Shown here piece by piece: positions 1-64,000 of a stretch of DNA of 64,000 nt (the stretch's first letter is position 1; each line of letters starts with the position of its first letter). The translations under genes were made by a program, and so were the position numbers. The stretch comes from Pollutibacter soli (GTDB taxonomy: Bacteria; Bacteroidota; Bacteroidia; Chitinophagales; Chitinophagaceae), in the NCBI GenBank assembly GCA_029269725.1, contig JARJHS010000001.1, positions 124,001-188,000 of the forward strand, given 5' to 3'. The notes under the pieces are model-generated. The model was not told the origin of the DNA. It worked only from the letters and a program-made list of their open reading frames with translations, and searched no databases.

Positions 1-48
1 ATAAAGTTAATCCAATGAGTTTAAAATGAATTTAAGAACAAGGGGCTG

Positions 49-76
49 TTCCACTTTTGACTTTCCACTTTTTGTC
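49..76. repeat. Period-7 intergenic array (TTCCACT type)
   Basis: Four consecutive heptamers in one register: TTCCACT, TTTGACT, TTCCACT, TTTTGTC. The array abuts the stop codon of the minus-strand cytochrome gene. It is one of many such arrays in the window with different unit sequences but the same period. Confidence 0.6.
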
Positions 77-2248
77 TTATTCAAAAAATAATTCATCGAT
101 AAATATCCATCCTTTCTGGCCTTTACCACCATGCCATTGAGGCAGCTTCTGAACATTAAGTGCATCAATTTGTATGTATTTGTAACTGCCTGGTTTGATA
201 TTGACCGCGTATGGCTTTATTCTCGCAGGTCCGTATTTAGTAGGCTGTTCCGGAATCAGCTGACCGATCTGAACAAGATGGGCAGAATCGTTTCCTCCTT
301 TGATTACAATTTTTTCCGGTGGGAAAAGGTACCCGCCGGTATTATCGGCAAGGCTTAAAGTAATTTTCGAAAGTTGTGTTGCCTCTTTGAAAGTTACCAC
401 CGCACCGAAAGGACGATCCCGGAAACCCAGCCAGTTCATGAGATTATTTCTGATATCTCCTTTTTCGTTATCGATCAGGTTATTTCCGCCTTCGAGAGCG
501 TATCGCGGATCTGGCGCATGCGTAAGTCTTACATCCACCGGACTTTTTCCAGAAACAAATAGTTGGTATTCACTGACAGGACTGCTATACCAGCCCGGTA
601 AAACTGCAATCGCTTTAATCGTCATCGGGCTGTCAATCCTGATCGGATCTTTATAAATAACGCCAGTAATACTATCAGGATCTTTACCATCTGTTGTAAA
701 TCTTATTATAGTGCCGGGCAGCGAATGTTTTAATATGACATCTCTTCCTTTCGCTACTACCAGTGTGTCAGGATTTTTAAGCTGCGGAGCTGTAAGCCTT
801 AATTTTTCAGCTGTATCAGGCACATACCCGCGATTCCATTTGACTAAAGGGAAGCGTTTGTTAAGATCTTTTACGGCATTGCTATCAACAGGCGTATTCC
901 AAAGAAATACTTCTTTTAAGGATGAGATCTCTTTAAGTTTTTCAAGATATTTTAAATCCACTTTTGTATTTGCAAGAGAAATCGATGTCAGTTTTTCGCA
1001 GGATTTCAGATCTGAAAAACCCGATCCTGTGATATCGGTTCCATTCAGTATAAGGTGTTCGAGGTTGTTGAAGGTGGCAATCTCTTTTAGCACATCATCT
1101 TTTACCGGCATATTGGAAAGATTGAGTCCAACAATCTGCGTTTTGATGGTTCGCAGCGCCGTGAGCATCTCCGGTTTGTAGTACGCACGAACAAAGAAAC
1201 TTACATTGAGCGCAGGTGAGTTTTTTGCGCGGGGACTGATTGTACGGAATGGGCTTACCAACTGCGCCAATATTTTTTCATCAGCAGCTGCAAAGGAGTA
1301 TGTTGTAGTATCGGTTATAATTTCATTTTCGGTCTGGATAAATCCTGCTGCCATTTTTCTCAGGCTGTCGTCAATGGCATATTCACGAAAAGTTTTCCTG
1401 GTATCTGCGCCATAGGAAATCCAGGTCTCGATTAAATTGATTTCAAGATCAGTCAGTTGCGGCTTGCCTTTCGGTGGCATATGTTTTTTCTCCGATGGAT
1501 CCATCATCACTCTCTGCATGATATGACTGTTGAGCGGATTACCGGCCACCCACAACGGACCATCCTTTCCACCTTTCAGCATGCGGTCGACATCAGTCAT
1601 CACCAGGTTCCCTTTTGCTTTTTTCTCATTGTGGCAGGAAAAACATTTTGCTTCAAGGATAGGAACGACTGCAGCTTCAAACACAGCGCTGCTATCAGAA
1701 TATACTCTTTGTTTTTTAACAACAACTTCTTCAACCTCCCCGCCGGTAAGAAAATCTTCACCGTGAGTGAGTGAACCCCCATAATGACTTCCCGCAATCA
1801 TGAATGCACATTCCAACAGAACAAGGCCGTTAATCAGTTTTGCATTAAACCACTGATATGTATAACCGAGCCAGATGAGGAAACAAAGGATAGCTGTTAC
1901 CGAACCTGTGATCAGATGGGTCTTAAGCAATTCCGGATCATAACCTCCTGCGATCGAAAGAAACAATCCTGTAAGCGCACTGATCGTGACAAAAAATGCA
2001 GCATGAAGGAGAATGAATCCAAATACATTGTCCATTGCATTATGATCACCAAAAGATTTTCTGAAAAATGCAAATACAGGAAGAAGGAGAATCAGTACAA
2101 TCGGGAAATGCAATAACAGCGGATGAAATCTGCCGCTTCCCTGCAACCATACAGGCACAGCAAGATGATCTTTAAACAACAGCAGGATGATCAGGATTCC
2201 CTGCAACAAAAAAACAAGGTTGGCAAGAATCGAACGATACGTTGACAT
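77..2248 (-). CDS. Membrane-anchored planctomycete-type cytochrome c protein with LRR-like and chitobiase-like domains
   Basis: Multi-domain protein of 723 residues. Residues 1-165 hold several hydrophobic segments resembling a DUF2231-like membrane domain. A single c-type heme site CxxCH lies at C202/C205/H206, with a downstream HMPPKG that can supply the axial Met, as in the planctomycete cytochrome C (PSCyt1) family. The middle has leucine-rich-repeat-like segments (around 345-440). A region resembling the chitobiase C-terminal domain follows (about 465-540), and the end looks like a discoidin-type sugar-binding fold. It is the last gene of a three-gene minus-strand operon, 41 bp after the DUF1501 gene. 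The domain calls are pattern-based. The substrate is unknown; a periplasmic, glycan-related redox or binding role is inference. The class call is secure, the function is not. Confidence 0.82.
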   Translation of the reverse strand: MSTYRSILANLVFLLQGILIILLLFKDHLAVPVWLQGSGRFHPLLLHFPIVLILLLPVFAFFRKSFGDHNAMDNVFGFILLHAAFFVTISALTGLFLSIAGGYDPELLKTHLITGSVTAILCFLIWLGYTYQWFNAKLINGLVLLECAFMIAGSHYGGSLTHGEDFLTGGEVEEVVVKKQRVYSDSSAVFEAAVVPILEAKCFSCHNEKKAKGNLVMTDVDRMLKGGKDGPLWVAGNPLNSHIMQRVMMDPSEKKHMPPKGKPQLTDLEINLIETWISYGADTRKTFREYAIDDSLRKMAAGFIQTENEIITDTTTYSFAAADEKILAQLVSPFRTISPRAKNSPALNVSFFVRAYYKPEMLTALRTIKTQIVGLNLSNMPVKDDVLKEIATFNNLEHLILNGTDITGSGFSDLKSCEKLTSISLANTKVDLKYLEKLKEISSLKEVFLWNTPVDSNAVKDLNKRFPLVKWNRGYVPDTAEKLRLTAPQLKNPDTLVVAKGRDVILKHSLPGTIIRFTTDGKDPDSITGVIYKDPIRIDSPMTIKAIAVLPGWYSSPVSEYQLFVSGKSPVDVRLTHAPDPRYALEGGNNLIDNEKGDIRNNLMNWLGFRDRPFGAVVTFKEATQLSKITLSLADNTGGYLFPPEKIVIKGGNDSAHLVQIGQLIPEQPTKYGPARIKPYAVNIKPGSYKYIQIDALNVQKLPQWHGGKGQKGWIFIDELFFE

Positions 2249-2289
2249 GAAGGTCTGCTCAGGGTTGATTTTAGAATAGGGTACTGTTA

Positions 2290-3741
2290 CTAGGCAAGAA
2301 TATCTTTCACAACGGTTCCCTCAACATCAGTAAGCCTGTACCGGCGACCCAGATGTCGATATGTAAATTGCTCATGACGCATGCCCAGCAGGTGCAACAT
2401 GGTCGCATGAAAATCATGCACACTTACCGGATCCTTCACGATATTATAGCCAAATTCATCAGTTTCTCCATAGGAAATTCCAGGCTTCACTCCACCGCCT
2501 GCCATCCAGATGGAAAAACATTTCGGATGATGATCCCTTCCGTAATTGTCTTTTGATAAATCGCCCTGACAGTAATTTGTTCTTCCGAATTCGCCACCCC
2601 AAACTACGAGTGTTTCATCAAGAAGTCCCCGTTGTTTAAGATCCTGCACCAATGCAGCAGAAGCGCGATCCACGTCCTGCGCCTGCAATGGCATTTCGCC
2701 AACAAGATTGCCATGCTGGTCCCATCCCTGGTGATACAATTGAACAAATCGAACCCCGGCTTCGGAAAGCTTACGGGCAAGCAGACAGTTTGCAGCGTAT
2801 GTACCTGGCACAAGACAATCAGCTCCATACATTTTTACGATATGGTCGGGCTCGCGGCTCAGATCTGTCAGCTCGGGCACTGCAGTCTGCATCCTGTACG
2901 ACATTTCATATTGCTGAATCTTAGTCTGAATTTCAGGATCGCCTGTTTTATCAAATGCCATGTTGTTCAGCTTTGCCAGTTCATCCAGCATATCCCTTCG
3001 GGACACTTTATCCTGGCCCTGTGGATTTTTCAGATACAGGACCGGATCTTCTCCGCTGCTGAAAACAACGCCCTGGTGAACACTATCAAGAAATCCATTG
3101 GTCCAAAGCTTGCTGTAAACACCTTGTCCGTTTCCACGACCGCGCGAAAGCAGTACACAAAATGCAGGGAGATTTTTATTATCACTTCCTAAACCATAAC
3201 TCATCCATGCACCCATACTTGGTCTGTTGCCCTGTTGTGCACCTGTCTGGAAAAAAGTAAGCGCCGGATCATGGTTAATGGCATCGGTATGGATAGTTTT
3301 TATCACACAGATATCATCGGCAATCCTGGCCATATTGGGAAACATCTCGCTCACCCATGTACCAGACTGACCATGCTGATCGAATTTAAATGCTGATCCC
3401 ACCAGTGGAAATTTTTTCTGGCCAGAAGTCATTCCTGTCAGGCGCTGACCCATGCGAACAGATGCAGGCAAATCCTGCCCCAGCATGTCAGCAAGCTTAG
3501 GCTTATAATCGAATGTTTCCAGTTGCGAGGGTGCACCGTTCTGAAAAAGATAGATGACTCTTTTCGCTTTTGGCGCAAAGTGGGGCAGGCCTGCTAACAA
3601 GGCCTGTGTGTCATCTTCCTTTTTGCCAAAAAGATCCGGTAACAAAAGCGATCCGAGCGCAACACCGCCGATTCCCAAACCGGCCTTTGTCAGGAAATGT
3701 CTTCTCGTGGTGTTTAGCCGGAATTTATTGAATTCGTCCAT
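2290..3741 (-). CDS. DUF1501 family protein, Tat-exported, sulfatase-like fold
   Basis: The 483-residue protein starts with a twin-arginine signal: R13-R14 in TTRRHFLTKAG, followed by a Gly/Ala/Leu-rich hydrophobic stretch, so export of a folded protein is likely. The body matches DUF1501, a family in the alkaline phosphatase / sulfatase superfamily (LFQNGAPSQLETFDYKP, WGGEFGRTNYCQG, GRDHHPKCFSIWMAGGGVKPG). The His/Asp-rich GRDHHP segment looks like a metal site. Only two bases separate it from the upstream DUF1549/DUF1553 gene, so the two are co-transcribed. The same pairing is common in planctomycetes. The enzymatic activity of the family is not established; hydrolysis of sulfated or phosphorylated glycans is only a guess. 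Confidence 0.88.
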   Translation of the reverse strand: MDEFNKFRLNTTRRHFLTKAGLGIGGVALGSLLLPDLFGKKEDDTQALLAGLPHFAPKAKRVIYLFQNGAPSQLETFDYKPKLADMLGQDLPASVRMGQRLTGMTSGQKKFPLVGSAFKFDQHGQSGTWVSEMFPNMARIADDICVIKTIHTDAINHDPALTFFQTGAQQGNRPSMGAWMSYGLGSDNKNLPAFCVLLSRGRGNGQGVYSKLWTNGFLDSVHQGVVFSSGEDPVLYLKNPQGQDKVSRRDMLDELAKLNNMAFDKTGDPEIQTKIQQYEMSYRMQTAVPELTDLSREPDHIVKMYGADCLVPGTYAANCLLARKLSEAGVRFVQLYHQGWDQHGNLVGEMPLQAQDVDRASAALVQDLKQRGLLDETLVVWGGEFGRTNYCQGDLSKDNYGRDHHPKCFSIWMAGGGVKPGISYGETDEFGYNIVKDPVSVHDFHATMLHLLGMRHEQFTYRHLGRRYRLTDVEGTVVKDILA

Positions 3742-3743
3742 AA

Positions 3744-6107
3744 TCAGGATTTTGTTGTTGCTTCTTCCAGGTTATACAACATATGTACTACCTGCATCAG
3801 TGAAGCGTGTTTTACTGGATCAATAGTTTTATCAACTTTATATTCCCCGACGCTGATAAACTGGACAGCACGGGTTTTGTCAGCACTGAATCTTTCGTTC
3901 TCTTTTTTGTAATAAGCGTTGATTGAATTTATTTCATCCTTCGAAGGTTGACGACATAAAATCAATCGGTATGCTTTCAGAATTTTTTCATCTTCTGTTG
4001 ATGATTCTTTAATAAGATTTTCTGATAATACTCTTGCAGCTTCCAGCACCTGTGGATCATTCAGAATAACCAAAGCCTGCAATGGAGTATTTGTGCGAAT
4101 ACGATTTACCTCACACTGGTCCCTTGTACTGGCATCGAAAATCAGCATGGATGGGGGAGGGGCCGTTCTCTTTATAAATGTATACATTCCTCTTCTGTAA
4201 AGACGATCACCATGATCCTGTACATATTTACTGAGCTGTCCGCGACCGGATGTACTGGACTCCCATATCCCTTTGGGTTGATAAGGCTTCACACTTGGCC
4301 CGCCGATATCCATGTTCAACAAACCACTGCTGGCAAGAATATAATCTCTTGTTAATTCTGCGGTTAGCCGTAAACGTGGGGCGTGCGAATACCATTTATT
4401 TTCAGGATCTTTTTCCATTTGTTTTTTGCTGATGGCTGCAGACTGGCGATACGTCGAAGACATCATGATTTGCTTCACGAGCCTTTTAATATCCCACCCG
4501 TGCTCACGGAAATCTGATGCCAGCCAATCCAGTAATTCAGGATGAGTGGGAAGATCTCCCTGCATTCCAAAATCTCCAATTGTTTTTACAATCCCTTTTC
4601 CAAAGAATTCCAACCACATCCTGTTTACAAATACTCTCGCCGTTAACGGATTTTTTGGATCGAATAACCATTGCGCAAGACCCAGCCTGTTAGGTTGATA
4701 AGTGATTGTATCAAACGGAAGAATTGCTTTTGGAAGATTCATCTGCACCGTATCGCCGGGTTGATCATATACCCCGCGATTCAGTACACGGGTTACCCTC
4801 CGCACACTGCTGTCTTTCATGATCATCACGGTTACGGCGCCTGTATCTTTTTTATTGATGAATCGCAGGATACTATCAACATCTTTTGTGGTGATCTTCA
4901 TGTTTGGAGGATCTGCAAGAGATGCGAGAGAAATATCTCCAACCAGGCCTTTTTCATTTACCTGGTTAAAAAAGGCAAATGTTCCATAATAATCTTTCTG
5001 AGCAACCGGATCATATTTGTGATCGTGGCATTTCGCACACTCAAATGTTATTGAGAGAAATGCTTTTCCGAAAGTGTTTGTTCTGTCAGTTACATACTCA
5101 AGTCGATACTCTTCGTCGATAACTCCACCCTCCTGAGTGATTTTATGATTTCTGTTAAAACCGGAAGCGAGCAGTTGTTCCTTGCCGGGATTATCCATGA
5201 GGTCTCCTGCAAGTTGCCAGGTGACAAATTTTTCATAAGAATAATTTGCATTAAACGCATGAATGACCCAATCGCGCCATGGCCACATGGTACGTGTGCC
5301 ATCATCCTGGTAACCGTGACTGTCAGCATATCTTGCAACGTCAAGCCAGGGCAAGGCCATTTTTTCCCCGAAATGTGGATTGGCAAGAAGAGTATCAATC
5401 ATTTTTTCATATGCATTGTCCGATTTGTCATTCATGAATGCATCCTGCATCGACAATGTGGGCGGAAGTCCGGTGAGATCGAGACTTGCTCTTCTTAAAA
5501 GTTGTTCTTTAGTTGCTTCTTCATTGGGCTTCAGTCCGGCTGCTTTCTGTTGCTGAAGGATGAACTTATCAATTTCATTTTTCGACCAGTCATCGCTTTT
5601 TATTTCGGGAACAACAGGCTTTTCCGGAGCAATAAAGGCCCAGTGCTTTTTGTATTTCGCACCCTGGGCGATCCATTTTTTAATAATTTCTATTTCATTT
5701 GGCGTAAGTACAAGATTAGAGGAAGGAGGGGGCATGAGGACCGAAGTATCGGCAGAACTAATTCGGAGAAACAATTCTGAATTCAATGGGTCGCCGGCAA
5801 CAAGTACATGCCTTAAAGAATCATCTTTAAGCGCGGCAAAGGCGCCTTCTTCCGTATCGAGCCTCAGGCCGGCTTCTCTGGCAGCTGCATCCGGCCCGTG
5901 GCATTTGAAACAACGGTCGGATAAAATAGGCCTTACATGAAAATTGAAATCAATAGTACCGGGTACGCTGGCACCTGCGTCTGCATCACCATTACAACGG
6001 GAGAAAACGGCGATGATCAACACTATTGCTATAACGATTAAAACCGGGAACCTCAGCGAAAATTTTGACAGATACAGACGAAGCCTTACCACTGATATCA
6101 TATGCAA
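3744..6107 (-). CDS. PSD1 / planctomycete cytochrome C domain protein (PSCyt1-DUF1549-DUF1553)
   Basis: The protein has 787 residues and is the first gene of the operon. An N-terminal hydrophobic segment (about 18-37) serves as signal or anchor. A PSCyt1 domain carries heme site C66/C69/H70 (CFKCHGPD) with the downstream Met motif LMPPPSS. It is followed by DUF1549, which holds a second CxxCH at C357/C360/H361 (CAKCHDHKYDPV), and by DUF1553 in the C-terminal half (NPLTARVFVNRMW, RRGMYTFIKRTAPPPSM, CEVNRIRTNTPLQALVILNDP). This is the canonical architecture of the family. With the DUF1501 gene and the C-terminal cytochrome gene it forms a cassette better known from Planctomycetes and Verrucomicrobia. 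The two heme sites imply electron transfer outside the cytoplasm; the reaction is unknown. The start could also be the Met two codons in. Confidence 0.88.
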   Translation of the reverse strand: MHMISVVRLRLYLSKFSLRFPVLIVIAIVLIIAVFSRCNGDADAGASVPGTIDFNFHVRPILSDRCFKCHGPDAAAREAGLRLDTEEGAFAALKDDSLRHVLVAGDPLNSELFLRISSADTSVLMPPPSSNLVLTPNEIEIIKKWIAQGAKYKKHWAFIAPEKPVVPEIKSDDWSKNEIDKFILQQQKAAGLKPNEEATKEQLLRRASLDLTGLPPTLSMQDAFMNDKSDNAYEKMIDTLLANPHFGEKMALPWLDVARYADSHGYQDDGTRTMWPWRDWVIHAFNANYSYEKFVTWQLAGDLMDNPGKEQLLASGFNRNHKITQEGGVIDEEYRLEYVTDRTNTFGKAFLSITFECAKCHDHKYDPVAQKDYYGTFAFFNQVNEKGLVGDISLASLADPPNMKITTKDVDSILRFINKKDTGAVTVMIMKDSSVRRVTRVLNRGVYDQPGDTVQMNLPKAILPFDTITYQPNRLGLAQWLFDPKNPLTARVFVNRMWLEFFGKGIVKTIGDFGMQGDLPTHPELLDWLASDFREHGWDIKRLVKQIMMSSTYRQSAAISKKQMEKDPENKWYSHAPRLRLTAELTRDYILASSGLLNMDIGGPSVKPYQPKGIWESSTSGRGQLSKYVQDHGDRLYRRGMYTFIKRTAPPPSMLIFDASTRDQCEVNRIRTNTPLQALVILNDPQVLEAARVLSENLIKESSTEDEKILKAYRLILCRQPSKDEINSINAYYKKENERFSADKTRAVQFISVGEYKVDKTIDPVKHASLMQVVHMLYNLEEATTKS

Positions 6108-6316
6108 GATTGGGATGTTAAAAATACAGTTTTTGTTTCTATAGATATTAAAAAAAGCCAGTCCGGCTCAACAATAAAACGCCTGCAGATGTTGTGAAAC
6201 AGGAACTATTCTTTGATTTGTATTTTCAGAAAAAGGGTTTAAATTTAAAGTAATGATCCCTCCTTTTGGAAATCCGCCAGAATTCTCTCCTTTTTTTTAA
6301 CCTAAATTGCTTTCCA

Positions 6317-6697
6317 ATGGTTCAGACAGATCTCGCACAGCTCACCAGGGAGTGCAGCTCCTGGAAAGAGAGTTTACGTAATTCCCGCTCAGAACTCTCC
6401 GTTTACAGAAACAAACTCCAGGAAGTAGTTTCTCATCCTATTAGTAAGGCCGCACTCCCGGAAGTAGAACATTACGACAATCAGTTCGACATTCAGCTCT
6501 CGAACATCAATCACCTCAAGCATGCTATCAAAGAGCATGAACGACTCGCCTCAGCAGATTTTATTCAGAAGAATCAGACAACTGCTGAAATTTTGTGGGA
6601 AAAACATGAACAGCTTCATGATGAGTACCAGCGACTGGAAAATACCATATCGGAATTAAAAAACGATTTCAGCTCATTTGTAACTAAGGTCGGATAA
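6317..6697 (+). CDS. Small coiled-coil protein of unknown function
   Basis: I do not recognise a family. The start was chosen at the ATG giving MVQTDLAQL, because the upstream extension is Phe/Asn-rich and lacks coiled-coil character. The 126-residue product is polar and helical, with Leu/Ile spaced in heptads (ECSSWKESLRNSRSELSVY, QFDIQLSNINHLKHAIKEHER, EHDEYQRLENTISEL-type pattern), and has no signal peptide or membrane segment. It is probably a cytoplasmic two-helix coiled coil. It precedes the EF-G-like gene by about 120 bp in the same direction. Coding is supported by the uninterrupted frame and amphipathic pattern. Confidence 0.6.
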   Translation: MVQTDLAQLTRECSSWKESLRNSRSELSVYRNKLQEVVSHPISKAALPEVEHYDNQFDIQLSNINHLKHAIKEHERLASADFIQKNQTTAEILWEKHEQLHDEYQRLENTISELKNDFSSFVTKVG

Positions 6698-6819
6698 CAG
6701 CAACGATACTTTCGGGCCCGATCTGATTTTCATTTTACTTAACTGCAGCGATCAGCTATTGACCAGCTGGCGGGCCGGTTTGAAGTGTCGTCATTTCTTC
6801 ACACTCTAAATTGTTTGTC

Positions 6820-8955
6820 ATGCCTGAATTTGATAGCTCTCATGTAAAAAATATTGTCTTGCTCGGTCATGCCGGATCGGGTAAGACCACCTTAGCGGAA
6901 TGCATGCTCTTCGAAGCAAACATCATCAATCGCCGCGGTGCAGTACAGGATAAGAACACTGTCGGCGACTACCACGAGCTTGAACAGGAAAGAGGAAATT
7001 CCATTTTTTCAAAACTCATGCACACGCGCTGGCGCGGCTACAAAATCAATATCATAGATACCCCCGGTTATGATGATTTTAATGGCGAAGTGATATCTGC
7101 TCTTCGTGTAGCCGACACCGGTGTATTGTTGTTAAACGCATCTATGGGCGTTGAGGTTGGTTCAGATATCATCTGGGACTATACTGAAAAATTTAAAACG
7201 CCCATGATACTTGCCATCAATAAGCTGGATCATGAAAAAGCAGATTTCGATAAAACATTACTGCAGGCCAAAGCACATTTTGGATCGGGTGTTGTTGCTG
7301 TTCAGTACCCACTGGAAACCGGTCCGGGATTCAATAGCATCATCGATGTTTTAAAAATGACGATGTATGTTTTTCCTGCAGGAGGTGGAAAGCCGGAGAA
7401 AAAGCCCATCCCGGAGTCAGAAAAAGAAAAGGCAGAACAATTGCATAAAGATCTGGTGGAAACAGTTGCAGTGAATGATGAAACACTTATGGAACATTAC
7501 CTTGAAAAAGGTGAACTGGATGAAGATGAAATGCGTGAAGGGTTAAAAAAATCGCTGATCAGGCATGATATTTTTCCTGTGTTTTGTCTTTCTGCAGAAA
7601 AAGATATGGGCAGCGGTCGCTTGATGGGCTTTATCGACAATGTTTGCCCCAGCGCCAACGAGATGCCACCACAAAAAACGATGGGTGGTGAAAGCATTAC
7701 CTGTGACCCTAACGGTCCTGCCTGCATATTTGTTTACAAGACGACTTCGGAACCACATGTTGGAGAACTATCCTTCTTCAAAGTCTATTCGGGTGTTGTG
7801 AAATCGGGAATGGAACTGGTCAATGAAGAGAATAACATAACAGAGAAGATCAATCAGCTTTTTATTGTGGAAGGAAATAAAAGAACAGCGGTAAACGAAC
7901 TCGTTGCCGGTGATATCGGCGCTACACTGAAGCTGAAACATACGCATGTTAATAACACTCTCCATGTAAAAGGAAAAAATTACGCTTTAAATCCGATTGA
8001 GTTTCCTGCGGCAAACATGACCGTAGCAATCGAGCCCCTGAAAAAAGGTGAAGAGGATAAATTGTCACAGGCATTACATGCTATCCGGGAGGAAGATCCT
8101 ACAATCACCATTGAAGTTTCTCCCGAACTGAAACAGATCCTGCTTCATTCGCAGGGAGAAATGCATCTGGCAGTGGCAAAGTGGAAAATAGAGCATGTGC
8201 ACAAAGTTGATGTGAAATTTACAAAGCCGCGTATCCCTTACCGTGAGACGATCCGCAAACCATCCGAATCAACCTACCGGCATAAAAAGCAATCAGGAGG
8301 AGCCGGGCAATTTGGCGAAGTCTTTATGCGTATTGAACCCTGGCATGAAGGAATGCCTGATCCTAAGGGTCTTACTGTTCGCTCAAGGGAAGAGCATCCG
8401 TTGGAGTGGGGTGGTAAGCTGGTATATTACAATTGCATTGTGGGTGGTGCCATCGACACGCGGTTTCTCCCATCAATTCTGAAAGGCGTTATGGAGAAAA
8501 TGCATGAGGGACCACTTACGGGATCCAAGGTTCGTGATATCCGCGTATCCGTCTACGATGGTAAAATGCACCCTGTCGACAGCAATGACATCTCGTTCAA
8601 AATTGCGGGAATGATGGCTTTCAAGCAGGCCTTTCAACAGGCGGATCCGCAGTTGCTGGAACCCATCTGGCACCTGGACGTTTTCTGTCCGGATGATCTT
8701 ACCGGTGCTGTCATGGGTGATCTGCAGACTCGACGTGCAATTGTTGAGGGAATAGACAATGAAGGTCATTTCAGAAAAATCTCCGCAAAAGTTCCTTTGG
8801 CAGAAATGGATGGATATTCTTCATCTCTCAGATCGGTAACACAGGGCCGCGCAAAATTCCATATGCACTTTGATGAATATGCCCCCGTGCCATTTGAGAT
8901 GCAGAAAAAGCTGATCGAGGATTATCATAAAACGGCAACAGCAGAATTGGTCTGA
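6820..8955 (+). CDS. Elongation factor G-like GTPase (EF-G-2 type paralog)
   Basis: EF-G family protein of 711 residues from the ATG; a TTG nine bases upstream is a less likely start. G1 is intact (GHAGSGKT, residues 16-23) and G4 is NKLD (134-137). The G3 motif reads DTPGYDDF (80-87), with Tyr84 where translational GTPases normally have the catalytic His. The switch I region keeps EQERG but continues NSIFSKL instead of the usual ITI. EF-G domains II-V follow (LLHSQGEMHLAVAKWKIE, GGAGQFGEVFMRIEP), ending near GRAKFHMHFDEYAPVP. Tyr at this position is typical of the EF-G-2 / cd04170-like subgroup (family knowledge), so this is an auxiliary paralog rather than the ribosomal fusA. It is monocistronic and ends at a strong hairpin shared with the convergent dodecin gene. 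Confidence 0.85.
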   Translation: MPEFDSSHVKNIVLLGHAGSGKTTLAECMLFEANIINRRGAVQDKNTVGDYHELEQERGNSIFSKLMHTRWRGYKINIIDTPGYDDFNGEVISALRVADTGVLLLNASMGVEVGSDIIWDYTEKFKTPMILAINKLDHEKADFDKTLLQAKAHFGSGVVAVQYPLETGPGFNSIIDVLKMTMYVFPAGGGKPEKKPIPESEKEKAEQLHKDLVETVAVNDETLMEHYLEKGELDEDEMREGLKKSLIRHDIFPVFCLSAEKDMGSGRLMGFIDNVCPSANEMPPQKTMGGESITCDPNGPACIFVYKTTSEPHVGELSFFKVYSGVVKSGMELVNEENNITEKINQLFIVEGNKRTAVNELVAGDIGATLKLKHTHVNNTLHVKGKNYALNPIEFPAANMTVAIEPLKKGEEDKLSQALHAIREEDPTITIEVSPELKQILLHSQGEMHLAVAKWKIEHVHKVDVKFTKPRIPYRETIRKPSESTYRHKKQSGGAGQFGEVFMRIEPWHEGMPDPKGLTVRSREEHPLEWGGKLVYYNCIVGGAIDTRFLPSILKGVMEKMHEGPLTGSKVRDIRVSVYDGKMHPVDSNDISFKIAGMMAFKQAFQQADPQLLEPIWHLDVFCPDDLTGAVMGDLQTRRAIVEGIDNEGHFRKISAKVPLAEMDGYSSSLRSVTQGRAKFHMHFDEYAPVPFEMQKKLIEDYHKTATAELV

Positions 8956-8962
8956 TTAAAAA

Positions 8963-9001
8963 ATCCTGCAACAGATGATCGGACTGTTGCAGGATCTTTT
9001 T
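8963..9001. terminator. Bidirectional terminator between EF-G-like and dodecin genes
   Basis: A 12-bp perfect stem ATCCTGCAACAG / CTGTTGCAGGAT (8963-8974 with 8984-8995) with a 9-nt loop, followed by a T-run on the plus strand and flanked by A-rich sequence that gives a T-run on the minus strand. It lies between two convergent stop codons. Confidence 0.85.
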
Positions 9002-9002
9002 T

Positions 9003-9206
9003 CTATTCATCAAGTCTGAAAGATATTTTACAGATCGCACCCCAGGTAGTGATCTTTCCGTTTTTTACATGACACTTGATGTCTTTCACGTACAATGAAT
9101 CAATATTTCTCACTGTTTTTGACGCTTCCTTTACACCTGTTTTTATTGCATCTTCTAATCCCTTATCAGATGACGCTATAATTTCAATGACTTTTACAAC
9201 TGGCAT
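9003..9206 (-). CDS. Dodecin family flavin-binding protein
   Basis: A 67-residue protein with the dodecin pattern: VVKVIEIIASSDKGLEDAIKTGV, then KEASKTVRNIDSLYVKDIKC and a final beta strand. The length fits the family (about 65-75 residues). Dodecins form hollow dodecamers that sequester riboflavin, FMN or FAD. The usual aromatic residue for flavin stacking is probably the Trp in KITTWGAICKI. It is monocistronic, convergent with the EF-G-like gene, and shares that gene's hairpin terminator. Confidence 0.88.
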   Translation of the reverse strand: MPVVKVIEIIASSDKGLEDAIKTGVKEASKTVRNIDSLYVKDIKCHVKNGKITTWGAICKISFRLDE

Positions 9207-9303
9207 TTGATTTTATTTTGAAGTGAAAAAATGAATGTTGCTTATGTATGATCAGAGTGATCAATGCCGTAAAAAATTAATCGACTGAAGGCCGGAGAAT
9301 TTT

Positions 9304-9696
9304 TTAATCAAGAAGAGTAAAGGGGATCGTCAGTTTACTGGTGTTGCCGGATCCATCAACCGCAGTCAATCTGAAAATATAGTTTCCTTTGAGATGTTCA
9401 GATAGGCGGATACTTTCATCAATTACCTGCGAACGTCCGGATGTTATACCCAGTTCCTTGTGCATGCGGACAAAGGAAGTGCCAGGGTCAATAATATCCC
9501 AGCCAACCGTTCTTAGACTCTGATCATCAGTAACAACAACTTTCACACAAAGCGGAAGTCCGTGATCGATTTCAGGAATATCGAAAGGATAGATAAGTTC
9601 GATGCCGGGATTATTGAGATCATGCAATTCTTCTGTTTTATCACATGCCGCAAACAGCAGCGAGCAAATAATTAACAGAATGAATAACCTGTGCAT
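9304..9696 (-). CDS. Small lipoprotein, DUF4625-like
   Basis: A 130-residue protein from the Met of MHRLFILLIICSLLFAAC, a lipoprotein signal with lipobox LFAAC. The mature part looks like a single Ig-like beta sandwich (PGIELIYPFDIPEIDHGLPLCVKVVVTDD, then KGNYIFRLTAVDGSGNTSKLTIPF). It resembles DUF4625-type lipoproteins of Bacteroidota, but that match is from memory of the pattern. It is likely tethered to a membrane facing the periplasm or surface. Function unknown. Confidence 0.7.
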   Translation of the reverse strand: MHRLFILLIICSLLFAACDKTEELHDLNNPGIELIYPFDIPEIDHGLPLCVKVVVTDDQSLRTVGWDIIDPGTSFVRMHKELGITSGRSQVIDESIRLSEHLKGNYIFRLTAVDGSGNTSKLTIPFTLLD

Positions 9697-9753
9697 CTGA
9701 AAAATTTGGAACATCTTAAAGTTCCGAACTTTTTTCCAGATAGCATATTTTCT

Positions 9754-10635
9754 TTACAGTAAAATTTCCCTGACGTGCTTCTGAATATTTTCGGCTATTT
9801 TCCGGAGAGGGAGATCATTCGAATCAGAGCCGAACGGATCTTCAATTTCTTCTGCTATTAATTCAATACTGGTTAATACATAGAAAACAAAAATGACTAC
9901 CGGAATCATATAATATCCAAGAGAAAATACAAAACCCAGCGGCATGGTCATCGTATAAAAGAAAATGAATTTTTTTATAAAGATGGAATAGGACATAGGG
10001 ATTGGAGTGTTCTTGATCCTTTCGCATGCCCCGCAGATTTCTGTAAGAGACTGCATTTCCGGGAGTAATGTCTGCAACTGAAATCCGTCGATTTTTCCTT
10101 CTTTATGCAGCCGGTATATTCTTGCGTTTATGGAACGTGCTACCTGGTTAGGCATGTGTTTTCCCGAATCCAGGTCATGAAATTCAGGATGCAATTCTTC
10201 ATCGAGTGTAAAACGGGTCGATTCCGCCTGGAGAAGATCTCTTAAAACAAAAGCAAAAAATGGAATTGCTTTCGAGAAAAAATTTCTGTCGCTATGATCG
10301 CCAGCGGGAAGTATAGCGTGCAGTTTAATAGCCATGTTCCTGCTGCTGTTTACCAGTGATCCCCAGAGTCGGCGACCCTCCCACCAACGTTCGTAGGCTG
10401 TATTTGTTCTGAATACAAGTAATAAGGAAATCACAAAGGTGAGCATGCTGTGAAGCAGCGTCAGATTTTTCAGCAAATCGCGTTGCGTTGTTCTCACAAA
10501 TTTCAACTCCATATATCCCACCAGCCACGAATAAAGTCCGATGGCAAAAAGCAGCGGCAGCAGACGGCGGAAAGTATCAGATTTATGAAAACGAAAAATA
10601 AAAGTGAACCAGTCTTTTGGATTATAAGCTATCAC
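9754..10635 (-). CDS. Bestrophin-family ion channel (UPF0187/YneE type)
   Basis: A 293-residue inner-membrane protein. The N-terminal half has the bestrophin signature: hydrophobic helices around 23-90 ending FVISLLLVFRTNTAYERWWEGRRLWGSLVNSSRN, the invariant RxNxAYxRWWE motif. Further hydrophobic helices lie near 210-262, and the acidic EEIEDPFGSDSNDLPL near the C terminus matches the bestrophin cytosolic belt. Bacterial homologues form pentameric channels. It is divergent from the pullulanase gene. Confidence 0.9.
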   Translation of the reverse strand: MIAYNPKDWFTFIFRFHKSDTFRRLLPLLFAIGLYSWLVGYMELKFVRTTQRDLLKNLTLLHSMLTFVISLLLVFRTNTAYERWWEGRRLWGSLVNSSRNMAIKLHAILPAGDHSDRNFFSKAIPFFAFVLRDLLQAESTRFTLDEELHPEFHDLDSGKHMPNQVARSINARIYRLHKEGKIDGFQLQTLLPEMQSLTEICGACERIKNTPIPMSYSIFIKKFIFFYTMTMPLGFVFSLGYYMIPVVIFVFYVLTSIELIAEEIEDPFGSDSNDLPLRKIAENIQKHVREILL

Positions 10636-10763
10636 GAGGTCTGTTTTCGGTTATACTATTCTCAACCGCTTAAAAATAATAAAACTGGCGGATTCAGGAA
10701 ATTTTGAAACCACAACAATGGTTTGATTGTGATTTAAATGACTATTATTGATTTCAACTCTGT

Positions 10764-12722
10764 ATGATGTTGCAGGAAAAGCAATTCACAGTCTACCACG
10801 GCAAAGATCTCGGGCTTACAAAATCCACTCATGGATATCAGCTGCGGATATGGTCGCCTGTTGCTGCAGCTGCAGAAATTATATTCTATGATGCTGGGTA
10901 TGGTGGTAATTGTCTTGGAAGAATGACAATGAATAAGGCTGATGATGGCACGTGGATAATCAATTTTGGAGATGAGCGGACAGCTCAATATTATACTGTA
11001 CGGATTTTTAATGAAGGGCATTGGTCCAACGAGGTAGCTGATCCCTATGCAAAATTCACTGGTGTGAATGGGCGTAGGGCGATGGTTGCAGACATTCAAT
11101 CGGCAACTCCCCCGGGATGGAATGATGATGCTGCTCCTGGTTATTTTTCTCAGCAATCCGGTGCGGAAACAGCAGATATCAAATCTTTACCCCACGCAAT
11201 AATTTATGAGTTGCATATCCGCGATATTTCAGTACATCGCAGCTCAGGCGTCAGCATAAAGGGTAAATACATCTCGTTAACGGAAAGAGGCACGGTAAAC
11301 CAGGAAGGATTGTCTACTACACTCGATCACCTGGTGGAAACAGGTATTACTCATGTGCAAATACTCCCTGTATTTGATTTTTGTTCGGTCGATGAAGGAA
11401 ACGAAAATAGCGATCAGTACAACTGGGGTTATGACCCTTTGAATTTTAATACGCCGGAAGGATCTTACGCAACAAATGCATTCGATGGTCGTGTGCGGGT
11501 CTTTGAATTCAGGCAAATGATAATGGCACTCCATAGCGCCGGAATACGGGTAGTGATCGATATGGCTTACAATCATACGGCATTACGGGAAACATCAGCC
11601 TTTGAACAATTGGTGCCCGGATATTTTTATCGAAAAAACAGGCATGGCGATTATGCTTCATCCACGGGATGTGGAAATGAAACTGCAAGTGAAAAACCGA
11701 TGGTCAGAAAATTCATCATTGATAGCATGATCCATTGGGTGGAAGATTTTCATATCGATGGCTTCCGCATTGATCTGATGGGTGTTCACGACCTGGAAAC
11801 AATGAATGAAGTCAGCAGAAGTCTTCGTAAGATCCGACCCGATATTCTGCTTTATGGTGAAGGCTGGGCCGCAAACAATAGTTCTCCGCTTCCTGAAACA
11901 TTGCGTGCAGTTAAACATAATGTTGCTCAGCTCGAAAACATTGCTGTATTCAGTGATGATATAAGGGATGGAATTAAAGGCAGCGTGTTCAGGTATTCGG
12001 AAAAAGGATTTGTGTCAGCACAGGCGGGGCTTGAAGAAACGATAAAATTCGGAATAACTGCAGCATGTTATCATCCGCAGGTTGACTACAGAAGAGTAAA
12101 TTATTCTGATAAACCCTATGCGAAAAATCCAGAGCAAGTGATCAATTATTGCGATTGTCATGATAATCACAATCTTTTTGATAAGCTGGCAATTGCAGGA
12201 AGTGAATTTTCCGAAGAAGACAGAGTTAATATGCAGATGCTCTCATTGGCTATTGTTCTTACCAGCCAGGGAATTCCGTTTTTACATGCGGGATCGGAAT
12301 TTCTCAGATCAAAAGGTGGCGTTGAAAATTCTTTTAATGCAGGCGATAGTATAAATGCTATCGACTGGGCACTGAAGTCTAAGCATAAACTGGTATTTGA
12401 ATTCGTTCGAAGAATAATTGAACTGCGTAAAGATCATCCGGTTTTTCGTTTGCCATCAGCTGCATCAATAGAAAAAAATATTCATTTTATACCTAACCGA
12501 CCTGGACTGGTAGCGTATACGATTGATGGTCGCACCTGCAATGATGCTTGGCTGGAAGCTTTCGTTATTTTTAATGGTTCAGAAAAAAACCAGCAAATCG
12601 TACTTCCGCTTTTTGAATGGCATATTGCGATTTCGCAACAGCAGTATGTCTCCGGTGAAGTCATTAGACATTTTGTAATGATAAAATCTTTTAGTTGTCT
12701 GATTTTATACAGGATGCCTTAG
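10764..12722 (+). CDS. pulA: Type I pullulanase (glycogen debranching, GH13)
   Basis: A 652-residue protein without a signal peptide, so it acts in the cytoplasm on alpha-1,6 branch points of glycogen, starch or pullulan. An N-terminal CBM48-like domain (about 20-115, YQLRIWSPVAAAAEIIFYD) precedes the GH13 barrel. The type I pullulanase signature YNWGYDP is at 219-225. Catalytic residues visible are nucleophile D337 (FRIDLMG), acid/base E366 (GEGW) and D467 (CHDN). Length and order fit the family. The C terminus is short but ends in the expected beta strand. Its TAG stop overlaps the TAA stop of the convergent lipid kinase gene in the tetranucleotide TTAG. Confidence 0.92.
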   Translation: MMLQEKQFTVYHGKDLGLTKSTHGYQLRIWSPVAAAAEIIFYDAGYGGNCLGRMTMNKADDGTWIINFGDERTAQYYTVRIFNEGHWSNEVADPYAKFTGVNGRRAMVADIQSATPPGWNDDAAPGYFSQQSGAETADIKSLPHAIIYELHIRDISVHRSSGVSIKGKYISLTERGTVNQEGLSTTLDHLVETGITHVQILPVFDFCSVDEGNENSDQYNWGYDPLNFNTPEGSYATNAFDGRVRVFEFRQMIMALHSAGIRVVIDMAYNHTALRETSAFEQLVPGYFYRKNRHGDYASSTGCGNETASEKPMVRKFIIDSMIHWVEDFHIDGFRIDLMGVHDLETMNEVSRSLRKIRPDILLYGEGWAANNSSPLPETLRAVKHNVAQLENIAVFSDDIRDGIKGSVFRYSEKGFVSAQAGLEETIKFGITAACYHPQVDYRRVNYSDKPYAKNPEQVINYCDCHDNHNLFDKLAIAGSEFSEEDRVNMQMLSLAIVLTSQGIPFLHAGSEFLRSKGGVENSFNAGDSINAIDWALKSKHKLVFEFVRRIIELRKDHPVFRLPSAASIEKNIHFIPNRPGLVAYTIDGRTCNDAWLEAFVIFNGSEKNQQIVLPLFEWHIAISQQQYVSGEVIRHFVMIKSFSCLILYRMP

Positions 12723-13597
12723 GGAATGATCATTTTCAGTGCACCGGGAATCAGGTCTGCTTGCAGGTGATTCACTTTTCCGATATACTGTCCATCAATC
12801 TGTAAATGCAGTTTCTTTTCAGAACGGATATAAATCGAATTACATTGCACCAGTTCGGTTTTTGACCGGTCGTAAGGCTGATGGGAAACCATCATTTTGA
12901 AAATTTCACGGATCGATAATTTTTTAAGAATGATCAATTCGAAAAGGTCATCATCAAGTTGGCCTGCAGGGTTGATCACGGCACCGCTTCCGTACTTCGT
13001 TGCGTTGGCAAGCACGATCATGGCAGCCTTTCTTTCTACTACTTTATCATTTACATGAATCGAAACATCCATAGTAGGGTGCTTCCAGAAAACTTTCCAT
13101 GCAGCACGCAGATACCCCCATTTACCCCGGACGTTTTCGCGTTCAAATTTTTTAACGATAAATGCATTAAAGCCCACATCGCTGAGATGAATACAGATCT
13201 GATTATTTATGCTGATAACATGAATCGTTTTTGTATTTTCTGAAAGCGTGGCTTGAATGGATTCCTGGATATCTTTCGGAATCAGTAGTTCCCGCGCCAT
13301 TCCGTTTGCAGATCCTGCAGGAATAATACCCAGTAAAATATCGGTGTGCAGAAGACTTTCCGCAACCATCTTGATTGTTCCATCACCACCAACTGCGATT
13401 ACCCTTTCAGGTTGGAAACTGTTTATTTTATTTTTAATATTTTCAGGCTTGCTAAATTCTGACAGCACCAGGAACTCGATAGTATGGCTTGTCTCTGAAA
13501 AAAAATCAGAGATTATTTTTTGCCAGTCAGTATTGTTGCTCCCGGAGGCGGGGTTGACTACAAAAAGAAGTCGTGTATTTTTGGAAAACTGATCCAT
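12719..13597 (-). CDS. Diacylglycerol kinase / YegS-like lipid kinase
   Basis: A 292-residue protein of the DAGK catalytic family. It has NPASG (15-19), the nucleotide-binding loop GGDGT (70-74), and GIIPAGSANGMARELLIP downstream. The C-terminal beta-sandwich half ends with IDGQYIGKVNHLQADLIPGALKMI, as in YegS/BmrU. It phosphorylates diacylglycerol or a related lipid at the cytoplasmic membrane face (family knowledge). Its 3' end overlaps pulA by four bases, and its start is 70 bp from the divergent phosphatidate-phosphatase-like gene. The two products would run opposite reactions. Confidence 0.9.
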   Translation of the reverse strand: MDQFSKNTRLLFVVNPASGSNNTDWQKIISDFFSETSHTIEFLVLSEFSKPENIKNKINSFQPERVIAVGGDGTIKMVAESLLHTDILLGIIPAGSANGMARELLIPKDIQESIQATLSENTKTIHVISINNQICIHLSDVGFNAFIVKKFERENVRGKWGYLRAAWKVFWKHPTMDVSIHVNDKVVERKAAMIVLANATKYGSGAVINPAGQLDDDLFELIILKKLSIREIFKMMVSHQPYDRSKTELVQCNSIYIRSEKKLHLQIDGQYIGKVNHLQADLIPGALKMIIP

Positions 13598-13667
13598 GCT
13601 ATAATTGATGGAATAATATTTTCTGGTGATGTAAAATAGGAATAAAACTCAGTTTGAAATATAACAG

Positions 13668-14627
13668 ATGCATATTAAACTTTATTACGGCTTTGGTCAT
13701 ACACACGATCTTGTGATCTACGGGCATTTATTCGAAAACAAACCAATTGTAAGGAAACGATACAGCAATAGTGTGTTACGCAACACCTGGCATTTGATCC
13801 GGCTGTTTTTTCTCAGGCCTGTGCCTTTTAAGAAGATACAGTTGTTCTGGGATAAAAGTACCGTTAGTAATTATACCGCTTCAGATGGTTTCATACACCT
13901 CGAGTGGCGTTCGGAAAAAAGCGTGCCCGCGGGATGGCACCCCGTTCATGTACAACACCATGTAAGTGGAGAAATTATTTCCGCGCATGGCGAGTTATTT
14001 GTTCCACATGTTACACAGTACGCTTTTATTTCTGATATCGATGACACTATCCTCGTTTCTCATTCTGCTTCAATTTTTAAAAGACTTTGGGAACTGGTGT
14101 CGTCAAATCCAAGGACACGGGATATATTCAGTGGTGCAGCGAAACATTACCAGTTGCTTGCACACTCAAATACTACACCGGAGGCGCCCAACCCTTTTTT
14201 CTATGTTTCCAGCAGTGAATGGAATCTTTACGACTACTTGGTGGATTTCTTTGATCATAATAAAATGCCAAAGGGCGCATTTCTTTTAAATCATGTTAAA
14301 AGATGGTATGAATTCTTCTTATCAGGGAAAACAAATCATAACGGAAAACTGATGAGGATTGCGCGTATTCTGCACACGTTTCCGAACCAGCGGTTTATCC
14401 TGTTAGGTGATAATACACAGCGTGATCCAGTTATCTATAATAGTATTGCCCGGAAATACCCAGGTCGTGTACATGCCATTTACATCCGCAACGCACGTTC
14501 CGGCCGGGAGGCTGCTACCCGCGAAATTCTCGATGCACTTCAAAATGAAACTGGAGTTCATTGTTGCTTATTTAGAGACAGCGAAGAAGCTATTCAGCAT
14601 TCACGGAAAATCGGGCTGATTTTGTAG
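13668..14627 (+). CDS. App1-type phosphatidate phosphatase family protein (DUF2183)
   Basis: A 319-residue protein. The C-terminal two thirds match DUF2183, the catalytic domain of yeast App1 phosphatidate phosphatase: the HAD motif I D123-I-D-D-T (SDIDDTILVSH), then FFYVSSSEWNLYDYL (motif II Ser) and RFILLGDNTQRDPVIY (motif IV). The N-terminal part is beta-rich with no signal peptide. Family knowledge supports Mg-dependent dephosphorylation of phosphatidic acid. The neighbouring divergent DAG kinase supports a lipid role here. The bacterial family is little characterised. Confidence 0.85.
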   Translation: MHIKLYYGFGHTHDLVIYGHLFENKPIVRKRYSNSVLRNTWHLIRLFFLRPVPFKKIQLFWDKSTVSNYTASDGFIHLEWRSEKSVPAGWHPVHVQHHVSGEIISAHGELFVPHVTQYAFISDIDDTILVSHSASIFKRLWELVSSNPRTRDIFSGAAKHYQLLAHSNTTPEAPNPFFYVSSSEWNLYDYLVDFFDHNKMPKGAFLLNHVKRWYEFFLSGKTNHNGKLMRIARILHTFPNQRFILLGDNTQRDPVIYNSIARKYPGRVHAIYIRNARSGREAATREILDALQNETGVHCCLFRDSEEAIQHSRKIGLIL

Positions 14628-14629
14628 TT

Positions 14630-14873
14630 GCTGGTTGTCGGATTGCCTGCCCTGCCTGCCGGACGGGCAGGCGGCAGGCAGGTTGTCAGTTGTCAGGAAC
14701 AACCTGTTGTCTTTCATCGCTGCTCGTTGTTCGTTGTCCGCAGCAGCCCTTTGTCATTCATCGTTTTCCGAATCAGGCGGTTTGTACCTCACCTGTCTTC
14801 GCCCATCGGGAAAGCTGGCTGTTCAAACGAGCAACGAACAACGAACAACGAGCAACGAACAACGAACAACAAG
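14630..14873. repeat. Inverted and period-7 repeat region between App1-like and MATE genes
   Basis: This fills the 317-bp gap. First comes an imperfect GC-rich palindrome (CTGCCTGCCGGACGGGCAGG core, 14650-14690), then GTTGTCA twice, then GCTCGTT, GTTCGTT near 14722-14740, and finally AACGAAC/AACGAGC heptamers at 14826-14873. The GTT-type and AAC-type arrays are reverse complements about 100 bp apart and could form a long stem. GGCTGTTCAAA sits at 14817-14827. The MATE reading frame stays open through this region but should not be read as coding. Confidence 0.8.
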
Positions 14874-14944
14874 TCCCAAATCCGGTGATTCTCCAGCATT
14901 CCAACTTTCCCTACATTTGCTCCCCACAAAAGAGCAGACAGGTT

Positions 14945-16312
14945 ATGATGCGTCAGGAGGCGGCAAATACAATGAAACTGGCACTGCCGATCATCGTCGG
15001 TGAACTGGCACAGATGGCATTGCACATCATTGATGCTGCTATGATCGGTGCAATCAACTACAAACAACTGGCAGCTGCATCACTCGTGATCAGTGTAATG
15101 AATATTCCGTTTGTATTGGGAATCGGCATGACAATTTCGGTTTCACAGATGGTATCGATGTCGCATGGACGAAGAGATTCGCAACAGGTATCACATTATC
15201 TATACAATGGTTTCTGGCTTTGTACCGTAACAGCGGTAATAATCAGCTTACTGATCATTTCTACCGAGGGATTGTTGAAACACCTTGGCCAGGATCCGGA
15301 AGTGGTCGAATATGCAAAACCATTTTTAAGGTTGATGGGTATCTCCATCATCCCGATGTTGTTGTTCATGACCCTGAAGCAGTTTACTGACGGTCTGGAG
15401 TACACGCGTACAGCGATGATTCTTTCTTTAGGCGGAATGCCGGTGAATATTTTTCTCAACTGGTTACTTATTTATGGTAACTGGAGTTTTCCGCGTTTGG
15501 AACTGATAGGAGCGGGCTGGGCGACATTAATCACAAGGATGCTGATGTTTATAGCATTGGGCTGGGTGGTAATTAAACACCGAACGTTTCAAAGATTTAT
15601 GTGGGTGAGCAGCCGTCAGTGGAAAATCAAATCAAAAACGATAAAGGAGTTGCTGCACATCGGTGTGCCCAGCAGTCTGCAGATAGGGATGGAGGCCGGT
15701 GCTTTTGCAGTATCAGGTATTATCATTGGTACCATCAGCGCGATGGCGCAGGCGGCACACCAGATTGCATTGAGCTGCGCTTCTTTTACATTTATGGTAT
15801 CGATGGGGTTAGCCCAGGCCGGGTCGATCAGGGTAAGTAATGCCTATGGTACCGGAAACTGGCTAAAAATTTCGGTTATTGGTAAGAGTACGATCGTTAC
15901 TGCTTTGATCTATGGAGTATTCTGCGCCATTTTGTTTACAGTTCTTCGTCATCCGCTCGCGGCACTATTTAATAAGGATCCGATGGTGATGGAGATGGCT
16001 GCCGGATTATTGCTGCTCGCAGCATTTTTCCAGATTTCGGATGCGACGCAAGCCATTGGTGCCGGATTACTCAGAGGTATTAAAGATGTAAAAACGCCGA
16101 CTGTTCTGATTACGATTGCTTATTGGGTGATTGGAATACCAGCAGGTTATCTTCTTGCATTTAATGGGAAACTCGGTGCTTCGGGGATGTGGCTTGGGTT
16201 CATCATTGGTCTTTCCTCCGCTTCTGTTTTTCTGATCATTCGCTTTTTGAGAATGGCAGGGAAAAAGGGAAAAGAAGAAATACTTTCTGATATTGTTGCA
16301 AAAGCCTTGTAG
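14945..16312 (+). CDS. MATE family multidrug efflux transporter
   Basis: A 455-residue inner-membrane exporter with about twelve hydrophobic segments and MATE motifs (TMKLALPIIVGELAQMALHIIDAAMIG near the N terminus, GIGMTISVSQMVSMSHGRRD, MALGLAQAGSIRVSNAYGTGNW-type motif mid-protein). The start was placed at the first of two adjacent ATGs because the 85 upstream in-frame codons are translated heptamer repeats with no membrane character. It probably uses a Na+ or H+ gradient to export cationic drugs (family knowledge). It stands alone. Confidence 0.9.
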   Translation: MMRQEAANTMKLALPIIVGELAQMALHIIDAAMIGAINYKQLAAASLVISVMNIPFVLGIGMTISVSQMVSMSHGRRDSQQVSHYLYNGFWLCTVTAVIISLLIISTEGLLKHLGQDPEVVEYAKPFLRLMGISIIPMLLFMTLKQFTDGLEYTRTAMILSLGGMPVNIFLNWLLIYGNWSFPRLELIGAGWATLITRMLMFIALGWVVIKHRTFQRFMWVSSRQWKIKSKTIKELLHIGVPSSLQIGMEAGAFAVSGIIIGTISAMAQAAHQIALSCASFTFMVSMGLAQAGSIRVSNAYGTGNWLKISVIGKSTIVTALIYGVFCAILFTVLRHPLAALFNKDPMVMEMAAGLLLLAAFFQISDATQAIGAGLLRGIKDVKTPTVLITIAYWVIGIPAGYLLAFNGKLGASGMWLGFIIGLSSASVFLIIRFLRMAGKKGKEEILSDIVAKAL

Positions 16313-16583
16313 CTGATCTTTGAACTGCAATTCGATATTTTAAAACTACTGGTGTAATGAAAACCTCGCCTTTATTGAATTTTTTCGAAGAACATTTTAA
16401 CGTTGCCTGGCATACCTGTGATACTACATATTCAATATGAGATTTCGCAGTCGGCAAGGAGTAAACGGGAAATCAGATGCACACCAGCCCGACAGATTGA
16501 AACGACGACGTAGAAAGCGACTAAAAAATTATTTGAGAAAACAAACTCAAAATGGAATTGAATTCCGCATCTTAAGCCCACCG

Positions 16584-17828
16584 TCAGGGATATAATAAAT
16601 ATTTCGTGCGCATCTTTTTATAATTGCTCAATCCAGGTTCCCAGCTTGCACGGATAACTTCTTCTGTTACTCCCGATGCAATCTGCTCTTTGAATGCTTT
16701 TACACCGATCAGCTTGTCAATATTTCCCATTTGTTTGCTCTGTGAGAAATCGAAAAATTTTTCTTTTTCCGGATAAGCTTTGTACAATTCCATCATCCAT
16801 TTGAGATTCAGTTTTCTTGATGCGCGAAGATCCTCAACAGGATATTTTCGCAGATCAAGACCGTAACAGGCTTTATCCTGGTGCAAAGGCGTTTCTGCCA
16901 TTCCTTTGATACTTACCGGTGTGAATTCAAAACTGTATTTGCCTTTTAATGCCGGAGCGCCAAGTACAGTGAAAGGAAAATGAGTACCACGACCCTGGCT
17001 CAGTATTGTTCCTTCAAAAGGACATAACGAGGGATACAACAAAATAGATTGTTGCGTATTGAGATTGGGAGATGGAGGCACAGGTAATGTATATGCCATG
17101 TCGTGATTGTAATTCGCGACAGGTATGATTTTAATCTTGCACTGTTTTTTTTCCGGCAACCAGCCCTCACCATTGATCATTTGCGCAAACTCACCAATGG
17201 TCATTCCGTGTGCAATGGGTATTGGAAATATTCCGATGCCAGATTTCAATGACATGTCCAGTATCGGTCCATCCACCAGGTAACCGTTGGGGTTAGGTCG
17301 GTCAAGTATAAGTAGTTCTTTGTTATTATCGGCACAGGCTTCCATTACATGGGACAACACGTTGATATAGGTATAGAACCTGCAACCGACATCCTGGATA
17401 TCGAAGATCAAAATATCGACATCACTCAGATCTTCAGCAGAGGGTTTCGTTTTCTTCCCATAAAGTGAAACAATTTTTATTCCGGTGGCAATATCAGTTT
17501 CATCTTTCACAACAGCCCCTGCGCTTGCATTTCCACGAAAACCGTGTTCAGGTCCGAACACTTTGATAATCTGTACACCAAGTTTCTTTAAGGAATCGAC
17601 AAGATGAGTTTTACCGATGACGGTTGTGGGATTACCCAGAATTCCAACCCTTTTGCCTTTGAGCAGCGGCAGATATTTTTCTGTTTGCTCAGCACCGGTT
17701 TTTATTGTCTGGGCGTTACTGCTCTCTTTGACAGCTTCTATAGGTGCAGTTGTATTTCGAGAAACATTCGAGGGAGTGCAAAAACCAATGATGGCTGCAA
17801 TTGCTGAGATTAGGAGAATGGTTTTCAT
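16584..17828 (-). CDS. namZ: DUF1343 protein, NamZ-like exo-beta-N-acetylmuramidase
   Basis: A 414-residue exported protein. The start at MKTILLISAIAAIIGFC is chosen as the best signal peptide; an ATG five codons upstream is possible. The body matches DUF1343: KGKRVGILGNPTTVIG, VFGPEHGFRGNASAG, DVDILIFDIQDVGCRFYTYI, LLILDRPNPNGYLVDGPILD, GMTIGEFAQMINGEGW. In Bacillus, NamZ of this family releases terminal MurNAc from peptidoglycan fragments, so a role in cell-wall recycling is likely. The Glu-His of GPEHGFRG is the most conserved acidic motif visible. A Cys at the end of the signal (GFC) could be a lipid site, but the lipobox is poor. Confidence 0.87.
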   Translation of the reverse strand: MKTILLISAIAAIIGFCTPSNVSRNTTAPIEAVKESSNAQTIKTGAEQTEKYLPLLKGKRVGILGNPTTVIGKTHLVDSLKKLGVQIIKVFGPEHGFRGNASAGAVVKDETDIATGIKIVSLYGKKTKPSAEDLSDVDILIFDIQDVGCRFYTYINVLSHVMEACADNNKELLILDRPNPNGYLVDGPILDMSLKSGIGIFPIPIAHGMTIGEFAQMINGEGWLPEKKQCKIKIIPVANYNHDMAYTLPVPPSPNLNTQQSILLYPSLCPFEGTILSQGRGTHFPFTVLGAPALKGKYSFEFTPVSIKGMAETPLHQDKACYGLDLRKYPVEDLRASRKLNLKWMMELYKAYPEKEKFFDFSQSKQMGNIDKLIGVKAFKEQIASGVTEEVIRASWEPGLSNYKKMRTKYLLYP

Positions 17829-17936
17829 TCGAATTGGCGACATTATTATAACAAATATAAGAAAGATGCCTGGAGCAGTGATGTGGATTTAAGGAATGGA
17901 AGTTTTGGCTTTTGGAACACTGAATAATTACACACT

Positions 17937-17985
17937 TAAAAAAACTGCTGCTGATATTGAAGTCTATCCAATAGCAGCAGCAATT
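17937..17985 (-). terminator. Rho-independent terminator after the small membrane gene
   Basis: On the minus strand an 8-bp outer stem (CTGCTGCT / AGCAGCAG, 17945-17952 with 17973-17980) plus a 4-bp inner stem is followed by seven T residues. It begins about 50 bp after the stop of the 38-residue membrane peptide gene. Confidence 0.7.
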
Positions 17986-18036
17986 CAGAAATTTTTCTTT
18001 TCCAGGTAAATCAATAACGGTGTCGGGTAATGGTAA

Positions 18037-18153
18037 CTAGCAATGTCCAAGTAGCCAGTACACGACGAGAAAAACACCGATGGTTCCTAAACATCCGCCG
18101 CCCCATTTGTAGGCAGCCCCGCCGGCGATAAGGGTTCTCAACCAGTTCTGCAT
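18037..18153 (-). CDS. 38-residue single-pass membrane peptide
   Basis: A short frame starting MQNWLRTLIAGGAAYKWGGG and continuing CLGTIGVFLVVYWLLGHC. It has a Gly-rich N-terminal part and a C-terminal hydrophobic helix of about 16 residues with Cys on both sides. A longer in-frame start at 18264 is rejected because the extra residues have no membrane or signal character and run into a palindrome. Coding is supported by clean hydrophobic design and a good terminator downstream. Similar small Gly/Cys membrane peptides occur in Bacteroidota as far as I recall; function unknown. Confidence 0.55.
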   Translation of the reverse strand: MQNWLRTLIAGGAAYKWGGGCLGTIGVFLVVYWLLGHC

Positions 18154-18243
18154 TTGAATTATGTTTTCATTAATATACAAAAAATTGTGCCATGGGGAGT
18201 GATAAGCGGCAATAGCTAAAAAATCGATTTGAAAATTTTTTCG

Positions 18244-18279
18244 CCAGGTATCCGATACTTGCAAGTATCGGATACCTGG
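18244..18279. repeat. Perfect 36-bp palindrome without spacer
   Basis: The left arm CCAGGTATCCGATACTTG (18244-18261) is matched base for base by its reverse complement (18262-18279). Each arm contains GTATC-C-GATAC, itself an 11-nt interrupted palindrome, so the site equals two 11-mers head to head. It lies between the divergent starts of the membrane peptide gene and the gene at 18492. Confidence 0.9.
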
Positions 18280-18491
18280 GAGCTTTCAGCAATTTCGAAA
18301 TCAATTATGAAATAAACAAGTGAAAAAAACTTCGACACGACAGAATATTCTCCCTCATTAAAAGAATTTTCTTTTACCGGGTTCAGCCGGCTTTCTTACA
18401 AACAGCCTGATGGCAGGCAAGCCGAAAATGGGGCAACTTACTTTAACAAAAAAGTTTCTGATCAAACAAAACTTCCATTGTACATTGACGA

Positions 18492-19202
18492 ATGAGAGGA
18501 ATTCTACTTGTTGCTTTTTTAATTTTGGTTCTTGATATCCATGCACAGGATACACTTCGGGGAAAGATATATGATTTCAACAGTGATTCTATTTTAACCA
18601 GTTGCCGTATTCAGAATCTTTCGCGCAATCTCGTTTCACATCAGGATCGTTCAGGAAATTATGTGATACGTGCGGTCGAAGGTGACCGCATTCTTTTTTA
18701 TATGGCGGGCTTCCGCGCCGATACCATCGTTGTGCAGGCGCATATGTTTCAAACTGGTTATGATATTTCCCTTGTTCCGGAATCTGTACTGCTTCCGGGA
18801 GTAAGCATCGATGCTCAGAATATTTATCGTGCAGATTCGCTTGCCCAACGTGAGTATTACGCGCAGGAATTTAAGAAGCAAACACCCCTCACTGGTTACA
18901 ACCGTCCTACCGATGGAGTAGGAGTCAGCATCAGTCCTTTCAGTTATTTCTCAAAAGAAGCCAGGGACCAGCGGCGGCTGCATAAAAAATTGATCAGGGA
19001 TGAACGGAATGACTATGTCGACCATGTATTCGCCAAAGACTATGTGGGAAGATTAACCGGTTTGCGCGGCGATACGTTAGATTTATTTATGAGAAAATAC
19101 CGGCCCAGCTATGAATTCTGTGTGGGAAAATCAAGAGAGGAAATGCTGATGTACACAAATGACAGTCTGAAAAAATTCAGGAAGGAAATGAAGCTGGATT
19201 GA
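18492..19202 (+). CDS. Secreted protein with carboxypeptidase-regulatory-like domain
   Basis: A 236-residue protein with signal peptide MRGILLVAFLILVLDIHAQ. The first 90 mature residues resemble the CarboxypepD-regulatory-like beta domain (LRGKIYDFNSDSILTSCRI, SGNYVIRAVEGDRILFYMAGF). The C-terminal half is charged and helical (EARDQRRLHKKLIRDERND, LKKFRKEMKLD). Proteins of this shape are frequent unclassified periplasmic proteins in Bacteroidota. It is convergent with the RRM gene and shares a bidirectional hairpin with it. Confidence 0.78.
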   Translation: MRGILLVAFLILVLDIHAQDTLRGKIYDFNSDSILTSCRIQNLSRNLVSHQDRSGNYVIRAVEGDRILFYMAGFRADTIVVQAHMFQTGYDISLVPESVLLPGVSIDAQNIYRADSLAQREYYAQEFKKQTPLTGYNRPTDGVGVSISPFSYFSKEARDQRRLHKKLIRDERNDYVDHVFAKDYVGRLTGLRGDTLDLFMRKYRPSYEFCVGKSREEMLMYTNDSLKKFRKEMKLD

Positions 19203-19214
19203 AAGAAAATAAAA

Positions 19215-19242
19215 ATTCTGCAACAGTGACCTGTTGCAGAAT
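19215..19242. terminator. Bidirectional terminator between 18492 gene and RRM gene
   Basis: A 12-bp perfect stem ATTCTGCAACAG / CTGTTGCAGAAT (19215-19226, 19231-19242) with a TGAC loop, preceded by AAAAA and lying between convergent stop codons. The core CTGCAACAG/CTGTTGCAG is the same as in the terminator at 8963. Confidence 0.8.
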
Positions 19243-19262
19243 GCAATAATTATTGAACGAAA

Positions 19263-19667
19263 TCAATATCTGTTTCTATCACGGTAAGAATCGCCACCGC
19301 CACCGCCGCGGTTGTAGCCACCACCGCCGCCGCCGCCACGTTGACCGCCTCCACCGCCTCCGCCACGATAGCCGCCTCCGCCACCACCCTGGTTACCACG
19401 GAAGCCACCGCCACCACCACCCGATGATCTTTCTTCAGCTTCTTTTACTACAAGTGGTTTCTTACCAAGCGAAATATCATTCAGATTATCAATGGCGTCC
19501 TTTGCTTCAACACTGTTTGGCATGTCAACAAAGCCGAAACCTCTGCTCTTGCCGGTCTCCTTGTCCATCGCAACTTTTGCGGTATTAACTTTTCCGAATT
19601 TCTCAAAAATTTCCATCAATTCGGCGTCATCCAGATCATAGGGAAGGCCGGCAACAAAAAGATTCAT
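19263..19667 (-). CDS. RRM-type RNA-binding protein with Gly-rich tail
   Basis: A 134-residue protein from the ATG of MNLFVAGLPYDL. A single RNA recognition motif occupies residues 1-80, with RNP2 LFVAGL and RNP1 SRGFGFVDM. It is followed by about 50 residues of Gly-rich, Arg-Gly-type low complexity ending YRDRNRY. The architecture equals the Rbp proteins of cyanobacteria and the RRM proteins common in Bacteroidota, which bind RNA globally and have been proposed to fill chaperone roles. The 5' end faces a 565-bp gene-free region. The tail is GC-rich because of consecutive Gly codons. Confidence 0.93.
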   Translation of the reverse strand: MNLFVAGLPYDLDDAELMEIFEKFGKVNTAKVAMDKETGKSRGFGFVDMPNSVEAKDAIDNLNDISLGKKPLVVKEAEERSSGGGGGGFRGNQGGGGGGYRGGGGGGGQRGGGGGGGYNRGGGGGDSYRDRNRY

Positions 19668-20232
19668 GTAAACGGTTTTTGTAAAAATAAGCAACTTCAG
19701 CCGTATTGCAGAATGGAACTTATACCATATTTGAAAATTATTTTTACTCCGTAATTATTACGTAGAAATGCGTTTTCTGCTTCGGGTTGTTGTCTTTTAC
19801 AGGAAGCCTTTTCCGAAAACAATCCTTTCTTCAATCGGGAATTAATGCCGGCGTTCATTTGTTAAAGAATCGGCCAACCTGAAAATTTTATTAAAATTTG
19901 GTTGTAAAAAATTTGCCTCACAAAATTTTCGGGTATAGAGCTTTACTCAACTATTCTGAGGCGAAATATGCCACAATACAGAATAGAAAAATTCACAAAT
20001 GCCAGTATGTTGCCCATCTGGTTAAACTAAGAAAATAGTCTAATCGTATTATTCAGATTTTAAGGCCTTAACCATCAATGTTAAAATCAGAATTCTGCGA
20101 ATACCTATGGCATATCGTTTGAAAGTTTTTAGGTGATTCTGGAGATTGACCTCCCGCGTTCGGCGCGCATCAGATATACATGGTAATGTCTGTGAGAAAC
20201 CTTTACAATTAAAATTATAAACACCTCAAGGT
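19668..20232. other. Gene-free divergent intergenic region
   Basis: 565 bp between the divergent RRM and CHRD genes with no convincing reading frame. It is AT-rich. A possible long-range stem pairs GCCTCA (19915-19920) with TGAGGC (19968-19973). It must hold both promoters, but no clear TTTG/TAnnTTTG pair was found. Confidence 0.5.
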
Positions 20233-21072
20233 ATGAAAACTGCAAAGCAATTATTTTTTGGCGCCATTACAGTCGCATCACTGTTTGTTATGAATTCCTG
20301 TACGAAAGATGACAATGATCCAAGCAATCCGGGAGGAAGCAACCCCACAATGGTTAAAAAATGGGAAATCCCAATCAGTGCTGCTTTTGAAATCCCTGCT
20401 CCAGCCGGCAGAACAGAAACCGGTAATGCGGTCCTGGAATTATGGTCAGATAACTCTTTACGGTATTCTATTAACGTGCCTTCAGTAACCGCAGGGGATT
20501 CACTGACAATGGCTCATTTGCACTCCGGTGATCCGGTGACCGTCGGTCCGGTAATCCTTAATCTGGCACCAACATTTGTCAACGGCGTAGCTTCCGATAC
20601 GATAACCGGCCTTCGTCAGTCGCTGGCTGATTCAATCGAAACAGGCGCTGTTTATCTGAATGTGCATTCTAAAGATTTTCCAGACGGGTTGGTTCGCGGT
20701 CAATTGGATAAAACCATTGATTTCGCCACAGACGTTAATATGACTGGCGCAAATGTTGTTCCCGCTGTTAATACGACTGCCGATGGTAAATCGTACTTCA
20801 GATTGACGACCGATAAAATTCTGTATTCAACCACTACTGTGAACAATATTGAAGCTGGTGATTCTGTAACAACCGGCGCATTGTACCTGGGAGCAGCAGA
20901 TGCTAACGGAACTTTAATGCAACAGTTTGCTGACAGTTATGCTGATTTTGGAATAACCAAAGCGGATACGCTGACGGACGAGCAGATCACTCAGTTAAAA
21001 AGTGATCCGGTCTATGTGACAATAGCTTCCAAGAACCAGGCAAACGGTTTGGTTCGTGGCCAGATCAGATAA
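20233..21072 (+). CDS. CHRD-domain lipoprotein, copy 1
   Basis: A 279-residue protein with lipoprotein signal MKTAKQLFFGAITVASLFVMNSC. Two CHRD domains follow (about 45-155 and 165-279), recognised by AGRTETGNAVLELWSDNSLRYSINV, MAHLHSGDPVTVGPVIL and VYLNVHSKDFPDGLVRGQL. The second domain has lost the usual His/Ser pair: TGALYLGAADANG stands where copy 2 has TAAHIHSGAAGANG. CHRD domains occur in secreted proteins and in chordin; their ligand in bacteria is unknown. It is followed 160 bp later by a paralog and has its own terminator. Confidence 0.9.
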   Translation: MKTAKQLFFGAITVASLFVMNSCTKDDNDPSNPGGSNPTMVKKWEIPISAAFEIPAPAGRTETGNAVLELWSDNSLRYSINVPSVTAGDSLTMAHLHSGDPVTVGPVILNLAPTFVNGVASDTITGLRQSLADSIETGAVYLNVHSKDFPDGLVRGQLDKTIDFATDVNMTGANVVPAVNTTADGKSYFRLTTDKILYSTTTVNNIEAGDSVTTGALYLGAADANGTLMQQFADSYADFGITKADTLTDEQITQLKSDPVYVTIASKNQANGLVRGQIR

Positions 21073-21120
21073 TCACGCAAAATAAAAAGAATAAATAGCC
21101 TGCTTTCAGGAGGCTTATTA

Positions 21121-21154
21121 AAAAATGAGGCTGATTTTTCGGCCTCATTTTTTT
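21121..21154 (+). terminator. Terminator after CHRD copy 1
   Basis: An 11-bp stem AAAAATGAGGC / GCCTCATTTTT (21121-21131, 21142-21152) with a 10-nt loop and a run of T. It separates the two CHRD genes into different transcripts. Confidence 0.85.
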
Positions 21155-21233
21155 ATGTCGAAACAACCAAAATAGGCTGAACCCCGTAACTGATTTTTGA
21201 TGCTACGATTAATCAACTGAAAAACAAACTGCG

Positions 21234-22055
21234 ATGAAACCAGCGCTGCTATCCAGGATTTTTCCAATTGCTTTTTTGACACTCACTCTCAGTTGCTCCA
21301 AGGATGATACTGAACCCCCTAAGACTCCAACCCTGGTGAAGCACTGGGAAATTGCATTAAGTGCCAAATATGAAAATCCGGCTCCTGCAGGTAGAACAGA
21401 GACCGGAACTGCATCGTTGGACCTGTGGTCAGACAACTCTATGGACTACCATATAATGCTGAACAACCTGACCGGAGGTGACGCACTAACTGCTTCGCAT
21501 ATTCACTTTGGCGACCCTGTTACTAACGGTCCCGTAATTCTGAATTTCAATCCAACTTTCACGGGCAGTATGGCTCTAGGAAAAGTTACAGGCATTCGTC
21601 AATCACTGGTAGATTCAATTCTTACTCAAACTGTGTACGTCAATGTCCATTCAACACAGGTAGGCAGTGGCCTTGTCCGGGGACAGATGGATAAGGCCAT
21701 CGACTACGCCGTTGATGTTGATCTGAAGGGTGAAAATGAAGTTCCCCCGGTAGTCACAACCGCTACTGGCCGGGCTTTATTGAGATTAACTACAGACAAA
21801 ACTCTGTACAGCAATATTACTGTAACAAATGTCGAAGCCGGTGATGCATTGACAGCTGCCCATATCCACTCAGGTGCGGCAGGTGCAAATGGTGGGGTAC
21901 TGCAGGCATTGTGTGCTAACGCAGGAGACTTTGGAATCAGCAAAAATTTCGTGCTTACCGATGCGGTGATAGCTGCATTGAAAAATGATCCGGTGTATGT
22001 AAACGCCCATTCTACTAACCATGGTGGAGGAATAGTTCGGGGTCAAATCAGATAG
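21234..22055 (+). CDS. CHRD-domain lipoprotein, copy 2
   Basis: A 273-residue paralog of the preceding gene, with lipoprotein signal MKPALLSRIFPIAFLTLTLSC and the same SKDD linker. Both CHRD domains keep the conserved His-Ser signature (TASHIHFGDPVTNGPVIL and TAAHIHSGAAGANGG) and the terminal SGLVRGQM / GGIVRGQIR motif. The two genes share domain order and linker sequences, so they arose by tandem duplication. Copy 2 appears the less degenerate. It is likely anchored in the outer membrane facing out or into the periplasm. Confidence 0.9.
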   Translation: MKPALLSRIFPIAFLTLTLSCSKDDTEPPKTPTLVKHWEIALSAKYENPAPAGRTETGTASLDLWSDNSMDYHIMLNNLTGGDALTASHIHFGDPVTNGPVILNFNPTFTGSMALGKVTGIRQSLVDSILTQTVYVNVHSTQVGSGLVRGQMDKAIDYAVDVDLKGENEVPPVVTTATGRALLRLTTDKTLYSNITVTNVEAGDALTAAHIHSGAAGANGGVLQALCANAGDFGISKNFVLTDAVIAALKNDPVYVNAHSTNHGGGIVRGQIR

Positions 22056-22074
22056 CGACGGTTTCCAGCTCAGA

Positions 22075-22109
22075 AAATAAAAGCTTCCATTATTTGGAAG
22101 CTTTTATTT
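22075..22109. terminator. Bidirectional terminator with the yceI stop codon in its loop
   Basis: A 15-bp perfect stem (22075-22089 with 22095-22109; arm AAATAAAAGCTTCCA) with a 5-nt loop TTATT. The minus-strand YceI gene's TAA stop (22090-22092) is in the loop, and its last codons form one arm. It serves CHRD copy 2 and YceI convergently. Confidence 0.88.
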
Positions 22110-22782
22110 CTATGCCGAGGTGTATATCATTCCTGATAAGATCATCCGGTTTTCCGGGATATACAATATTCCATTCAGTGCGGTCAATATTGAATTTTGC
22201 AAGTGCGTCAATATTGTTTCCATTGATGGTCACTTTCGCCGGGAACTCAATATTCTTCGTTACTCCCTTTATTGTAAGATTTCCTGCTATGGTATGTGTC
22301 GGATCTGCTACTTTGTATCTGCTGATACTCTCCTGTCTTGGATCTGTACTGTCTTTTACTGTGCCTGAAAAAGGTTTCACTTCTGTGATCACAAATTTCG
22401 CGTCAGGAAATGCTGTGACGTCAAAAAAATCCTTTGATTTCAAATGGCCAAGGAGCTTTCTGTTGGCGGCTGTATCCGATCCGGGCGGACCGGTCACTTC
22501 TAATTTCGCAATATTCAGAATGAAATTACCCGCTGTAAGCTGGTTATCCTTTACACTTAGTTCTCCTGTTCCTACGCCAATCGTACCTGTATGGTAGCCG
22601 CTGACTTTAGTACCAATCCATTCGATCTTACTTGCTGTGGTATCCACCTTGTAAACAGCTCCGGATGAGCTTGCTGCATCTTTTGCTTCAGTAGCCTCCG
22701 CTTTAACTGCATCGGGCGCATTTTTACAAGCGAAAAGACCGAACGCAATTACCGCAAATGAAACAACTTTTATTGTTTTCAT
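22090..22782 (-). CDS. YceI-family lipoprotein
   Basis: A 230-residue protein with lipoprotein signal MKTIKVVSFAVIAFGLFAC, then an Ala/Glu-rich linker. The YceI lipocalin-like barrel follows (SKIEWIGTKVSGYHTGTIGVGTGELSV, HLKSKDFFDVTAFPDAKFVITEV, HTIAGNLTIKGVTKNIEFPAKV, FNIDRTEWNIVYPGKPDDLIRNDIHLGIEI). YceI proteins bind polyisoprenoid lipids (family knowledge). The lipid anchor places it at a membrane. It ends inside a bidirectional hairpin. Confidence 0.92.
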   Translation of the reverse strand: MKTIKVVSFAVIAFGLFACKNAPDAVKAEATEAKDAASSSGAVYKVDTTASKIEWIGTKVSGYHTGTIGVGTGELSVKDNQLTAGNFILNIAKLEVTGPPGSDTAANRKLLGHLKSKDFFDVTAFPDAKFVITEVKPFSGTVKDSTDPRQESISRYKVADPTHTIAGNLTIKGVTKNIEFPAKVTINGNNIDALAKFNIDRTEWNIVYPGKPDDLIRNDIHLGIEIKASK

Positions 22783-22849
22783 AATGTCCCTTTTTTACAA
22801 AGAAACAACCGGCCTGCAGAATTGTTTTGAGCCGTTTGTTAGAATTTGC

Positions 22850-22888
22850 TTAAAAAATTAAACCGCAAAGCGGTTATGCTTTGCGGTT
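22850..22888 (-). terminator. Terminator after the secreted protein at 22918
   Basis: An 11-bp stem AACCGCAAAGC / GCTTTGCGGTT (22861-22871, 22878-22888). On the minus strand it is followed by TAATTTTTTA, a good T-run. It separates the 22918 gene from yceI. Confidence 0.8.
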
Positions 22889-22917
22889 ATGAGATACGGT
22901 TCGGGTATTTTTTTTGG

Positions 22918-23322
22918 TTATTTAGAAACTGTTACATCCACAACTTCCTTAACGATTTTGTTTACTTTGAAAGTGCTGGTTTTGTTAGTAGCCAGGTCGG
23001 TAACTTCAAAAGTAGTACCATCGATCAGGTCGAATGACTTAGAATCCAGTTTGTATAAGCGTGAAATGTTTTCACCTTTCAGTTTCTCAGAGAACAGAAT
23101 TTCCTTGTCTGCATTTCTCACTACAACCAGGAATTCCCCTGCTGCTGCGTTATTTAAAGCGAGCTGAAAAGAAGGAAGTGCATTTAAAGTTCCTACGAAT
23201 CTCAGTTCAGCTGTAGTGTTGTTGTTTTCTGTTCCTGCCCATGCGCTTGTGCTGATTGTCATTGCTGCTGCGGCAAAAAATACCATTGCCAGTTTGCTGT
23301 AGTTTTTCATTGCTTTTTTCAT
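22918..23322 (-). CDS. Small secreted protein of unknown function
   Basis: A 134-residue protein. The start is at MKKAMKNYSKL, giving a standard signal peptide with cleavage near SAWA-GTE. The mature part is about 105 residues of beta-sandwich character (TAELRFVGTLNALPSFQLALNNAAAGEFLVVVRNADKEILFSEKL, FEVTDLATNKTSTFKVNKIVKEVVDVTVSK). I know it only as a recurrent hypothetical of Bacteroidota. It has its own terminator and a 433-bp divergent upstream region. Confidence 0.75.
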   Translation of the reverse strand: MKKAMKNYSKLAMVFFAAAAMTISTSAWAGTENNNTTAELRFVGTLNALPSFQLALNNAAAGEFLVVVRNADKEILFSEKLKGENISRLYKLDSKSFDLIDGTTFEVTDLATNKTSTFKVNKIVKEVVDVTVSK

Positions 23323-23755
23323 AATTAAAATTTTAATACGGTTAATAAAATTATTTGTCGAAATAAACTCTTGATACGGCAGCATTCATTTCGGAAATTC
23401 AGTTATGGAAGCAAGATTGTGAGCGGGCAGCTTTCGAAGAATGGTTAGTAGCCTGATGCTTTTGTACTAACGATGTTTGATGAAGCAAAATTATCAGTAG
23501 CCGCGTTTGTATGCAACACTAATTTTCATCATTTTCATCATCCCTAAACACCCAATTTTTTCTAAAAACCCTTGCCGGTACTGCATTTGGACGATTTGAT
23601 CAACTTATGCCAAAACGTTTTAGTACGGGTGTTTTAGCATGATTTAGCGGCTCTCGTTAACATTTCCTTAGTATTGTGACTAACTTTTTCGCATACGTCT
23701 TATCGTTTTGACACATTTTTCTTTAAAATATCACTTACAAAAATTAAATCAAGCT
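23323..23755. other. Gene-free divergent intergenic region
   Basis: 433 bp between divergent starts with no plausible gene. It contains A/T tracts and TTTAG-containing segments around 23619-23650 (TTTTAGTACGGG, TTTTAGCATG, TTTAGCGG), which may be repeated regulator sites but are too short to call. Confidence 0.4.
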
Positions 23756-24649
23756 ATGCCATCAGCATTCCGCCTCTCATCACTCTTCCTTTTCCTGTTT
23801 CTTTTCTCTGTTTCTGCGTCCTCTCAATCAACGGGTAAAGTGATCCAGGAAAGAATTGTTAAAAGCGCTCTCCTCAAAAAAGATGTAAAGTATACCATCT
23901 ACCTGCCTGCAGATTATGAATCATCCGATCGTACTTACCCTGTTGTATACCTGCTGCATGGTTATACAGATGACAATACAGGCTGGCTGCAGTTTGGTGA
24001 AATCAACAGGTATGCAGATAAAGCAATTGCCGAAGGTAAAATACCGCCGATGATTATAATAATGCCAAATGCTGATTCTACTTTCTATATCAATGCATAC
24101 GACGGTAAAGCAGATTATGAAAACTTTTTTATTAAAGAATTTATTCCTGCTGTTGAAAAGACCTGGAAAATAAAATCTGAAAAAAGGTTCCGTGGAATAG
24201 CTGGACTTTCCATGGGTGGTTACGGTACATTGATCTACTCGTTGAAATATCCTGAACTTTTTGCTGCCGCAGCTCCTCTCAGTGCGTTTGTTACGGAAGA
24301 AGATGCTTTGGTAAAAATGCCTGAAGCAAATTATAATGCCACTTTCGGTCAGTTGTTTGGACGCGGATTAAAAGGGCAGGAGCGTGTCACAAAAACTTTT
24401 CTCGATAACCATATTCTGAAAATTGTTGCTGATAAATCTGCAAATGATCTTAAAAAAGTAAGGTACTGGATTGACTGCGGCGATGATGATTTCCTGATCA
24501 GGGGTAATTGTACATTGCATATTGCGCTAACTGAAAAAGCGGTTCCTCACGAATTCCGTGTGAGGGATGGTGCGCATAACTGGACGTACTGGCGTACAGG
24601 AATCGTTGACGCTCTTGCATTTATCGGTGAAAGCTTTCATCAGAAATAA
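23756..24649 (+). CDS. Secreted esterase D-family alpha/beta hydrolase
   Basis: A 297-residue protein from the ATG of MPSAFRLSSLFLFLFLFSVSASSQ, a signal peptide; an upstream TTG start is rejected. The fold is that of the esterase D / feruloyl esterase family: VYLPADYESSDRTYPVVYLLHGYTDD, nucleophile elbow GLSMGG, Asp in WIDCGDDDFL and His in RDGAHNWTYW complete a triad. It is likely a periplasmic or surface carboxylesterase acting on acetylated or feruloylated carbohydrate. The substrate is not readable from sequence. Confidence 0.88.
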   Translation: MPSAFRLSSLFLFLFLFSVSASSQSTGKVIQERIVKSALLKKDVKYTIYLPADYESSDRTYPVVYLLHGYTDDNTGWLQFGEINRYADKAIAEGKIPPMIIIMPNADSTFYINAYDGKADYENFFIKEFIPAVEKTWKIKSEKRFRGIAGLSMGGYGTLIYSLKYPELFAAAAPLSAFVTEEDALVKMPEANYNATFGQLFGRGLKGQERVTKTFLDNHILKIVADKSANDLKKVRYWIDCGDDDFLIRGNCTLHIALTEKAVPHEFRVRDGAHNWTYWRTGIVDALAFIGESFHQK

Positions 24650-24698
24650 GTAGAAAGCAGTTATAGCCGTACATACTTCATTTGATCGGCGTTAAATA

Positions 24699-24713
24699 TT
24701 AATTTTACAGATT
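24699..24713 (+). promoter_or_regulatory. Possible promoter -7 region of the thiolase gene
   Basis: TTAATTTTACAGATT occurs here and identically upstream of the TonB receptor gene (30496-30510). TAATTTTA differs by one base from the Bacteroidota -7 consensus TAnnTTTG. The nearest TTTG (24681) is closer than the usual 19-21 bp, so the call is weak. Confidence 0.3.
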
Positions 24714-24732
24714 GTTTTTTAAGCAGAACTAT

Positions 24733-25914
24733 ATGAAAGAAGTATATATCGTTTCGTCAGTTAGGACACCGATTGGCAGTTTTGGTGGCGCATTGAAAGA
24801 TTTTACAGCAACACAATTGGGTTCGTTCGCCATTAAAGCAGCTCTTGAAAGATCAGGCGTAGATCCTTCCAGGGTTGATGATGTATTGATGGGATGTGTC
24901 ATACAGGCCAACCTGGGACAAGCTCCGGCGCGGCAGGCAGCGAGATTCGCCGGCCTTCCTGACACAGTCAATTGCACCACAGTAAATAAAGTTTGCGCAA
25001 GCGGGATGAAATCAATTGCATTGGCAGCGCAAAGTATTCGCCTGGGCGATGCAGGAATTGTTGTTGCCGGTGGAATGGAGAGTATGACCAATATCCCGTT
25101 TTATCTTCCCGGCATGAGATGGGGGAATAAATATGGTAATGTTGAATGTATTGATGGGCTGGCGAAAGATGGATTAACCGATGTATATGATGGAAAGGCC
25201 ATGGGATTTGCTGCGGAACTGTGCGCAAAAGAATGTGGTATTTCAAGAGAACAACAGGATGAGTTTGCTATTGAAAGTTACCGTCGCAGCCAGCAGGCAT
25301 GGGAAAATGGAACCTTCAAAAATGAAGTGGTACAGGTTGAAGTGAAAGGGAAAAAAGGAGAATCAACTTTTGTGTCAATCGATGAAGAACCTTTTAATGT
25401 TAAGTTTGATAAGATCCCCTCATTGCGTCCTTCATTTATGAAAGATGGAACAGTGACTGCCGCAAATGCTTCTACGCTTAATGACGGAGCAGCAGCATTT
25501 GTATTGATGAGTAAAGAACAACTGGATGCAACAGGAACAAAAGCTATTGCAAAAATTTTGTCGTACGCTGATGCTGAACAAGCCCCTGAATGGTTTACTA
25601 CAACTCCCGCAATAGCGTTACCAAAAGCTGTTTCAAAAGCGGGGTTGAAGATGGAGGATATTTCCTTTTGGGAGCTCAACGAAGCTTTTTCTGTTGTTGG
25701 CATTGAAAACTCCAGGAGATTGAAACTGGATCCTGAAAAAGTCAATATCCATGGTGGCGCTGTTTCTATCGGACATCCGCTGGGTGCAAGTGGTGCGCGA
25801 ATTGTTGTAACCCTGCTTAATATTCTCCAGACAAAAGGAGCAAAATACGGCGCTGCCGGAATTTGCAACGGTGGGGGAGGCGCCTCCGCAATGGTCATTG
25901 AAAATTTATCCTGA
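24733..25914 (+). CDS. Acetyl-CoA C-acetyltransferase (thiolase)
   Basis: A 393-residue thiolase with all three catalytic motifs: nucleophile Cys in NKVCASGMKS, His in GGAVSIGHPLGASGAR and the second Cys in GICNGGGGASAMVIE. Length and motifs fit biosynthetic or degradative acetoacetyl-CoA thiolases. It condenses two acetyl-CoA or cleaves acetoacetyl-CoA in the cytoplasm. The ATG start is preferred over a TTG seven codons upstream. It stands alone, ending at a strong hairpin, so the pathway (ketone, fatty acid or isoprenoid) cannot be read from context. Confidence 0.94.
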   Translation: MKEVYIVSSVRTPIGSFGGALKDFTATQLGSFAIKAALERSGVDPSRVDDVLMGCVIQANLGQAPARQAARFAGLPDTVNCTTVNKVCASGMKSIALAAQSIRLGDAGIVVAGGMESMTNIPFYLPGMRWGNKYGNVECIDGLAKDGLTDVYDGKAMGFAAELCAKECGISREQQDEFAIESYRRSQQAWENGTFKNEVVQVEVKGKKGESTFVSIDEEPFNVKFDKIPSLRPSFMKDGTVTAANASTLNDGAAAFVLMSKEQLDATGTKAIAKILSYADAEQAPEWFTTTPAIALPKAVSKAGLKMEDISFWELNEAFSVVGIENSRRLKLDPEKVNIHGGAVSIGHPLGASGARIVVTLLNILQTKGAKYGAAGICNGGGGASAMVIENLS

Positions 25915-25940
25915 TACTTAGCGTCAAAGGATTATATATT

Positions 25941-25988
25941 TTTTAATAATGCCAGCTAACACTTGGCTGGCATTATTAAAATTTTTTA
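25941..25988 (+). terminator. Terminator after thiolase
   Basis: A 13-bp perfect stem TAATAATGCCAGC / GCTGGCATTATTA (25944-25956, 25966-25978) with a 9-nt loop, followed by ATTTTTTATT. Confidence 0.85.
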
Positions 25989-26033
25989 TTCCCGGATTCG
26001 TTTATCCGGAAATAGTTTTAAAAACCCTATTCT

Positions 26034-26624
26034 ATGAAAAAATTTCTCCTCCTGATTGTATTGGTATCTGCGATTCATATTGCCAATGCACAACGATTTA
26101 CGCATGGTGTCGGTTTTGGAGTTTTTGTTATTGATGCTCCGTCAACAGATCTTGGTGCTTTCGGAACCATAACTTACTCTCCAAAGTATAATTTTTACGA
26201 GACAGAAGCGCTTTCCGTTTCAGTTGGTATTCCGCTGAATGTGGGATTTGCCGAATCTTATGTTGTTGATTACAGTGGTTATTATTATGAAGCTGCCCCT
26301 ATTCGTTTCATGATCAATGCGCCGATGATGATTAACCTGAACGTAGGTGCAGGTTCAACAAAACAAAATGAAAAAAGATTCGGATTTTTCATAGGTGGAG
26401 GTTTTGGTTTGCATTATGGTGATTATGGTGTAACGCGAGTAGAAGGCAACTACGAATATTATGATACACAGTACGGTGCAACTTTCGGTCCATCAGCCAA
26501 TGCAGGTTTCAGAATCGCTGTGGGAAAACACCAGAAAAATATAGAAACTTATTTTACCTATGGTAAGGGCGTAACCAACCAGAAAACCGCTATCTACGGG
26601 ATGGGTGCCCTGTTCAACTTCTGA
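26034..26624 (+). CDS. Outer-membrane beta-barrel-like protein
   Basis: A 196-residue protein with signal peptide MKKFLLLIVLVSAIHIANAQ. The mature part alternates aromatic and Gly-rich strands (FTHGVGFGVFVIDA, LSVSVGIPLNVGF, RFGFFIGGGFGLHYGDYG) and ends in Phe (YGMGALFNF), the usual C-terminal signal for barrel insertion. It is Tyr-rich in the middle. It resembles small porin-like or OmpW-like proteins in general character only; function unknown. Confidence 0.8.
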   Translation: MKKFLLLIVLVSAIHIANAQRFTHGVGFGVFVIDAPSTDLGAFGTITYSPKYNFYETEALSVSVGIPLNVGFAESYVVDYSGYYYEAAPIRFMINAPMMINLNVGAGSTKQNEKRFGFFIGGGFGLHYGDYGVTRVEGNYEYYDTQYGATFGPSANAGFRIAVGKHQKNIETYFTYGKGVTNQKTAIYGMGALFNF

Positions 26625-26648
26625 TAAGAACACAGAAAATTTTGAAAT

Positions 26649-26676
26649 AGCAGCCCGGAAAGGCTGCTTTTTTTTG
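26649..26676 (+). terminator. Terminator after the barrel protein
   Basis: A 7-bp stem AGCAGCC / GGCTGCT (26649-26655, 26662-26668) with loop CGGAAA and eight or more T residues. Confidence 0.85.
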
Positions 26677-26871
26677 TCACAGATTTGCTTGTTTTTCCGT
26701 GAACGTTTCCACAATAAATTATTTAACTCTCAGAACTTCAATCAATTAGTCTGTGCATAAATTAAAAGCAGGTCAGGGCAATATTTTAGGATGACTACTA
26801 TATTGCATGAATGGTTAATACTCAGTAAATTGGTAGTCAGAATCTACTTGTTTAAACCCAAACCTTCAACT

Positions 26872-27303
26872 ATGAAAAAGCAAAAAATCTTCTTCATGCT
26901 GTTGATGACCATGGTGCTGGTCTCTGCATCATCCATGATGAACCAGGCAAAGGCATCGGTTAATTCGGTTAATGTACCACGTGAGTGGGAAAAACTTGCC
27001 GAAGCAAAACTCAACCAGGGACTGAATCAATACGAAATCAATCTTTCTGAGGAAAATCGTGCATTCAGTGCTGTAAAAATCCGCTCCATTCAGGGAGGTA
27101 TCAATCTTCATCGTTGTACTTTCTATTACAGCAATGGCGAAAAGATGACTGTCGAAATGCGTAACGACATTCCCTCCGGAATGGATAGCCGTATTATTCA
27201 ATTGCCTGCAAAAAAGAATAAGGTCGTGAAAGTGGAATTGTGGTACGACACAAAAAACTACGGCGATCAGAAAGCTGTTTTTGAGCTTTGGGGAAAAGCG
27301 TAG
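26872..27303 (+). CDS. Small secreted protein, DUF2541-like
   Basis: A 143-residue protein from MKKQKIFFMLLMTMVLVSASS, a signal peptide ending near AKA-SVN; the 27 upstream in-frame residues are not signal-like. The mature part has NRAFSAVKIRSIQGGINLHRCTFYYSNGEKMTVEMRNDIP and RVIxLPAKKNKVVKVELWYDT-type strands, a compact beta sandwich like DUF2541-type proteins (match from pattern memory). A period-7 array starts directly after its stop. Confidence 0.75.
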   Translation: MKKQKIFFMLLMTMVLVSASSMMNQAKASVNSVNVPREWEKLAEAKLNQGLNQYEINLSEENRAFSAVKIRSIQGGINLHRCTFYYSNGEKMTVEMRNDIPSGMDSRIIQLPAKKNKVVKVELWYDTKNYGDQKAVFELWGKA

Positions 27304-27543
27304 AGGAAAAACAGAATACAGGAAGAAGAATACAGAATACAGGAAGAAATGCAATAGTGTACATCTGGCTACTAACTCTCCTGCCTGCTCACTCCTGCCT
27401 CCTCGCTGAACGAGAAACAGAAAACTGAAAACAGGGAAACGATACAGAAACAGAGAATACAGAATACGGAAAGAATTGGCCGCAGCACGAACTACTATAA
27501 ACTAATACTCCTGCCTCCATACTCCTGCATCCTGCCTGAATAA
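27304..27543. repeat. Composite period-7 array of 240 bp with alternating strand polarity
   Basis: Nearly the whole gap to pdhB is built of 7-mers. First come purine units (TACAGAA, TACAGGA, AGAAGAA), then pyrimidine units (CTCTCCT, GCCTGCT, CACTCCT, GCCTCCT), then purine units again (AGAAAAC, TGAAAAC, AGAATAC twice), then CTCCTGC, CTCCATA, CTCCTGC, ATCCTGC. Units differ but keep period 7 within each block. Confidence 0.85.
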
Positions 27544-27549
27544 ACATCA

Positions 27550-27581
27550 TTTGCTGGAATGATGAGCTTGCAATATTTTTG
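27550..27581 (+). promoter_or_regulatory. Bacteroidota-type promoter of pdhB
   Basis: TTTG at 27550-27553, a 20-bp spacer, then TATTTTTG at 27574-27581. This matches the Bacteroidota primary-sigma consensus TTTG-N19-21-TAnnTTTG at every defined base. The predicted start of transcription leaves a leader of only about 12 nt before the ATG at 27600. Confidence 0.65.
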
Positions 27582-27599
27582 CTGCCTCAAAAAGAGTCT

Positions 27600-28586
27600 A
27601 TGGCAAGATCGATCGCTTTAAGGGAAGCACTCAGGGAAGCAATGCAGGAAGAAATGCGTCGTGATGAGAGAGTTTTTCTGATGGGAGAGGAAGTTGCAGA
27701 ATACAATGGTGCCTATAAAGTGAGCCAGGGAATGCTGGATGAGTTCGGACCTAAAAGAATAATAGATACACCTATCGCGGAACTGGGGTTTGCAGCCATA
27801 GCCGTTGGTGCCGCTCAGAACGGACTTCGTCCGATTGTTGAGTTTATGACCTGGAACTTTGCCGTTCTGCCTTTGGATCAGATTCTTAACACCGCTTCAA
27901 AAATGCTTGCCATGAGTGGCGGCCAGGTCGGATGCCCGATCGTATTCCGTGGACCGGGTGGTTCAGCCGGTCAGCTGGGTGCTCAGCATTCCACTGCTTT
28001 TGAAAGTTTATATGCTAATATCCCCGGACTAAAAGTTATCTCTACTGCTAATCCATACGATGCGAAAGGACTTTTGAAGAGCGCCATTCGTGATAATGAT
28101 CCGGTCGTTTTTATGGAATGTGAAGTGATGTATGGAGATAAAGGGGAAGTTCCAGAGGAAGAGTACTTAATTCCTATAGGAAAAGCAGATATAAAACGCC
28201 CCGGTACAGATGTGACCATCGTTTCATTTAATAAAATGATGAGAGTAGCAATGAATGCTGCTGTTGAACTGGAAAAAGAAGGCATCAGTGCAGAAGTCAT
28301 TGATCTGCGTACTATCCGTCCACTCGATTGGCATACCATCCTGGAAAGCGTAAAGAAAACCAACCGCCTGGTGATTGTTGAAGAACAATGGCCGTTTGCA
28401 TCGATATCTTCCGAAATCGCTTACCGCATTCAGAAAGAAGCGTTCGATTACCTGGACGCGCCTGTTCGCCGCATAACAGCTGCAGATGCTCCCATGCACT
28501 ATGCGCCCAATCTCGTGGCACTATATCTTCCTGATGTTGCGCGCACGGTGAAACTGGTGAAGGAAGTTATGTACCTGAAGAAGTAG
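27600..28586 (+). CDS. pdhB: Pyruvate dehydrogenase E1 component, beta subunit
   Basis: A 328-residue protein from the ATG of MARSIALREALREAMQEEMRRDERVFLMGEEVAEYNGAYK. It has the E1-beta motifs TPIAELGFAAIAVGAA, RGPGGSAGQLGAQHS and EEQWPFASISSEIAYRIQ. With E1-alpha and thiamine diphosphate it decarboxylates pyruvate and transfers acetyl groups to lipoyl-E2, feeding the TCA cycle. No alpha subunit, E2 or E3 gene is adjacent, so the complex is encoded at scattered loci, as is frequent in Bacteroidota. It is preceded by a consensus promoter. Confidence 0.93.
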   Translation: MARSIALREALREAMQEEMRRDERVFLMGEEVAEYNGAYKVSQGMLDEFGPKRIIDTPIAELGFAAIAVGAAQNGLRPIVEFMTWNFAVLPLDQILNTASKMLAMSGGQVGCPIVFRGPGGSAGQLGAQHSTAFESLYANIPGLKVISTANPYDAKGLLKSAIRDNDPVVFMECEVMYGDKGEVPEEEYLIPIGKADIKRPGTDVTIVSFNKMMRVAMNAAVELEKEGISAEVIDLRTIRPLDWHTILESVKKTNRLVIVEEQWPFASISSEIAYRIQKEAFDYLDAPVRRITAADAPMHYAPNLVALYLPDVARTVKLVKEVMYLKK

Positions 28587-28591
28587 AAGGT

Positions 28592-28883
28592 TTAAAGTGG
28601 AAAGTTTGGGTCAAACGTTAAACGTAGAACGTGTAGCGAAAACCCCTGAATTCGTCGACTCGATTTGTTACGGAATTTTTGAGAAGCCAGTTTGAGTCGG
28701 TTCTCGGTTTCCCAAAAACTCAGTGAATAGATTTTTTACGACTGTTTAATTTACAAGCAATCAACTACGGACTTCTTCAAACTAAAAGCCGCCCGTTTCG
28801 AACAACGATGAACGAACAACCGGCTGTTCAAAACTGCCGACAGGCAGGCTAAGAACTAAGAACTAAGAACCAAGAACTTCTTA
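28592..28883. repeat. Two period-7 arrays in the pdhB-GH140 gap
   Basis: At 28592-28636 units TTAAAGT, GGAAAGT, TTGGGTC, AAACGTT, AAACGTA, GAACGTG run in one register. At 28798-28883 CGAACAA, CGATGAA, CGAACAA is followed by CCGGCTGTTCAAAA (28820-28833), a short inverted repeat around GCCGACAGGC, and CTAAGAA three times plus CCAAGAA. The 160 bp between the arrays has no gene-like frame. Confidence 0.8.
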
Positions 28884-28917
28884 ATTCGTACATTAGGTTT
28901 CAAACTCCAAATGAACG

Positions 28918-30324
28918 ATGCACGCCAAAAAGAGATCTTTCGTTTCAATAAAATCTGTTTTTGTTTTCCTTCTGGTTCTTTCTATTCAGATTAATTCATA
29001 CGCACAGCTACGCGTAAGCGAAAATAAACGGTACCTGGTAGCCGAAAATGGAACGCCGTTTTTCTGGCTAGGCGATACAGCCTGGGAATTGTTTCATCGG
29101 TTGAACAGGGCGGAGGCCGACAAATATCTTGGTATCCGGGCTTCTCAGGGATTCACGGTGATCCAGGCGGTCGTGTTGGCTGAAATGGATGGCATCAATA
29201 CACCAAATGCATATAACGAGAAGCCGCTGGAAGATGCAGATCCCACAAAGCCGAGGGAGGCTTACTTCAAACATGTAGACTATATCATTGATAAAGCCGC
29301 TTCGCTGGGACTTTACATCGGTCTTTTGCCAACCTGGGGTGATAAAGTTTTTAAAGACAGATGGGGGGCGGGTCCTGAAGTTTTCAATCCAACAAATGCC
29401 AGGATTTATGGAGAATGGATCGGAAAAAGATATGCAGATAGAAAAAATATTATCTGGATTCTTGGTGGTGATCGTAATCCGAGAAATGACCAGGATATCG
29501 CTATCTGGAGGGCAATGGCTGCAGGAATAGAAGCAGGGGCAGGAGGAGCTGATAAGGCGTTAATGACATTCCATCCACAGCCGAATGATTTGCAGGATGC
29601 AGGTTCTGCAAAATGGTTTCATAATGATGCCTGGCTGGATTTCAATATGTTTCAGACAGGTCATTGCCGGGACAACCGCATCTGGGACAGATTGCAGGTG
29701 GCCTATAATCTGAAACCCACCAAACCTGTGATTGACGGGGAAACCCTTTACGAGGATCACCCGGTCTGTTTCAATGCGAAGGAGAATGGCATTTCAAGTG
29801 CCTATGATATCCGCAAACATGCATGGCTGGATGTAATGGCGGGAGGGTTTGGTCATACCTATGGATGCCATGATATCTGGCAAATGTATACGCCGGAGCG
29901 GGAACCGGTGAACGGTGCACATATTCCCTGGTATGAGGCAGTCAATCTGCAAGGCGCCTTACAAATGAAGTACCTGCGGAGATTGATTGAATCCAGGCCG
30001 ATGCTGGAAAGGGTACCGGATCAGACGATATTGAAAGAAAATTCGGCTGAGCATGACCGTATACAGGCTAGCAGGGGAAACAGTTATATCATCGTCTATA
30101 GTACGCAGGGAAAATCATTTGAACTTCAAACCGGGAAAATAAGCGGCTCAACCTATTCGGCTTTCTGGTACAATCCCAGGAATGGACAAACGCAATCCCT
30201 TCCGGCTGCAGACAATAAAAAGTCATTTGTGAAATTTCAGCCTCCCAGTAGTGATTATGGAAATGATTGGGTGTTGGTGGTGGATGATGCTTCAAAAAAT
30301 TATCCGGTACCAACGTCGCGGTAA
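28918..30324 (+). CDS. DUF4038 glycoside hydrolase (GH140-like)
   Basis: A 468-residue exported protein with signal peptide up to NSYAQ. The DUF4038 barrel shows FFWLGDTAWELFHRLNRAEADKYL, GFTVIQAVVLAEMDG, AASLGLYIGLLPTWGD, RYADRKNIIWILGGDRNP and KPVIDGETLYEDHP. A C-terminal beta domain (about 385-460) resembles the putative collagen-binding domain usually found after DUF4038. GH140 enzymes include the apiosidase of rhamnogalacturonan II degradation, so action on a plant polysaccharide side chain is likely. There is no SusC/SusD pair nearby, so this is not a classical utilisation locus. Confidence 0.88.
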   Translation: MHAKKRSFVSIKSVFVFLLVLSIQINSYAQLRVSENKRYLVAENGTPFFWLGDTAWELFHRLNRAEADKYLGIRASQGFTVIQAVVLAEMDGINTPNAYNEKPLEDADPTKPREAYFKHVDYIIDKAASLGLYIGLLPTWGDKVFKDRWGAGPEVFNPTNARIYGEWIGKRYADRKNIIWILGGDRNPRNDQDIAIWRAMAAGIEAGAGGADKALMTFHPQPNDLQDAGSAKWFHNDAWLDFNMFQTGHCRDNRIWDRLQVAYNLKPTKPVIDGETLYEDHPVCFNAKENGISSAYDIRKHAWLDVMAGGFGHTYGCHDIWQMYTPEREPVNGAHIPWYEAVNLQGALQMKYLRRLIESRPMLERVPDQTILKENSAEHDRIQASRGNSYIIVYSTQGKSFELQTGKISGSTYSAFWYNPRNGQTQSLPAADNKKSFVKFQPPSSDYGNDWVLVVDDASKNYPVPTSR

Positions 30325-30358
30325 AATCTATCCTATCTATTCAGGCAGGAACTCATTA

Positions 30359-30379
30359 TAACCCGGCAGGGTTTTTTTA
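30359..30379 (+). terminator. Short terminator after GH140-like gene
   Basis: A 5-bp stem AACCC / GGGTT (30360-30364, 30369-30373) with loop GGCA and a run of T. Confidence 0.55.
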
Positions 30380-30474
30380 TCAACGCAAAAGCCGTTATAC
30401 GTCTGTAACTGGATCAACCCCTGATATAAATGATTGTTTAAAAATTTATAGGGAAGGGTACAATAAACTGCCAT

Positions 30475-30504
30475 TTTGATGAATGGCTTCAAGGCTTAAT
30501 TTTA
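30475..30504 (+). promoter_or_regulatory. Putative promoter of TonB-dependent receptor gene
   Basis: TTTG at 30475-30478, 18-bp spacer, TAATTTTA at 30497-30504, one mismatch to TAnnTTTG. The -7 region is part of a 15-mer shared with the thiolase upstream region. The leader would be about 65 nt. Confidence 0.45.
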
Positions 30505-30573
30505 CAGATTAAACCCGGATTAGAAAGGGCTGATTTTTTGCCGGTTAGCGCTCCGGAAACCAAACTGATTTCT

Positions 30574-32664
30574 ATGTGCAGATTTTTGCTTCTGATCACA
30601 ATACTTCTTTCTGGCTTTTGGTCTAATGCGCAGGATGTCCAACCCGCAGAGGCCGACAGTATTCCATCAATTGGCGAGATAACTGTAAAGGGTTTTGAAA
30701 CAGGTAAAAAAAGATTGGACATCCCGGCTTCGGTAAGTAATATCAGTACCCGGGATTTGCAAAGATTTTCGAATACCAGTTTCGTTCCTGTTTTAAATAC
30801 AGTTGCAGGCGTGAGAATGGAAGAGCGTTCTCCAGGTAGTTATCGTTTATCCATGCGCGGTAGTTTACTTCGATCTCCGTTTGGAATCAGGAATATTAAG
30901 ATTTACTGGAATGATTTCATATTGACTGATGCTGGTGGAAACACGTATCTGAATTTGGTTGATTTTAATTCAGCAGGAAATATTGAATTACTGAAAGGAC
31001 CAGCCGGAAGTATGTATGGTGCAGGAACTGGTGGGGTTGTGGTATTGAAAAGTCCGGCAGGTTTACCCGATGTCGATACTTTAAAAAAGAAACAGGATTT
31101 TACTCTTCAATTGACCGGTGGTGCTTATGGACAATTTTCTGAAGAATTCAGATGGAGTTCCGGGACGAAAAAGATAAAATGGCAATTCATGCAAGGGCAT
31201 TACCAGGCAGATGGATACCGGGAGAACAGCAGGATGAGGCGGGAAGTGATACAGGCAAATCTCCAGGCAAATACCGGTGAAAAAAACAGGATCGAAGCAC
31301 TTATACTATTAAGCGATCTCTTCTATGCGACGCCCGGAGGACTCACGAAGGCACAGATGGAAGTTGATCCAAGACAGGCAAGGCCTGCAACTCCCGCATT
31401 GCCTTCAGCCACAGAACAAAAGGCAGGTATCTACAACCGGACGGCGCTATTCGGTGTTTCTGACATCTACAGATTCAATCCGCATTGGTCAAATACATTA
31501 TCAGCAACTTTTTCTTTTACTGATTTCAAAAATCCTTTCATTTCAAATTATGAAAAAAGAAATGAGAACAATTTTGGCGTTAGAGAGAAGCTGATTTATG
31601 AGGGAAACTGGGGCAATACACCAGTGAGCTGGATCACCGGATTTGAATGGCAGGAGGGTTATTACCGGATAGACAGCACAGGTAACGTTAAAGGGCAACC
31701 GGATGGGAACCTTGTAAGTGATAAGGTCCGGGCATCGCAAAAATTTGCTTTCACACAGCTTCAATTTGAGTTTATTTCCAAACTCATACTACAGGCTGGT
31801 TTAAGTGTAAATGATTTCAAAAACAGTTTTGAGCGTGTTGTCGGTCAGCCGCAAAATGGAAAGGTCCCTGTTGACTTTAACGCGCAGGTAGCGCCACGCA
31901 TCGGATTTTTGTATAAGCCTGTTCCCACATTGGCGATTCACGTCTCAACTTCCAGGGGCTTTTCTCCGCCTTCTACAGCCGAGATAAGGCCTTCTGCGGG
32001 AGGAATTTCTACCGGGTTACAGGCAGAAAAAGGCTGGAGTCATGAATTTGGAGTGAAAGGAACCCTGATCAGGAGTCGTCTCCAGTTCGATCTGAGCTTT
32101 TTCCGGTTTAACCTGGAAGATGCGATCGTGAGAAGAACTAATCCGTCCGGAGCAGAATACTTTATTAACGCAGGTGGCACAAAGCAGAATGGAATAGAAG
32201 CATATCTCGAAGGTTGGCTGATTCAGAAACCCGCTTCTTCTGTGATAAGCCAACTTCGGCTGTTCACCACCGTTACACTTAACGATTTTACATTTGAAGA
32301 GTACACCGTAAACAGCAATGAATATTCCGGAAACAGGATCACAGGTGTTCCAAGAGAAGTAATTGTTGCAGGAATAGATATCCGGTTCCTGAAAAATTTC
32401 TACCTCAATACAACTTTTAATTATACTTCGTCAATGCCATTGAACGATGCAAACGATGTTTTTGCTGATCCTTATTCGCTGTTAGGTTTTCGCCTCGGAT
32501 GGCAGAAAAATTTCAATCCAACAAGGCTTGAGCTTTTCATTGGCGGAGATAATCTGACGAATGAGAAATATAGTCTAGGTAATGATCTGAATGCATTCGG
32601 GGGCCGATACTATAACCCTGCGGCCACCAGCAATATTTACGGCGGCGCGATTTTTAAATTCTGA
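30574..32664 (+). CDS. TonB-dependent outer-membrane receptor
   Basis: A 696-residue protein from the ATG of MCRFLLLITILLSGFWSNAQ, a signal peptide; a TTG start upstream is rejected. A TonB-box-like ITVKGFETGKK comes first, then a plug domain (about 40-160, RLSMRGSLLRSPFGIRNIKIYWNDF, IELLKGPAGSMYGAGTGGVVVLKS). A 22-strand-type barrel ends in Phe (IYGGAIFKF). There is no CarboxypepD-like N-terminal domain and no SusD partner, so it fits siderophore or metal uptake rather than glycan import. The ligand is unknown. Confidence 0.92.
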   Translation: MCRFLLLITILLSGFWSNAQDVQPAEADSIPSIGEITVKGFETGKKRLDIPASVSNISTRDLQRFSNTSFVPVLNTVAGVRMEERSPGSYRLSMRGSLLRSPFGIRNIKIYWNDFILTDAGGNTYLNLVDFNSAGNIELLKGPAGSMYGAGTGGVVVLKSPAGLPDVDTLKKKQDFTLQLTGGAYGQFSEEFRWSSGTKKIKWQFMQGHYQADGYRENSRMRREVIQANLQANTGEKNRIEALILLSDLFYATPGGLTKAQMEVDPRQARPATPALPSATEQKAGIYNRTALFGVSDIYRFNPHWSNTLSATFSFTDFKNPFISNYEKRNENNFGVREKLIYEGNWGNTPVSWITGFEWQEGYYRIDSTGNVKGQPDGNLVSDKVRASQKFAFTQLQFEFISKLILQAGLSVNDFKNSFERVVGQPQNGKVPVDFNAQVAPRIGFLYKPVPTLAIHVSTSRGFSPPSTAEIRPSAGGISTGLQAEKGWSHEFGVKGTLIRSRLQFDLSFFRFNLEDAIVRRTNPSGAEYFINAGGTKQNGIEAYLEGWLIQKPASSVISQLRLFTTVTLNDFTFEEYTVNSNEYSGNRITGVPREVIVAGIDIRFLKNFYLNTTFNYTSSMPLNDANDVFADPYSLLGFRLGWQKNFNPTRLELFIGGDNLTNEKYSLGNDLNAFGGRYYNPAATSNIYGGAIFKF

Positions 32665-32670
32665 ATAAAG

Positions 32671-32970
32671 CAGGAGGGAGGAGTAAGGAGGCAGGAGGCA
32701 GGAGGGTTAGTATTTAGTTGATAGAATCATGCGTGTTGTGACACATAGTTCCTGTATCCTGTATTCCGTATTCCAATTGAGTTGTCGGTTGTCAGAACAG
32801 TTACAGGACGTTTCTGTTAAATTTGCTATTCTTGCATTTGTGATACAGTTTTCAGTTTCGGCTGAGGCAGGAGATTTAAAATGTAAGCTTCAGTATCAAG
32901 CAAGCTGTTGTATTTTCTTCCTGTGTTCCGTATTCTATCTTTTTTCTCTGTTTTCTGTTTCTCTTCTACC
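32671..32970. repeat. Period-7 arrays between TonB receptor and DUF4846 gene
   Basis: Units GCAGGAG, GGAGGAG, TAAGGAG, GCAGGAG, GCAGGAG occur at 32671-32705. TATCCTG, TATTCCG, TATTCCA follow near 32755, AGTTGTC and GGTTGTC near 32780, and TCTTCCT, GTGTTCC, GTATTCT, TTTTCTG near 32915-32965. The last block reaches the stop codon of the DUF4846 gene. GCAGGAG is the reverse complement of CTCCTGC in the array at 27.4 kb. Confidence 0.8.
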
Positions 32971-33736
32971 AGGTCCTGATCGTCTTCGCAGGGAAATTCC
33001 ATTCCGGAGTAACAGTTCCAGACCCAATAGATAATGAATACCATGGATTACTGTCGCTGTTAACTGGATTACGCAGTATATGAATATCCTGAGCGGGCAT
33101 ATAACTTTGAGCCAGTAAAAATATATGATCTCCTTTCCTGTTCTCCGCAACATCGACAATAATTACTGCATGACCAGGTGATCCTCCCTGGATAATTACA
33201 TCACCTGGTGAAATTTCGTTTGTACTTTTCAGTAAGTGAAGCTGTTTTTCAAGGGAGGCGGTACCACACCATGAATACACATATTCAAGGTATTTTTTAA
33301 AATCCTTGTCCGAATCGCTTCCGTTATATCGATAGGCTTTTCGGTTATTGTCATAAAAAACAATATCGCTTCTGCGATTTATTGAACGAAGCCATTCAGC
33401 CCGTAAGCGCATAACAGCATCAGCACATTGCTGCAGATTTTTATCACCGACAGAAATATCCAGAACTGCAAATTGTGCAGACTGATTTGCCTTTTGCAAA
33501 CCATTGAATAAATAAACAGTATTGTCTTTTTTTAATTCTATATGCCGCAACCAGTAGCCGAATTCGCCAGGTTTCAGGGATGGACGATAGAAACCTTCGG
33601 GGGCTGGTATCTGTTTAATCTGCGCGTAGCTTCCGTTCTCGGATGAGCCTGGTAATGAATCTTCTGAATATTTGGTTGATAATAATGTGGAAAGGAAAAG
33701 GGATAAAAAAAGCAGCTGGCCCGGCAATGAAATCAT
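32966..33736 (-). CDS. DUF4846 domain protein, exported
   Basis: A 256-residue protein with an N-terminal hydrophobic signal (MISLPGQLLFLSLFLSTLLS). The rest matches DUF4846, common in Bacteroidota: PAPEGFYRPSLKPGEFGYWLRHIELK, CADAVMRLRAEWL, YLEYVYSWCGTASLEKQL, ISPGDVIIQGGSPGHAVIIVDVA, FLLAQSYMPAQDIHILRNP. GHAVIIVD and the conserved Cys suggest an NlpC/P60-like cysteine hydrolase fold, but this is inference. Its start lies 66 bp from the divergent sigma-54 activator. Confidence 0.85.
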   Translation of the reverse strand: MISLPGQLLFLSLFLSTLLSTKYSEDSLPGSSENGSYAQIKQIPAPEGFYRPSLKPGEFGYWLRHIELKKDNTVYLFNGLQKANQSAQFAVLDISVGDKNLQQCADAVMRLRAEWLRSINRRSDIVFYDNNRKAYRYNGSDSDKDFKKYLEYVYSWCGTASLEKQLHLLKSTNEISPGDVIIQGGSPGHAVIIVDVAENRKGDHIFLLAQSYMPAQDIHILRNPVNSDSNPWYSLSIGSGTVTPEWNFPAKTIRTW

Positions 33737-33802
33737 TATTTACTATTTTTACCCGGAGATGTATCGCTATTGTGAATCCATACAAAAAGTTTGTTAAAAC
33801 TT

Positions 33803-34966
33803 ATGTCGAATATTCTGATTATCGATGACGAAAAAGCCATCAGAAAAACTTTATCAGAAATACTTTCCTATGAAGGATATAAAATTGAAGAGGCGGGCGA
33901 TGGTGAAGAAGGATTGAAAAAATTTAAAGAGAAGGCTTATGACGTGGTGCTTTGTGATATCAAAATGCCAAAAATCGATGGGCTCGAATTTCTTGACAAA
34001 GCGAATGAATTGAACGCTGATGTACCTGTGATCATGATCTCCGGTCACGGCACCATTGAAACAGCGGTAGAGGCGGTTAAAAAGGGTGCTTATGACTACA
34101 TCGCAAAGCCACCAGACCTCAATCGCTTATTGATTACCATACGTAACGCGCTCGACAAAACCAACCTCGTTACCGAAGCAAAAGTTCTGCGTCGAAAGGT
34201 CACCAGGGTGGATGAAATGATTGGCCAGTCCCCTGCGATTGTCAAAATAAAAGATACCATAGAGAAAGTTGCACCTACAGATGCCCGTGTGCTGGTAACC
34301 GGTGAAAACGGAGTCGGTAAAGAACTGGTAGCCCGTTGGCTACACGAAAAAAGCAATCGCAATAAATCCCCGCTGATTGAAGTCAACTGCGCTGCGATCC
34401 CCAGCGAACTGATCGAAAGCGAACTCTTCGGTCACGAAAAAGGATCTTTTACATCTGCCGTGAAGCAACGGATCGGAAAATTTGAACAGGCTCACGGAGG
34501 AACTCTGTTTCTGGATGAAATAGGAGATATGAGTCTGAGTGCGCAGGCCAAAGTTTTACGTGCATTGCAGGAGGGCAAAATCACCCGCGTAGGCGGCGAT
34601 AAAGATATCAGTGTAGATGTAAGAGTCATTTCAGCAACCAACAAGGATTTACTGGCAGAAGTGGAAGAGAAACAATTCCGCCTTGATCTTTACCATCGAC
34701 TAAGTGTTATCATCATTCATGTTCCATCGCTTAACGACAGAAAAGATGATATCCCGCTGCTGGTAGAGAAATTCCTTGATGATATCTGTCAGGAATACGG
34801 GATCGCCAGGAAAGCCATTGATAGTGATGCAATAGAGGCTTTAAAGTCGCATAACTGGACAGGTAATATCAGGGAATTGCGAAATGTTGTCGAAAGATTA
34901 ATAATCCTTTCAGGAAAATCTATTTCATCCTCTGATGTAAGTAATTATGTGATCCCCCGTAAATAG
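33803..34966 (+). CDS. NtrC-type sigma-54 response regulator lacking the DNA-binding domain
   Basis: A 387-residue protein from MSNILIIDDE. The receiver domain (1-120) has phospho-acceptor D52 (VVLCDIKMP). The AAA+ domain (about 140-370) has Walker A GENGVGKE, Walker B LFLDEIGD and an arginine-finger region. The sigma-54 contact loop reads GSFTSA (214-219) instead of GAFTGA. The protein stops about 20 residues after the AAA+ lid (NWTGNIRELRNVVERLIILSGKSISSSDV), so there is no Fis-type HTH. It may activate sigma-54 promoters from solution or with a partner. No histidine kinase is adjacent. No frameshifted HTH was seen downstream. Confidence 0.9.
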   Translation: MSNILIIDDEKAIRKTLSEILSYEGYKIEEAGDGEEGLKKFKEKAYDVVLCDIKMPKIDGLEFLDKANELNADVPVIMISGHGTIETAVEAVKKGAYDYIAKPPDLNRLLITIRNALDKTNLVTEAKVLRRKVTRVDEMIGQSPAIVKIKDTIEKVAPTDARVLVTGENGVGKELVARWLHEKSNRNKSPLIEVNCAAIPSELIESELFGHEKGSFTSAVKQRIGKFEQAHGGTLFLDEIGDMSLSAQAKVLRALQEGKITRVGGDKDISVDVRVISATNKDLLAEVEEKQFRLDLYHRLSVIIIHVPSLNDRKDDIPLLVEKFLDDICQEYGIARKAIDSDAIEALKSHNWTGNIRELRNVVERLIILSGKSISSSDVSNYVIPRK

Positions 34967-35124
34967 TCAGAACTGCCTGCTTTACAGATCATCTGACTGA
35001 AATGCAGTATGTATTGTGAACAATCCCCCGTTGGGTGAATTCAGCATTTTTATGGCCATCGCCACGGGATCTGTAATTTTTAAACTGCAATTGCGACAAA
35101 CTAAGGGAATCGTTCATTTTACAC

Positions 35125-35132
35125 TAATTTTG
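35125..35132 (+). promoter_or_regulatory. Possible -7 element of lepB
   Basis: TAATTTTG matches TAnnTTTG exactly, 20 bp before the ATG at 35153. No TTTG is found at the expected upstream distance, so this is half a promoter at best. Confidence 0.35.
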
Positions 35133-35152
35133 CACCCTAAATTCCTGATTGA

Positions 35153-36685
35153 ATGAGTATTGGCTGGATTATATTTATTGTCTGTACCATCGGCTTTCAC
35201 ATAGGCTTGTACGGTATGTTCCGCAAAGCCGGAATTGAACCATGGAAAGCACTGATCCCATATTATAACACATGGGAGATGGTGAATAAAATGCAGATCA
35301 AAAAATACTGGTTTTTCCTGCAGTTTATTCCGATCGCCGGTCAGTTCATCACGATTTGGTTGTACATACGATTTGTAGAATATTTCGGTCGGTTTTCAGT
35401 ATTACATCATGCAGCCGCCGTTTTCTTTCCATTCATTTATTTTCCTTATCTCGGGTACTCGAAAAATGAAAGATTCGCAGGGAAAAAGGTTGTTGATAAC
35501 TATAAAAAATCTTCCGCACGGGAATGGATAGACGCAGGTGTGTTTGCAATTGTGGCAGCTACGATTATCCGCACTTTCGTTTTTGAAGCATACACAATTC
35601 CAACGGGATCAATGGAAAAGACTTTGCTGGTGAATGATTTTCTTTTCGTCAGTAAGACCAGTTATGGTCCGCGTCTTCCAAAAACTCCTTTATCCTTTCC
35701 TTTTGTTCATCATACTTTACCTATTACTAATTCGAAATCTTACCTCGAGTGGATTGAACTTCCTTACAAGAGATTGTTCGAAAGCCCGGTGAAAAGAAAT
35801 GATGTTGTTGTTTTCAACTACCCCGTGGGAGATACAGTCATTGCGGAATATCAATCAGAGGTCAACTATTATGATTATCTCAGGAGTTATCCTACGTTCA
35901 GACCTGGCGGAACAAGGGAGACGCTGCTTGCGGAACGCGATGATATTCTCGTCAGGCCAGTAGATAAAAGAGAGAATTTCATTAAGCGTTGCGTGGGAAT
36001 ACCTGGTGATACATTGCAGATTAAAGATGGGCTTTTGTATGTGAATGGAAAACCCGGTGAAGTACCACCGAAATCTGAAGTTCCTTATTACGTCACCACA
36101 GATGGCAAGGGAACGTTCCCGGAAGAGTTTCTTACCGAAGAGCTGAATATTACAGGTGATGATGATGGTCAGCGTGACATGATGCAGGTACCGGGCAAAC
36201 CGAATACCTGGTTGATAAACATGACTGAAGAGCAGGCAAGGAAAGTGATGAGTTTTCCTTTTGTGATTCGCGGTTCAGTGATGAAAGATCTTAATCGCGC
36301 GGGCTTCGGTAATACTTTTCCTCACGACACTGCTCACTTCAGGTGGTCAGAAGATAATTTTGGTCCGCTTTGGGTACCGGCAAAAGGAAGTTCAGTGACG
36401 CTCACACCCGAAAACATTGCATTATACCAAAGGATCATCGAAGTTTATGAAAATAATAAGTTTGATATCCAGGGTGGTAAATACATCATCAATGGGGTTC
36501 CTGCAACGACATATACTTTTAAGATGAATTATTACTGGCTGATGGGTGATAATCGGCACAACTCACAGGATTCAAGATTCTGGGGTTTTGTACCCGAGGA
36601 CCATGTGGTTGGTAAAGCTTCCCTGATATTTTTCAGCTGGCAACATGGGCCAAGGTGGAACAGGTTGTTTAAGTCGATCAGGTAA
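35153..36685 (+). CDS. lepB: Signal peptidase I with N-terminal membrane module
   Basis: A 510-residue protein. Residues 1-105 form a separate membrane module (GIEPWKALIPYYNTWEMVNKM, FLQFIPIAGQFITIWLYIRF) resembling DUF5684. A single TM follows (about 128-145), then the S26 protease domain. Catalytic Ser153 is in PTGSMEKTL and the Lys278 general base in NFIKRCVGIPGD. The domain is enlarged by insertions of about 100 residues before the Lys and 120 after it. The last box GDNRHNSQDSRFWGFVPEDHVVG is intact. It cleaves Sec and Tat signal peptides on the outer face of the inner membrane. Cytidine deaminase follows 39 bp downstream and is likely co-transcribed. Confidence 0.94.
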   Translation: MSIGWIIFIVCTIGFHIGLYGMFRKAGIEPWKALIPYYNTWEMVNKMQIKKYWFFLQFIPIAGQFITIWLYIRFVEYFGRFSVLHHAAAVFFPFIYFPYLGYSKNERFAGKKVVDNYKKSSAREWIDAGVFAIVAATIIRTFVFEAYTIPTGSMEKTLLVNDFLFVSKTSYGPRLPKTPLSFPFVHHTLPITNSKSYLEWIELPYKRLFESPVKRNDVVVFNYPVGDTVIAEYQSEVNYYDYLRSYPTFRPGGTRETLLAERDDILVRPVDKRENFIKRCVGIPGDTLQIKDGLLYVNGKPGEVPPKSEVPYYVTTDGKGTFPEEFLTEELNITGDDDGQRDMMQVPGKPNTWLINMTEEQARKVMSFPFVIRGSVMKDLNRAGFGNTFPHDTAHFRWSEDNFGPLWVPAKGSSVTLTPENIALYQRIIEVYENNKFDIQGGKYIINGVPATTYTFKMNYYWLMGDNRHNSQDSRFWGFVPEDHVVGKASLIFFSWQHGPRWNRLFKSIR

Positions 36686-36724
36686 AGCATGATTTTTTTC
36701 TGCTTTGCGAAACATGGATTGCAT

Positions 36725-37210
36725 ATGGAAAAAAAACAAAAGCTGATTCAATACACTTCTTATACATCAATCGATGAACTGGGAAAGGATGATCAATGGC
36801 TGCTGAATGAAGCGAGATCACAAACCAGCTTGTCTTATGCACCATATTCCAACTATCATGTAGCTGCTGTAGCACGAATGGATAGCGGTGAAATCATTCA
36901 TGGTACTAACCAGGAGAATGCATCTTTTCCTGTTGGCCTTTGCGCCGAACGCGTATTACTTGCGGCTGTTTCTTCTGTTTGTCCTGGTGAATCAATTGAT
37001 ACGCTTGCAGTGAGCTACGATAACCACCGCGACGGAAGCGATCATCCCGTGGCACCTTGCGGAATCTGCCGTCAGAGTCTTGCCGAATTCGAAGACAGGA
37101 TGAAACACCCGGTGAGACTAATCCTGAGCGGAATGAAAGGCGAAGTGTTTGTATTTGAATCCGCTAAAAGCTTATTGCCATTTGCTTTTGAAGGAACCGA
37201 ATTGCGTTGA
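36725..37210 (+). CDS. cdd: Cytidine deaminase
   Basis: A 161-residue protein from MEKKQKLIQYTSYTSIDELG. The zinc site is complete: CAE in GLCAERVLLAAVSS (Cys ligand and catalytic Glu) and PCGICRQSLAEF (two Cys ligands). It deaminates cytidine and deoxycytidine to uridine forms in pyrimidine salvage. The length is slightly above the usual 130-140 because of the N-terminal extension. It sits downstream of lepB in the same direction. Confidence 0.93.
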   Translation: MEKKQKLIQYTSYTSIDELGKDDQWLLNEARSQTSLSYAPYSNYHVAAVARMDSGEIIHGTNQENASFPVGLCAERVLLAAVSSVCPGESIDTLAVSYDNHRDGSDHPVAPCGICRQSLAEFEDRMKHPVRLILSGMKGEVFVFESAKSLLPFAFEGTELR

Positions 37211-37379
37211 ACGTTAAACGTAGAACGTAGAACGTGAGCGCTTGCGATTTTTTGGCGGATGATTGTCCGGAAGATTTTTCCCGTCCTACGAATTACCGGA
37301 AAGAAACAATTGCAATTCAGCAGGTTCTTTCACTCATGGGTTATTACGTTTGACGTTGAACGTATAACGTTCAACCTAA
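37203..37379. repeat. Period-7 arrays between cdd and the efflux operon
   Basis: Units GTTGAAC, GTTAAAC, GTAGAAC, GTAGAAC start inside the last codons of cdd. A second block at 37342-37376 has TTACGTT, TGACGTT, GAACGTA, TAACGTT, CAACCTA and reaches the stop codon of the TolC gene. The 100 bp between has no gene. Confidence 0.8.
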
Positions 37380-38680
37380 TAGATCATCACTTCTCCCGCC
37401 AGCAATTGAATATTCGTCGCTGCGAGTTTTGCCCGATACTGTGCATTGATATAACGGTCACGCGCATCTGTTAAGCTCAGTTGCGCCTGCCTGAGTTCGA
37501 TGGAATTACTTTGCAGTTTTCTGAATCTTTCAGTTGCAATAAAGTTGTTCTCTTCTGCAATGTCAACATTCTTTTTTTCTACTTCAGCAACACGCAGTGC
37601 TGTCAGGTATTCCTGGAAAGCAACATGCAGGTCACTTTGAATCTGTGTTCGAAGCAGATCGGTTTGTAACTGTTGTTGTTTAAGCTGCACCTCATTGACA
37701 CGCAACTGGGTTTTTACAATATTGCTGTTAAAAATAGGAACCGCCAGCCCTATACCTATATTGGGGCCGTAGGTAAGATTGGTAAGGAAGAAACCTGCAG
37801 AAGCGACATTTCGGTTATAGTTGGTCACACTGGTAAGACTGAGAACAGGCAGTCTTTGAGCATTGATGATTCTTCTGTCCTGCAGCAATACTGCTCTGTC
37901 GCGCTGCGCAAGTAGCAGCTGAAAATTCTGTGTATCTGCCCGTGCAGTATAGTCTTTCAATGATATCGGCTGAATCAGAACTGCAGTGTCTGCTGCATCG
38001 ACTGGTTGTTCGGGTTCACGTTTGAGAAGATTGTTAAGAATGATTTTAGTCTGGCGGATTTGCTGTTGGAGATTTTCGAGTACTATTTTTTGTGCATTCA
38101 GATCTATTTCAGCCTGGAGCATGTCTGTTTTCGCAGCACTACCTACATTAAATCTTGTTTCAGCTATTTTGAAGCGTTCTTCAGATAAAGCAATAATGCC
38201 GGAAGTAGCCTGCACCTGCTGATGCAATCGCACGAGGTTATAATATACGATAAGCACATCGTAGCTCAGTTGCGTTACTTCCTGTCTGAATGCGATCTCG
38301 CCAATTTTCTCCAGTTCTTTGAAGCGTTCTTTAGTGGCAACAACACGCATACCGTTATACAACCTCCAGTTCACCGAAAGGTTAGCAGAAAGAATATTGT
38401 TGGTAGCTCCCTTACTGACGATCTCGTTACCATTGGTTAACTTCTGATTGATATTGGTAAATGCTTCAGTATTGGAAATGCCCGCAGTAATTACCGGCCA
38501 CCTGCCGGCATTACCCCAGTTGTTATTGATTTTTGCAATATCGATATCTGCCCTGGCAATCTGAACCCTTAGGTTATTCTGAATGGCCATATCCAATACC
38601 TGCTGCGCAGTAAGTAAACTATCCTGCGCACTGACACCAACACTAATGATCAGACTTATGAACAAGAGGCTCCTCTTCAT
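37376..38680 (-). CDS. TolC-family outer-membrane efflux protein
   Basis: A 434-residue protein from MKRSLLFISLIISVGVSAQ, a signal peptide. Two outer-membrane efflux repeats form long helices (VLDMAIQNNLRVQIARADIDIAKINNNWG, RFKIAETRFNVGSAAKTDMLQAEIDLNAQKIVLENLQQQIRQT, and again ERFRKLQSNSIELRQAQLSLTDARDRYINAQYRAKLA). It is the exit duct of a tripartite RND pump. Its start lies 38 bp inside the 3' end of the RND gene, so translation is coupled. It is the last gene of the efflux operon. Period-7 repeats abut its stop codon. Confidence 0.93.
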   Translation of the reverse strand: MKRSLLFISLIISVGVSAQDSLLTAQQVLDMAIQNNLRVQIARADIDIAKINNNWGNAGRWPVITAGISNTEAFTNINQKLTNGNEIVSKGATNNILSANLSVNWRLYNGMRVVATKERFKELEKIGEIAFRQEVTQLSYDVLIVYYNLVRLHQQVQATSGIIALSEERFKIAETRFNVGSAAKTDMLQAEIDLNAQKIVLENLQQQIRQTKIILNNLLKREPEQPVDAADTAVLIQPISLKDYTARADTQNFQLLLAQRDRAVLLQDRRIINAQRLPVLSLTSVTNYNRNVASAGFFLTNLTYGPNIGIGLAVPIFNSNIVKTQLRVNEVQLKQQQLQTDLLRTQIQSDLHVAFQEYLTALRVAEVEKKNVDIAEENNFIATERFRKLQSNSIELRQAQLSLTDARDRYINAQYRAKLAATNIQLLAGEVMIY

Positions 38681-41600
38681 GAACTTTATGTTTTTTCCTC
38701 GAGATATAACTATATAAAGCAGGTACAACGAAAAGAGTCAGTACGAGTGCGAATAACATCCCACCGACGATCACAATTCCCAACGGAACACGGCTCGCTC
38801 CCGCAGAACCCAACGCAACAGCAATCGGTAACGCACCAAGTGATGTAGCAAGAGTTGTCATCAGGATCGGGCGCAACCTAGCTACAGCTGCATCCTGCGC
38901 CGCAGCAAATTTATCTTTACCTGTGGACTCACGGATCTGGTTTGCAAATTCCACAATAAGAATACCATTCTTTGTCACAAGACCTATCAGCATGATAATG
39001 CCGATCTGTGAAAATATGTTCAGCGATTGACCGAATATCGCAAGACTTACTACAGCACCCGCAAGCGCAAGTGGTACCGTGATCATGATAATGAACGGAT
39101 CGACGAAACTTTCAAACTGTGCAGAAAGTACAAGATAGATCAACACGATGGCAAGCACGAATGCAAACATGGTATTGGATGAGCTTTCAGCAAAGTCACG
39201 GGATGAACCGCTCAATGAAGTACTGAAAGTTTCATCAAGCACTTTTTCTTTTATCCTTTCCATCTCCTTGATGCCTTCTCCAAGTGTTCTGCCCGGTGCA
39301 AGACCCGCCTGAACGGTGGCACTCTTCAACCTGTTGAAATGATAAATCGTAGGCGGGTTCGCAGCTTCAGCAACATTGACAACATTGTCAAGTTGAAAAA
39401 GTTGTCCGTTTCTGTTGCGGACATAAAAGGCTTTCAGGTCCAGAGGAGCATCCCGGTCCTTACGATCTACCTGCCCGATCACCTGGTACTGTTTACCATT
39501 GCGGATGAAATACCCAAAGCGTCGTCCACTGAGAGCCATCTGCAAAGTGTTCGTAATATCCAGGATGGAAACTCCGAGCTCGCTTGCTTTCAAACGATCG
39601 ATTGTTACCTGTAGTTCCGGTTTGTTGAATTTCAGATTCACATCAAATCCCTGGAACACCGGGCTTTTTCCAACTTCGTCCATAAAGTCGGGAACCTTTT
39701 CTTTTAGTTTTTCAAAACTCAGGTTTTGAATTACAAACTGTACCGGCAGGGAAGTACGTCCACCTGACCCCACGGATATCGTCTGTTCCTGGACGGTCAG
39801 AACACGAACTTCATAAAAATTTCTAAACATCCGGTTCATTTGGGCGGCAATCTGATCCTGCGTTCTCACTCTCTCCTCACGGTCAGTCAGCCCCATGCTG
39901 ATAATTGCAGAATTTGAACCACCAGATCCCCGGAAGCCAGGTGCAAAAGATAGCACGACAAAACGTTCGGGCACTGAATCAATTATTTTCTCTACCACGT
40001 CATAGACTACTTTGTCCATATAGTCGAAATCGGTTCCTTCAGGTGCCAGAATAGTTGCCCTTAAACGATTTCTGTCTTCCAGCGGTGCCAGCTCAGAGGG
40101 TAACCCTTTACCAATAAGATAAATCAAAGCAACGCAGGCAAGAACAATAATCAATGCAACCCATCTGGCTTTCATGAAGCCTGCCAGTACATTTCGGTAA
40201 CCATTTTCCATTCCGCGGAAAAACGGTTCTGACTTTCTGTAAAACCAGGAATGCCTGATGCCACCTTTGCGCGTCAGGTAAATATTAAGTACAGGCGTCA
40301 GCGTTAGTGATACAAATGCAGATATCAAAACAGCGCCGGCTACAACGATGCCGAATTCACGGAAGAGCCGTCCGACAAATCCCTGCAGAAATATGATCGG
40401 TAGAAATACAATCGCGAGTGTAATGGAAGTTGCGATTACGGCGAAGTAGATTTCGTTGGAACCTTCACGGGCAGCTTTGAATCTGTCCATACCCTGTTCC
40501 ATCTTTTTAAATATATTCTCCGTCACAACGATACCATCATCCACCACAAGACCGGTCGCAAGTACAAGGGATAATAAAGTAAGTACATTGATCGAGAAGC
40601 CGGCAATGTACATGATGAAAAATGCACCAATCAATGAAACCGGGATGTCAATCAAGGGACGGAATGCGATCGACCACTCACGGAAAAAGAGATAAATAAT
40701 GATTACTACCAATCCTATGGCGATCACTAATGTCTCTTCAACTTCATCGATGGCTTTACGGACAAACGTTGAACGATCAAATCCAATTTCAAGAAGGATA
40801 TCATCAGGCATATCCTTTTTGATCACTTCGAGTCTTTTATAAACTTCATCCGCTATTGCTACCTGGTTGGAGCCAGGCAATGCAACTATTGCAAGGTTTA
40901 CGGATTTAATATTATTTTTCCTGGTAGAACTTTCTTCATTCTCTGGTCCGAGTTGCGCATAACCAATATCTCTCAGCCTGATGATACGGCCTGCATCCTG
41001 TGTGATGATCAGGTTATTGAAATCATCTTCTGTCGTAAGTTTTCCATATGCTTTAACAGTAAGTTCTGTATTGCTTCCTCTTACTTTTCCACCAGGCAGT
41101 TCGATGTTTTCGCGGTCTAATGCATTTCTTACATCGGCAATCGTCAGTTGATAGGCCGCCAGGCGAACCGGATCAAACCATATCCTCATTGAAATTCGCT
41201 GCCCAAAAATATTAACGCCGCTAACCCCGCTGATTGTCTGCAATCTTTCCTGTACAATATTCTCAGCAAAATCAGTCAGATCAAGCAATGTGCGTTTACT
41301 GCTCTGCATCTGGAGAAAGATGATCGGATCGGAATCCGAATCCTGCTTGTACACAGTTGGAGGTGCATCAATATCCTGCGGTAAATTAGGACTCGCCTGT
41401 GAAACCTTTTCACGTACATCATTTGCAGCTTTTTCCAGGTCAACACCCAATTCAAATTCCACGTTGATACTGCTGGAACCCTGTGCACTTGAAGAAGTTA
41501 TGCTCTTTACGCCTTCAACACCGTTCACTGCTTTTTCCAATGGCTCGGTGATCTGCTGTTCAATAATTTCAGCATTCGCACCAATATAAGAGGTGTTAAC

Positions 41601-41738
41601 GTTTACCACCGGCGGGTCAATGGCCGGATACTCCCTTACTCCCAGGAACGTATAACCGATAGCACCGAAGATGATGATCACGATAGAACATACAACAGCG
41701 AGTACCGGCCGTTTTATACTGATTTCTGATAAATTCAT
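38643..41738 (-). CDS. RND efflux permease (HAE1/AcrB family)
   Basis: A 1031-residue inner-membrane transporter of usual RND length. It begins MNLSEISIKRPVLAVVCSIVIIIFGAIGY, has the two large periplasmic loops and twelve TM segments, and shows the proton-relay region VLATGLVVDDGIVVTENIFKKME (two Asp in TM4). Substrate is pulled from the periplasm or membrane and passed to the TolC partner using the proton gradient. It lies between MFP and TolC genes in the order MFP-RND-TolC. The drug range cannot be read from sequence. Confidence 0.95.
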   Translation of the reverse strand: MNLSEISIKRPVLAVVCSIVIIIFGAIGYTFLGVREYPAIDPPVVNVNTSYIGANAEIIEQQITEPLEKAVNGVEGVKSITSSSAQGSSSINVEFELGVDLEKAANDVREKVSQASPNLPQDIDAPPTVYKQDSDSDPIIFLQMQSSKRTLLDLTDFAENIVQERLQTISGVSGVNIFGQRISMRIWFDPVRLAAYQLTIADVRNALDRENIELPGGKVRGSNTELTVKAYGKLTTEDDFNNLIITQDAGRIIRLRDIGYAQLGPENEESSTRKNNIKSVNLAIVALPGSNQVAIADEVYKRLEVIKKDMPDDILLEIGFDRSTFVRKAIDEVEETLVIAIGLVVIIIYLFFREWSIAFRPLIDIPVSLIGAFFIMYIAGFSINVLTLLSLVLATGLVVDDGIVVTENIFKKMEQGMDRFKAAREGSNEIYFAVIATSITLAIVFLPIIFLQGFVGRLFREFGIVVAGAVLISAFVSLTLTPVLNIYLTRKGGIRHSWFYRKSEPFFRGMENGYRNVLAGFMKARWVALIIVLACVALIYLIGKGLPSELAPLEDRNRLRATILAPEGTDFDYMDKVVYDVVEKIIDSVPERFVVLSFAPGFRGSGGSNSAIISMGLTDREERVRTQDQIAAQMNRMFRNFYEVRVLTVQEQTISVGSGGRTSLPVQFVIQNLSFEKLKEKVPDFMDEVGKSPVFQGFDVNLKFNKPELQVTIDRLKASELGVSILDITNTLQMALSGRRFGYFIRNGKQYQVIGQVDRKDRDAPLDLKAFYVRNRNGQLFQLDNVVNVAEAANPPTIYHFNRLKSATVQAGLAPGRTLGEGIKEMERIKEKVLDETFSTSLSGSSRDFAESSSNTMFAFVLAIVLIYLVLSAQFESFVDPFIIMITVPLALAGAVVSLAIFGQSLNIFSQIGIIMLIGLVTKNGILIVEFANQIRESTGKDKFAAAQDAAVARLRPILMTTLATSLGALPIAVALGSAGASRVPLGIVIVGGMLFALVLTLFVVPALYSYISRKKHKVHEEEPLVHKSDH

Positions 41739-41761
41739 CAGATCCTTTTTTCGGCTAATCG

Positions 41762-42808
41762 TTATTTAATATTGGACAGCTTTACTTTGGAGCCGTTACG
41801 TAAGAACAGTAAACCTGTTGTTATGAGCGTATCTCCAAAATTCAACCCCTGCGTTACCTGTATCATACTAGAATCCCTGATACCCGTTGACACATCAACA
41901 AAAGAAGCATTTCCGCCCCGGTACAAAACCACCTGCTTGTTTCTTGAAACCGGAATTACAGCTTCTGTTGGTATCATGATTGCTTCGTTATTTTTCCCTA
42001 ATACCACTTCAACCTTTGCAAAATTTCCCGGAACCAGATATTTATCAGCCGCGTTAATCACCGCTTTCACCCGCAGGTTTCTTGTATTCTGTTCAACACT
42101 GCTTTCAGTGGCTACCACTTTGGCTTTGTAATTTTCATTACTTCCATCAATCCTGAAATTGACATCCATACCGTTCCTGATCTGTGAGCTGTATTTTTCA
42201 GGAATACTGAATTCCATTTTCATCTGGTTGACCTGGCTGATTGTAGTCAATACATTAACAGGAGTGATATATGCCCCAGGACTGATGTTGCGTAGTCCAA
42301 GCCTGCCTGCATAAGGTGCCCTGATCTCCGTTTTGCTTATATTCACTTCTACCAGTTCAATATCTGCCTTAATATTATTTACCGAAAGAAGACTTAAGTC
42401 GTAATCCTGCTGACTGATACCGCTGATCTTCAGAAGTTCCCGCTGGCGTTCCTCGGTTTTTTCAGCGATCTGCAGCTGGACTTTCAGCTTTTTCAATTCG
42501 GCCTGGAGATCACCGTCAAATAATTTGACCAGCAATGTACCCCTGGCGACATTGGTTCCCTCTTTAATATTCAGTTGAACTACCCGGCCTGAAATTTCAG
42601 GTCTTATCTCGGTCGCTTCGTACGGCAGAATATTTCCGGTAACATCAAAGGTTTCACTGATCGCAGTAGGCTTGATCATAAATCCTTCCACAGAAACTGC
42701 GGCTGCATTTGGTGAGCCGGGAGGAGGCGCCGCAACCACATTTTTTTTCTCTTTACAGGAAGCGACTAAAAACAAAAAAGCAAGGAAACAAATGCTGTTT
42801 TTTTTCAT
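41762..42808 (-). CDS. RND periplasmic adaptor (membrane fusion protein), lipoprotein
   Basis: A 348-residue protein with lipoprotein signal MKKNSICFLAFLFLVASC. The HlyD-type order is visible: barrel-sandwich half (EISGRVVQLNIKEGTNVARGTLLVKL), coiled-coil hairpin (LQAELKKLKVQLQIAEKTEERQRELLKISGISQQDYD), second half (IRAPYAGRLGLRNISPGAYITPV), then beta-barrel and membrane-proximal domains. It bridges the RND pump and TolC. It is the first gene of the operon, 23 bp before the RND gene. Confidence 0.94.
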   Translation of the reverse strand: MKKNSICFLAFLFLVASCKEKKNVVAAPPPGSPNAAAVSVEGFMIKPTAISETFDVTGNILPYEATEIRPEISGRVVQLNIKEGTNVARGTLLVKLFDGDLQAELKKLKVQLQIAEKTEERQRELLKISGISQQDYDLSLLSVNNIKADIELVEVNISKTEIRAPYAGRLGLRNISPGAYITPVNVLTTISQVNQMKMEFSIPEKYSSQIRNGMDVNFRIDGSNENYKAKVVATESSVEQNTRNLRVKAVINAADKYLVPGNFAKVEVVLGKNNEAIMIPTEAVIPVSRNKQVVLYRGGNASFVDVSTGIRDSSMIQVTQGLNFGDTLITTGLLFLRNGSKVKLSNIK

Positions 42809-43011
42809 GAGACTGCGAAATTAAGCCATCCCCAAAATAATAGGTTGAAAATGTTAATATATCGGATTGATGGCATATGGATCAAAAAGGTCCATTCGAG
42901 TGACGGTGTTTAGATGCCTTCGCTTTAAATAACTTGCTGGGCTGAAACCAATTTGTGAGAAATTTTGCAGGTGATGGGCAATGAGAATCATCGATTCTGA
43001 TTCGGAGCTGA

Positions 43012-43045
43012 TAGTAAAAAACGGGAAGATTCAGATTTCCCGTTT
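43012..43045 (-). terminator. Terminator retained after redoxin pseudogene
   Basis: A 9-bp stem AAACGGGAA / TTCCCGTTT (43019-43027, 43037-43045), followed on the minus strand by a T-run (CGTTTTTTAC). It lies just past the ancient stop codon of the redoxin pseudogene. Confidence 0.75.
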
Positions 43046-43067
43046 AATGAATGATATCATGTTTTAG

Positions 43068-43660
43068 CTATTTGATTCCGCAGGCCACTGCCTTATTCTA
43101 TGAGGGGTCAGACATAGAACCCTTATCCAATGCGGCTATTGCATTTTCCACCAATTTTGACTTTCACAGCTGAAGCGTCCTGTGAATTATCGTCAATAGC
43201 ACCGATGTATTTAAATCCTGTCCTTAGACAGCAGGAACACATGAAAATTTTTTATTGCCCCGAGCGTTGGATATACTTTTTGTCCTCATCAAAAAGGCAG
43301 ATAAAACGTTTCTGTTCTTTTGCTCTGGCCTGCATAGCTTCGAAGCCATCATCTGCGAAAAGATCCGGATTTGCAGGATTATTCGCGATAAACAGGATAA
43401 ACCTGTGATGCAGACTTATTACTAAAATCGATACTCCTTTGCCCATATGCTTTCGCAACCTGGCAATGATTGCACGTGAATATCACGAGAAAGCCCTTGA
43501 ATAGTCCTTAAGTGATATTATTTTACCGTATAAATTTTTTAATCTGAAATCATCCGCTTTTTGTCCCAGTTGATATCCATCGCTGGAATTAGGAAAAGCT
43601 GCTGTCCCAATGAAAAGCAACAACTTTGTGATACCGATTTTTGATGTTCATTTCATAACC
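43068..43660 (-). pseudogene. Decayed redoxin / thioredoxin-family gene (peroxiredoxin-like)
   Basis: Fragments of one protein appear in order but in different minus-strand frames. First come signal-like ITKLLLFIGTAAF and QKADDFRLKNLYGKIISLKDYS, ending at a TGA. A shifted frame then gives FKGFLVIFTCNHCQVAKAYGQ, with the CxxC site at 43463-43474. Another frame gives NPANPDLFADDGFEAMQARA then KEQKRFICLFDED, followed by KYIGAIDDNSQDASAVK, AALDKGSMSDPS, an in-frame TAG and finally KAVACGIK plus the stop at 43068. This is the full plan of the Bacteroidota thioredoxin-family protein that follows FTCNxCP with NPxDP and KYIGAIDDN. At least two frameshifts and internal stops make it inactive. No intact copy is nearby. 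Confidence 0.82.
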
Positions 43661-43667
43661 GGTTTTT

Positions 43668-43998
43668 ATCGATGAAAAGTTGATATTACTGCTTTACAAA
43701 ATCCGCAATTAATTAGTTCATTTTTCTCCAGATCATTTTTGAAATCCAGGCTGATGAGAATCAATTTAAACGGCGCACCATTTCCAGCCTTATTTTCAGA
43801 AAGCTCTTTAAAAATAGGTCACACTTCCACACAGAGTTTACACCAGGTCGCCCCAAAAAATTCATGGCACAGGTAGTGTCTTTACCATTGTCGCTCCGAT
43901 CTCTTAATACACTGAACTTTTCGTATACTTCCTGTCCCTGTACGTCCATACAGGTAACGGATAAGCATAGCGGCAGAAACGAATTGAGAAAACATTGT
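43668..43998 (-). pseudogene. Decayed TlpA-like thioredoxin gene, truncated
   Basis: Immediately upstream of the redoxin pseudogene on the same strand. The frame starting MDVQGQEVYEKFSVLRDRSD reaches DTTCAMNF, then shifts by one base in a T6-G4 run to FFGATWCKLCVEV, where WCKLC (43831-43845) is a thioredoxin active site. A TGA follows, then PIFKELSENKAGNGAPFKLI and LISLDFKNDLEK. The C-terminal half of the family (cis-Pro region) is missing. It probably formed a two-gene redox operon with its neighbour. Boundaries are approximate. Confidence 0.78.
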
Positions 43999-44167
43999 CA
44001 TTTGAACAGAGATTGTTTATCCATTCATTTTCTTCGTTCCATGACCTTACTATGTCAATCAACGTCGCGAATATTTTCTGTTCTGGAATGTATGGATGGA
44101 GTTGGTTCCCGGATTCAAGTACTGATATTACAGGCCCGCATTGTATTGAAGAATTGTTATAGGAAGA

Positions 44168-44686
44168 TCAATCGAACAATTCTGCTGCACCATTTCCAAT
44201 TCGGTTTTCGAGTGCGAGCAGGAATTGTTTCCGCCAAACACCGCCGCCATATCCCACCATAGAGCCATTGGAGCCAATCACCCGATGACATGGAATGATA
44301 ATAGCAATGGGATTTCTGCCATTCGCGGTACCTGCAGCCCGGATACATTTAGGATCGCCTAGTAGGATTGCCAGTTGCTGATAGCTGATGGTCCTGGCGT
44401 AGGGGATATGTGTTAGTTTTTCCCAAACTCTTAACTGGAACTCTGTCCCTTCGGGGCGAAGGGGTATGGAAAAATCAATCCTGCTGCCTGCAAAATATTC
44501 CTTTAATTGTGCCACAGTTTCATAAATAATGATATTGTCGGGCAATTCATTCATTTTAATTTCGCCCCTTGGCTGCATCGGGTCGTTACTTATAAAGTGC
44601 AATGCTACAAGGCTTCTATCACTGGCCTTGATTTGCAGCATCCCTGCCGGACTTAAAAACCCGTAAGTTGTTAACTGTTCTACCAT
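44168..44686 (-). CDS. ogt: Methylated-DNA-protein-cysteine S-methyltransferase
   Basis: A 172-residue protein. The C-terminal domain has the acceptor site PCHRVIGSNGSMVGYGGGVWRK with the catalytic Cys, preceded by the helix-turn-helix region ISYQQLAILLGDPKCIRAAGTANGRNPI. The N-terminal domain is short, as in Ogt. It removes alkyl groups from O6-methylguanine by suicide transfer. It follows csaA by five bases in the same operon. Confidence 0.94.
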   Translation of the reverse strand: MVEQLTTYGFLSPAGMLQIKASDRSLVALHFISNDPMQPRGEIKMNELPDNIIIYETVAQLKEYFAGSRIDFSIPLRPEGTEFQLRVWEKLTHIPYARTISYQQLAILLGDPKCIRAAGTANGRNPIAIIIPCHRVIGSNGSMVGYGGGVWRKQFLLALENRIGNGAAELFD

Positions 44687-44691
44687 CAGGC

Positions 44692-45030
44692 CTAACCGAT
44701 TTTCATTCCATTGGTTACTTTCATACCCGGTTGAAGAAGAATGACATCTTTTTCTTCATTATATACTCCCAGCACCAGGCATTCGCTGAAAAAATTGCCG
44801 ATCTGTTTTACAGGAAAATTCACAACAGCGATAATTTGTCTTCCTGTCAACTCATCTGGTGAATAGAATTTGGTGATCTGTGCCGATGATTTTTTAATTC
44901 CCAGATCACCAAAATCGATTTGTAATTTATATGCAGGTTTTCTTGCATTCGGAAATGTTTCCGCGCTTATTATCGTACCAACACGCATATCTACTTTTTC
45001 AAAATCTTCCCACGAAAGTTCATAGTTCAT
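44692..45030 (-). CDS. csaA: CsaA-like tRNA-binding domain protein (export chaperone)
   Basis: A 112-residue single OB-fold protein: DFEKVDMRVGTIISAETFPNARKPAYKLQIDFG, SSAQITKFYSPDELTGRQIIAVVNFPVKQIGNFFSECLVLG. This is the CsaA / tRNA-binding domain family, a dimeric secretion-related chaperone in Bacillus. The start codon and the next codons (MNYEL) are made from the heptamer ATGAACT repeated three times, so the ATG at 45030 has out-of-frame ATGs 7 bp apart upstream. Choice of start is based on the family N terminus. Confidence 0.92.
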   Translation of the reverse strand: MNYELSWEDFEKVDMRVGTIISAETFPNARKPAYKLQIDFGDLGIKKSSAQITKFYSPDELTGRQIIAVVNFPVKQIGNFFSECLVLGVYNEEKDVILLQPGMKVTNGMKIG

Positions 45031-45243
45031 AGTTCATATTTTGAACAGCCGGTTTACTGTTTCTCTTTCTGTTTCTGTTTCTACATAACAGTTAACCTGA
45101 TTTTTTATTACAGTTTTCAGTTTTCGGTTTTCAGTTTTCAAAAGCTGTATTCTGATCTCCCAAAAATACGGCTGTTTCACTATGAACTACGAACTATGAA
45201 CTATGACTACTGTAAACATTCAATCTTCAACTTTCAACTCCCT
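45015..45243. repeat. Inverted pair of period-7 arrays upstream of csaA
   Basis: On the plus strand AGTTCAT is repeated three times at 45018-45038 and overlaps the csaA start. TTTTGAACAGCCGG (45039-45052) follows, then a period-6 TGTTTC tract, then CAGTTTT, CAGTTTT, CGGTTTT, CAGTTTT (about 45113-45140). The reverse-complement block ACTATGA, ACTACGA, ACTATGA, ACTATGA lies at 45179-45206. The outer arrays are inverted copies about 140 bp apart. CTTCAAC, TTTCAAC closes the region. Confidence 0.85.
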
Positions 45244-45281
45244 CTCACATTTTTTTCCTACCTTAAAAAAAAATTCCAATT

Positions 45282-46700
45282 ATGCCATATGTATCTGGAT
45301 CCCGTAGAAAATTTATCCGCAATCTCTCCCTTTCTGCTGCGGGCTTTTATATTGTACCGCGTCATGTTCTTGGTAAAGGTTATATCTCTCCGAGCGATAA
45401 ACTCAACATTGCAGCAATCGGAACCGGTGGTAAGGGTATTGTCAATCTGAACCTGTCTTATAATAAAGGTGCTGAAAATATTGTAGCGCTTTGTGATGTC
45501 GACGATCGTCAATCTGTTGAGGCGCGCAAAAACTGGCCCAATGCTCCTTATTATAAAGATTACAGGGAGATGCTGGATAAGGAAGGAAAAAGAATCGATG
45601 GAGTACTTGTAAGTACGCCTGACCACATGCACTATGTACAGACCATTGCGGCAATGCAATTGGGGAAACATGTATATACAGAAAAACCACTGACACATGA
45701 TATTTCTGAAGCTCGGTTACTTACAGAAGCAGAACAGAAATACAAAGTAGTTACCCAAATGGGCAACCAGGGAAGCAGTGGTGATGATACACGCAAAGTA
45801 GAAACATGGATTCAGGAAGGGGTGATCGGAGATGTGCATACGGTTCATGTATGGACGAACCGACCCGCATGGCCGCAGGGTATCCCGACACCAAAAGAAG
45901 TAGAACCGGTTCCCAAAGAAGTTGCCTGGGATCTCTGGCTGGGCACAGCTCCGCAACGTGGATATAATCATGTGTACCTGCCTACCAACTGGCGCGGCTG
46001 GTGGGATTATGGAACAGGAGCTCTGGGTGATATGGGGTGCCACTTTATCGATGTCCCTTTCCGTGCACTCCGACTCGGTTACCCGACAGCGGTAGAATGC
46101 AGTGTTGGTTCGGTGTACACAGGCTTTTTCCAGGAAGCTCATTACGATGACAGCTGTCCGCCATCTGCAAAAATACACATCCAGTTCCCTGCGCGAAATA
46201 ACATGGTGCCTGTCGAAATGATTTGGTATGATGGAGGGATCAAACCCAAACGTCCGGCAGAGCTGCTCCCCGACGAAGCGATGGGAGAGTGGGATGGCGG
46301 CATTATCTTCGAAGGTACCAAAGGCAAACTGATGGCAGGCCTTTTCGGAAGGAAGCCAACGTTATTGCCTACCCGAAATATGAATGAGGCTGCGTTACCT
46401 AAGGCAAAACAGGAATTTGTACCTCGCGGTTCTGAAGGCCACCAGACCCAATGGACCAATGCCTGCAAAAAAGGATGGGGTACCTATACCAGCTCCGCGT
46501 TTTCTCTGGCAGGGCCTCTTACAGAAACGGTGCTGATGGGAAATCTTGCCACCCGAAGCTACGCTTATCGCGATCCTTCTAAAAAAGGAGACAGTGCCTA
46601 TGCTGGTCGCAAGCAATTGTTGTGGGACGGAAAGAACATGCGCATCACGAATTTTGAACCAGCCAATCAGTTTGTAAAAAGAGTGTACCGTAAGTTCTAA
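45282..46700 (+). CDS. Gfo/Idh/MocA-family oxidoreductase, Tat-exported
   Basis: A 472-residue protein. A twin-arginine signal opens it (SRRKFIRNLSLSAAGFYIV). The Rossmann nucleotide site is AAIGTGGKG, followed by VSTPDHMH and the EKP motif TEKPLTHDISEA. The C-terminal alpha/beta domain of the family follows (WDYGTGALGDMGCHFIDVPFRAL). Such exported NAD(P)-dependent oxidoreductases are abundant in Bacteroidota and act on sugars or sugar acids; the cofactor is probably inserted before export. The last 35 codons have a degenerate duplicate at 51457-51567. It ends at a strong terminator. Confidence 0.92.
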   Translation: MPYVSGSRRKFIRNLSLSAAGFYIVPRHVLGKGYISPSDKLNIAAIGTGGKGIVNLNLSYNKGAENIVALCDVDDRQSVEARKNWPNAPYYKDYREMLDKEGKRIDGVLVSTPDHMHYVQTIAAMQLGKHVYTEKPLTHDISEARLLTEAEQKYKVVTQMGNQGSSGDDTRKVETWIQEGVIGDVHTVHVWTNRPAWPQGIPTPKEVEPVPKEVAWDLWLGTAPQRGYNHVYLPTNWRGWWDYGTGALGDMGCHFIDVPFRALRLGYPTAVECSVGSVYTGFFQEAHYDDSCPPSAKIHIQFPARNNMVPVEMIWYDGGIKPKRPAELLPDEAMGEWDGGIIFEGTKGKLMAGLFGRKPTLLPTRNMNEAALPKAKQEFVPRGSEGHQTQWTNACKKGWGTYTSSAFSLAGPLTETVLMGNLATRSYAYRDPSKKGDSAYAGRKQLLWDGKNMRITNFEPANQFVKRVYRKF

Positions 46701-46770
46701 ACGAAAACATACTTTTCTCAGGATATGTAAAAGTCCGGTTGAGCTAAACGAGGATATTTTAATAGATAAC

Positions 46771-46800
46771 AAACCACCCGTCCCGGGTGGTTTTCATTTT
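46771..46800 (+). terminator. Terminator after oxidoreductase
   Basis: A 10-bp stem AAACCACCCG / CGGGTGGTTT (46771-46780, 46784-46793) with a 3-nt loop and TTTTCATTTT downstream. Confidence 0.85.
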
Positions 46801-46950
46801 ATACCTACCTGATCTCAGCCCGGTATGAAATGATTTCAATCATACCAACAGGTGATCTGCATCCTCGGATTTCCGAAACTGGTATTTTATTTTGAAAGAC
46901 TTTTTTCTGCATGCAGAAGATATCTTCTGAAGTTCACTAACAGATATTGA

Positions 46951-49900
46951 ATGCAACGGTTACCTATTCTTATTCTTTCGTGCCTGATCTGGCCGGTGAA
47001 AATGCTGTTTGCCCAGCCGGTATTGTATGGTGTGACTCAATCTGAAGGGTATAATAATGGTGATATTATAAAGGTGGAAACTTCCACGGGCACCATTACT
47101 TCATTGTACGGTTTTCCTGAAGATATTCTGAATCCTGCCACGGCAGGAGGACTAATGCAGGCAAAAGATGGGAAACTGTACGGGATGACGCGCAACGGGG
47201 GAAAATTCGGAGTTGGTTCAATTTTTTCCTGGGACCCTGTTGGCAAAATTTTCCAGAAAGAATTTGAATTTTCTCCGGAAAACGGTGTGAACCCGGTAGG
47301 TCCGTTAGTGCAGGCGAGAAATGGCTTGCTTTACGGCGTAACACAGGGAGAAAGTGGTATCTCCGGCGTCGTTTTTTCCTTTGATCCGGTTTCTCATGTC
47401 TATAACAAGTTACATGAATTCAGTTCGGCATTCCCGGGGGTCAGCCCGGTCTCAGGACTGGTAGCGGCACCTGACGGAAAACTCTATGGGACTACTCCCA
47501 CGCAAACTCCGGTATCGTATGGGACTGTATATGGTATTGATCCTGAAAGCGGCGGATATTACCTGATATTTAATTCGACCGATGTCGACAGATATTCATT
47601 TTACAGCAGACTAACGGTGAGCAGTAGTGGAGGAATCTATGGAATCGGAAGAAGCGGAATAGTTTTCAGCGTTTACCAAAATTCAATTCAGGAATTATAC
47701 AGGCTTCAACCCTCCGAAGCCATAGATCCAACCAGTCATCTGATTGCTGGTCCTGGTGGTATTTTATACGGTTCCGCTGAAGGTGGAACTTCGGATAAAG
47801 GCGTGATCTTTTCATTTGATCCGCGTTCTAAAAAATATACTAAGCTTGCTGATACTGCGATCACTATTAGTTTCCTTAAAAAGGATGAAATGCGGCTGGT
47901 GGGTTTTAAAAACAGAGAAGACGGCGCTGAGGGAACTATTGAATCTTTCGATATAGCTCATCACATATTTACATCAAATCTTGATCTTTCACAAACACTG
48001 GGAAAATTTCACTGTACCGAGATCCTTGCGGCGAACGATGGAAAATGGTACTGGACTACTGAAGCCGGCGGGATTCCGGAACTTGGAACACTATATGCGC
48101 TCAATCCGACTGACGGGTCAGACGAACTATTGTACGATTTCCGCAATGTACATGGTTCAAGGCCCCAGGAAAGCCTTGTATTTGGTAACTCAGGAAAACT
48201 ATATGGTGTTACAAACGGCGGTGGAAATAATGGGCTGGGGGTGTTATTCTGTTTTGATACTACGCTCAACCGGTATTCAAAACTGTACGATTTTAATTTT
48301 TCAGACGGAGCCAATCCATCTGGTAAACTCGTCAAAGGTCAACATGGAAAACTGTTCGGTTTGACAGGTGGAGGCGGGCAATATGGTTTCGGTACTATCT
48401 ATTCATTTGATCCGGCCACCCATATCTTTACCAGGTTATTCGATTTCAACGGCAGCAATGGTAATGGTCCCGAAGGTAGCCTGCTGATCACCCAAACAGA
48501 CAAATTGATTGGCACCACACAAACCGGGGGGAACTTAAATCTCGGTGTGTTGTTTTCATTCGACCTTACTGATAGCAGTTACGAAGTGCTGTTTCATTTT
48601 GACTCACATAAAGGTCAATATCCTGTGGCAAATGTTATTCAAACAAGTAATGGCCGGCTGTATGGAATGGCAGCAGGTGGTGCAAACAATTTCGGGATAA
48701 TATACTCATATGATACACTGACGGGAGAAACGTCAGTTCACTATGATTTTGACGGTGTGAATGGTGGAAATAATGCGGGTAATTTATTCGAGGCTAAAGA
48801 CAGAAATTTATATGGATTAACGCGGATTGGAGGAAAAGACAATATTGGTGTCCTCTTTTCATTTGATCCTCGTTTAAATGTATATACCAGACTGTATGAT
48901 TTCAGGTATATCTACGGACATTATCCCGAGGGAAGTCTCACACAGGGAAATGATGGCAAATTATATGGGATGACCAGAAGTGGCGGAGCCGCAGCTGCGG
49001 GTGTTGTTTTCTCCTATGACATCCAGAGTAAGATATACTCTGTTGTTGGTGAATTTGACCTGAAAAACGGCTCATATCCCTCAAGTGGCGAATTAATCGA
49101 ACCTGCCGGATGCGGGAACTTCAGCGTCGCTGCATACAATTCAGGACCAGTTTGCTCAGGTTCTGCAATTACTTTGTCGGTTGACGGGCGATTTAGTTAT
49201 CAATGGGAGGGCCCCGGCGGATTTTTGTCAAATGAAAAAAATCCTGTGATAACAAACACGGATACCTCAGATGCCGGAATGTATATTGTGACTGCAACGT
49301 CTGAAGATGGTTGTGAAACAGTTGATTCGACCCGGATTTTCGTGTATTCTTTGCCGGTAGATCCTGTGATCATAGCCAGCGGTCCAACGAAATTTTGTGA
49401 AGGCGGAGAAGTGTTGCTAATCACTAATTCGACGCTAAATCCAGTATGGATGAAGGATGGCCTGTTGATTAATGCGGGAGCAGATACGATTGTCGCTACT
49501 GTATCCGGCTATTATTATCTGATGGTAACAGACAATAATTCATGCAGGGCTTTGTCGGATTCAGTGCAGATTGTAGTTGATAAAAATCCGGACACTCCTG
49601 CGATTCACTGGGATGGCATCTGGCTGTCAACTGCACAGGGCCCTTATCAGTTTCAATGGCTGGTTGACAATACTGAAATACCTTCTGCTGTTGCATACAG
49701 GTATCAACCCATACGTACAGGAAACTACAGCGTGGAGATTCGTAATCAGGAAGGATGTGTTACAAGGTCAAATCAATACACATTATCAGCAACATCCTCA
49801 GGCAGCGAAATCAATATCGGTGGTGCTATAGTCCGCTGTTATCCAAACCCTGCAAGTTCGGCATTATATCTTCATAACAAAAACCTCCCACTGAAAAAAA

Positions 49901-50064
49901 TCAGGTTACAAATGGTTGATGGAGCAGGAAGGGTTCTCCTGGAAAGATATTTTTCCGGAACCTTCACTACAGTTGATGTAAGCAGGATGCCTGCAGGCCT
50001 GTACACCATTGTTTTAAGTGATGACAGTGATAGGTCTCATCTTCAAATTACCATTGCCCGCTAG
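46951..50064 (+). CDS. GloVer-repeat surface protein with Ig-like domains and T9SS sorting signal
   Basis: A 1037-residue protein with signal peptide ending near LFAQ. It carries thirteen copies of the repeat GKLYGMTxxGGxxxxGxxFSxDP (the choice-of-anchor tandem GloVer repeat), spread over residues 20-700, likely a multi-bladed beta-propeller. Three Ig-like domains follow (about 715-960; CSGSAITLSVDGRFSYQWEG, CEGGEVLLITNSTLNPVWMK, YQFQWLVDNTEIPSAVAYR). It ends with a T9SS type A sorting domain (CYPNPASSALYLHN, VDVSRMPAGLYTIVLSD, ITIAR). It is exported across the outer membrane by T9SS and attached to the surface. The role is unknown; adhesion is a guess. Confidence 0.9.
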   Translation: MQRLPILILSCLIWPVKMLFAQPVLYGVTQSEGYNNGDIIKVETSTGTITSLYGFPEDILNPATAGGLMQAKDGKLYGMTRNGGKFGVGSIFSWDPVGKIFQKEFEFSPENGVNPVGPLVQARNGLLYGVTQGESGISGVVFSFDPVSHVYNKLHEFSSAFPGVSPVSGLVAAPDGKLYGTTPTQTPVSYGTVYGIDPESGGYYLIFNSTDVDRYSFYSRLTVSSSGGIYGIGRSGIVFSVYQNSIQELYRLQPSEAIDPTSHLIAGPGGILYGSAEGGTSDKGVIFSFDPRSKKYTKLADTAITISFLKKDEMRLVGFKNREDGAEGTIESFDIAHHIFTSNLDLSQTLGKFHCTEILAANDGKWYWTTEAGGIPELGTLYALNPTDGSDELLYDFRNVHGSRPQESLVFGNSGKLYGVTNGGGNNGLGVLFCFDTTLNRYSKLYDFNFSDGANPSGKLVKGQHGKLFGLTGGGGQYGFGTIYSFDPATHIFTRLFDFNGSNGNGPEGSLLITQTDKLIGTTQTGGNLNLGVLFSFDLTDSSYEVLFHFDSHKGQYPVANVIQTSNGRLYGMAAGGANNFGIIYSYDTLTGETSVHYDFDGVNGGNNAGNLFEAKDRNLYGLTRIGGKDNIGVLFSFDPRLNVYTRLYDFRYIYGHYPEGSLTQGNDGKLYGMTRSGGAAAAGVVFSYDIQSKIYSVVGEFDLKNGSYPSSGELIEPAGCGNFSVAAYNSGPVCSGSAITLSVDGRFSYQWEGPGGFLSNEKNPVITNTDTSDAGMYIVTATSEDGCETVDSTRIFVYSLPVDPVIIASGPTKFCEGGEVLLITNSTLNPVWMKDGLLINAGADTIVATVSGYYYLMVTDNNSCRALSDSVQIVVDKNPDTPAIHWDGIWLSTAQGPYQFQWLVDNTEIPSAVAYRYQPIRTGNYSVEIRNQEGCVTRSNQYTLSATSSGSEINIGGAIVRCYPNPASSALYLHNKNLPLKKIRLQMVDGAGRVLLERYFSGTFTTVDVSRMPAGLYTIVLSDDSDRSHLQITIAR

Positions 50065-50086
50065 TAACAACTTGCTCTCCCACTCT

Positions 50087-50158
50087 CATTTCCCTATCGC
50101 ACTTCCTACTTCGTCCTTCATACTTCGTCCTTCATACTTCGTCCTTCCCAAATCCGTC
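50087..50158. repeat. Period-7 array overlapping the 3' end of the LuxR pseudogene
   Basis: Units CACTTCC, TACTTCG, TCCTTCA, TACTTCG, TCCTTCA, TACTTCG, TCCTTCC run without a break. The last codons of the frameshifted LuxR gene and its stop at 50118 are within this array, so repeat growth has altered or replaced the original C terminus. Confidence 0.85.
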
Positions 50159-50908
50159 CTCTCTTCAGCGCATGCGCAATCAGATCCGCAGTTTTTGTAC
50201 AGCCTGTTTTTTCCAATAAATTTTTTCTGAGTGTGTTTACAGTATGTTTGCTGATGAAATATTGTTCACTGATTTCGGCGCTGGATTTTCCGCGGCGAGC
50301 AGTGTGAGGATTTTCGTTTCTCTTCGGGTTAATCCTGTGGTTCCGGCTTCGAAGAGATTATCAACTTTGACATCATCATATGAAGGTTCTCCATTCATGC
50401 CGATGAGCGACAACACCGGCGTTCCATGCATCTTGAGGTGGCTGATATCGGTATGTACACCGAACGTTCGTATCACGCGGTTATCCTCAAACTGAACTGA
50501 AATCACCTGTTGCAAAATCCGGATATAACTGCCATCAGCTTTTTGAATCCTGTAATCGTAACGGACCTTGTAATTGGGAATTCTATCCATCGTTAGCCCA
50601 CTATAAAAGTCAGCTACTTTGCTTTCAAAATTCAGAAACCAGGATTGATCTTCCGGGTGAATTTTGCTCAGAATCATTGGAACATTAATCTGATCACGAG
50701 GATAACCGAGCACTTCCGAGATTTCATTACTCACGAGGTCGAATTTCATATCCCGGAGGTTGGTGACATAATAGTAGTAATCACCAGCCATAAAGAAATC
50801 GAGCAGACGTTTGTAAATATTGACATCGAAAGTAAAATCATTGATCTGGTCGGGCTTGCTTATTTTTTTCCAGATTTTATCGGTCTGCTTTTCAAAAAGA
50901 GGTTGCAT
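50118..50908 (-). pseudogene. PAS-LuxR transcriptional regulator with a single-base frameshift
   Basis: From the ATG of MQPLFEKQTDK the frame encodes a PAS_3-type sensor domain (YYVTNLRDMKFDLVSNEISE, KVRYDYRIQKADGSYIRILQ). It enters the LuxR HTH at GLTRRETKILTLLAAEN, then leaves frame and stops at 50237. In the next frame the HTH continues perfectly: SSAEISEQYFISKHTVNTLR, then KNLLEKTGCTKTADLIAHAL, to a stop at 50118. Restoring one base near 50290 (in TTTTCCGCGG) gives the family LLAxGKSSAEIS motif. The alternative GTG start at 50935 is possible. It is either a recent pseudogene or a sequencing error. The intact product would be a PAS-regulated DNA-binding protein of about 262 residues. Confidence 0.85.
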
Positions 50909-51313
50909 AAAATGGTTTGGATTTTTCAGAATCACAATAGCGCGAAGGTGATTGTCTGCTTCCGGATATTTTTTCCATTTGGGTGTTTTCTATAATCTTT
51001 TCATTGAATATGTACTCAGAAAATACCTAACAATCAGTATTGTCTGCGCGCACTTCTTCTTTTAAATTTGATGCGATTTAAAAATGCTTTTGGTTTCGCT
51101 TCGACAGAGTAGAAGTTTCGCATTGAAATGGTGTTTTATTTTCAGATGATTTGATCTTACAGCATTTTACCGGCAAACTGCTCTTCACTATGAATTATCC
51201 GACACAAAAATGTATTCAGTGAAAAAAAGATTTAATGCCGTTTGAGAAAAGGGTGAAATCACTGATTTTGTTTTTGCACTGTCAATTGTTATAAAAGATA
51301 TCTAAAAAGTCAG
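50909..51313. other. Gene-free intergenic stretch
   Basis: About 400 bp with no supportable gene on either strand. It must contain the promoter of the LuxR-type gene. AT-rich, no array of period 7 seen. Confidence 0.45.
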
Positions 51314-51379
51314 CCGTTGCTAACCCCGATCCCCGACCTGCGCCCGCAACGGGTTTTTTAAGCGCAGGTTTTTTATTTT
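51314..51379 (+). ncRNA. Two overlapping terminator hairpins, possible attenuator or sRNA 3' end
   Basis: Hairpin 1 pairs CCGTTGC (51314-51320) with GCAACGG (51346-51352) and is followed by TTTTTT. Hairpin 2 pairs ACCTGCGC (51336-51343) with GCGCAGGT (51362-51369), encloses a small CCCG/CGGG stem, and is followed by TTTTTATTTT. The two share bases and exclude each other. No gene ends just upstream, so this may terminate an unannotated small RNA or act as a leader for the orphan gene tail downstream. Confidence 0.5.
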
Positions 51380-51456
51380 CCTGACTACCCAAACCTTCAG
51401 GCAATACCGCTGATTTTATAGGACAGGTACACTCATACTATTTCTTGGAGTCTGTT

Positions 51457-51567
51457 GCTAATGCTTATGCTGGTCGCAAGCAATTGCTGTGGGATGGGAA
51501 AAATATGAAGATTACTAATTTTGAACCGGCGAATTTGTTTGTGAAAAGAGAATACAGGAAGTTCTGA
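51457..51567 (+). pseudogene. Orphan 3' tail of a Gfo/Idh/MocA oxidoreductase gene
   Basis: An in-frame 36-codon segment reads ANAYAGRKQLLWDGKNMKIT then NFEPANLFVKREYRKF and a TGA. It matches the last 35 residues of the oxidoreductase at 45282-46700 (SAYAGRKQLLWDGKNMRITN...) with four substitutions, while the DNA differs at many third positions. Upstream of 51457 the frame has no similarity. It is the relic of a second paralog whose body was deleted or replaced at a sharp breakpoint. Confidence 0.85.
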
Positions 51568-51600
51568 GTACAAAGTTGAAAGTTCAAAAATGCAACTTCA
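51568..51600. repeat. Short period-7 array (GTTGAAA type)
   Basis: GTACAAA, GTTGAAA, GTTCAAA, AATGCAA directly follow the stop codon of the orphan oxidoreductase tail. Confidence 0.5.
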
Positions 51601-51679
51601 CCGGGCACATTTAATGTGAAAGAGGCTTATACCTGATTGTTTATCATAAATGCACACCGATGCTTAATTAAATGAAAAG

Positions 51680-51710
51680 CTCTATGCAGGAATGCATAGA
51701 GTTTTTTTTG
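51680..51710. terminator. Bidirectional terminator after S74 operon
   Basis: A 9-bp stem CTCTATGCA / TGCATAGAG (51680-51688, 51693-51701) with loop GGAA and eight T on the plus strand. The other flank is AAAAG, giving a shorter T-run on the minus strand, where it ends the S74 gene cluster. Confidence 0.8.
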
Positions 51711-51765
51711 ATTGAAAACAAACTTATATGTGTCAATTCTGCAATTCTCCAACGGGGAAAAGCAA

Positions 51766-53370
51766 TTATTTTTTCCGTGAATTATTTGTTTCACGGCTGG
51801 TACTGGCTTCCCCGGTATTTAGTTCTTTGTAGACTTGTTTCAGGCCGGCGAGTTGTTTTTTCAGCAGTTCAATTGCCTTCTTTTTGTCTTCCTGTTGTTG
51901 ATTCAATTCCTGTACGGCTTTTACCAACGGAACGACAAAAAGTGAATAGCGAAGAGCATATAGGTCGGATTCATTTTGTGGGCGCTCAACACCATCAAAA
52001 TCAAAGCCAACTGATTTTGCGGCTTTCTCCACGTCTTGGGCAACAAAGCCTGCAGTCTTAACTGATGCGGGCCTTTGCCGCACTTCTGCAACTTCTCCAT
52101 TTTCATTAACTTCCACAGGCTGTTCATTGTTGAGGATTTTTTCTATGGCTGCATGATCTACAGTGTAAATTACTGGCTTTAATTTATTGATTAATGCAAG
52201 GCCCGGAACGTCTTCTTCCACATCAGTTTTCAATCTGGCATCACTTACATTGTTCCAGGGGCGTGAGCCGCCAATGGCAGAAGTGAATTGGTATCCGAAA
52301 CGGATTTGTTTGCTGGCAGTTACTCTGCTTCCGAATCCAATCGCGGTTGATTCCGAGAATCCGGATTCACTTGCATCAGTATAAGGCCCGGCGAATGTCA
52401 TATAGGAGCCCGTTTTATGCGTCTTACCAGCTTCTATACCAATGGCTGTGTTGAAATTGCCGGTAGTTATATTTCTAAGTGCACGGTAGCCAACCGCTGT
52501 ATTTGACGAACCTGTAGCGTAATACATAGCCTCCCAACCTACCGCTACATTGCTGCTGCCGGTTTCGTTGGTGAACAAAGCATAAGCACCAGCAGAAGTA
52601 TTATAGTTGCCGGATTTATTTGTGAGTGAATTTAAATATCCGAGAGCTACATTGTATTCACCGATGGTGTTTTTGTACATGGCATTGAATCCGACTACAC
52701 AATTGTGGGAACCTGCAGTATTGGAATAGAGTGATGATGTACCGATAGCCAGGTTATTATAACCGCCGCCACTATAATACATTGCCTCAGTACCAACTAC
52801 AGTGTTTTGATAATTTGCATAGTTCTGAACCGGAAAGCCAGGTGGATTATTCCCATAGACGGCGTAGGATCCTACAGCTACAATATTATAGGGTTTAATC
52901 CCGGCAAGATTGATTGAACCAAATCCCGTATTTGAATAGCCGGTTACATTCGGCGACATTGAATAGCCAATAGCTGTATTTGAATAACCTGTTGTTGTGA
53001 AATATAAAGTTTGCGCTCCAATTCCCGTATTATTATGTCCGGTTGTGATTGCTTTCCCACTTAGGTAACCGGCGATGGTATTGTAATTACCGGACATGGT
53101 AGAGTTTTTGGTATCACCTATTAGAATATTTCCGGTCCCCGGAGCCCGAAATGTCGGAAATCCATTCAGGTATAACGTTTCGGAAAGTTGAAGCACATAC
53201 CATGTTTTGGCACTGCTGCCAAATGATAATGTACCGGTGCTGGCTGGCAAAATATTGCTGTTGATTTTTGTGACAGAAATGTTATTCAATTGACGGTTGG
53301 CCTGACTGAAAGCCAATTGAATCTGAAAGTTGAATAATCCGGCAATTATAAATGCTATTATTTTGTTCAT
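51766..53370 (-). CDS. Tail-fiber-like protein with intact S74 chaperone domain
   Basis: A 534-residue exported protein with signal peptide to AFSQ. A short N-terminal beta region (GTLSFGSSAKTWYVLQLSETLYLNGFP) leads into about 12 YadA-head-like repeats of the form NTAIGxxAL...TG (residues 85-345). Then comes the peptidase S74 / endosialidase chaperone domain, NVSDARLKTDVEEDVPGLALI, with both Ser376 and Lys381 of the SDxRxK motif. A coiled coil (QELNQQQEDKKKAIELLKKQ) ends the protein. Phage S74 domains trimerise and cut themselves off the fibre (family knowledge). It is third of three paralogous genes and has no T9SS domain. Confidence 0.9.
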   Translation of the reverse strand: MNKIIAFIIAGLFNFQIQLAFSQANRQLNNISVTKINSNILPASTGTLSFGSSAKTWYVLQLSETLYLNGFPTFRAPGTGNILIGDTKNSTMSGNYNTIAGYLSGKAITTGHNNTGIGAQTLYFTTTGYSNTAIGYSMSPNVTGYSNTGFGSINLAGIKPYNIVAVGSYAVYGNNPPGFPVQNYANYQNTVVGTEAMYYSGGGYNNLAIGTSSLYSNTAGSHNCVVGFNAMYKNTIGEYNVALGYLNSLTNKSGNYNTSAGAYALFTNETGSSNVAVGWEAMYYATGSSNTAVGYRALRNITTGNFNTAIGIEAGKTHKTGSYMTFAGPYTDASESGFSESTAIGFGSRVTASKQIRFGYQFTSAIGGSRPWNNVSDARLKTDVEEDVPGLALINKLKPVIYTVDHAAIEKILNNEQPVEVNENGEVAEVRQRPASVKTAGFVAQDVEKAAKSVGFDFDGVERPQNESDLYALRYSLFVVPLVKAVQELNQQQEDKKKAIELLKKQLAGLKQVYKELNTGEASTSRETNNSRKK

Positions 53371-53404
53371 GATTTATTTTTGTCAGGGTTCAAGGGATTT
53401 TTTT

Positions 53405-54916
53405 TTAATTAACTCCATTGCCTCGTTTGGCCTGATGCACACTCAACTCAATTGCAGATTTTAATTCAGCAATTTCTTTTTGCAGAGCCTGAATTTCTTT
53501 ATCGGATTCTTTTTCTCTTTTATTCAATTCCTGTAAGGACTTAATGAGAGGTAATACCAGAGACTCATATTGGATGGAATAGTATCCGCTTTCATTTTGT
53601 GGCTCGAGCACAGGCATAAAGCGACCCTGCTGTGCTTTCGCAATTTTAAATAAATCCTGTGCCAGAAATCCTGTTGATCTCTGTTGTTGGTTTTGTTTCA
53701 ATCCAGATTCAGCCGACCAACCATACGTAACCGGTTTCAACGCCTTAATTATTTTAAGACCTGGGATATCTTCCCTAACATCTTCCATCCCCTGGGCGTT
53801 AATAAAAGTTGACCAGTTCTGGAATCCACCAATGCTGACCGTGGTACCATTGCCTACTCTCACCTGGTGGCTTAAAGTAATTTTTGCTTTATAGCCTATC
53901 GCAATAGATTCAAACCAGCCTCCTGTTACCCCTGCATCAGCCTCCACTCCGATAAAGGTATTATTGGAACCGATATTGTTCCAGGCTGCACCGCTAAGTG
54001 CACCAATAGCAGTATTCCCGGAAGCAGAGCCGGATTTATATAAACTGTTTCTTCCTACTCCAGTATTAAAGGATTTTTGATTAGCCGTCAGTACCTCAGA
54101 ACCGATTGCCGTATTACCTGACCCTGTGTTAAAAAGTAAACTGTTATTTCCGAGGGCGGTATTATTTAAACCTGTGATATTACTGAACAACGAATATGCC
54201 CCGGCTGCCACATTAAACCTACCGGCCTGATTTTTCAATTGCGACTGAAAACCCAGTGCGACATTTCCATCGCCAGTTGTATTGCCCGAAAGTGCATTGT
54301 ATCCGGCGCCTACGTTTCTCCCACCCTCTATATTGGCATAAAGTGTCCGGGTTCCAACACCAACATTGTTATTTCCGGTCGTGTTATTGCACAAAGAGTA
54401 AGTGCCAATCGCTGTGTTATCATTCCCATCAATATTTTTCTGCAGAGCATAAGCACCCAGAGCTGAATTATAGGAGCCTGATGTATTGTCCATTAATGCG
54501 CGGCTTCCTGCAGCTGTATTACGTTCCCCCGTGGTGTTGCTGGTTAAAGCAAATGCTCCTGCGGCAGTGTTACCATATCCTGTTGAAATAGATTTTAGTG
54601 CTGAATATCCAAAGCCATGCGCACTATTTACATTGGCATTACTATTCCCCGCATTCGCTCCCGCAAAAAGATTGTCGCCAATGCGATGAGAAAATATATT
54701 ATTACCTCTTATGTAGAGGCCTTTGAATAAATAAATATTCTTCCAGCTCTTTGTATCACTACCAAGATTTAGACTGGCATTAGTTCCTGGATTGAAATTG
54801 GTGGTAATCCCAACTGGTGCAAGCAGATTGCTGAGAGATGTGTTCGCCTGACCTATTGATAAATTGTGATATAATGTGCAAAGACTGGTAATGATTATTA
54901 GTAAAATAAGTTTCAT
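53405..54916 (-). CDS. Tail-fiber-like protein with degenerate S74 domain
   Basis: A 503-residue exported protein with signal peptide to SIGQ. It has the same layout: beta N terminus, many NTAIGxxSL repeats (for example GNTAIGSEVLTANQKSFNTG), then the S74-type domain and a C-terminal coiled coil (LNKREKESDKEIQALQKEIAEL). The SDxRxK motif is lost: FINAQGMEDVREDIPGLKII aligns where its sibling has NVSDARLKTDVEEDVPGL, so Ser and Lys are absent and self-cleavage is unlikely. It is the middle gene of the operon, 42 bp after the first and 34 bp before the third. Confidence 0.9.
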   Translation of the reverse strand: MKLILLIIITSLCTLYHNLSIGQANTSLSNLLAPVGITTNFNPGTNASLNLGSDTKSWKNIYLFKGLYIRGNNIFSHRIGDNLFAGANAGNSNANVNSAHGFGYSALKSISTGYGNTAAGAFALTSNTTGERNTAAGSRALMDNTSGSYNSALGAYALQKNIDGNDNTAIGTYSLCNNTTGNNNVGVGTRTLYANIEGGRNVGAGYNALSGNTTGDGNVALGFQSQLKNQAGRFNVAAGAYSLFSNITGLNNTALGNNSLLFNTGSGNTAIGSEVLTANQKSFNTGVGRNSLYKSGSASGNTAIGALSGAAWNNIGSNNTFIGVEADAGVTGGWFESIAIGYKAKITLSHQVRVGNGTTVSIGGFQNWSTFINAQGMEDVREDIPGLKIIKALKPVTYGWSAESGLKQNQQQRSTGFLAQDLFKIAKAQQGRFMPVLEPQNESGYYSIQYESLVLPLIKSLQELNKREKESDKEIQALQKEIAELKSAIELSVHQAKRGNGVN

Positions 54917-54958
54917 ATTGATTCTGTAATAGAGTTAAAGAAATGAAAAGCGGATTTA

Positions 54959-56809
54959 CTATTGAGCCTTAAGCATTTTTTCAGTTTTCATTATTTTCCC
55001 GTCAATAATCAGGTTATAATGGTACATGCCTGAAGCATAGCGCGACATGTCCACCCTGATATTTCCATTAGTAGTCCCGCTGATATTGACTTCTTGCAGT
55101 TTACGCCCAAGTTTATCATACAGTACTACAAATGCCTTGTTGTAAGCTACCGGTAACCTGTAGGCGATAGTCGTGTATACTGTTAGCGGGTTGGGTGAAT
55201 TATAAATAACTATCGGAGAATTTTCCGCTTTTATTAGCGCCAATTCATTCAGCATATGCCTGAGTTCATCAAGTTCTTTCCGAACATCACTCAATTCATT
55301 TTTTTTACTGTTCAGAATACCCGACATTTCCTGAACGGATTTAACTAGTGGAACAACAAATTCTGCATAACGGATACCATATTCATCAGACCCATCACCA
55401 GGGTCATCAATTACTTTAATTACCGGGCTTGTTTCCTTAATCAGCTGACTAAGTTCCGCGGGGATAAATCCAGTCGAAATGAGTGTATCATTTGTTGCCG
55501 GAGTTGAAATTTTTCTTGCTCCGGAATTCATTTCACTGCTCAACACATTTCCGATGGCCTGATTCGATTTTTTGAGTACTGTGGTATAACTTACCGGCCT
55601 GAGTTTTTCTATAAAATTCATTCCCGCCACTTCATCTTCTTCAATCAGCATGAACCGGGCGTCACTGATTTTAGCAAAGGCTTTAGTTCCTCCAATATCT
55701 GTAATGTCGCTATTACCGATCCTGACCTGATTGGATGCCGTTGCCAGCGTCTTATAGCCAATGGCCGTCGTTTCAAAAATTGTACTTACAGATGCTCCGG
55801 ATTCAGTCCCGATAAAAGTATTCGAAGAACCTGTGGTATACCCTGTTCCGGAAAGCTGGCCGATGCTGACATTGCTAACACCGGTTGTCTGATTCTTCAA
55901 AGCATTATAGCCGATGGCAGTGTTAGCCTGCTGCGTGCCTCCAGCCAAGGCACCTGAACCGATTGCGGTATTGTTTGCGCCTGTACGGTTAGCATATAAA
56001 GCTGAATCACCAACAGCCACATTATTGATAACTGTGGTTTGTGAATACAAAGCTTTGAAACCAATGGCAGTATTTTCTATTCCTGTGCTGTTACTGTACA
56101 TGGCCTGAAAACCTGCAGCCGTATTATTTACAGCACTCACTCCCAGATATAGAGCCATTGTTCCTATAACCGTATTGTTATATCCTCCTCTGTTGCTGTA
56201 CATGGCTTGTGACCCGATAGCAGTATTGTTTTTCCCTTGTGGTAATCCCGGTGAAGCCGGCGCTGTTATGCCGAGATAATAAAGTGTGCGATATCCTACC
56301 GCGATATTATTTGAGCCGACTTTGTTGCTGTACAGGCTATGGAAGCCAAGAGCACTGTTGGAATTACCTGTAAGATTATTGCTTAGCGACATGTATCCTG
56401 CAGCAACATTAAAACTGCCCGTGGTATTTCGCATTAATGTTTGGTAACCGGTTCCAGTGTTATATTGCCCTGAGTTATTTTTCAGGGAATGATCGCCTAA
56501 GCCAGTATTAAAATAAATGTTAGATGCTGATTTGCCTGCCTCTAAACCAATGAAAATGGATTGCGCGCCACTTAATATTTTGATAGTCGGGTATGCATCA
56601 AAATAAACCGAACCGGTGATGTAGGCATATTTCCACTGTTTCGAAGCACTGCCCAGCGAAACAAACTCGGTATTGAAAGGAGTGAGGGAAAGATTCGCCG
56701 CAGTTATACTATTGAGGTTTGATAATTCAATATTGGCCTGGCCACTTGCCGGCAAATAGCCCAGATAACAAATAACATACAGCAACAACGGTCTGCTAGT
56801 TAATTTCAT
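54959..56809 (-). CDS. Tail-fiber-like S74 protein with T9SS sorting domain
   Basis: A 616-residue exported protein, first in the operon. Signal peptide to ASGQ, N-terminal beta region, about 14 YadA-head-like repeats (NTAIGxxALYS), then the S74 domain with S382DARFM387, where the Lys of SDxRxK is replaced by Met. A coiled coil (LNSKKNELSDVRKELDELRHML) leads into a T9SS type A sorting domain (YNSPNPLTVYTTIAYRLP, VDMSRYASGMYHYNLIIDG, KTEKMLKAQ). It is the only one of the three with a sorting signal and may anchor or display the others as a hetero-fibre; this is inference. Confidence 0.9.
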   Translation of the reverse strand: MKLTSRPLLLYVICYLGYLPASGQANIELSNLNSITAANLSLTPFNTEFVSLGSASKQWKYAYITGSVYFDAYPTIKILSGAQSIFIGLEAGKSASNIYFNTGLGDHSLKNNSGQYNTGTGYQTLMRNTTGSFNVAAGYMSLSNNLTGNSNSALGFHSLYSNKVGSNNIAVGYRTLYYLGITAPASPGLPQGKNNTAIGSQAMYSNRGGYNNTVIGTMALYLGVSAVNNTAAGFQAMYSNSTGIENTAIGFKALYSQTTVINNVAVGDSALYANRTGANNTAIGSGALAGGTQQANTAIGYNALKNQTTGVSNVSIGQLSGTGYTTGSSNTFIGTESGASVSTIFETTAIGYKTLATASNQVRIGNSDITDIGGTKAFAKISDARFMLIEEDEVAGMNFIEKLRPVSYTTVLKKSNQAIGNVLSSEMNSGARKISTPATNDTLISTGFIPAELSQLIKETSPVIKVIDDPGDGSDEYGIRYAEFVVPLVKSVQEMSGILNSKKNELSDVRKELDELRHMLNELALIKAENSPIVIYNSPNPLTVYTTIAYRLPVAYNKAFVVLYDKLGRKLQEVNISGTTNGNIRVDMSRYASGMYHYNLIIDGKIMKTEKMLKAQ

Positions 56810-57192
56810 ATTGTATCATTTGTGTTTTTTGACAATAGTTAACCATGCAGTGCTACCACTGCAAATAATTGTGAATCTGACTATAACCAGACTGCAAGAT
56901 TTTATCCGGGCAGGAAAATGGTGTGCTACTTTCAGGTATAGAGTAAGGGTATCTGAAAATCTTTACAAATGAAAAGCTCGTGGTAAGCCGAAGAAATACA
57001 GATCTCATGAGTCAAGTGACTCCGAAGCTATTCAGTTTTAGAAATGGAAATTAGTGAGTATAAAATTTCAGGGCGCGAGAATTCAACAATGGTCCGGAGA
57101 GTACAAAAGAATTTCTTTATTTGAAGACGACAGTATGAATATAGAAATTTTAAATTTAAAATAAAAATAATTTCTGAAAGTGAAATAATTAT
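56810..57192. other. Upstream region of S74 operon
   Basis: 383 bp without a gene. It must hold the operon promoter; no exact TTTG/TAnnTTTG pair was found on the minus strand. A small inverted repeat GCAGTG...CACTGC lies at 56848-56865. Confidence 0.45.
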
Positions 57193-57633
57193 TCACGACC
57201 CTAATTGTCTTTTAAAGTCTTCATGATCCCAGGAGATATTAATATGATTGATTGTATTGTTTTCGTTTAAACGGAAAATAAAAATATGATCACTGTCAAA
57301 ATGCTTACCCTTGTTTTTAATATCTGCGAAATCTTTCACCTGTGTACCACGAATCACTACCTGGCAACGAACAGTGTTTTCATCTTCAGCAATCGCTGAA
57401 TCCAACGTGTTGTCGATATCCGGAAAGCATTCCATTAATCCACCCCATATTGCTTTTCCGAGTTCTCCGATTTTCCCAACACCACCATCGCCGAGAGGTA
57501 CAAATTCAACGATACCATCCGTATCACAAAGCGATAACATTTTCTGAAGGTTTTTTTGCTGATAAGAAAACATGAATTCTATGCAAGCATTTTTTATGCT
57601 CAGCTCGTTTTGCAAATGTGTGGCCGTGTTCAT
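57193..57633 (-). CDS. SnoaL-like / NTF2-fold protein
   Basis: A 146-residue cytoplasmic protein with the SnoaL-like pattern: IKNACIEFMFSYQQKNLQKMLSLCDTDGIVEFVPLGDGG at the N terminus, a middle helix-strand unit (GGLMECFPDIDNTLDSAIAEDENTVRCQVVIRGTQ) and the final strand FDSDHIFIFRLNENNTINHINISWD. The fold covers cyclases, isomerases and binding proteins, so the reaction is not assigned. It follows the AraC-type gene by 107 bp on the same strand, so it may be its target. Confidence 0.82.
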   Translation of the reverse strand: MNTATHLQNELSIKNACIEFMFSYQQKNLQKMLSLCDTDGIVEFVPLGDGGVGKIGELGKAIWGGLMECFPDIDNTLDSAIAEDENTVRCQVVIRGTQVKDFADIKNKGKHFDSDHIFIFRLNENNTINHINISWDHEDFKRQLGS

Positions 57634-57740
57634 TGTACAATGGTTTTAAAGTGATCTTAATTTTAAAGGACGATAAACAAAGTAATTATCTTCCGGGATA
57701 AAGCTATTGTAATTCTGCGTCAACCAATTGTAAAAATGCG

Positions 57741-58571
57741 TCAATTCTGCTGATGGCTTTTTTCTACATAGTTTGCCAGTTCGGTATTTTCCTGGAGATA
57801 TTGATTGGGCGTTCGACCAGTGAATTCTTCAAAGTCTTTTATAAAGTGAGCATGATCATAATAGTTGCATTCATAAAAAATTTTTGCCCAGTCTACTTTT
57901 TTTTTGCCGGCTATCAGGTTGCACAGGTAAGCGATGCGACGAATGCGTGCATAATATTTTGGACTGAGACCGACCTTTTGGAAAAACTTTCTTTCAAAAG
58001 TCCGCCGGCTCATGCAGCTGTTTTTTAGCAAGTCACTTACTTCCAGCATACCGTTATGCTGCACGATAAAATTGGCAGCTTCATCTATATAATCCGGCTC
58101 AGGCTTAAGTATATGGACCTGGTGCAGAATGAAATCTTCCAGCTGGTTTACTTTTTCTTTTTCTGAAGCGGATCCTTCAATGGCATGAACGTATTTATCT
58201 ACCAGCTCACGTTTGAAAATTTTATACAGATCAAGCCGGTCTTCTACTAACTCATACATGGGAAGATTAAATATTGTCGACAATGCGGCTGGCCGGAACA
58301 CTATTCCTGCAATACCAATCCTACCCTGAAGAAAAAGTTTGAAGCTGTATATATTCTGACCCGAAACAAATTGCATTGGAACATTTAACCGTTCATATCT
58401 TTTATTCGTCAGACTATACTGGTTACCATAATTGAACACAATAGAGCAAAACCCGTTGGGAGGAGATTCAACGATCATTGATGTATCCATCGACCCCTCA
58501 CTATCCCATACAAAGTAACATTCTACATAATTATCAAGGTCATTGCAGGGTTTGTATTTCCGGTAATACAT
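57741..58571 (-). CDS. AraC-family transcriptional regulator
   Basis: A 276-residue protein. The N-terminal 165 residues resemble the DUF6597-type sensor (MYYRKYKPCNDLDNYVECYFVWDSEG, GIAGIVFRPAALSTIFNLPM). The C-terminal AraC HTH pair occupies about 175-265 (MSRRTFERKFFQKVGLSPKYYARIRRI and YYDHAHFIKDFEEFTGRTPNQYL). It binds DNA as an activator, probably sensing a small molecule. It precedes the SnoaL-like gene on the same strand. Confidence 0.92.
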   Translation of the reverse strand: MYYRKYKPCNDLDNYVECYFVWDSEGSMDTSMIVESPPNGFCSIVFNYGNQYSLTNKRYERLNVPMQFVSGQNIYSFKLFLQGRIGIAGIVFRPAALSTIFNLPMYELVEDRLDLYKIFKRELVDKYVHAIEGSASEKEKVNQLEDFILHQVHILKPEPDYIDEAANFIVQHNGMLEVSDLLKNSCMSRRTFERKFFQKVGLSPKYYARIRRIAYLCNLIAGKKKVDWAKIFYECNYYDHAHFIKDFEEFTGRTPNQYLQENTELANYVEKSHQQN

Positions 58572-58995
58572 TTGGATAAAAATAGGAATACTATATTACG
58601 AGATCATTTTGTAAAAGATGACTTTTCTTTAATTATTAGTCCTGAGGTTAAGTCGTAAGAGTCGTTTTTCGGGAGTTTGGTGACGCCCGGGACATAGGGA
58701 TACTATGTCACAATACTATGAGCAAATCAGACCTGAAATTTCAAACAGCTGATAGGCTAGGTGGCCCAGATTGCAATTCTTCAGATGATACGTTATGCTC
58801 AGCTTTATCAGCGAGATCATGTTCAGTCTGGCCATCTGGAAAAATGGCGGGCATTATTTTGTATCCCGGTATTAAAATCCGTCTCATCCTTGCAGACACG
58901 AATTTTTAAATCTATATTTATAAGCCGTCTACCTACCTCCTGACGACTGCTTAGAATTCAAGGTCCTGAATTATTAATCCCGCTTAACCTTGTTT
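58572..58995. other. Divergent intergenic region with small inverted repeat
   Basis: 424 bp between the AraC-type gene and the metalloprotease gene. Short open frames here have no recognisable content. GACATAG / CTATGTC with loop GGATA at 58691-58709 is a possible operator for the AraC regulator. Confidence 0.45.
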
Positions 58996-61900
58996 ATGAG
59001 AAGGATTTTACCCTTGATTCTATTCGTGTCGTTGTCAATAATTTCCGTTTATTTTAATAGTGCAAACGCCCAGGAAATGCTCATCGAGGCTGATCCGGTA
59101 AGCGCCGCTGGTTTCCAGGTTACCCTGAGTTCGAAATTCCGCTCCTGGAATACATATCTGCTTAAAAAGAGGTTCAGTACTCCTTCCATTCAGACTACCC
59201 GCCAGGTGAGAATGAAACTTGGTACTGATGAAATGGTTTTCACTGGCACTCATCATCCCATTACGGATAGTCGGTCCAGGCTGGTGAGGCTGGAAGGTGG
59301 CGTTCGCACGGAATTTCCATTCCCCGAATTGCTGTACCTCAACGGCCCAAATTCCCGGCTAACCATTGGTGAAAATTTTATACTTGGAGAGAGCAGTTTA
59401 AACGGCGAAGTATATCTACTGGAAAATCTGCGGAATATTGATCCATCTGCCCCGGAAAATGTGTTGATCAGGTACAGGAAATCTGATGTGATTGCTGACA
59501 GGAATGTATACTGCGATGTTTTACCGAACAAACAATTGACGAGGGAAAATAAAACTACCCCCAACTTAAAAACCACCGGTGCAGCAGGAATTTGCAAGAC
59601 AACTGAAATCGCAGTGTTGGCCAATTCCACCACATTTTCGGCTCATAATAATAGCCTGAATACCACTGCCACTTATATTGCTTCGATATATAATCTGAGC
59701 GAAGGGGATTACCAGGATGAATTTACATATGATTTGCAGTTTCATATCACCGAGCTGGTGGTAAGCGTAACAGCTCATGCAAATCCATGGGCCGCTACTG
59801 ATGATATTTATGTCAACCTCAATAATTTTAACATCATCGGTGGCGATTATTTCAAATCGTCAAATGATCTCAGTTCTTTCTGGTTCAGTACCAAAAATTT
59901 TACCGGCGGAGTTGTCGGCCTGGCGTATCTCGGGTTTACCTGTACGGCTGGGGGCGATGCTGCCATCCGCGAATATGGTGTTTCTGCTCAGTCAATGAGG
60001 TGTTTGTTGAGTCATGAACATGGTCACAATTTCAGCATGGATCATGATGCACCGGGAGCACAATTTATTATGGCGCCGTCAGTGAATCCATCAAATGTGG
60101 ATTTCAGTCAATTCAGTAAAAATGCTTTTGAAAACTGGTTTGCTTCCGGACAGGCGGCATGTATTACCAATTGCGACGCCGATGTATGTGATGGCTCGGC
60201 ACCGGAATTGCTAAGCATCGTTTCAAATCCGTTAACTGGAAATATCGATGCTAAATGGCTGAATGAAGAAGGACTGAAAGGGTATATCGTGCGTTGGAAA
60301 GAAAAGAGCCAACCTGTTTTCCAGGCTGATACACTCGGTGCTGCTGCTGCTGGTCATACCATCATCATCGGCTGTGGAAATGCAAGAAACTACCGGGTAG
60401 AGGTAGCCGAAATTTGTGCCAATGGTAATATCGGAGAATTCAGAGGTGCAGAATTAATAAACCTCGCTATTCCGGCAATCGCACCAAATAAACCCACGAG
60501 TTTCTGTACTGGCGGAGATGTAACACTCACATCAACTATCGCTGGCGGTAATCAGTGGTACAAGGACAATAAAATAATCCCAGGCGCAACAGCAAGAACA
60601 TATATTGCCACGGCAAGCGGAGTCTATACTGTGAAGCTGACAATAGGCGGATGTATCCGGACTTCAGATCCGGTGACCGTCACTGTTTCTGCATTTCCGG
60701 TTAAGCCGGTTATCTCTGTTTCAGGTGGCGCTATTGTGTGTACAGGTGCTAAGGTGACGCTGACTTCAACAGCTGCTGCCGGCAATCAATGGTTGAAAAG
60801 CGGTGCGCCGATTGCCGGAGCTACGGCAAGGACTTATCTGCCGACAGTAACGGGAACCTATACTGTAAAAACTACGAATGCAGGAGGATGCGCGGCAGTA
60901 TCTGATCCTGTGACTATTACTATTAACCCATTGCCTCCTGTTCCTTTGGTTACTGCCAGCGGTTCTTTAAAATTATGTCCAGGTACAAGTGTGATCCTGA
61001 CATCAAATGCTGCAGCGGGAAATCAATGGTACAAGGATAACGTGATCATCTCCGGCGCTACAGCAAAAACGTATAAAGTAGTTGGAGCCGGAACTTATAC
61101 CGTCAAAGTAACAAATTCTTCTAATTGTGTTTCCACATCCCTGGCAACAAGGGTGACTTACTCAGATAATCCACCTGTTCCGGTGATAACAGCGAGCGGA
61201 CCATTGGGTATCTGTGCAGGTTCATCGGTTACATTCACCTCAAGTGCACTATCTGGAAATCAATGGTATTTCAATGGTGTTGCTATTGCAGGAGCTATTG
61301 CGCGGACTTACAAGGCAACGTCAGCCGGAAGATACTCTGTACGCGCAACGAACGCCGGAGGTTGCTTTGCTAACTCACTCGTATCGACGGTTATCGTGTA
61401 TGCCTTACCGGCAGTACCTGCGATTGTACCCGCTGGTCCGGTAACCATATGCCCAGCTACGGAGATCACCCTTACCAGTGCTGCAGCAACAACATATCAA
61501 TGGTACAGGAACAGTATAATTATAGCAGGAGCGACGGGGAGAACTTATAAGGCCAATGCTACGGGGCGCTACACCGTTACTGTAGGTAACGTTTATGGTT
61601 GTAAAGCCACATCACTTCCAGTGACAGTGACGGTAGGTACAAACCCTGCGAAACCGCTTGTAAAAGCGAGCGGTCCTTTGAGTATTTGCTTAGGTAAAAC
61701 TGTTACCCTGACAAGTAATACAATTACAGGAAATCAGTGGTACAAGGATGGTAAATTGTTACCGGACTCCATTGGAAAATCAATTGTCGTTTCTACCCAG
61801 GGTAAGTATCTGTTGAAAGTAAGTAATGTAACAGGATGCGCAACTGCATCGGATACATTTGCTGTGGTGGTAAATCCATTACCGGTGGCTCCGAGAATAA

Positions 61901-62832
61901 CTTCCAGCGGTGCACTCACATTCTGCAGCGGTAAATCAATTACCCTGACATCAGGTTCATTGACAGATAATCAATGGTACAAAAATGATGTTGCTTTGGT
62001 TGGCGAAACGACAAACAAACTGGTAGTAAACAATTCCGGTAATTACAGGGTAGTTGTTACCAATGCCAGCGGATGTACAAACACTTCAATTACATCGGTC
62101 GTAACAGTAAATCCTTTACCAGCAATTCCGGTGGTCACAGCACAGGGTTCACCCGCAATTTGTGCAGGAGGAAAAGTTGAGCTCAGTTCGAGTGCTGATG
62201 AAGGAAATCAATGGCTTAAAAACGGTGTAGCAATAGCAGGAGCGACAGCAAAAATTTACGAAGCAACAACCGCAGGGCAATTCTCAGTAAAAGTAACCAA
62301 TGCGAGCAATTGCAGCATCGTTTCTACTGCGGTTACTGTTGTAGTAAACGCACTTCCTGCGAAACCAATAGTGACAAAAGTTGGCAATGTTCTTACTGCA
62401 ACGGCGGGACATGCTGCTTACGCGTGGTATAAAGACAATACGCTTATTCCGGACGCAACCAGTAATGTTTATACAACTACTGAACCGGGAACCTACCAGG
62501 TAGTTGTAACAAACGTCAGCGGATGTACTGCAACATCTGCGGATATCGTGATAGCGTCACCTGCAGTAAACATACATGGTACAGGCATTCTCGCGGAACT
62601 CAGGGCTTATCCTAATCCTGCACGTGATCAGGTTCAGATCAGGTATGATCCGGCTATCGGTAAAAAGTGTACCATAAGAGTATACGACAGGTTTGGTAAG
62701 CTTATGCTAACAACAATTATGAAAGGAGCGATTCATTCACTGTCTACTTCAACCTTGCCATCAGGTGTTTACCAGGTCATTGTTTCAGATGGAACCAGGA
62801 CTGTTAATACCAAAATTGTGATTGCACGCTGA
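58996..62832 (+). CDS. Surface metalloprotease with nine Ig-like repeats and T9SS sorting domain
   Basis: A 1278-residue protein from the ATG (a TTG start two codons earlier is less likely), with signal peptide to ANAQ. Residues about 30-390 hold a reprolysin-like zinc protease: HEHGHNFSMDHD with H340, E341, H344, H350 and the downstream Met turn IMAPSVN. A fibronectin-type or Ig-like domain follows (SAPELLSIVSNPLTGNIDAKWL). Then come nine Ig-like repeats of about 80 residues, each with the GNQWYKDN...GATARTY...GxYTVKV...GC pattern (about 495-1200). The T9SS type A domain ends it (LRAYPNPARDQVQIRYDP, STLPSGVYQVIVSDG, TKIVIAR). It is secreted across the outer membrane and likely degrades proteins at the surface. 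The repeats are similar enough to recombine. Confidence 0.92.
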   Translation: MRRILPLILFVSLSIISVYFNSANAQEMLIEADPVSAAGFQVTLSSKFRSWNTYLLKKRFSTPSIQTTRQVRMKLGTDEMVFTGTHHPITDSRSRLVRLEGGVRTEFPFPELLYLNGPNSRLTIGENFILGESSLNGEVYLLENLRNIDPSAPENVLIRYRKSDVIADRNVYCDVLPNKQLTRENKTTPNLKTTGAAGICKTTEIAVLANSTTFSAHNNSLNTTATYIASIYNLSEGDYQDEFTYDLQFHITELVVSVTAHANPWAATDDIYVNLNNFNIIGGDYFKSSNDLSSFWFSTKNFTGGVVGLAYLGFTCTAGGDAAIREYGVSAQSMRCLLSHEHGHNFSMDHDAPGAQFIMAPSVNPSNVDFSQFSKNAFENWFASGQAACITNCDADVCDGSAPELLSIVSNPLTGNIDAKWLNEEGLKGYIVRWKEKSQPVFQADTLGAAAAGHTIIIGCGNARNYRVEVAEICANGNIGEFRGAELINLAIPAIAPNKPTSFCTGGDVTLTSTIAGGNQWYKDNKIIPGATARTYIATASGVYTVKLTIGGCIRTSDPVTVTVSAFPVKPVISVSGGAIVCTGAKVTLTSTAAAGNQWLKSGAPIAGATARTYLPTVTGTYTVKTTNAGGCAAVSDPVTITINPLPPVPLVTASGSLKLCPGTSVILTSNAAAGNQWYKDNVIISGATAKTYKVVGAGTYTVKVTNSSNCVSTSLATRVTYSDNPPVPVITASGPLGICAGSSVTFTSSALSGNQWYFNGVAIAGAIARTYKATSAGRYSVRATNAGGCFANSLVSTVIVYALPAVPAIVPAGPVTICPATEITLTSAAATTYQWYRNSIIIAGATGRTYKANATGRYTVTVGNVYGCKATSLPVTVTVGTNPAKPLVKASGPLSICLGKTVTLTSNTITGNQWYKDGKLLPDSIGKSIVVSTQGKYLLKVSNVTGCATASDTFAVVVNPLPVAPRITSSGALTFCSGKSITLTSGSLTDNQWYKNDVALVGETTNKLVVNNSGNYRVVVTNASGCTNTSITSVVTVNPLPAIPVVTAQGSPAICAGGKVELSSSADEGNQWLKNGVAIAGATAKIYEATTAGQFSVKVTNASNCSIVSTAVTVVVNALPAKPIVTKVGNVLTATAGHAAYAWYKDNTLIPDATSNVYTTTEPGTYQVVVTNVSGCTATSADIVIASPAVNIHGTGILAELRAYPNPARDQVQIRYDPAIGKKCTIRVYDRFGKLMLTTIMKGAIHSLSTSTLPSGVYQVIVSDGTRTVNTKIVIAR

Positions 62833-62882
62833 TAGGATGTGATCTGAGAGCAATTTTCATTATTGAGATAATCCAAAAACTG

Positions 62883-62916
62883 ATTGCCTGCCGGGAACGG
62901 CGGGCAATTTTTTTTT
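62883..62916 (+). terminator. Terminator after metalloprotease gene
   Basis: An 11-bp stem ATTGCCTGCCG / CGGCGGGCAAT (one G-T pair) with loop GGAA and nine T residues. Confidence 0.88.
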
Positions 62917-62932
62917 AAAGTGAGAGAAGAAG

Positions 62933-63236
62933 AAGATAAGAGTTGTAGGTTTTAAGTTGTAAGTTATCTTTTGCGAATGTAACATTCATTTGTTCTGAAG
63001 AAGATGGAAATGATTATATCCTGATAGTAACCTTTTTTTAGGCACTCTGAATGGTGAATATGAAATAATATCGGACGGGTGGAGGTAAATGTAGAAAGTC
63101 AGCAGATCAATTTGGCAGCAGAATTTTATGACACATTGCTCATTCGTAGGACGGCTGTTACTATTGCCTACTAACTACTGCCTATTGCCTTTAACGTCTG
63201 CTGTCTACCGTCTACCGTCTTCTTCATCAAAGGTCA
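62933..63236. repeat. Period-7 arrays before the transglutaminase-like gene
   Basis: First AGTTGTA, GGTTTTA, AGTTGTA, AGTTATC (about 62940-62970). Then at 63164-63226 CTATTGC, CTACTAA, CTACTGC, CTATTGC, CTTTAAC, GTCTGCT, GTCTACC, GTCTACC run in a single register although two unit families are involved. The 190 bp between the blocks has no gene. Confidence 0.85.
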
Positions 63237-63273
63237 GAAACGGCTGGGGCGTTGATGGTTAACCGGAAAAGAA

Positions 63274-64000
63274 TTATTTCTGTTCGATCAGGATCTCTGA
63301 CAAACTCAATACTTCATTTTGTTTGTACCTGTTCTTATCATCATCAAAGCATTTTGAATATTCATTCAGCAGGAACTGAATGATTTTTCTGTTGCTCATC
63401 GGTTTGAAATAAGAAGGAGATGAAGTGACAGAAATTCTTTTGAAATAATTTTCTACATCTTTCTGTGTATATACCTGGCCCGAAACAGGATCCAGGTAAA
63501 ACAGAATTTTATTTGGCTTTGGGTTGGTGTTAAAGTAGTCAGAACTGTTATCAAAATAAGCAAGGATAAACTGGCGGGGGATATTGATCGCTTTTACCGG
63601 AACATCAAGCATCTGGCACACGGCCTGGTAAAGAATCCCGTTGGCGATTGCATTTCCTCTTTTTGTTTCCACCACTTTATTCAAAAGAAATTCTTCCTGG
63701 TTCTGATAGGAAATTTCAACGCCTTTATACTTATTATGAGAGAATAAAACTTTGTTGACAACATTGATCTGCTCCAGTGGTGTCAGGTAACTGTTCAATT
63801 CGAGCCAGATATTCCTCCTGAGTTTTTCAATTTCACCGTTGATCGGGCTGATGTGAATATCAGGGAACTTATATTTCGAAACCAGTAACGCGCCTTCGAG
63901 CAATTCCGGGAAATCACGAAGGCTCCAGTGTGTAAATTCCTGTTGAAGATCCTGGAAATGCAGTCGATGGATAAGCATCTCTATCCTTTCCTGAACATCC
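63274..64000 (-). CDS. Transglutaminase-like (SirB1-type) protein, 5' end beyond window
   Basis: At least 241 residues. The frame is open from the window edge (DVQERIEMLIHRLHFQDLQQ), so the ATG at 63978 is probably internal and the N terminus lies outside. The body has the SirB1 / transglutaminase-like core: YLTPLEQINVVNKVLFSHNKYKG, TKRGNAIANGILYQAVCQMLDVPVKAINIPRQFILAYFD and NKILFYLDPVSGQVYTQKDVENYF. Such proteins of Bacteroidota usually begin with HEAT-like repeats. Protease or scaffold activity is unproven; the Cys in QAVCQML and the HNKYKG segment may be catalytic remnants. Confidence 0.82.
   Translation of the reverse strand, partial: DVQERIEMLIHRLHFQDLQQEFTHWSLRDFPELLEGALLVSKYKFPDIHISPINGEIEKLRRNIWLELNSYLTPLEQINVVNKVLFSHNKYKGVEISYQNQEEFLLNKVVETKRGNAIANGILYQAVCQMLDVPVKAINIPRQFILAYFDNSSDYFNTNPKPNKILFYLDPVSGQVYTQKDVENYFKRISVTSSPSYFKPMSNRKIIQFLLNEYSKCFDDDKNRYKQNEVLSLSEILIEQK

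Follow-up and report, generated by a model that had tools for sequence, protein, structure and literature searches.

Arrays and elements of the window

The window (the 64,000-nt stretch of P. soli DNA analysed here) carries short tandem arrays at the edges of genes that include those for a cytidine deaminase, an OEP, a TonB receptor and a MATE protein (Table 1), and no common function was seen among the neighbours of these arrays. TRF returned 47 rows for the 64 kb, 18 of them of period 7 and situated where the initial annotation had described dispersed intergenic arrays, the existence of which is hereby confirmed. Among the intergenic segments with a score of at least 12, eight had period 7, one had period 6 and none had any other period between 4 and 13. 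The initial annotation needs correction for the array at 45052-45082, in the core of element A, the period of which is 6. Two features of the window are paired: the arms of elements A and B reached inverted-repeat scores of 40 and 35, and the predicted folds had z -7.0 (45010-45215, with ~30 arm base pairs) and z -4.0 (37200-37380), respectively.

Arms of IVP/S23 genes (the 23S rRNA intervening-sequence protein family, annotated as "four helix bundle protein", PF05635) from P. soli were matched by nine of 21 window places at p <= 0.031 (p uncorrected for 21 tests), and the other 12 were without a match to a tested arm at this level. Within the window we found neither an IVP gene nor a remnant of one, and no Rfam match at gathering thresholds.

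Table 1. Arrays and elements of the window, with gene context and likeness to the tested arms of IVP loci (L numbers; G000, P. soli)
Feature	Position	Content	Context	Likeness to IVP arms
TTCCACT array	49..71	follows GGCTGTTCC	5 nt from end of minus-strand gene 77-2248	no significant match
GTTGTCA array	14682..14696			arms round IVP remnant G000:C36 (L283), p 0.031
AACGAAC array	14826..14870		directly upstream of probable MATE gene start	family also left of IVP gene G000:C34 (L285), by eye
Composite region	27304..27578	four arrays (TRF)	intergenic	
ACAGAAT array	27311-27342		within composite region	no match
CTCCTGC arrays	27378-27404 and 27505-27537			L274, p 0.010 and 0.0077
AAACAGA array	27415-27472		within composite region	no match
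CTAAGAA array	28849..28878		upstream of gene starting 28918	L264, p 0.015
GCAGGAG array, solo arm	32670..32705		7 nt past TonB-receptor gene	L274, p 0.019
TCCTGTA array	32750..32764	TRF		no match
Element B, left arm	37205..37235	AACGTTN/AACGTAG heptads	overlaps cytidine deaminase stop codon (gene ends 37210)	L256, p 0.010
Element B, right arm	37343..37375	ACGTTTG ACGTTGA ACGTATA ACGTTCA	abuts OEP gene	L256, p 0.0077
Element A, left arm	45017..45052	(AGTTCAT)3 + inner motif GAACAGCC (TRF, period 7)		IVP element G000:C4 (L097/L264), score 52, p 0.002
Element A, core	45053..45167	period 6, GTTTCT, 45052-45082; period 7, CAGTTTT, 45111-45140		IVP match looked for, none
Element A, right arm	45168..45206	GGCTGTTTC + (ACTATGA) heptads (TRF)		G000:C4 (L097/L264), score 51, p 0.002
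CTTCGTC/CTTCATA array, solo	50102..50147		convergent gap	no significant match
AAGTTCA array, solo	51559..51588			L264, p 0.0455
AGTTGTA array	62941..62965		near left edge of gap 62833-63273	
Nine heptads, one register	63161..63223	CTAYTGC, then GTCTACC family	towards right edge of gap 62833-63273	automatic test, p 0.07 and 0.30; CTATTGCC-type heptads also right of IVP gene L284, by eye

Period, register and recurrence of the arrays

The same period dominates the P. soli genome sample (the window plus 60 20-kb stretches, 1.264 Mb in total), throughout which intergenic arrays were found: 56 have period 7, one has period 6, one has period 9 and none has periods 4, 5, 8 or 10-13, the values recorded for periods 14 (34) and 21 (20) being harmonics of 7. 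The first 464 kb of this sample held 31 intergenic period-7 arrays, as compared to none in each of 20 dinucleotide shuffles, and only four in their 402.5 kb of coding DNA. Intergenic autocorrelation was likewise raised at lag 7 (0.302), lag 14 (0.292) and lag 21 (0.282), with lag 3 at 0.285 and the remaining lags between 2 and 30 at 0.260-0.275, and coding DNA showed no rise at lag 7; both the excess at lag 7 and the occurrence of arrays elsewhere in the genome, as raised in the initial annotation, were therefore borne out. The arrays of P. soli are real and are probably not independent microsatellites.

Computation further showed that a few unit families recur across the genome sample, that many arrays are arms of inverted pairs situated at intergenic edges, and that pairs of this kind bracket IVP/S23 genes; the earlier view of a unit that simply differs from place to place is not supported. 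The proposal that families change without breaking the register stands, since the heptads at 63161-63223 (CTATTGC CTACTAA CTACTGC CTATTGC CTTTAAC GTCTGCT GTCTACC GTCTACC GTCTTCT) place two unit families in one register. Nor is a single, strictly universal step of 7 nt throughout the process supported, because array families built in the same way but with period 8 exist elsewhere in the order: a period of 7 in P. soli and of 8 for some families elsewhere means that the period belongs to the element family.

Placement, strand bias and inverted pairing

The 60 P. soli arrays considered lie at a median of 22 nt from a gene edge (55.5 nt on random placement, p 1.7e-6) and often abut stop or start codons, the latter being approximate because genes were called as greedy longest ORFs. 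Arrays at left edges were G-rich in 29 cases, C-rich in nine and tied in six, and those at right edges C-rich in 38, G-rich in six and tied in two (left versus right edge, p 8e-9); by C/G skew, the edge bias was not significant in the unbiased contigs of two further genomes, G039 and G089 (p 0.23 and 0.10). A first count was biased because its stretches (g31) had been picked around array hits, and the later strand and edge counts use contiguous stretches. Reading the arrays as a transcript-sense signal only was set aside in favour of edge placement, which fits better, yet the two readings overlap because a sense-upstream bias combined with a sense-downstream one yields an identical rule.

Part of the arrays are complementary inverted pairs with predicted long stems (z -7.0, -4.4 and -4.0 for three folds). 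Inverted pairing within the same region exceeded cross-region pairing in P. soli (24/453, 5.3%, versus 0.13%), G039 (23/180 versus 0.67%), G089 (9/139 versus 0.29%) and G065 (14/162 versus 0.25%). Some of the P. soli inverted pairs belong to other repeat families, and direct repeats are also present (14/453). The idea that the left and right arms of one gap are exact copies was rejected, as the unit order of the g31 arrays, read by eye, is only partly equal.

Arms around IVP genes

Searches with PF05635 yielded 54 matches. Of the 39 loci taken from these, 36 entered the analysis, after exclusion of two sub-threshold hits (L262, L272) and of L283, which has no open frame; the IVP genes stem from nine genomes and the control genes from four. 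Inverted repeats with a score of at least 30 flank 21 of the 36 IVP genes but 13 genes in the control set of 588 (Fisher 5e-21); when only the four control-supplying genomes are considered, they flank 14 of 21 IVP genes. Fifteen of the 36 (in P. soli, four of seven) have no such repeat, and neither has any of the six IVP genes of G029 and G069. The flanks hold 0.58 arrays of period 7 and 0.56 of period 8 per IVP gene (0.03 each for periods 6 and 9, none for others), versus 0.21 and 0.04 per control gene. In the G000:C4 element a predicted 45-bp stem carries a 116-aa IVP in its loop, and a decayed IVP at P. soli C1:85060-85652 is flanked by AGTTCAT/ACTATGA arms, a family also present in the window. 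An HMM scan of 135 array-bearing intergenic regions found an IVP in one, the region of the decayed copy falling outside the 135 by the array threshold.

This arrangement resembles the intervening sequence (IVS) in the 23S rRNA of Coxiella burnetii, which, according to passages of the published account (PMC4990558), has terminal inverted repeats that form an imperfect stem of ~28 bp round a PF05635 ORF: here too, arms (median 35 bp) flank PF05635 genes, with a stem at 21/36 IVP loci, and the ORF occupies the loop at loci such as G000:C4, albeit in no window element. The elements studied here differ in that they lie between protein genes (none inside a 23S rRNA gene), occur in many copies, have arm units of 7 or 8 nt and mostly lack the gene. 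They share with MITEs and REP/BIME sequences the small size, dispersal, inverted arms, high copy number and general want of a gene, and differ by the internal period of the arms. No transposase was established for them, nor, with the gap sequences read at one site, a target-site duplication. Although passages of PMC10053308 describe PF05635 as homologous to, or resembling, the Avd protein of diversity-generating retroelements, no reverse transcriptase domain (RVT_1, PF00078) was matched in five of ten genomes (P. soli, G039, G089, G107 and G069), and a reverse transcriptase acting in trans was rejected as the cause. Our search of the open-access literature (subscription papers lay mostly outside it) revealed no link between intergenic heptamer arrays and PF05635.

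Origin of the arrays

The arrays probably represent the terminal inverted repeats, or arms, of small elements of IVS-like design between genes and of their gene-less derivatives. A complete element would consist of an arm of ~4-6 heptads, a core with the IVP/S23 gene and a complementary arm, and most copies, including all those of the window, would be forms without the gene (some of them short inverted pairs, many of them solo arms). Arms and gene may form one spreading unit, the gene-less pairs being putative derivatives of IVP elements; the transcript is expected to adopt a hairpin, from which the loop might be excised as in the rRNA IVS, where RNase III does the cutting. The common period could arise because a factor acting in trans recognises the arm units; the IVP itself is a concrete candidate for this factor and for the protein with 7-bp spacing considered in the initial annotation.

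The arms might instead be intergenic hairpins in their own right, acting in RNA processing or termination, inside which IVP genes settled as passengers, a reading that agrees with the many arms without an IVP, with their position at stop and start codons and with the well-folding predicted stems, but which we regard as rather unlikely in light of the comparison between genomes. Related IVPs at different loci and in different genomes have arms more alike than expected: the arm cosine of the 14 between-genome, different-locus pairs with more than 45% IVP identity is 0.369, versus 0.159 for pairs at or below 40% (p 0.0036, permuting within genomes), four of the 36 loci having been dropped from the arm-similarity tests because the automatic rule gave them no arm. 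When all between-genome pairs are taken together, the similarity of the arms shows no relation to the identity of the IVPs (rho 0.03, p 0.24). Furthermore, at least five hits of the heptad pattern occur in 64 of 100 IVP-bearing genomes of the order but in only two of the 19 without an IVP, a count that sums the AACN4 pattern and its reversed-pattern control and that genome size and kinship may confound. Two further observations speak for the IVS-like reading: at two sites one sister species has an IVP gene that others lack, and the IVPs that G053 and G089 carry between the same two genes are 39% identical and differ in their arms.

Plain replication slippage, in which the polymerase would prefer 7-nt steps, extend pre-existing units and produce recurrence through biased mutation, appears improbable to us. 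Long simple sequence repeats do offer a precedent, as most repeat-rich genomes had more heptanucleotides than any other 5-11 nt class, a predominance for which the contact length of DNA polymerase was proposed (Mrazek et al. 2007, as relayed in passages of PMC4679880); in P. soli, moreover, AAC-core counts fall steadily (87, 54, 13, 10 and 6 arrays with three to seven cores) and perfect arrays can be long, (CTAACAA)11 being an example. Those repeats are, however, treated as slippage products in the passages concerned, whereas the present arrays are paired, edge-placed and partly of fixed length: the AACYCGN family has mostly exactly five cores (17/23 in G039, 10/14 in G089), unlike a slippage distribution. 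Complementary pairs, the bracketing of IVP genes and period 8 in the same architecture argue in the same direction, and, as the initial annotation held, slippage of unrelated seeds alone does not predict one period for unrelated units.

It is very unlikely that the arrays are places in mRNA leaders and trailers at which a regulator binds RNA or DNA, its binding step setting the period (as proposed for the TAACTGA repeats): their abutment on start and stop codons, the strand bias (C-rich sense-upstream, G-rich sense-downstream) and the RRM proteins of 93/119 genomes of the order would suit it, but G089 is rich in arrays and yet lacks an RRM_1 match (for which reason RRM proteins were rejected as the common cause), one sister species has arrays next to genes that lack them in the other (pairs 77, 92 and 96), and the window neighbours have no common function that we could see. 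The TAACTGA heptamers, reported from Beggiatoaceae, Cyanobacteria and five Bacteroidetes, are likewise intergenic and, in Maribeggiatoa, mostly beside start codons, but they are described as direct repeats of a single fixed unit, and the passages on them in PMC4679880 make no mention of inverted pairs with an S23/IVP gene.

Returning to IVS-like elements between protein genes, a more specific version, which we put forward as doubtful, is that they are mobile and that the period of the arms is set by the ring of the element's own IVP. IVP relatives are homopentamers. Such a ring would touch one short core per protomer on single-stranded arm RNA or DNA, so that any unit with 7- or 8-nt spacing would work; families would diversify with their IVP, the favoured arm would have five cores, and the many solo arrays of Bacteroidota might be footprints of the process.

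Implications

If the arrays are indeed arms of such elements, sequence that is usually dismissed as simple repeats would be what is visible of an IVS-like element in dispersed copies. The single period across unrelated units would have a concrete, checkable reason. The function of S23/IVP and the spread of IVSs would become testable on hundreds of intergenic copies that are free of rRNA constraints. An old repeat puzzle would thereby turn into a testable question on a little-known kind of genetic element, some members of which carry the gene of an rRNA insertion.

Distribution of period-7 arrays

Within the window, 18 of the 47 rows returned by TRF had a period of 7, and in a larger sample of the source genome (G000; the window plus 60 stretches, 1.264 Mb in total) the intergenic arrays, i.e. 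short imperfect tandem repeats, were of period 7 in 56 cases and of periods 6 and 9 in one case each, with none of periods 4, 5, 8 or 10-13. The first 464 kb of this sample contained 31 arrays as against none in 20 dinucleotide shuffles, and its coding DNA held 4. The autocorrelation of G000 intergenic DNA peaked at lags 7, 14 and 21 (0.302, 0.292 and 0.282, respectively), with lag 3 at 0.285 and the remaining lags at 0.260-0.275. The common 7-bp period proposed in the initial annotation is thus borne out, by the autocorrelation peak and by an excess of arrays over shuffled sequence (31 vs 0), and the 56 period-7 arrays of the sample place it beyond the window. The EF-G2 gene of the window shares 84% identity with its counterpart in a Sphingobacteriales MAG (Ww30), and the hits that follow are mostly from Chitinophagaceae, so G000 is probably Chitinophagales-like. 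Contiguous stretches of two genomes from a different family of the order likewise showed a lag-7 peak (G039, 0.299; G089, 0.298), which was not seen in 220 kb of a further genome of the order, G065 (0.274), which had five arrays of period 7 and five of period 8. In related Bacteroidota, period-7 arrays (16 in all) were carried by 9 of 80 named loci, the other periods being 8 (3 arrays), 9 (1), 11 (2) and 13 (1).

The repeat unit had been described as simply different at each place, a view that is not supported, since the same families come back across the G000 sample (the most frequent canonical units among the 56 arrays being AACAACG with 10, AACTATG with 9, AAACGTT with 8, and AAGTAGT and AACGTTC with 4 each). 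The pattern (AACN4) x5 gave 585 overlapping matches in the whole of G000 vs 101 for the reversed pattern; of the 119 genomes compared within the order, 78 had a match. Its period-8 and period-6 versions occurred in 38 and 37 of these genomes, respectively, and in G000 not at all; many of the listed period-6 matches were (AAC)n runs, and the period-8 matches of G065 and G039 were genuine arrays, with a recurrent layout in G065 of a minus-strand match followed 50-450 bp on by a plus-strand match.

The arrays lie close to genes: for 60 G000 arrays the median distance to the nearest gene edge was 22 nt, compared with 55.5 nt when positions were drawn at random within those gaps (p 1.7e-6), and half were within 20 nt of an edge (21% under random placement). 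They are furthermore polarized in G000, with left-edge arrays mostly G-richer (29, against 9 C-richer and 6 tied) and right-edge arrays mostly C-richer (38, against 6 G-richer and 2 tied; edge contrast p 8e-9). This skew was not significant in G039 and G089 (p 0.23 and 0.10), although in the array-centred g31 stretches (a biased choice) 18 of 22 GTT arrays sat at the left edge and 15 of 16 AAC arrays at the right.

Inverted pairs and genes for 23S rRNA intervening-sequence proteins

When left and right halves of one gap were compared (score at least 30; control, halves from different gaps), complementary halves were found in 24 of 453 G000 gaps (5.3% vs 0.13% between gaps), some of which belong to other repeat families, and in 23 of 180 gaps of G039 (vs 0.67%), 9 of 139 of G089 (vs 0.29%) and 14 of 162 of G065 (vs 0.25%). 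Direct repeats reached this score in 14 G000 gaps.

In G065, a pair of period-8 arms surrounds a 136-codon ORF of PF05635, the family of 23S rRNA intervening-sequence proteins (IVP). A search of ten genomes for this family yielded 54 matches, 8 of them in G000. Nine genomes supplied 36 IVP genes for comparison, and inverted repeats scoring at least 30 flanked 21 of these (G000 3/7, G039 2/2, G089 3/3, G065 6/9, G053 3/3, G097 3/4, G107 1/2, G029 0/3, G069 0/3) vs 13 of 588 control genes from four genomes (Fisher 5e-21). Arrays in IVP flanks were of period 7 (21) or 8 (20), the only others being one each of periods 6 and 9. All three IVP genes in the 80 named loci had heptad or octad arms (scores 28, in Solitalea longa, 49 and 50), and at least five heptad-pattern matches were present in 64 of 100 IVP-bearing vs 2 of 19 IVP-less genomes of the order, in statistics that ignore genome size and kinship.

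Array-associated elements and other features
Location	Feature	Score	Predicted RNA fold
G000:C4:6666-7309	116-codon IVP gene flanked by TATTAGTTGTTAGTTGTTGGTTCATAGTTCATAGTTAACAGCC and its near-perfect complement; both arms touch stop codons of neighbour genes		45-bp outer stem, z -4.4 (20 shuffles)
G000 C1:85060-85652	decayed IVP flanked by AGTTCAT and ACTATGA arms		
Window 45017-45206	inverted pair	40	z -7.0
Window 37205-37375	inverted pair	35	z -4.0
Window 19263-19694 (-)	ORF with RRM_1 match (G000:C1:143452-143661), one of five in G000; CCACCGCC-type repeat at far end		
G000 C32:392535-392785	example of a further dispersed palindromic intergenic family, AACCTGGCAGGTTTAAGACCTGCCAGGTT-like		
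G000 L113:19780-20000	tandem palindromic elements AGAGCCGTAGGCTC and AGCCGCGGAATTTATTCCGCGG adjoining heptad array		
G000 L101:18730-19240	near-perfect ACGTTTA/TAAACGT heptad palindrome directly after a sequence that we take to be RNase P RNA-like		
G039 C1:82202-82654 (L217)	gene, presumably a REP-associated (TnpA_REP/RAYT) transposase, flanked by 75-bp inverted repeat	125	

The window itself yielded neither an IVP gene nor a remnant of one; 9 of its 21 array places match arms of five G000 IVP loci (p <= 0.031, uncorrected), 3 do so at p 0.0455 (uncorrected) and 9 are without match. By eye, the AACGAAC family recurs to the left of the IVP gene at L285, and to the right of that at L284 there is an array of CTATTGCC type.

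For 14 pairs of IVPs more than 45% identical (from different genomes and loci), arm cosine was 0.369 vs 0.159 at 40% identity or less (p 0.0036, arms permuted within genomes), a signal limited to close relatives, as arm similarity and IVP identity were uncorrelated over all pairs (rho 0.03). For example, IVPs that are 61-70% identical in G039, G107 and G065 are surrounded by GTCC-type arms, and others at 40% identity in G039 and G065 by arms of GGTTGAT type. In G029 and G069, from two families of the order, IVP genes (48% identical, short arms different) lie just upstream of a thiolase-like gene. At another site shared by G089 and G053 the IVPs are 55% identical, and that of G089 is 71% identical to a second G089 IVP, with ATTTGAAA-like arms common to both.

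Gain, loss and replacement at orthologous sites

At one site (L265), the two genes are separated by 603 bases including an IVP gene in G107, and by 142, 142 and 145 bases in G053, G089 and G039, the gaps of G053 and G089 including a match to an AACYCGN array; in G100, a single alignment of nearly full length suggests that the element is present. At a second site (L257), an IVP gene lies within the 470 bases of G039, and G053, G089 and G100 have 203, 194 and 271 bases, each retaining an AACCAAT-like array at one edge. One gene pair encloses different IVPs (39% identical) and different arms in G053 and G089. Of the gene neighbourhoods conserved between G039 and G089, three pairs (77, 92 and 96) have an array in one species only and one (70) has arrays of different families.

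Possible origin of the arrays

Intervening sequences (IVS) with S23p inside 23S rRNA are already described, with a stem and RNase III excision (PMC4990558), as are heptamer arrays, reported as TAACTGA repeats (PMC4679880) and, as cited there, in the form of long simple repeats (Mrazek 2007). A link between intergenic heptamer arrays and PF05635 was not found in searches of open-access papers. The G000:C4 protein matches 2gsc (Xcc0516, E 2e-22) and 2rld; Xcc0516 is reported to be a homopentamer of four-helix bundles (PMC4990558), and PF05635 is said to resemble Avd (PMC10053308). A pentameric IVP could set the common period, an idea that fits the exactly five AAC cores in most AACYCGN arrays (17 of 23 in G039, 10 of 14 in G089); core numbers in G000 show a plain fall-off, which does not call for a pentamer. 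As no PF00078 reverse transcriptase was found in G000, one of this family acting in trans is not needed. We favour the reading that the arrays are probably the termini (arms) of IVS-like elements, in which arms and IVP gene would be mobile jointly, the element RNA would form a hairpin in the cell, and gene-less pairs would descend from complete elements.
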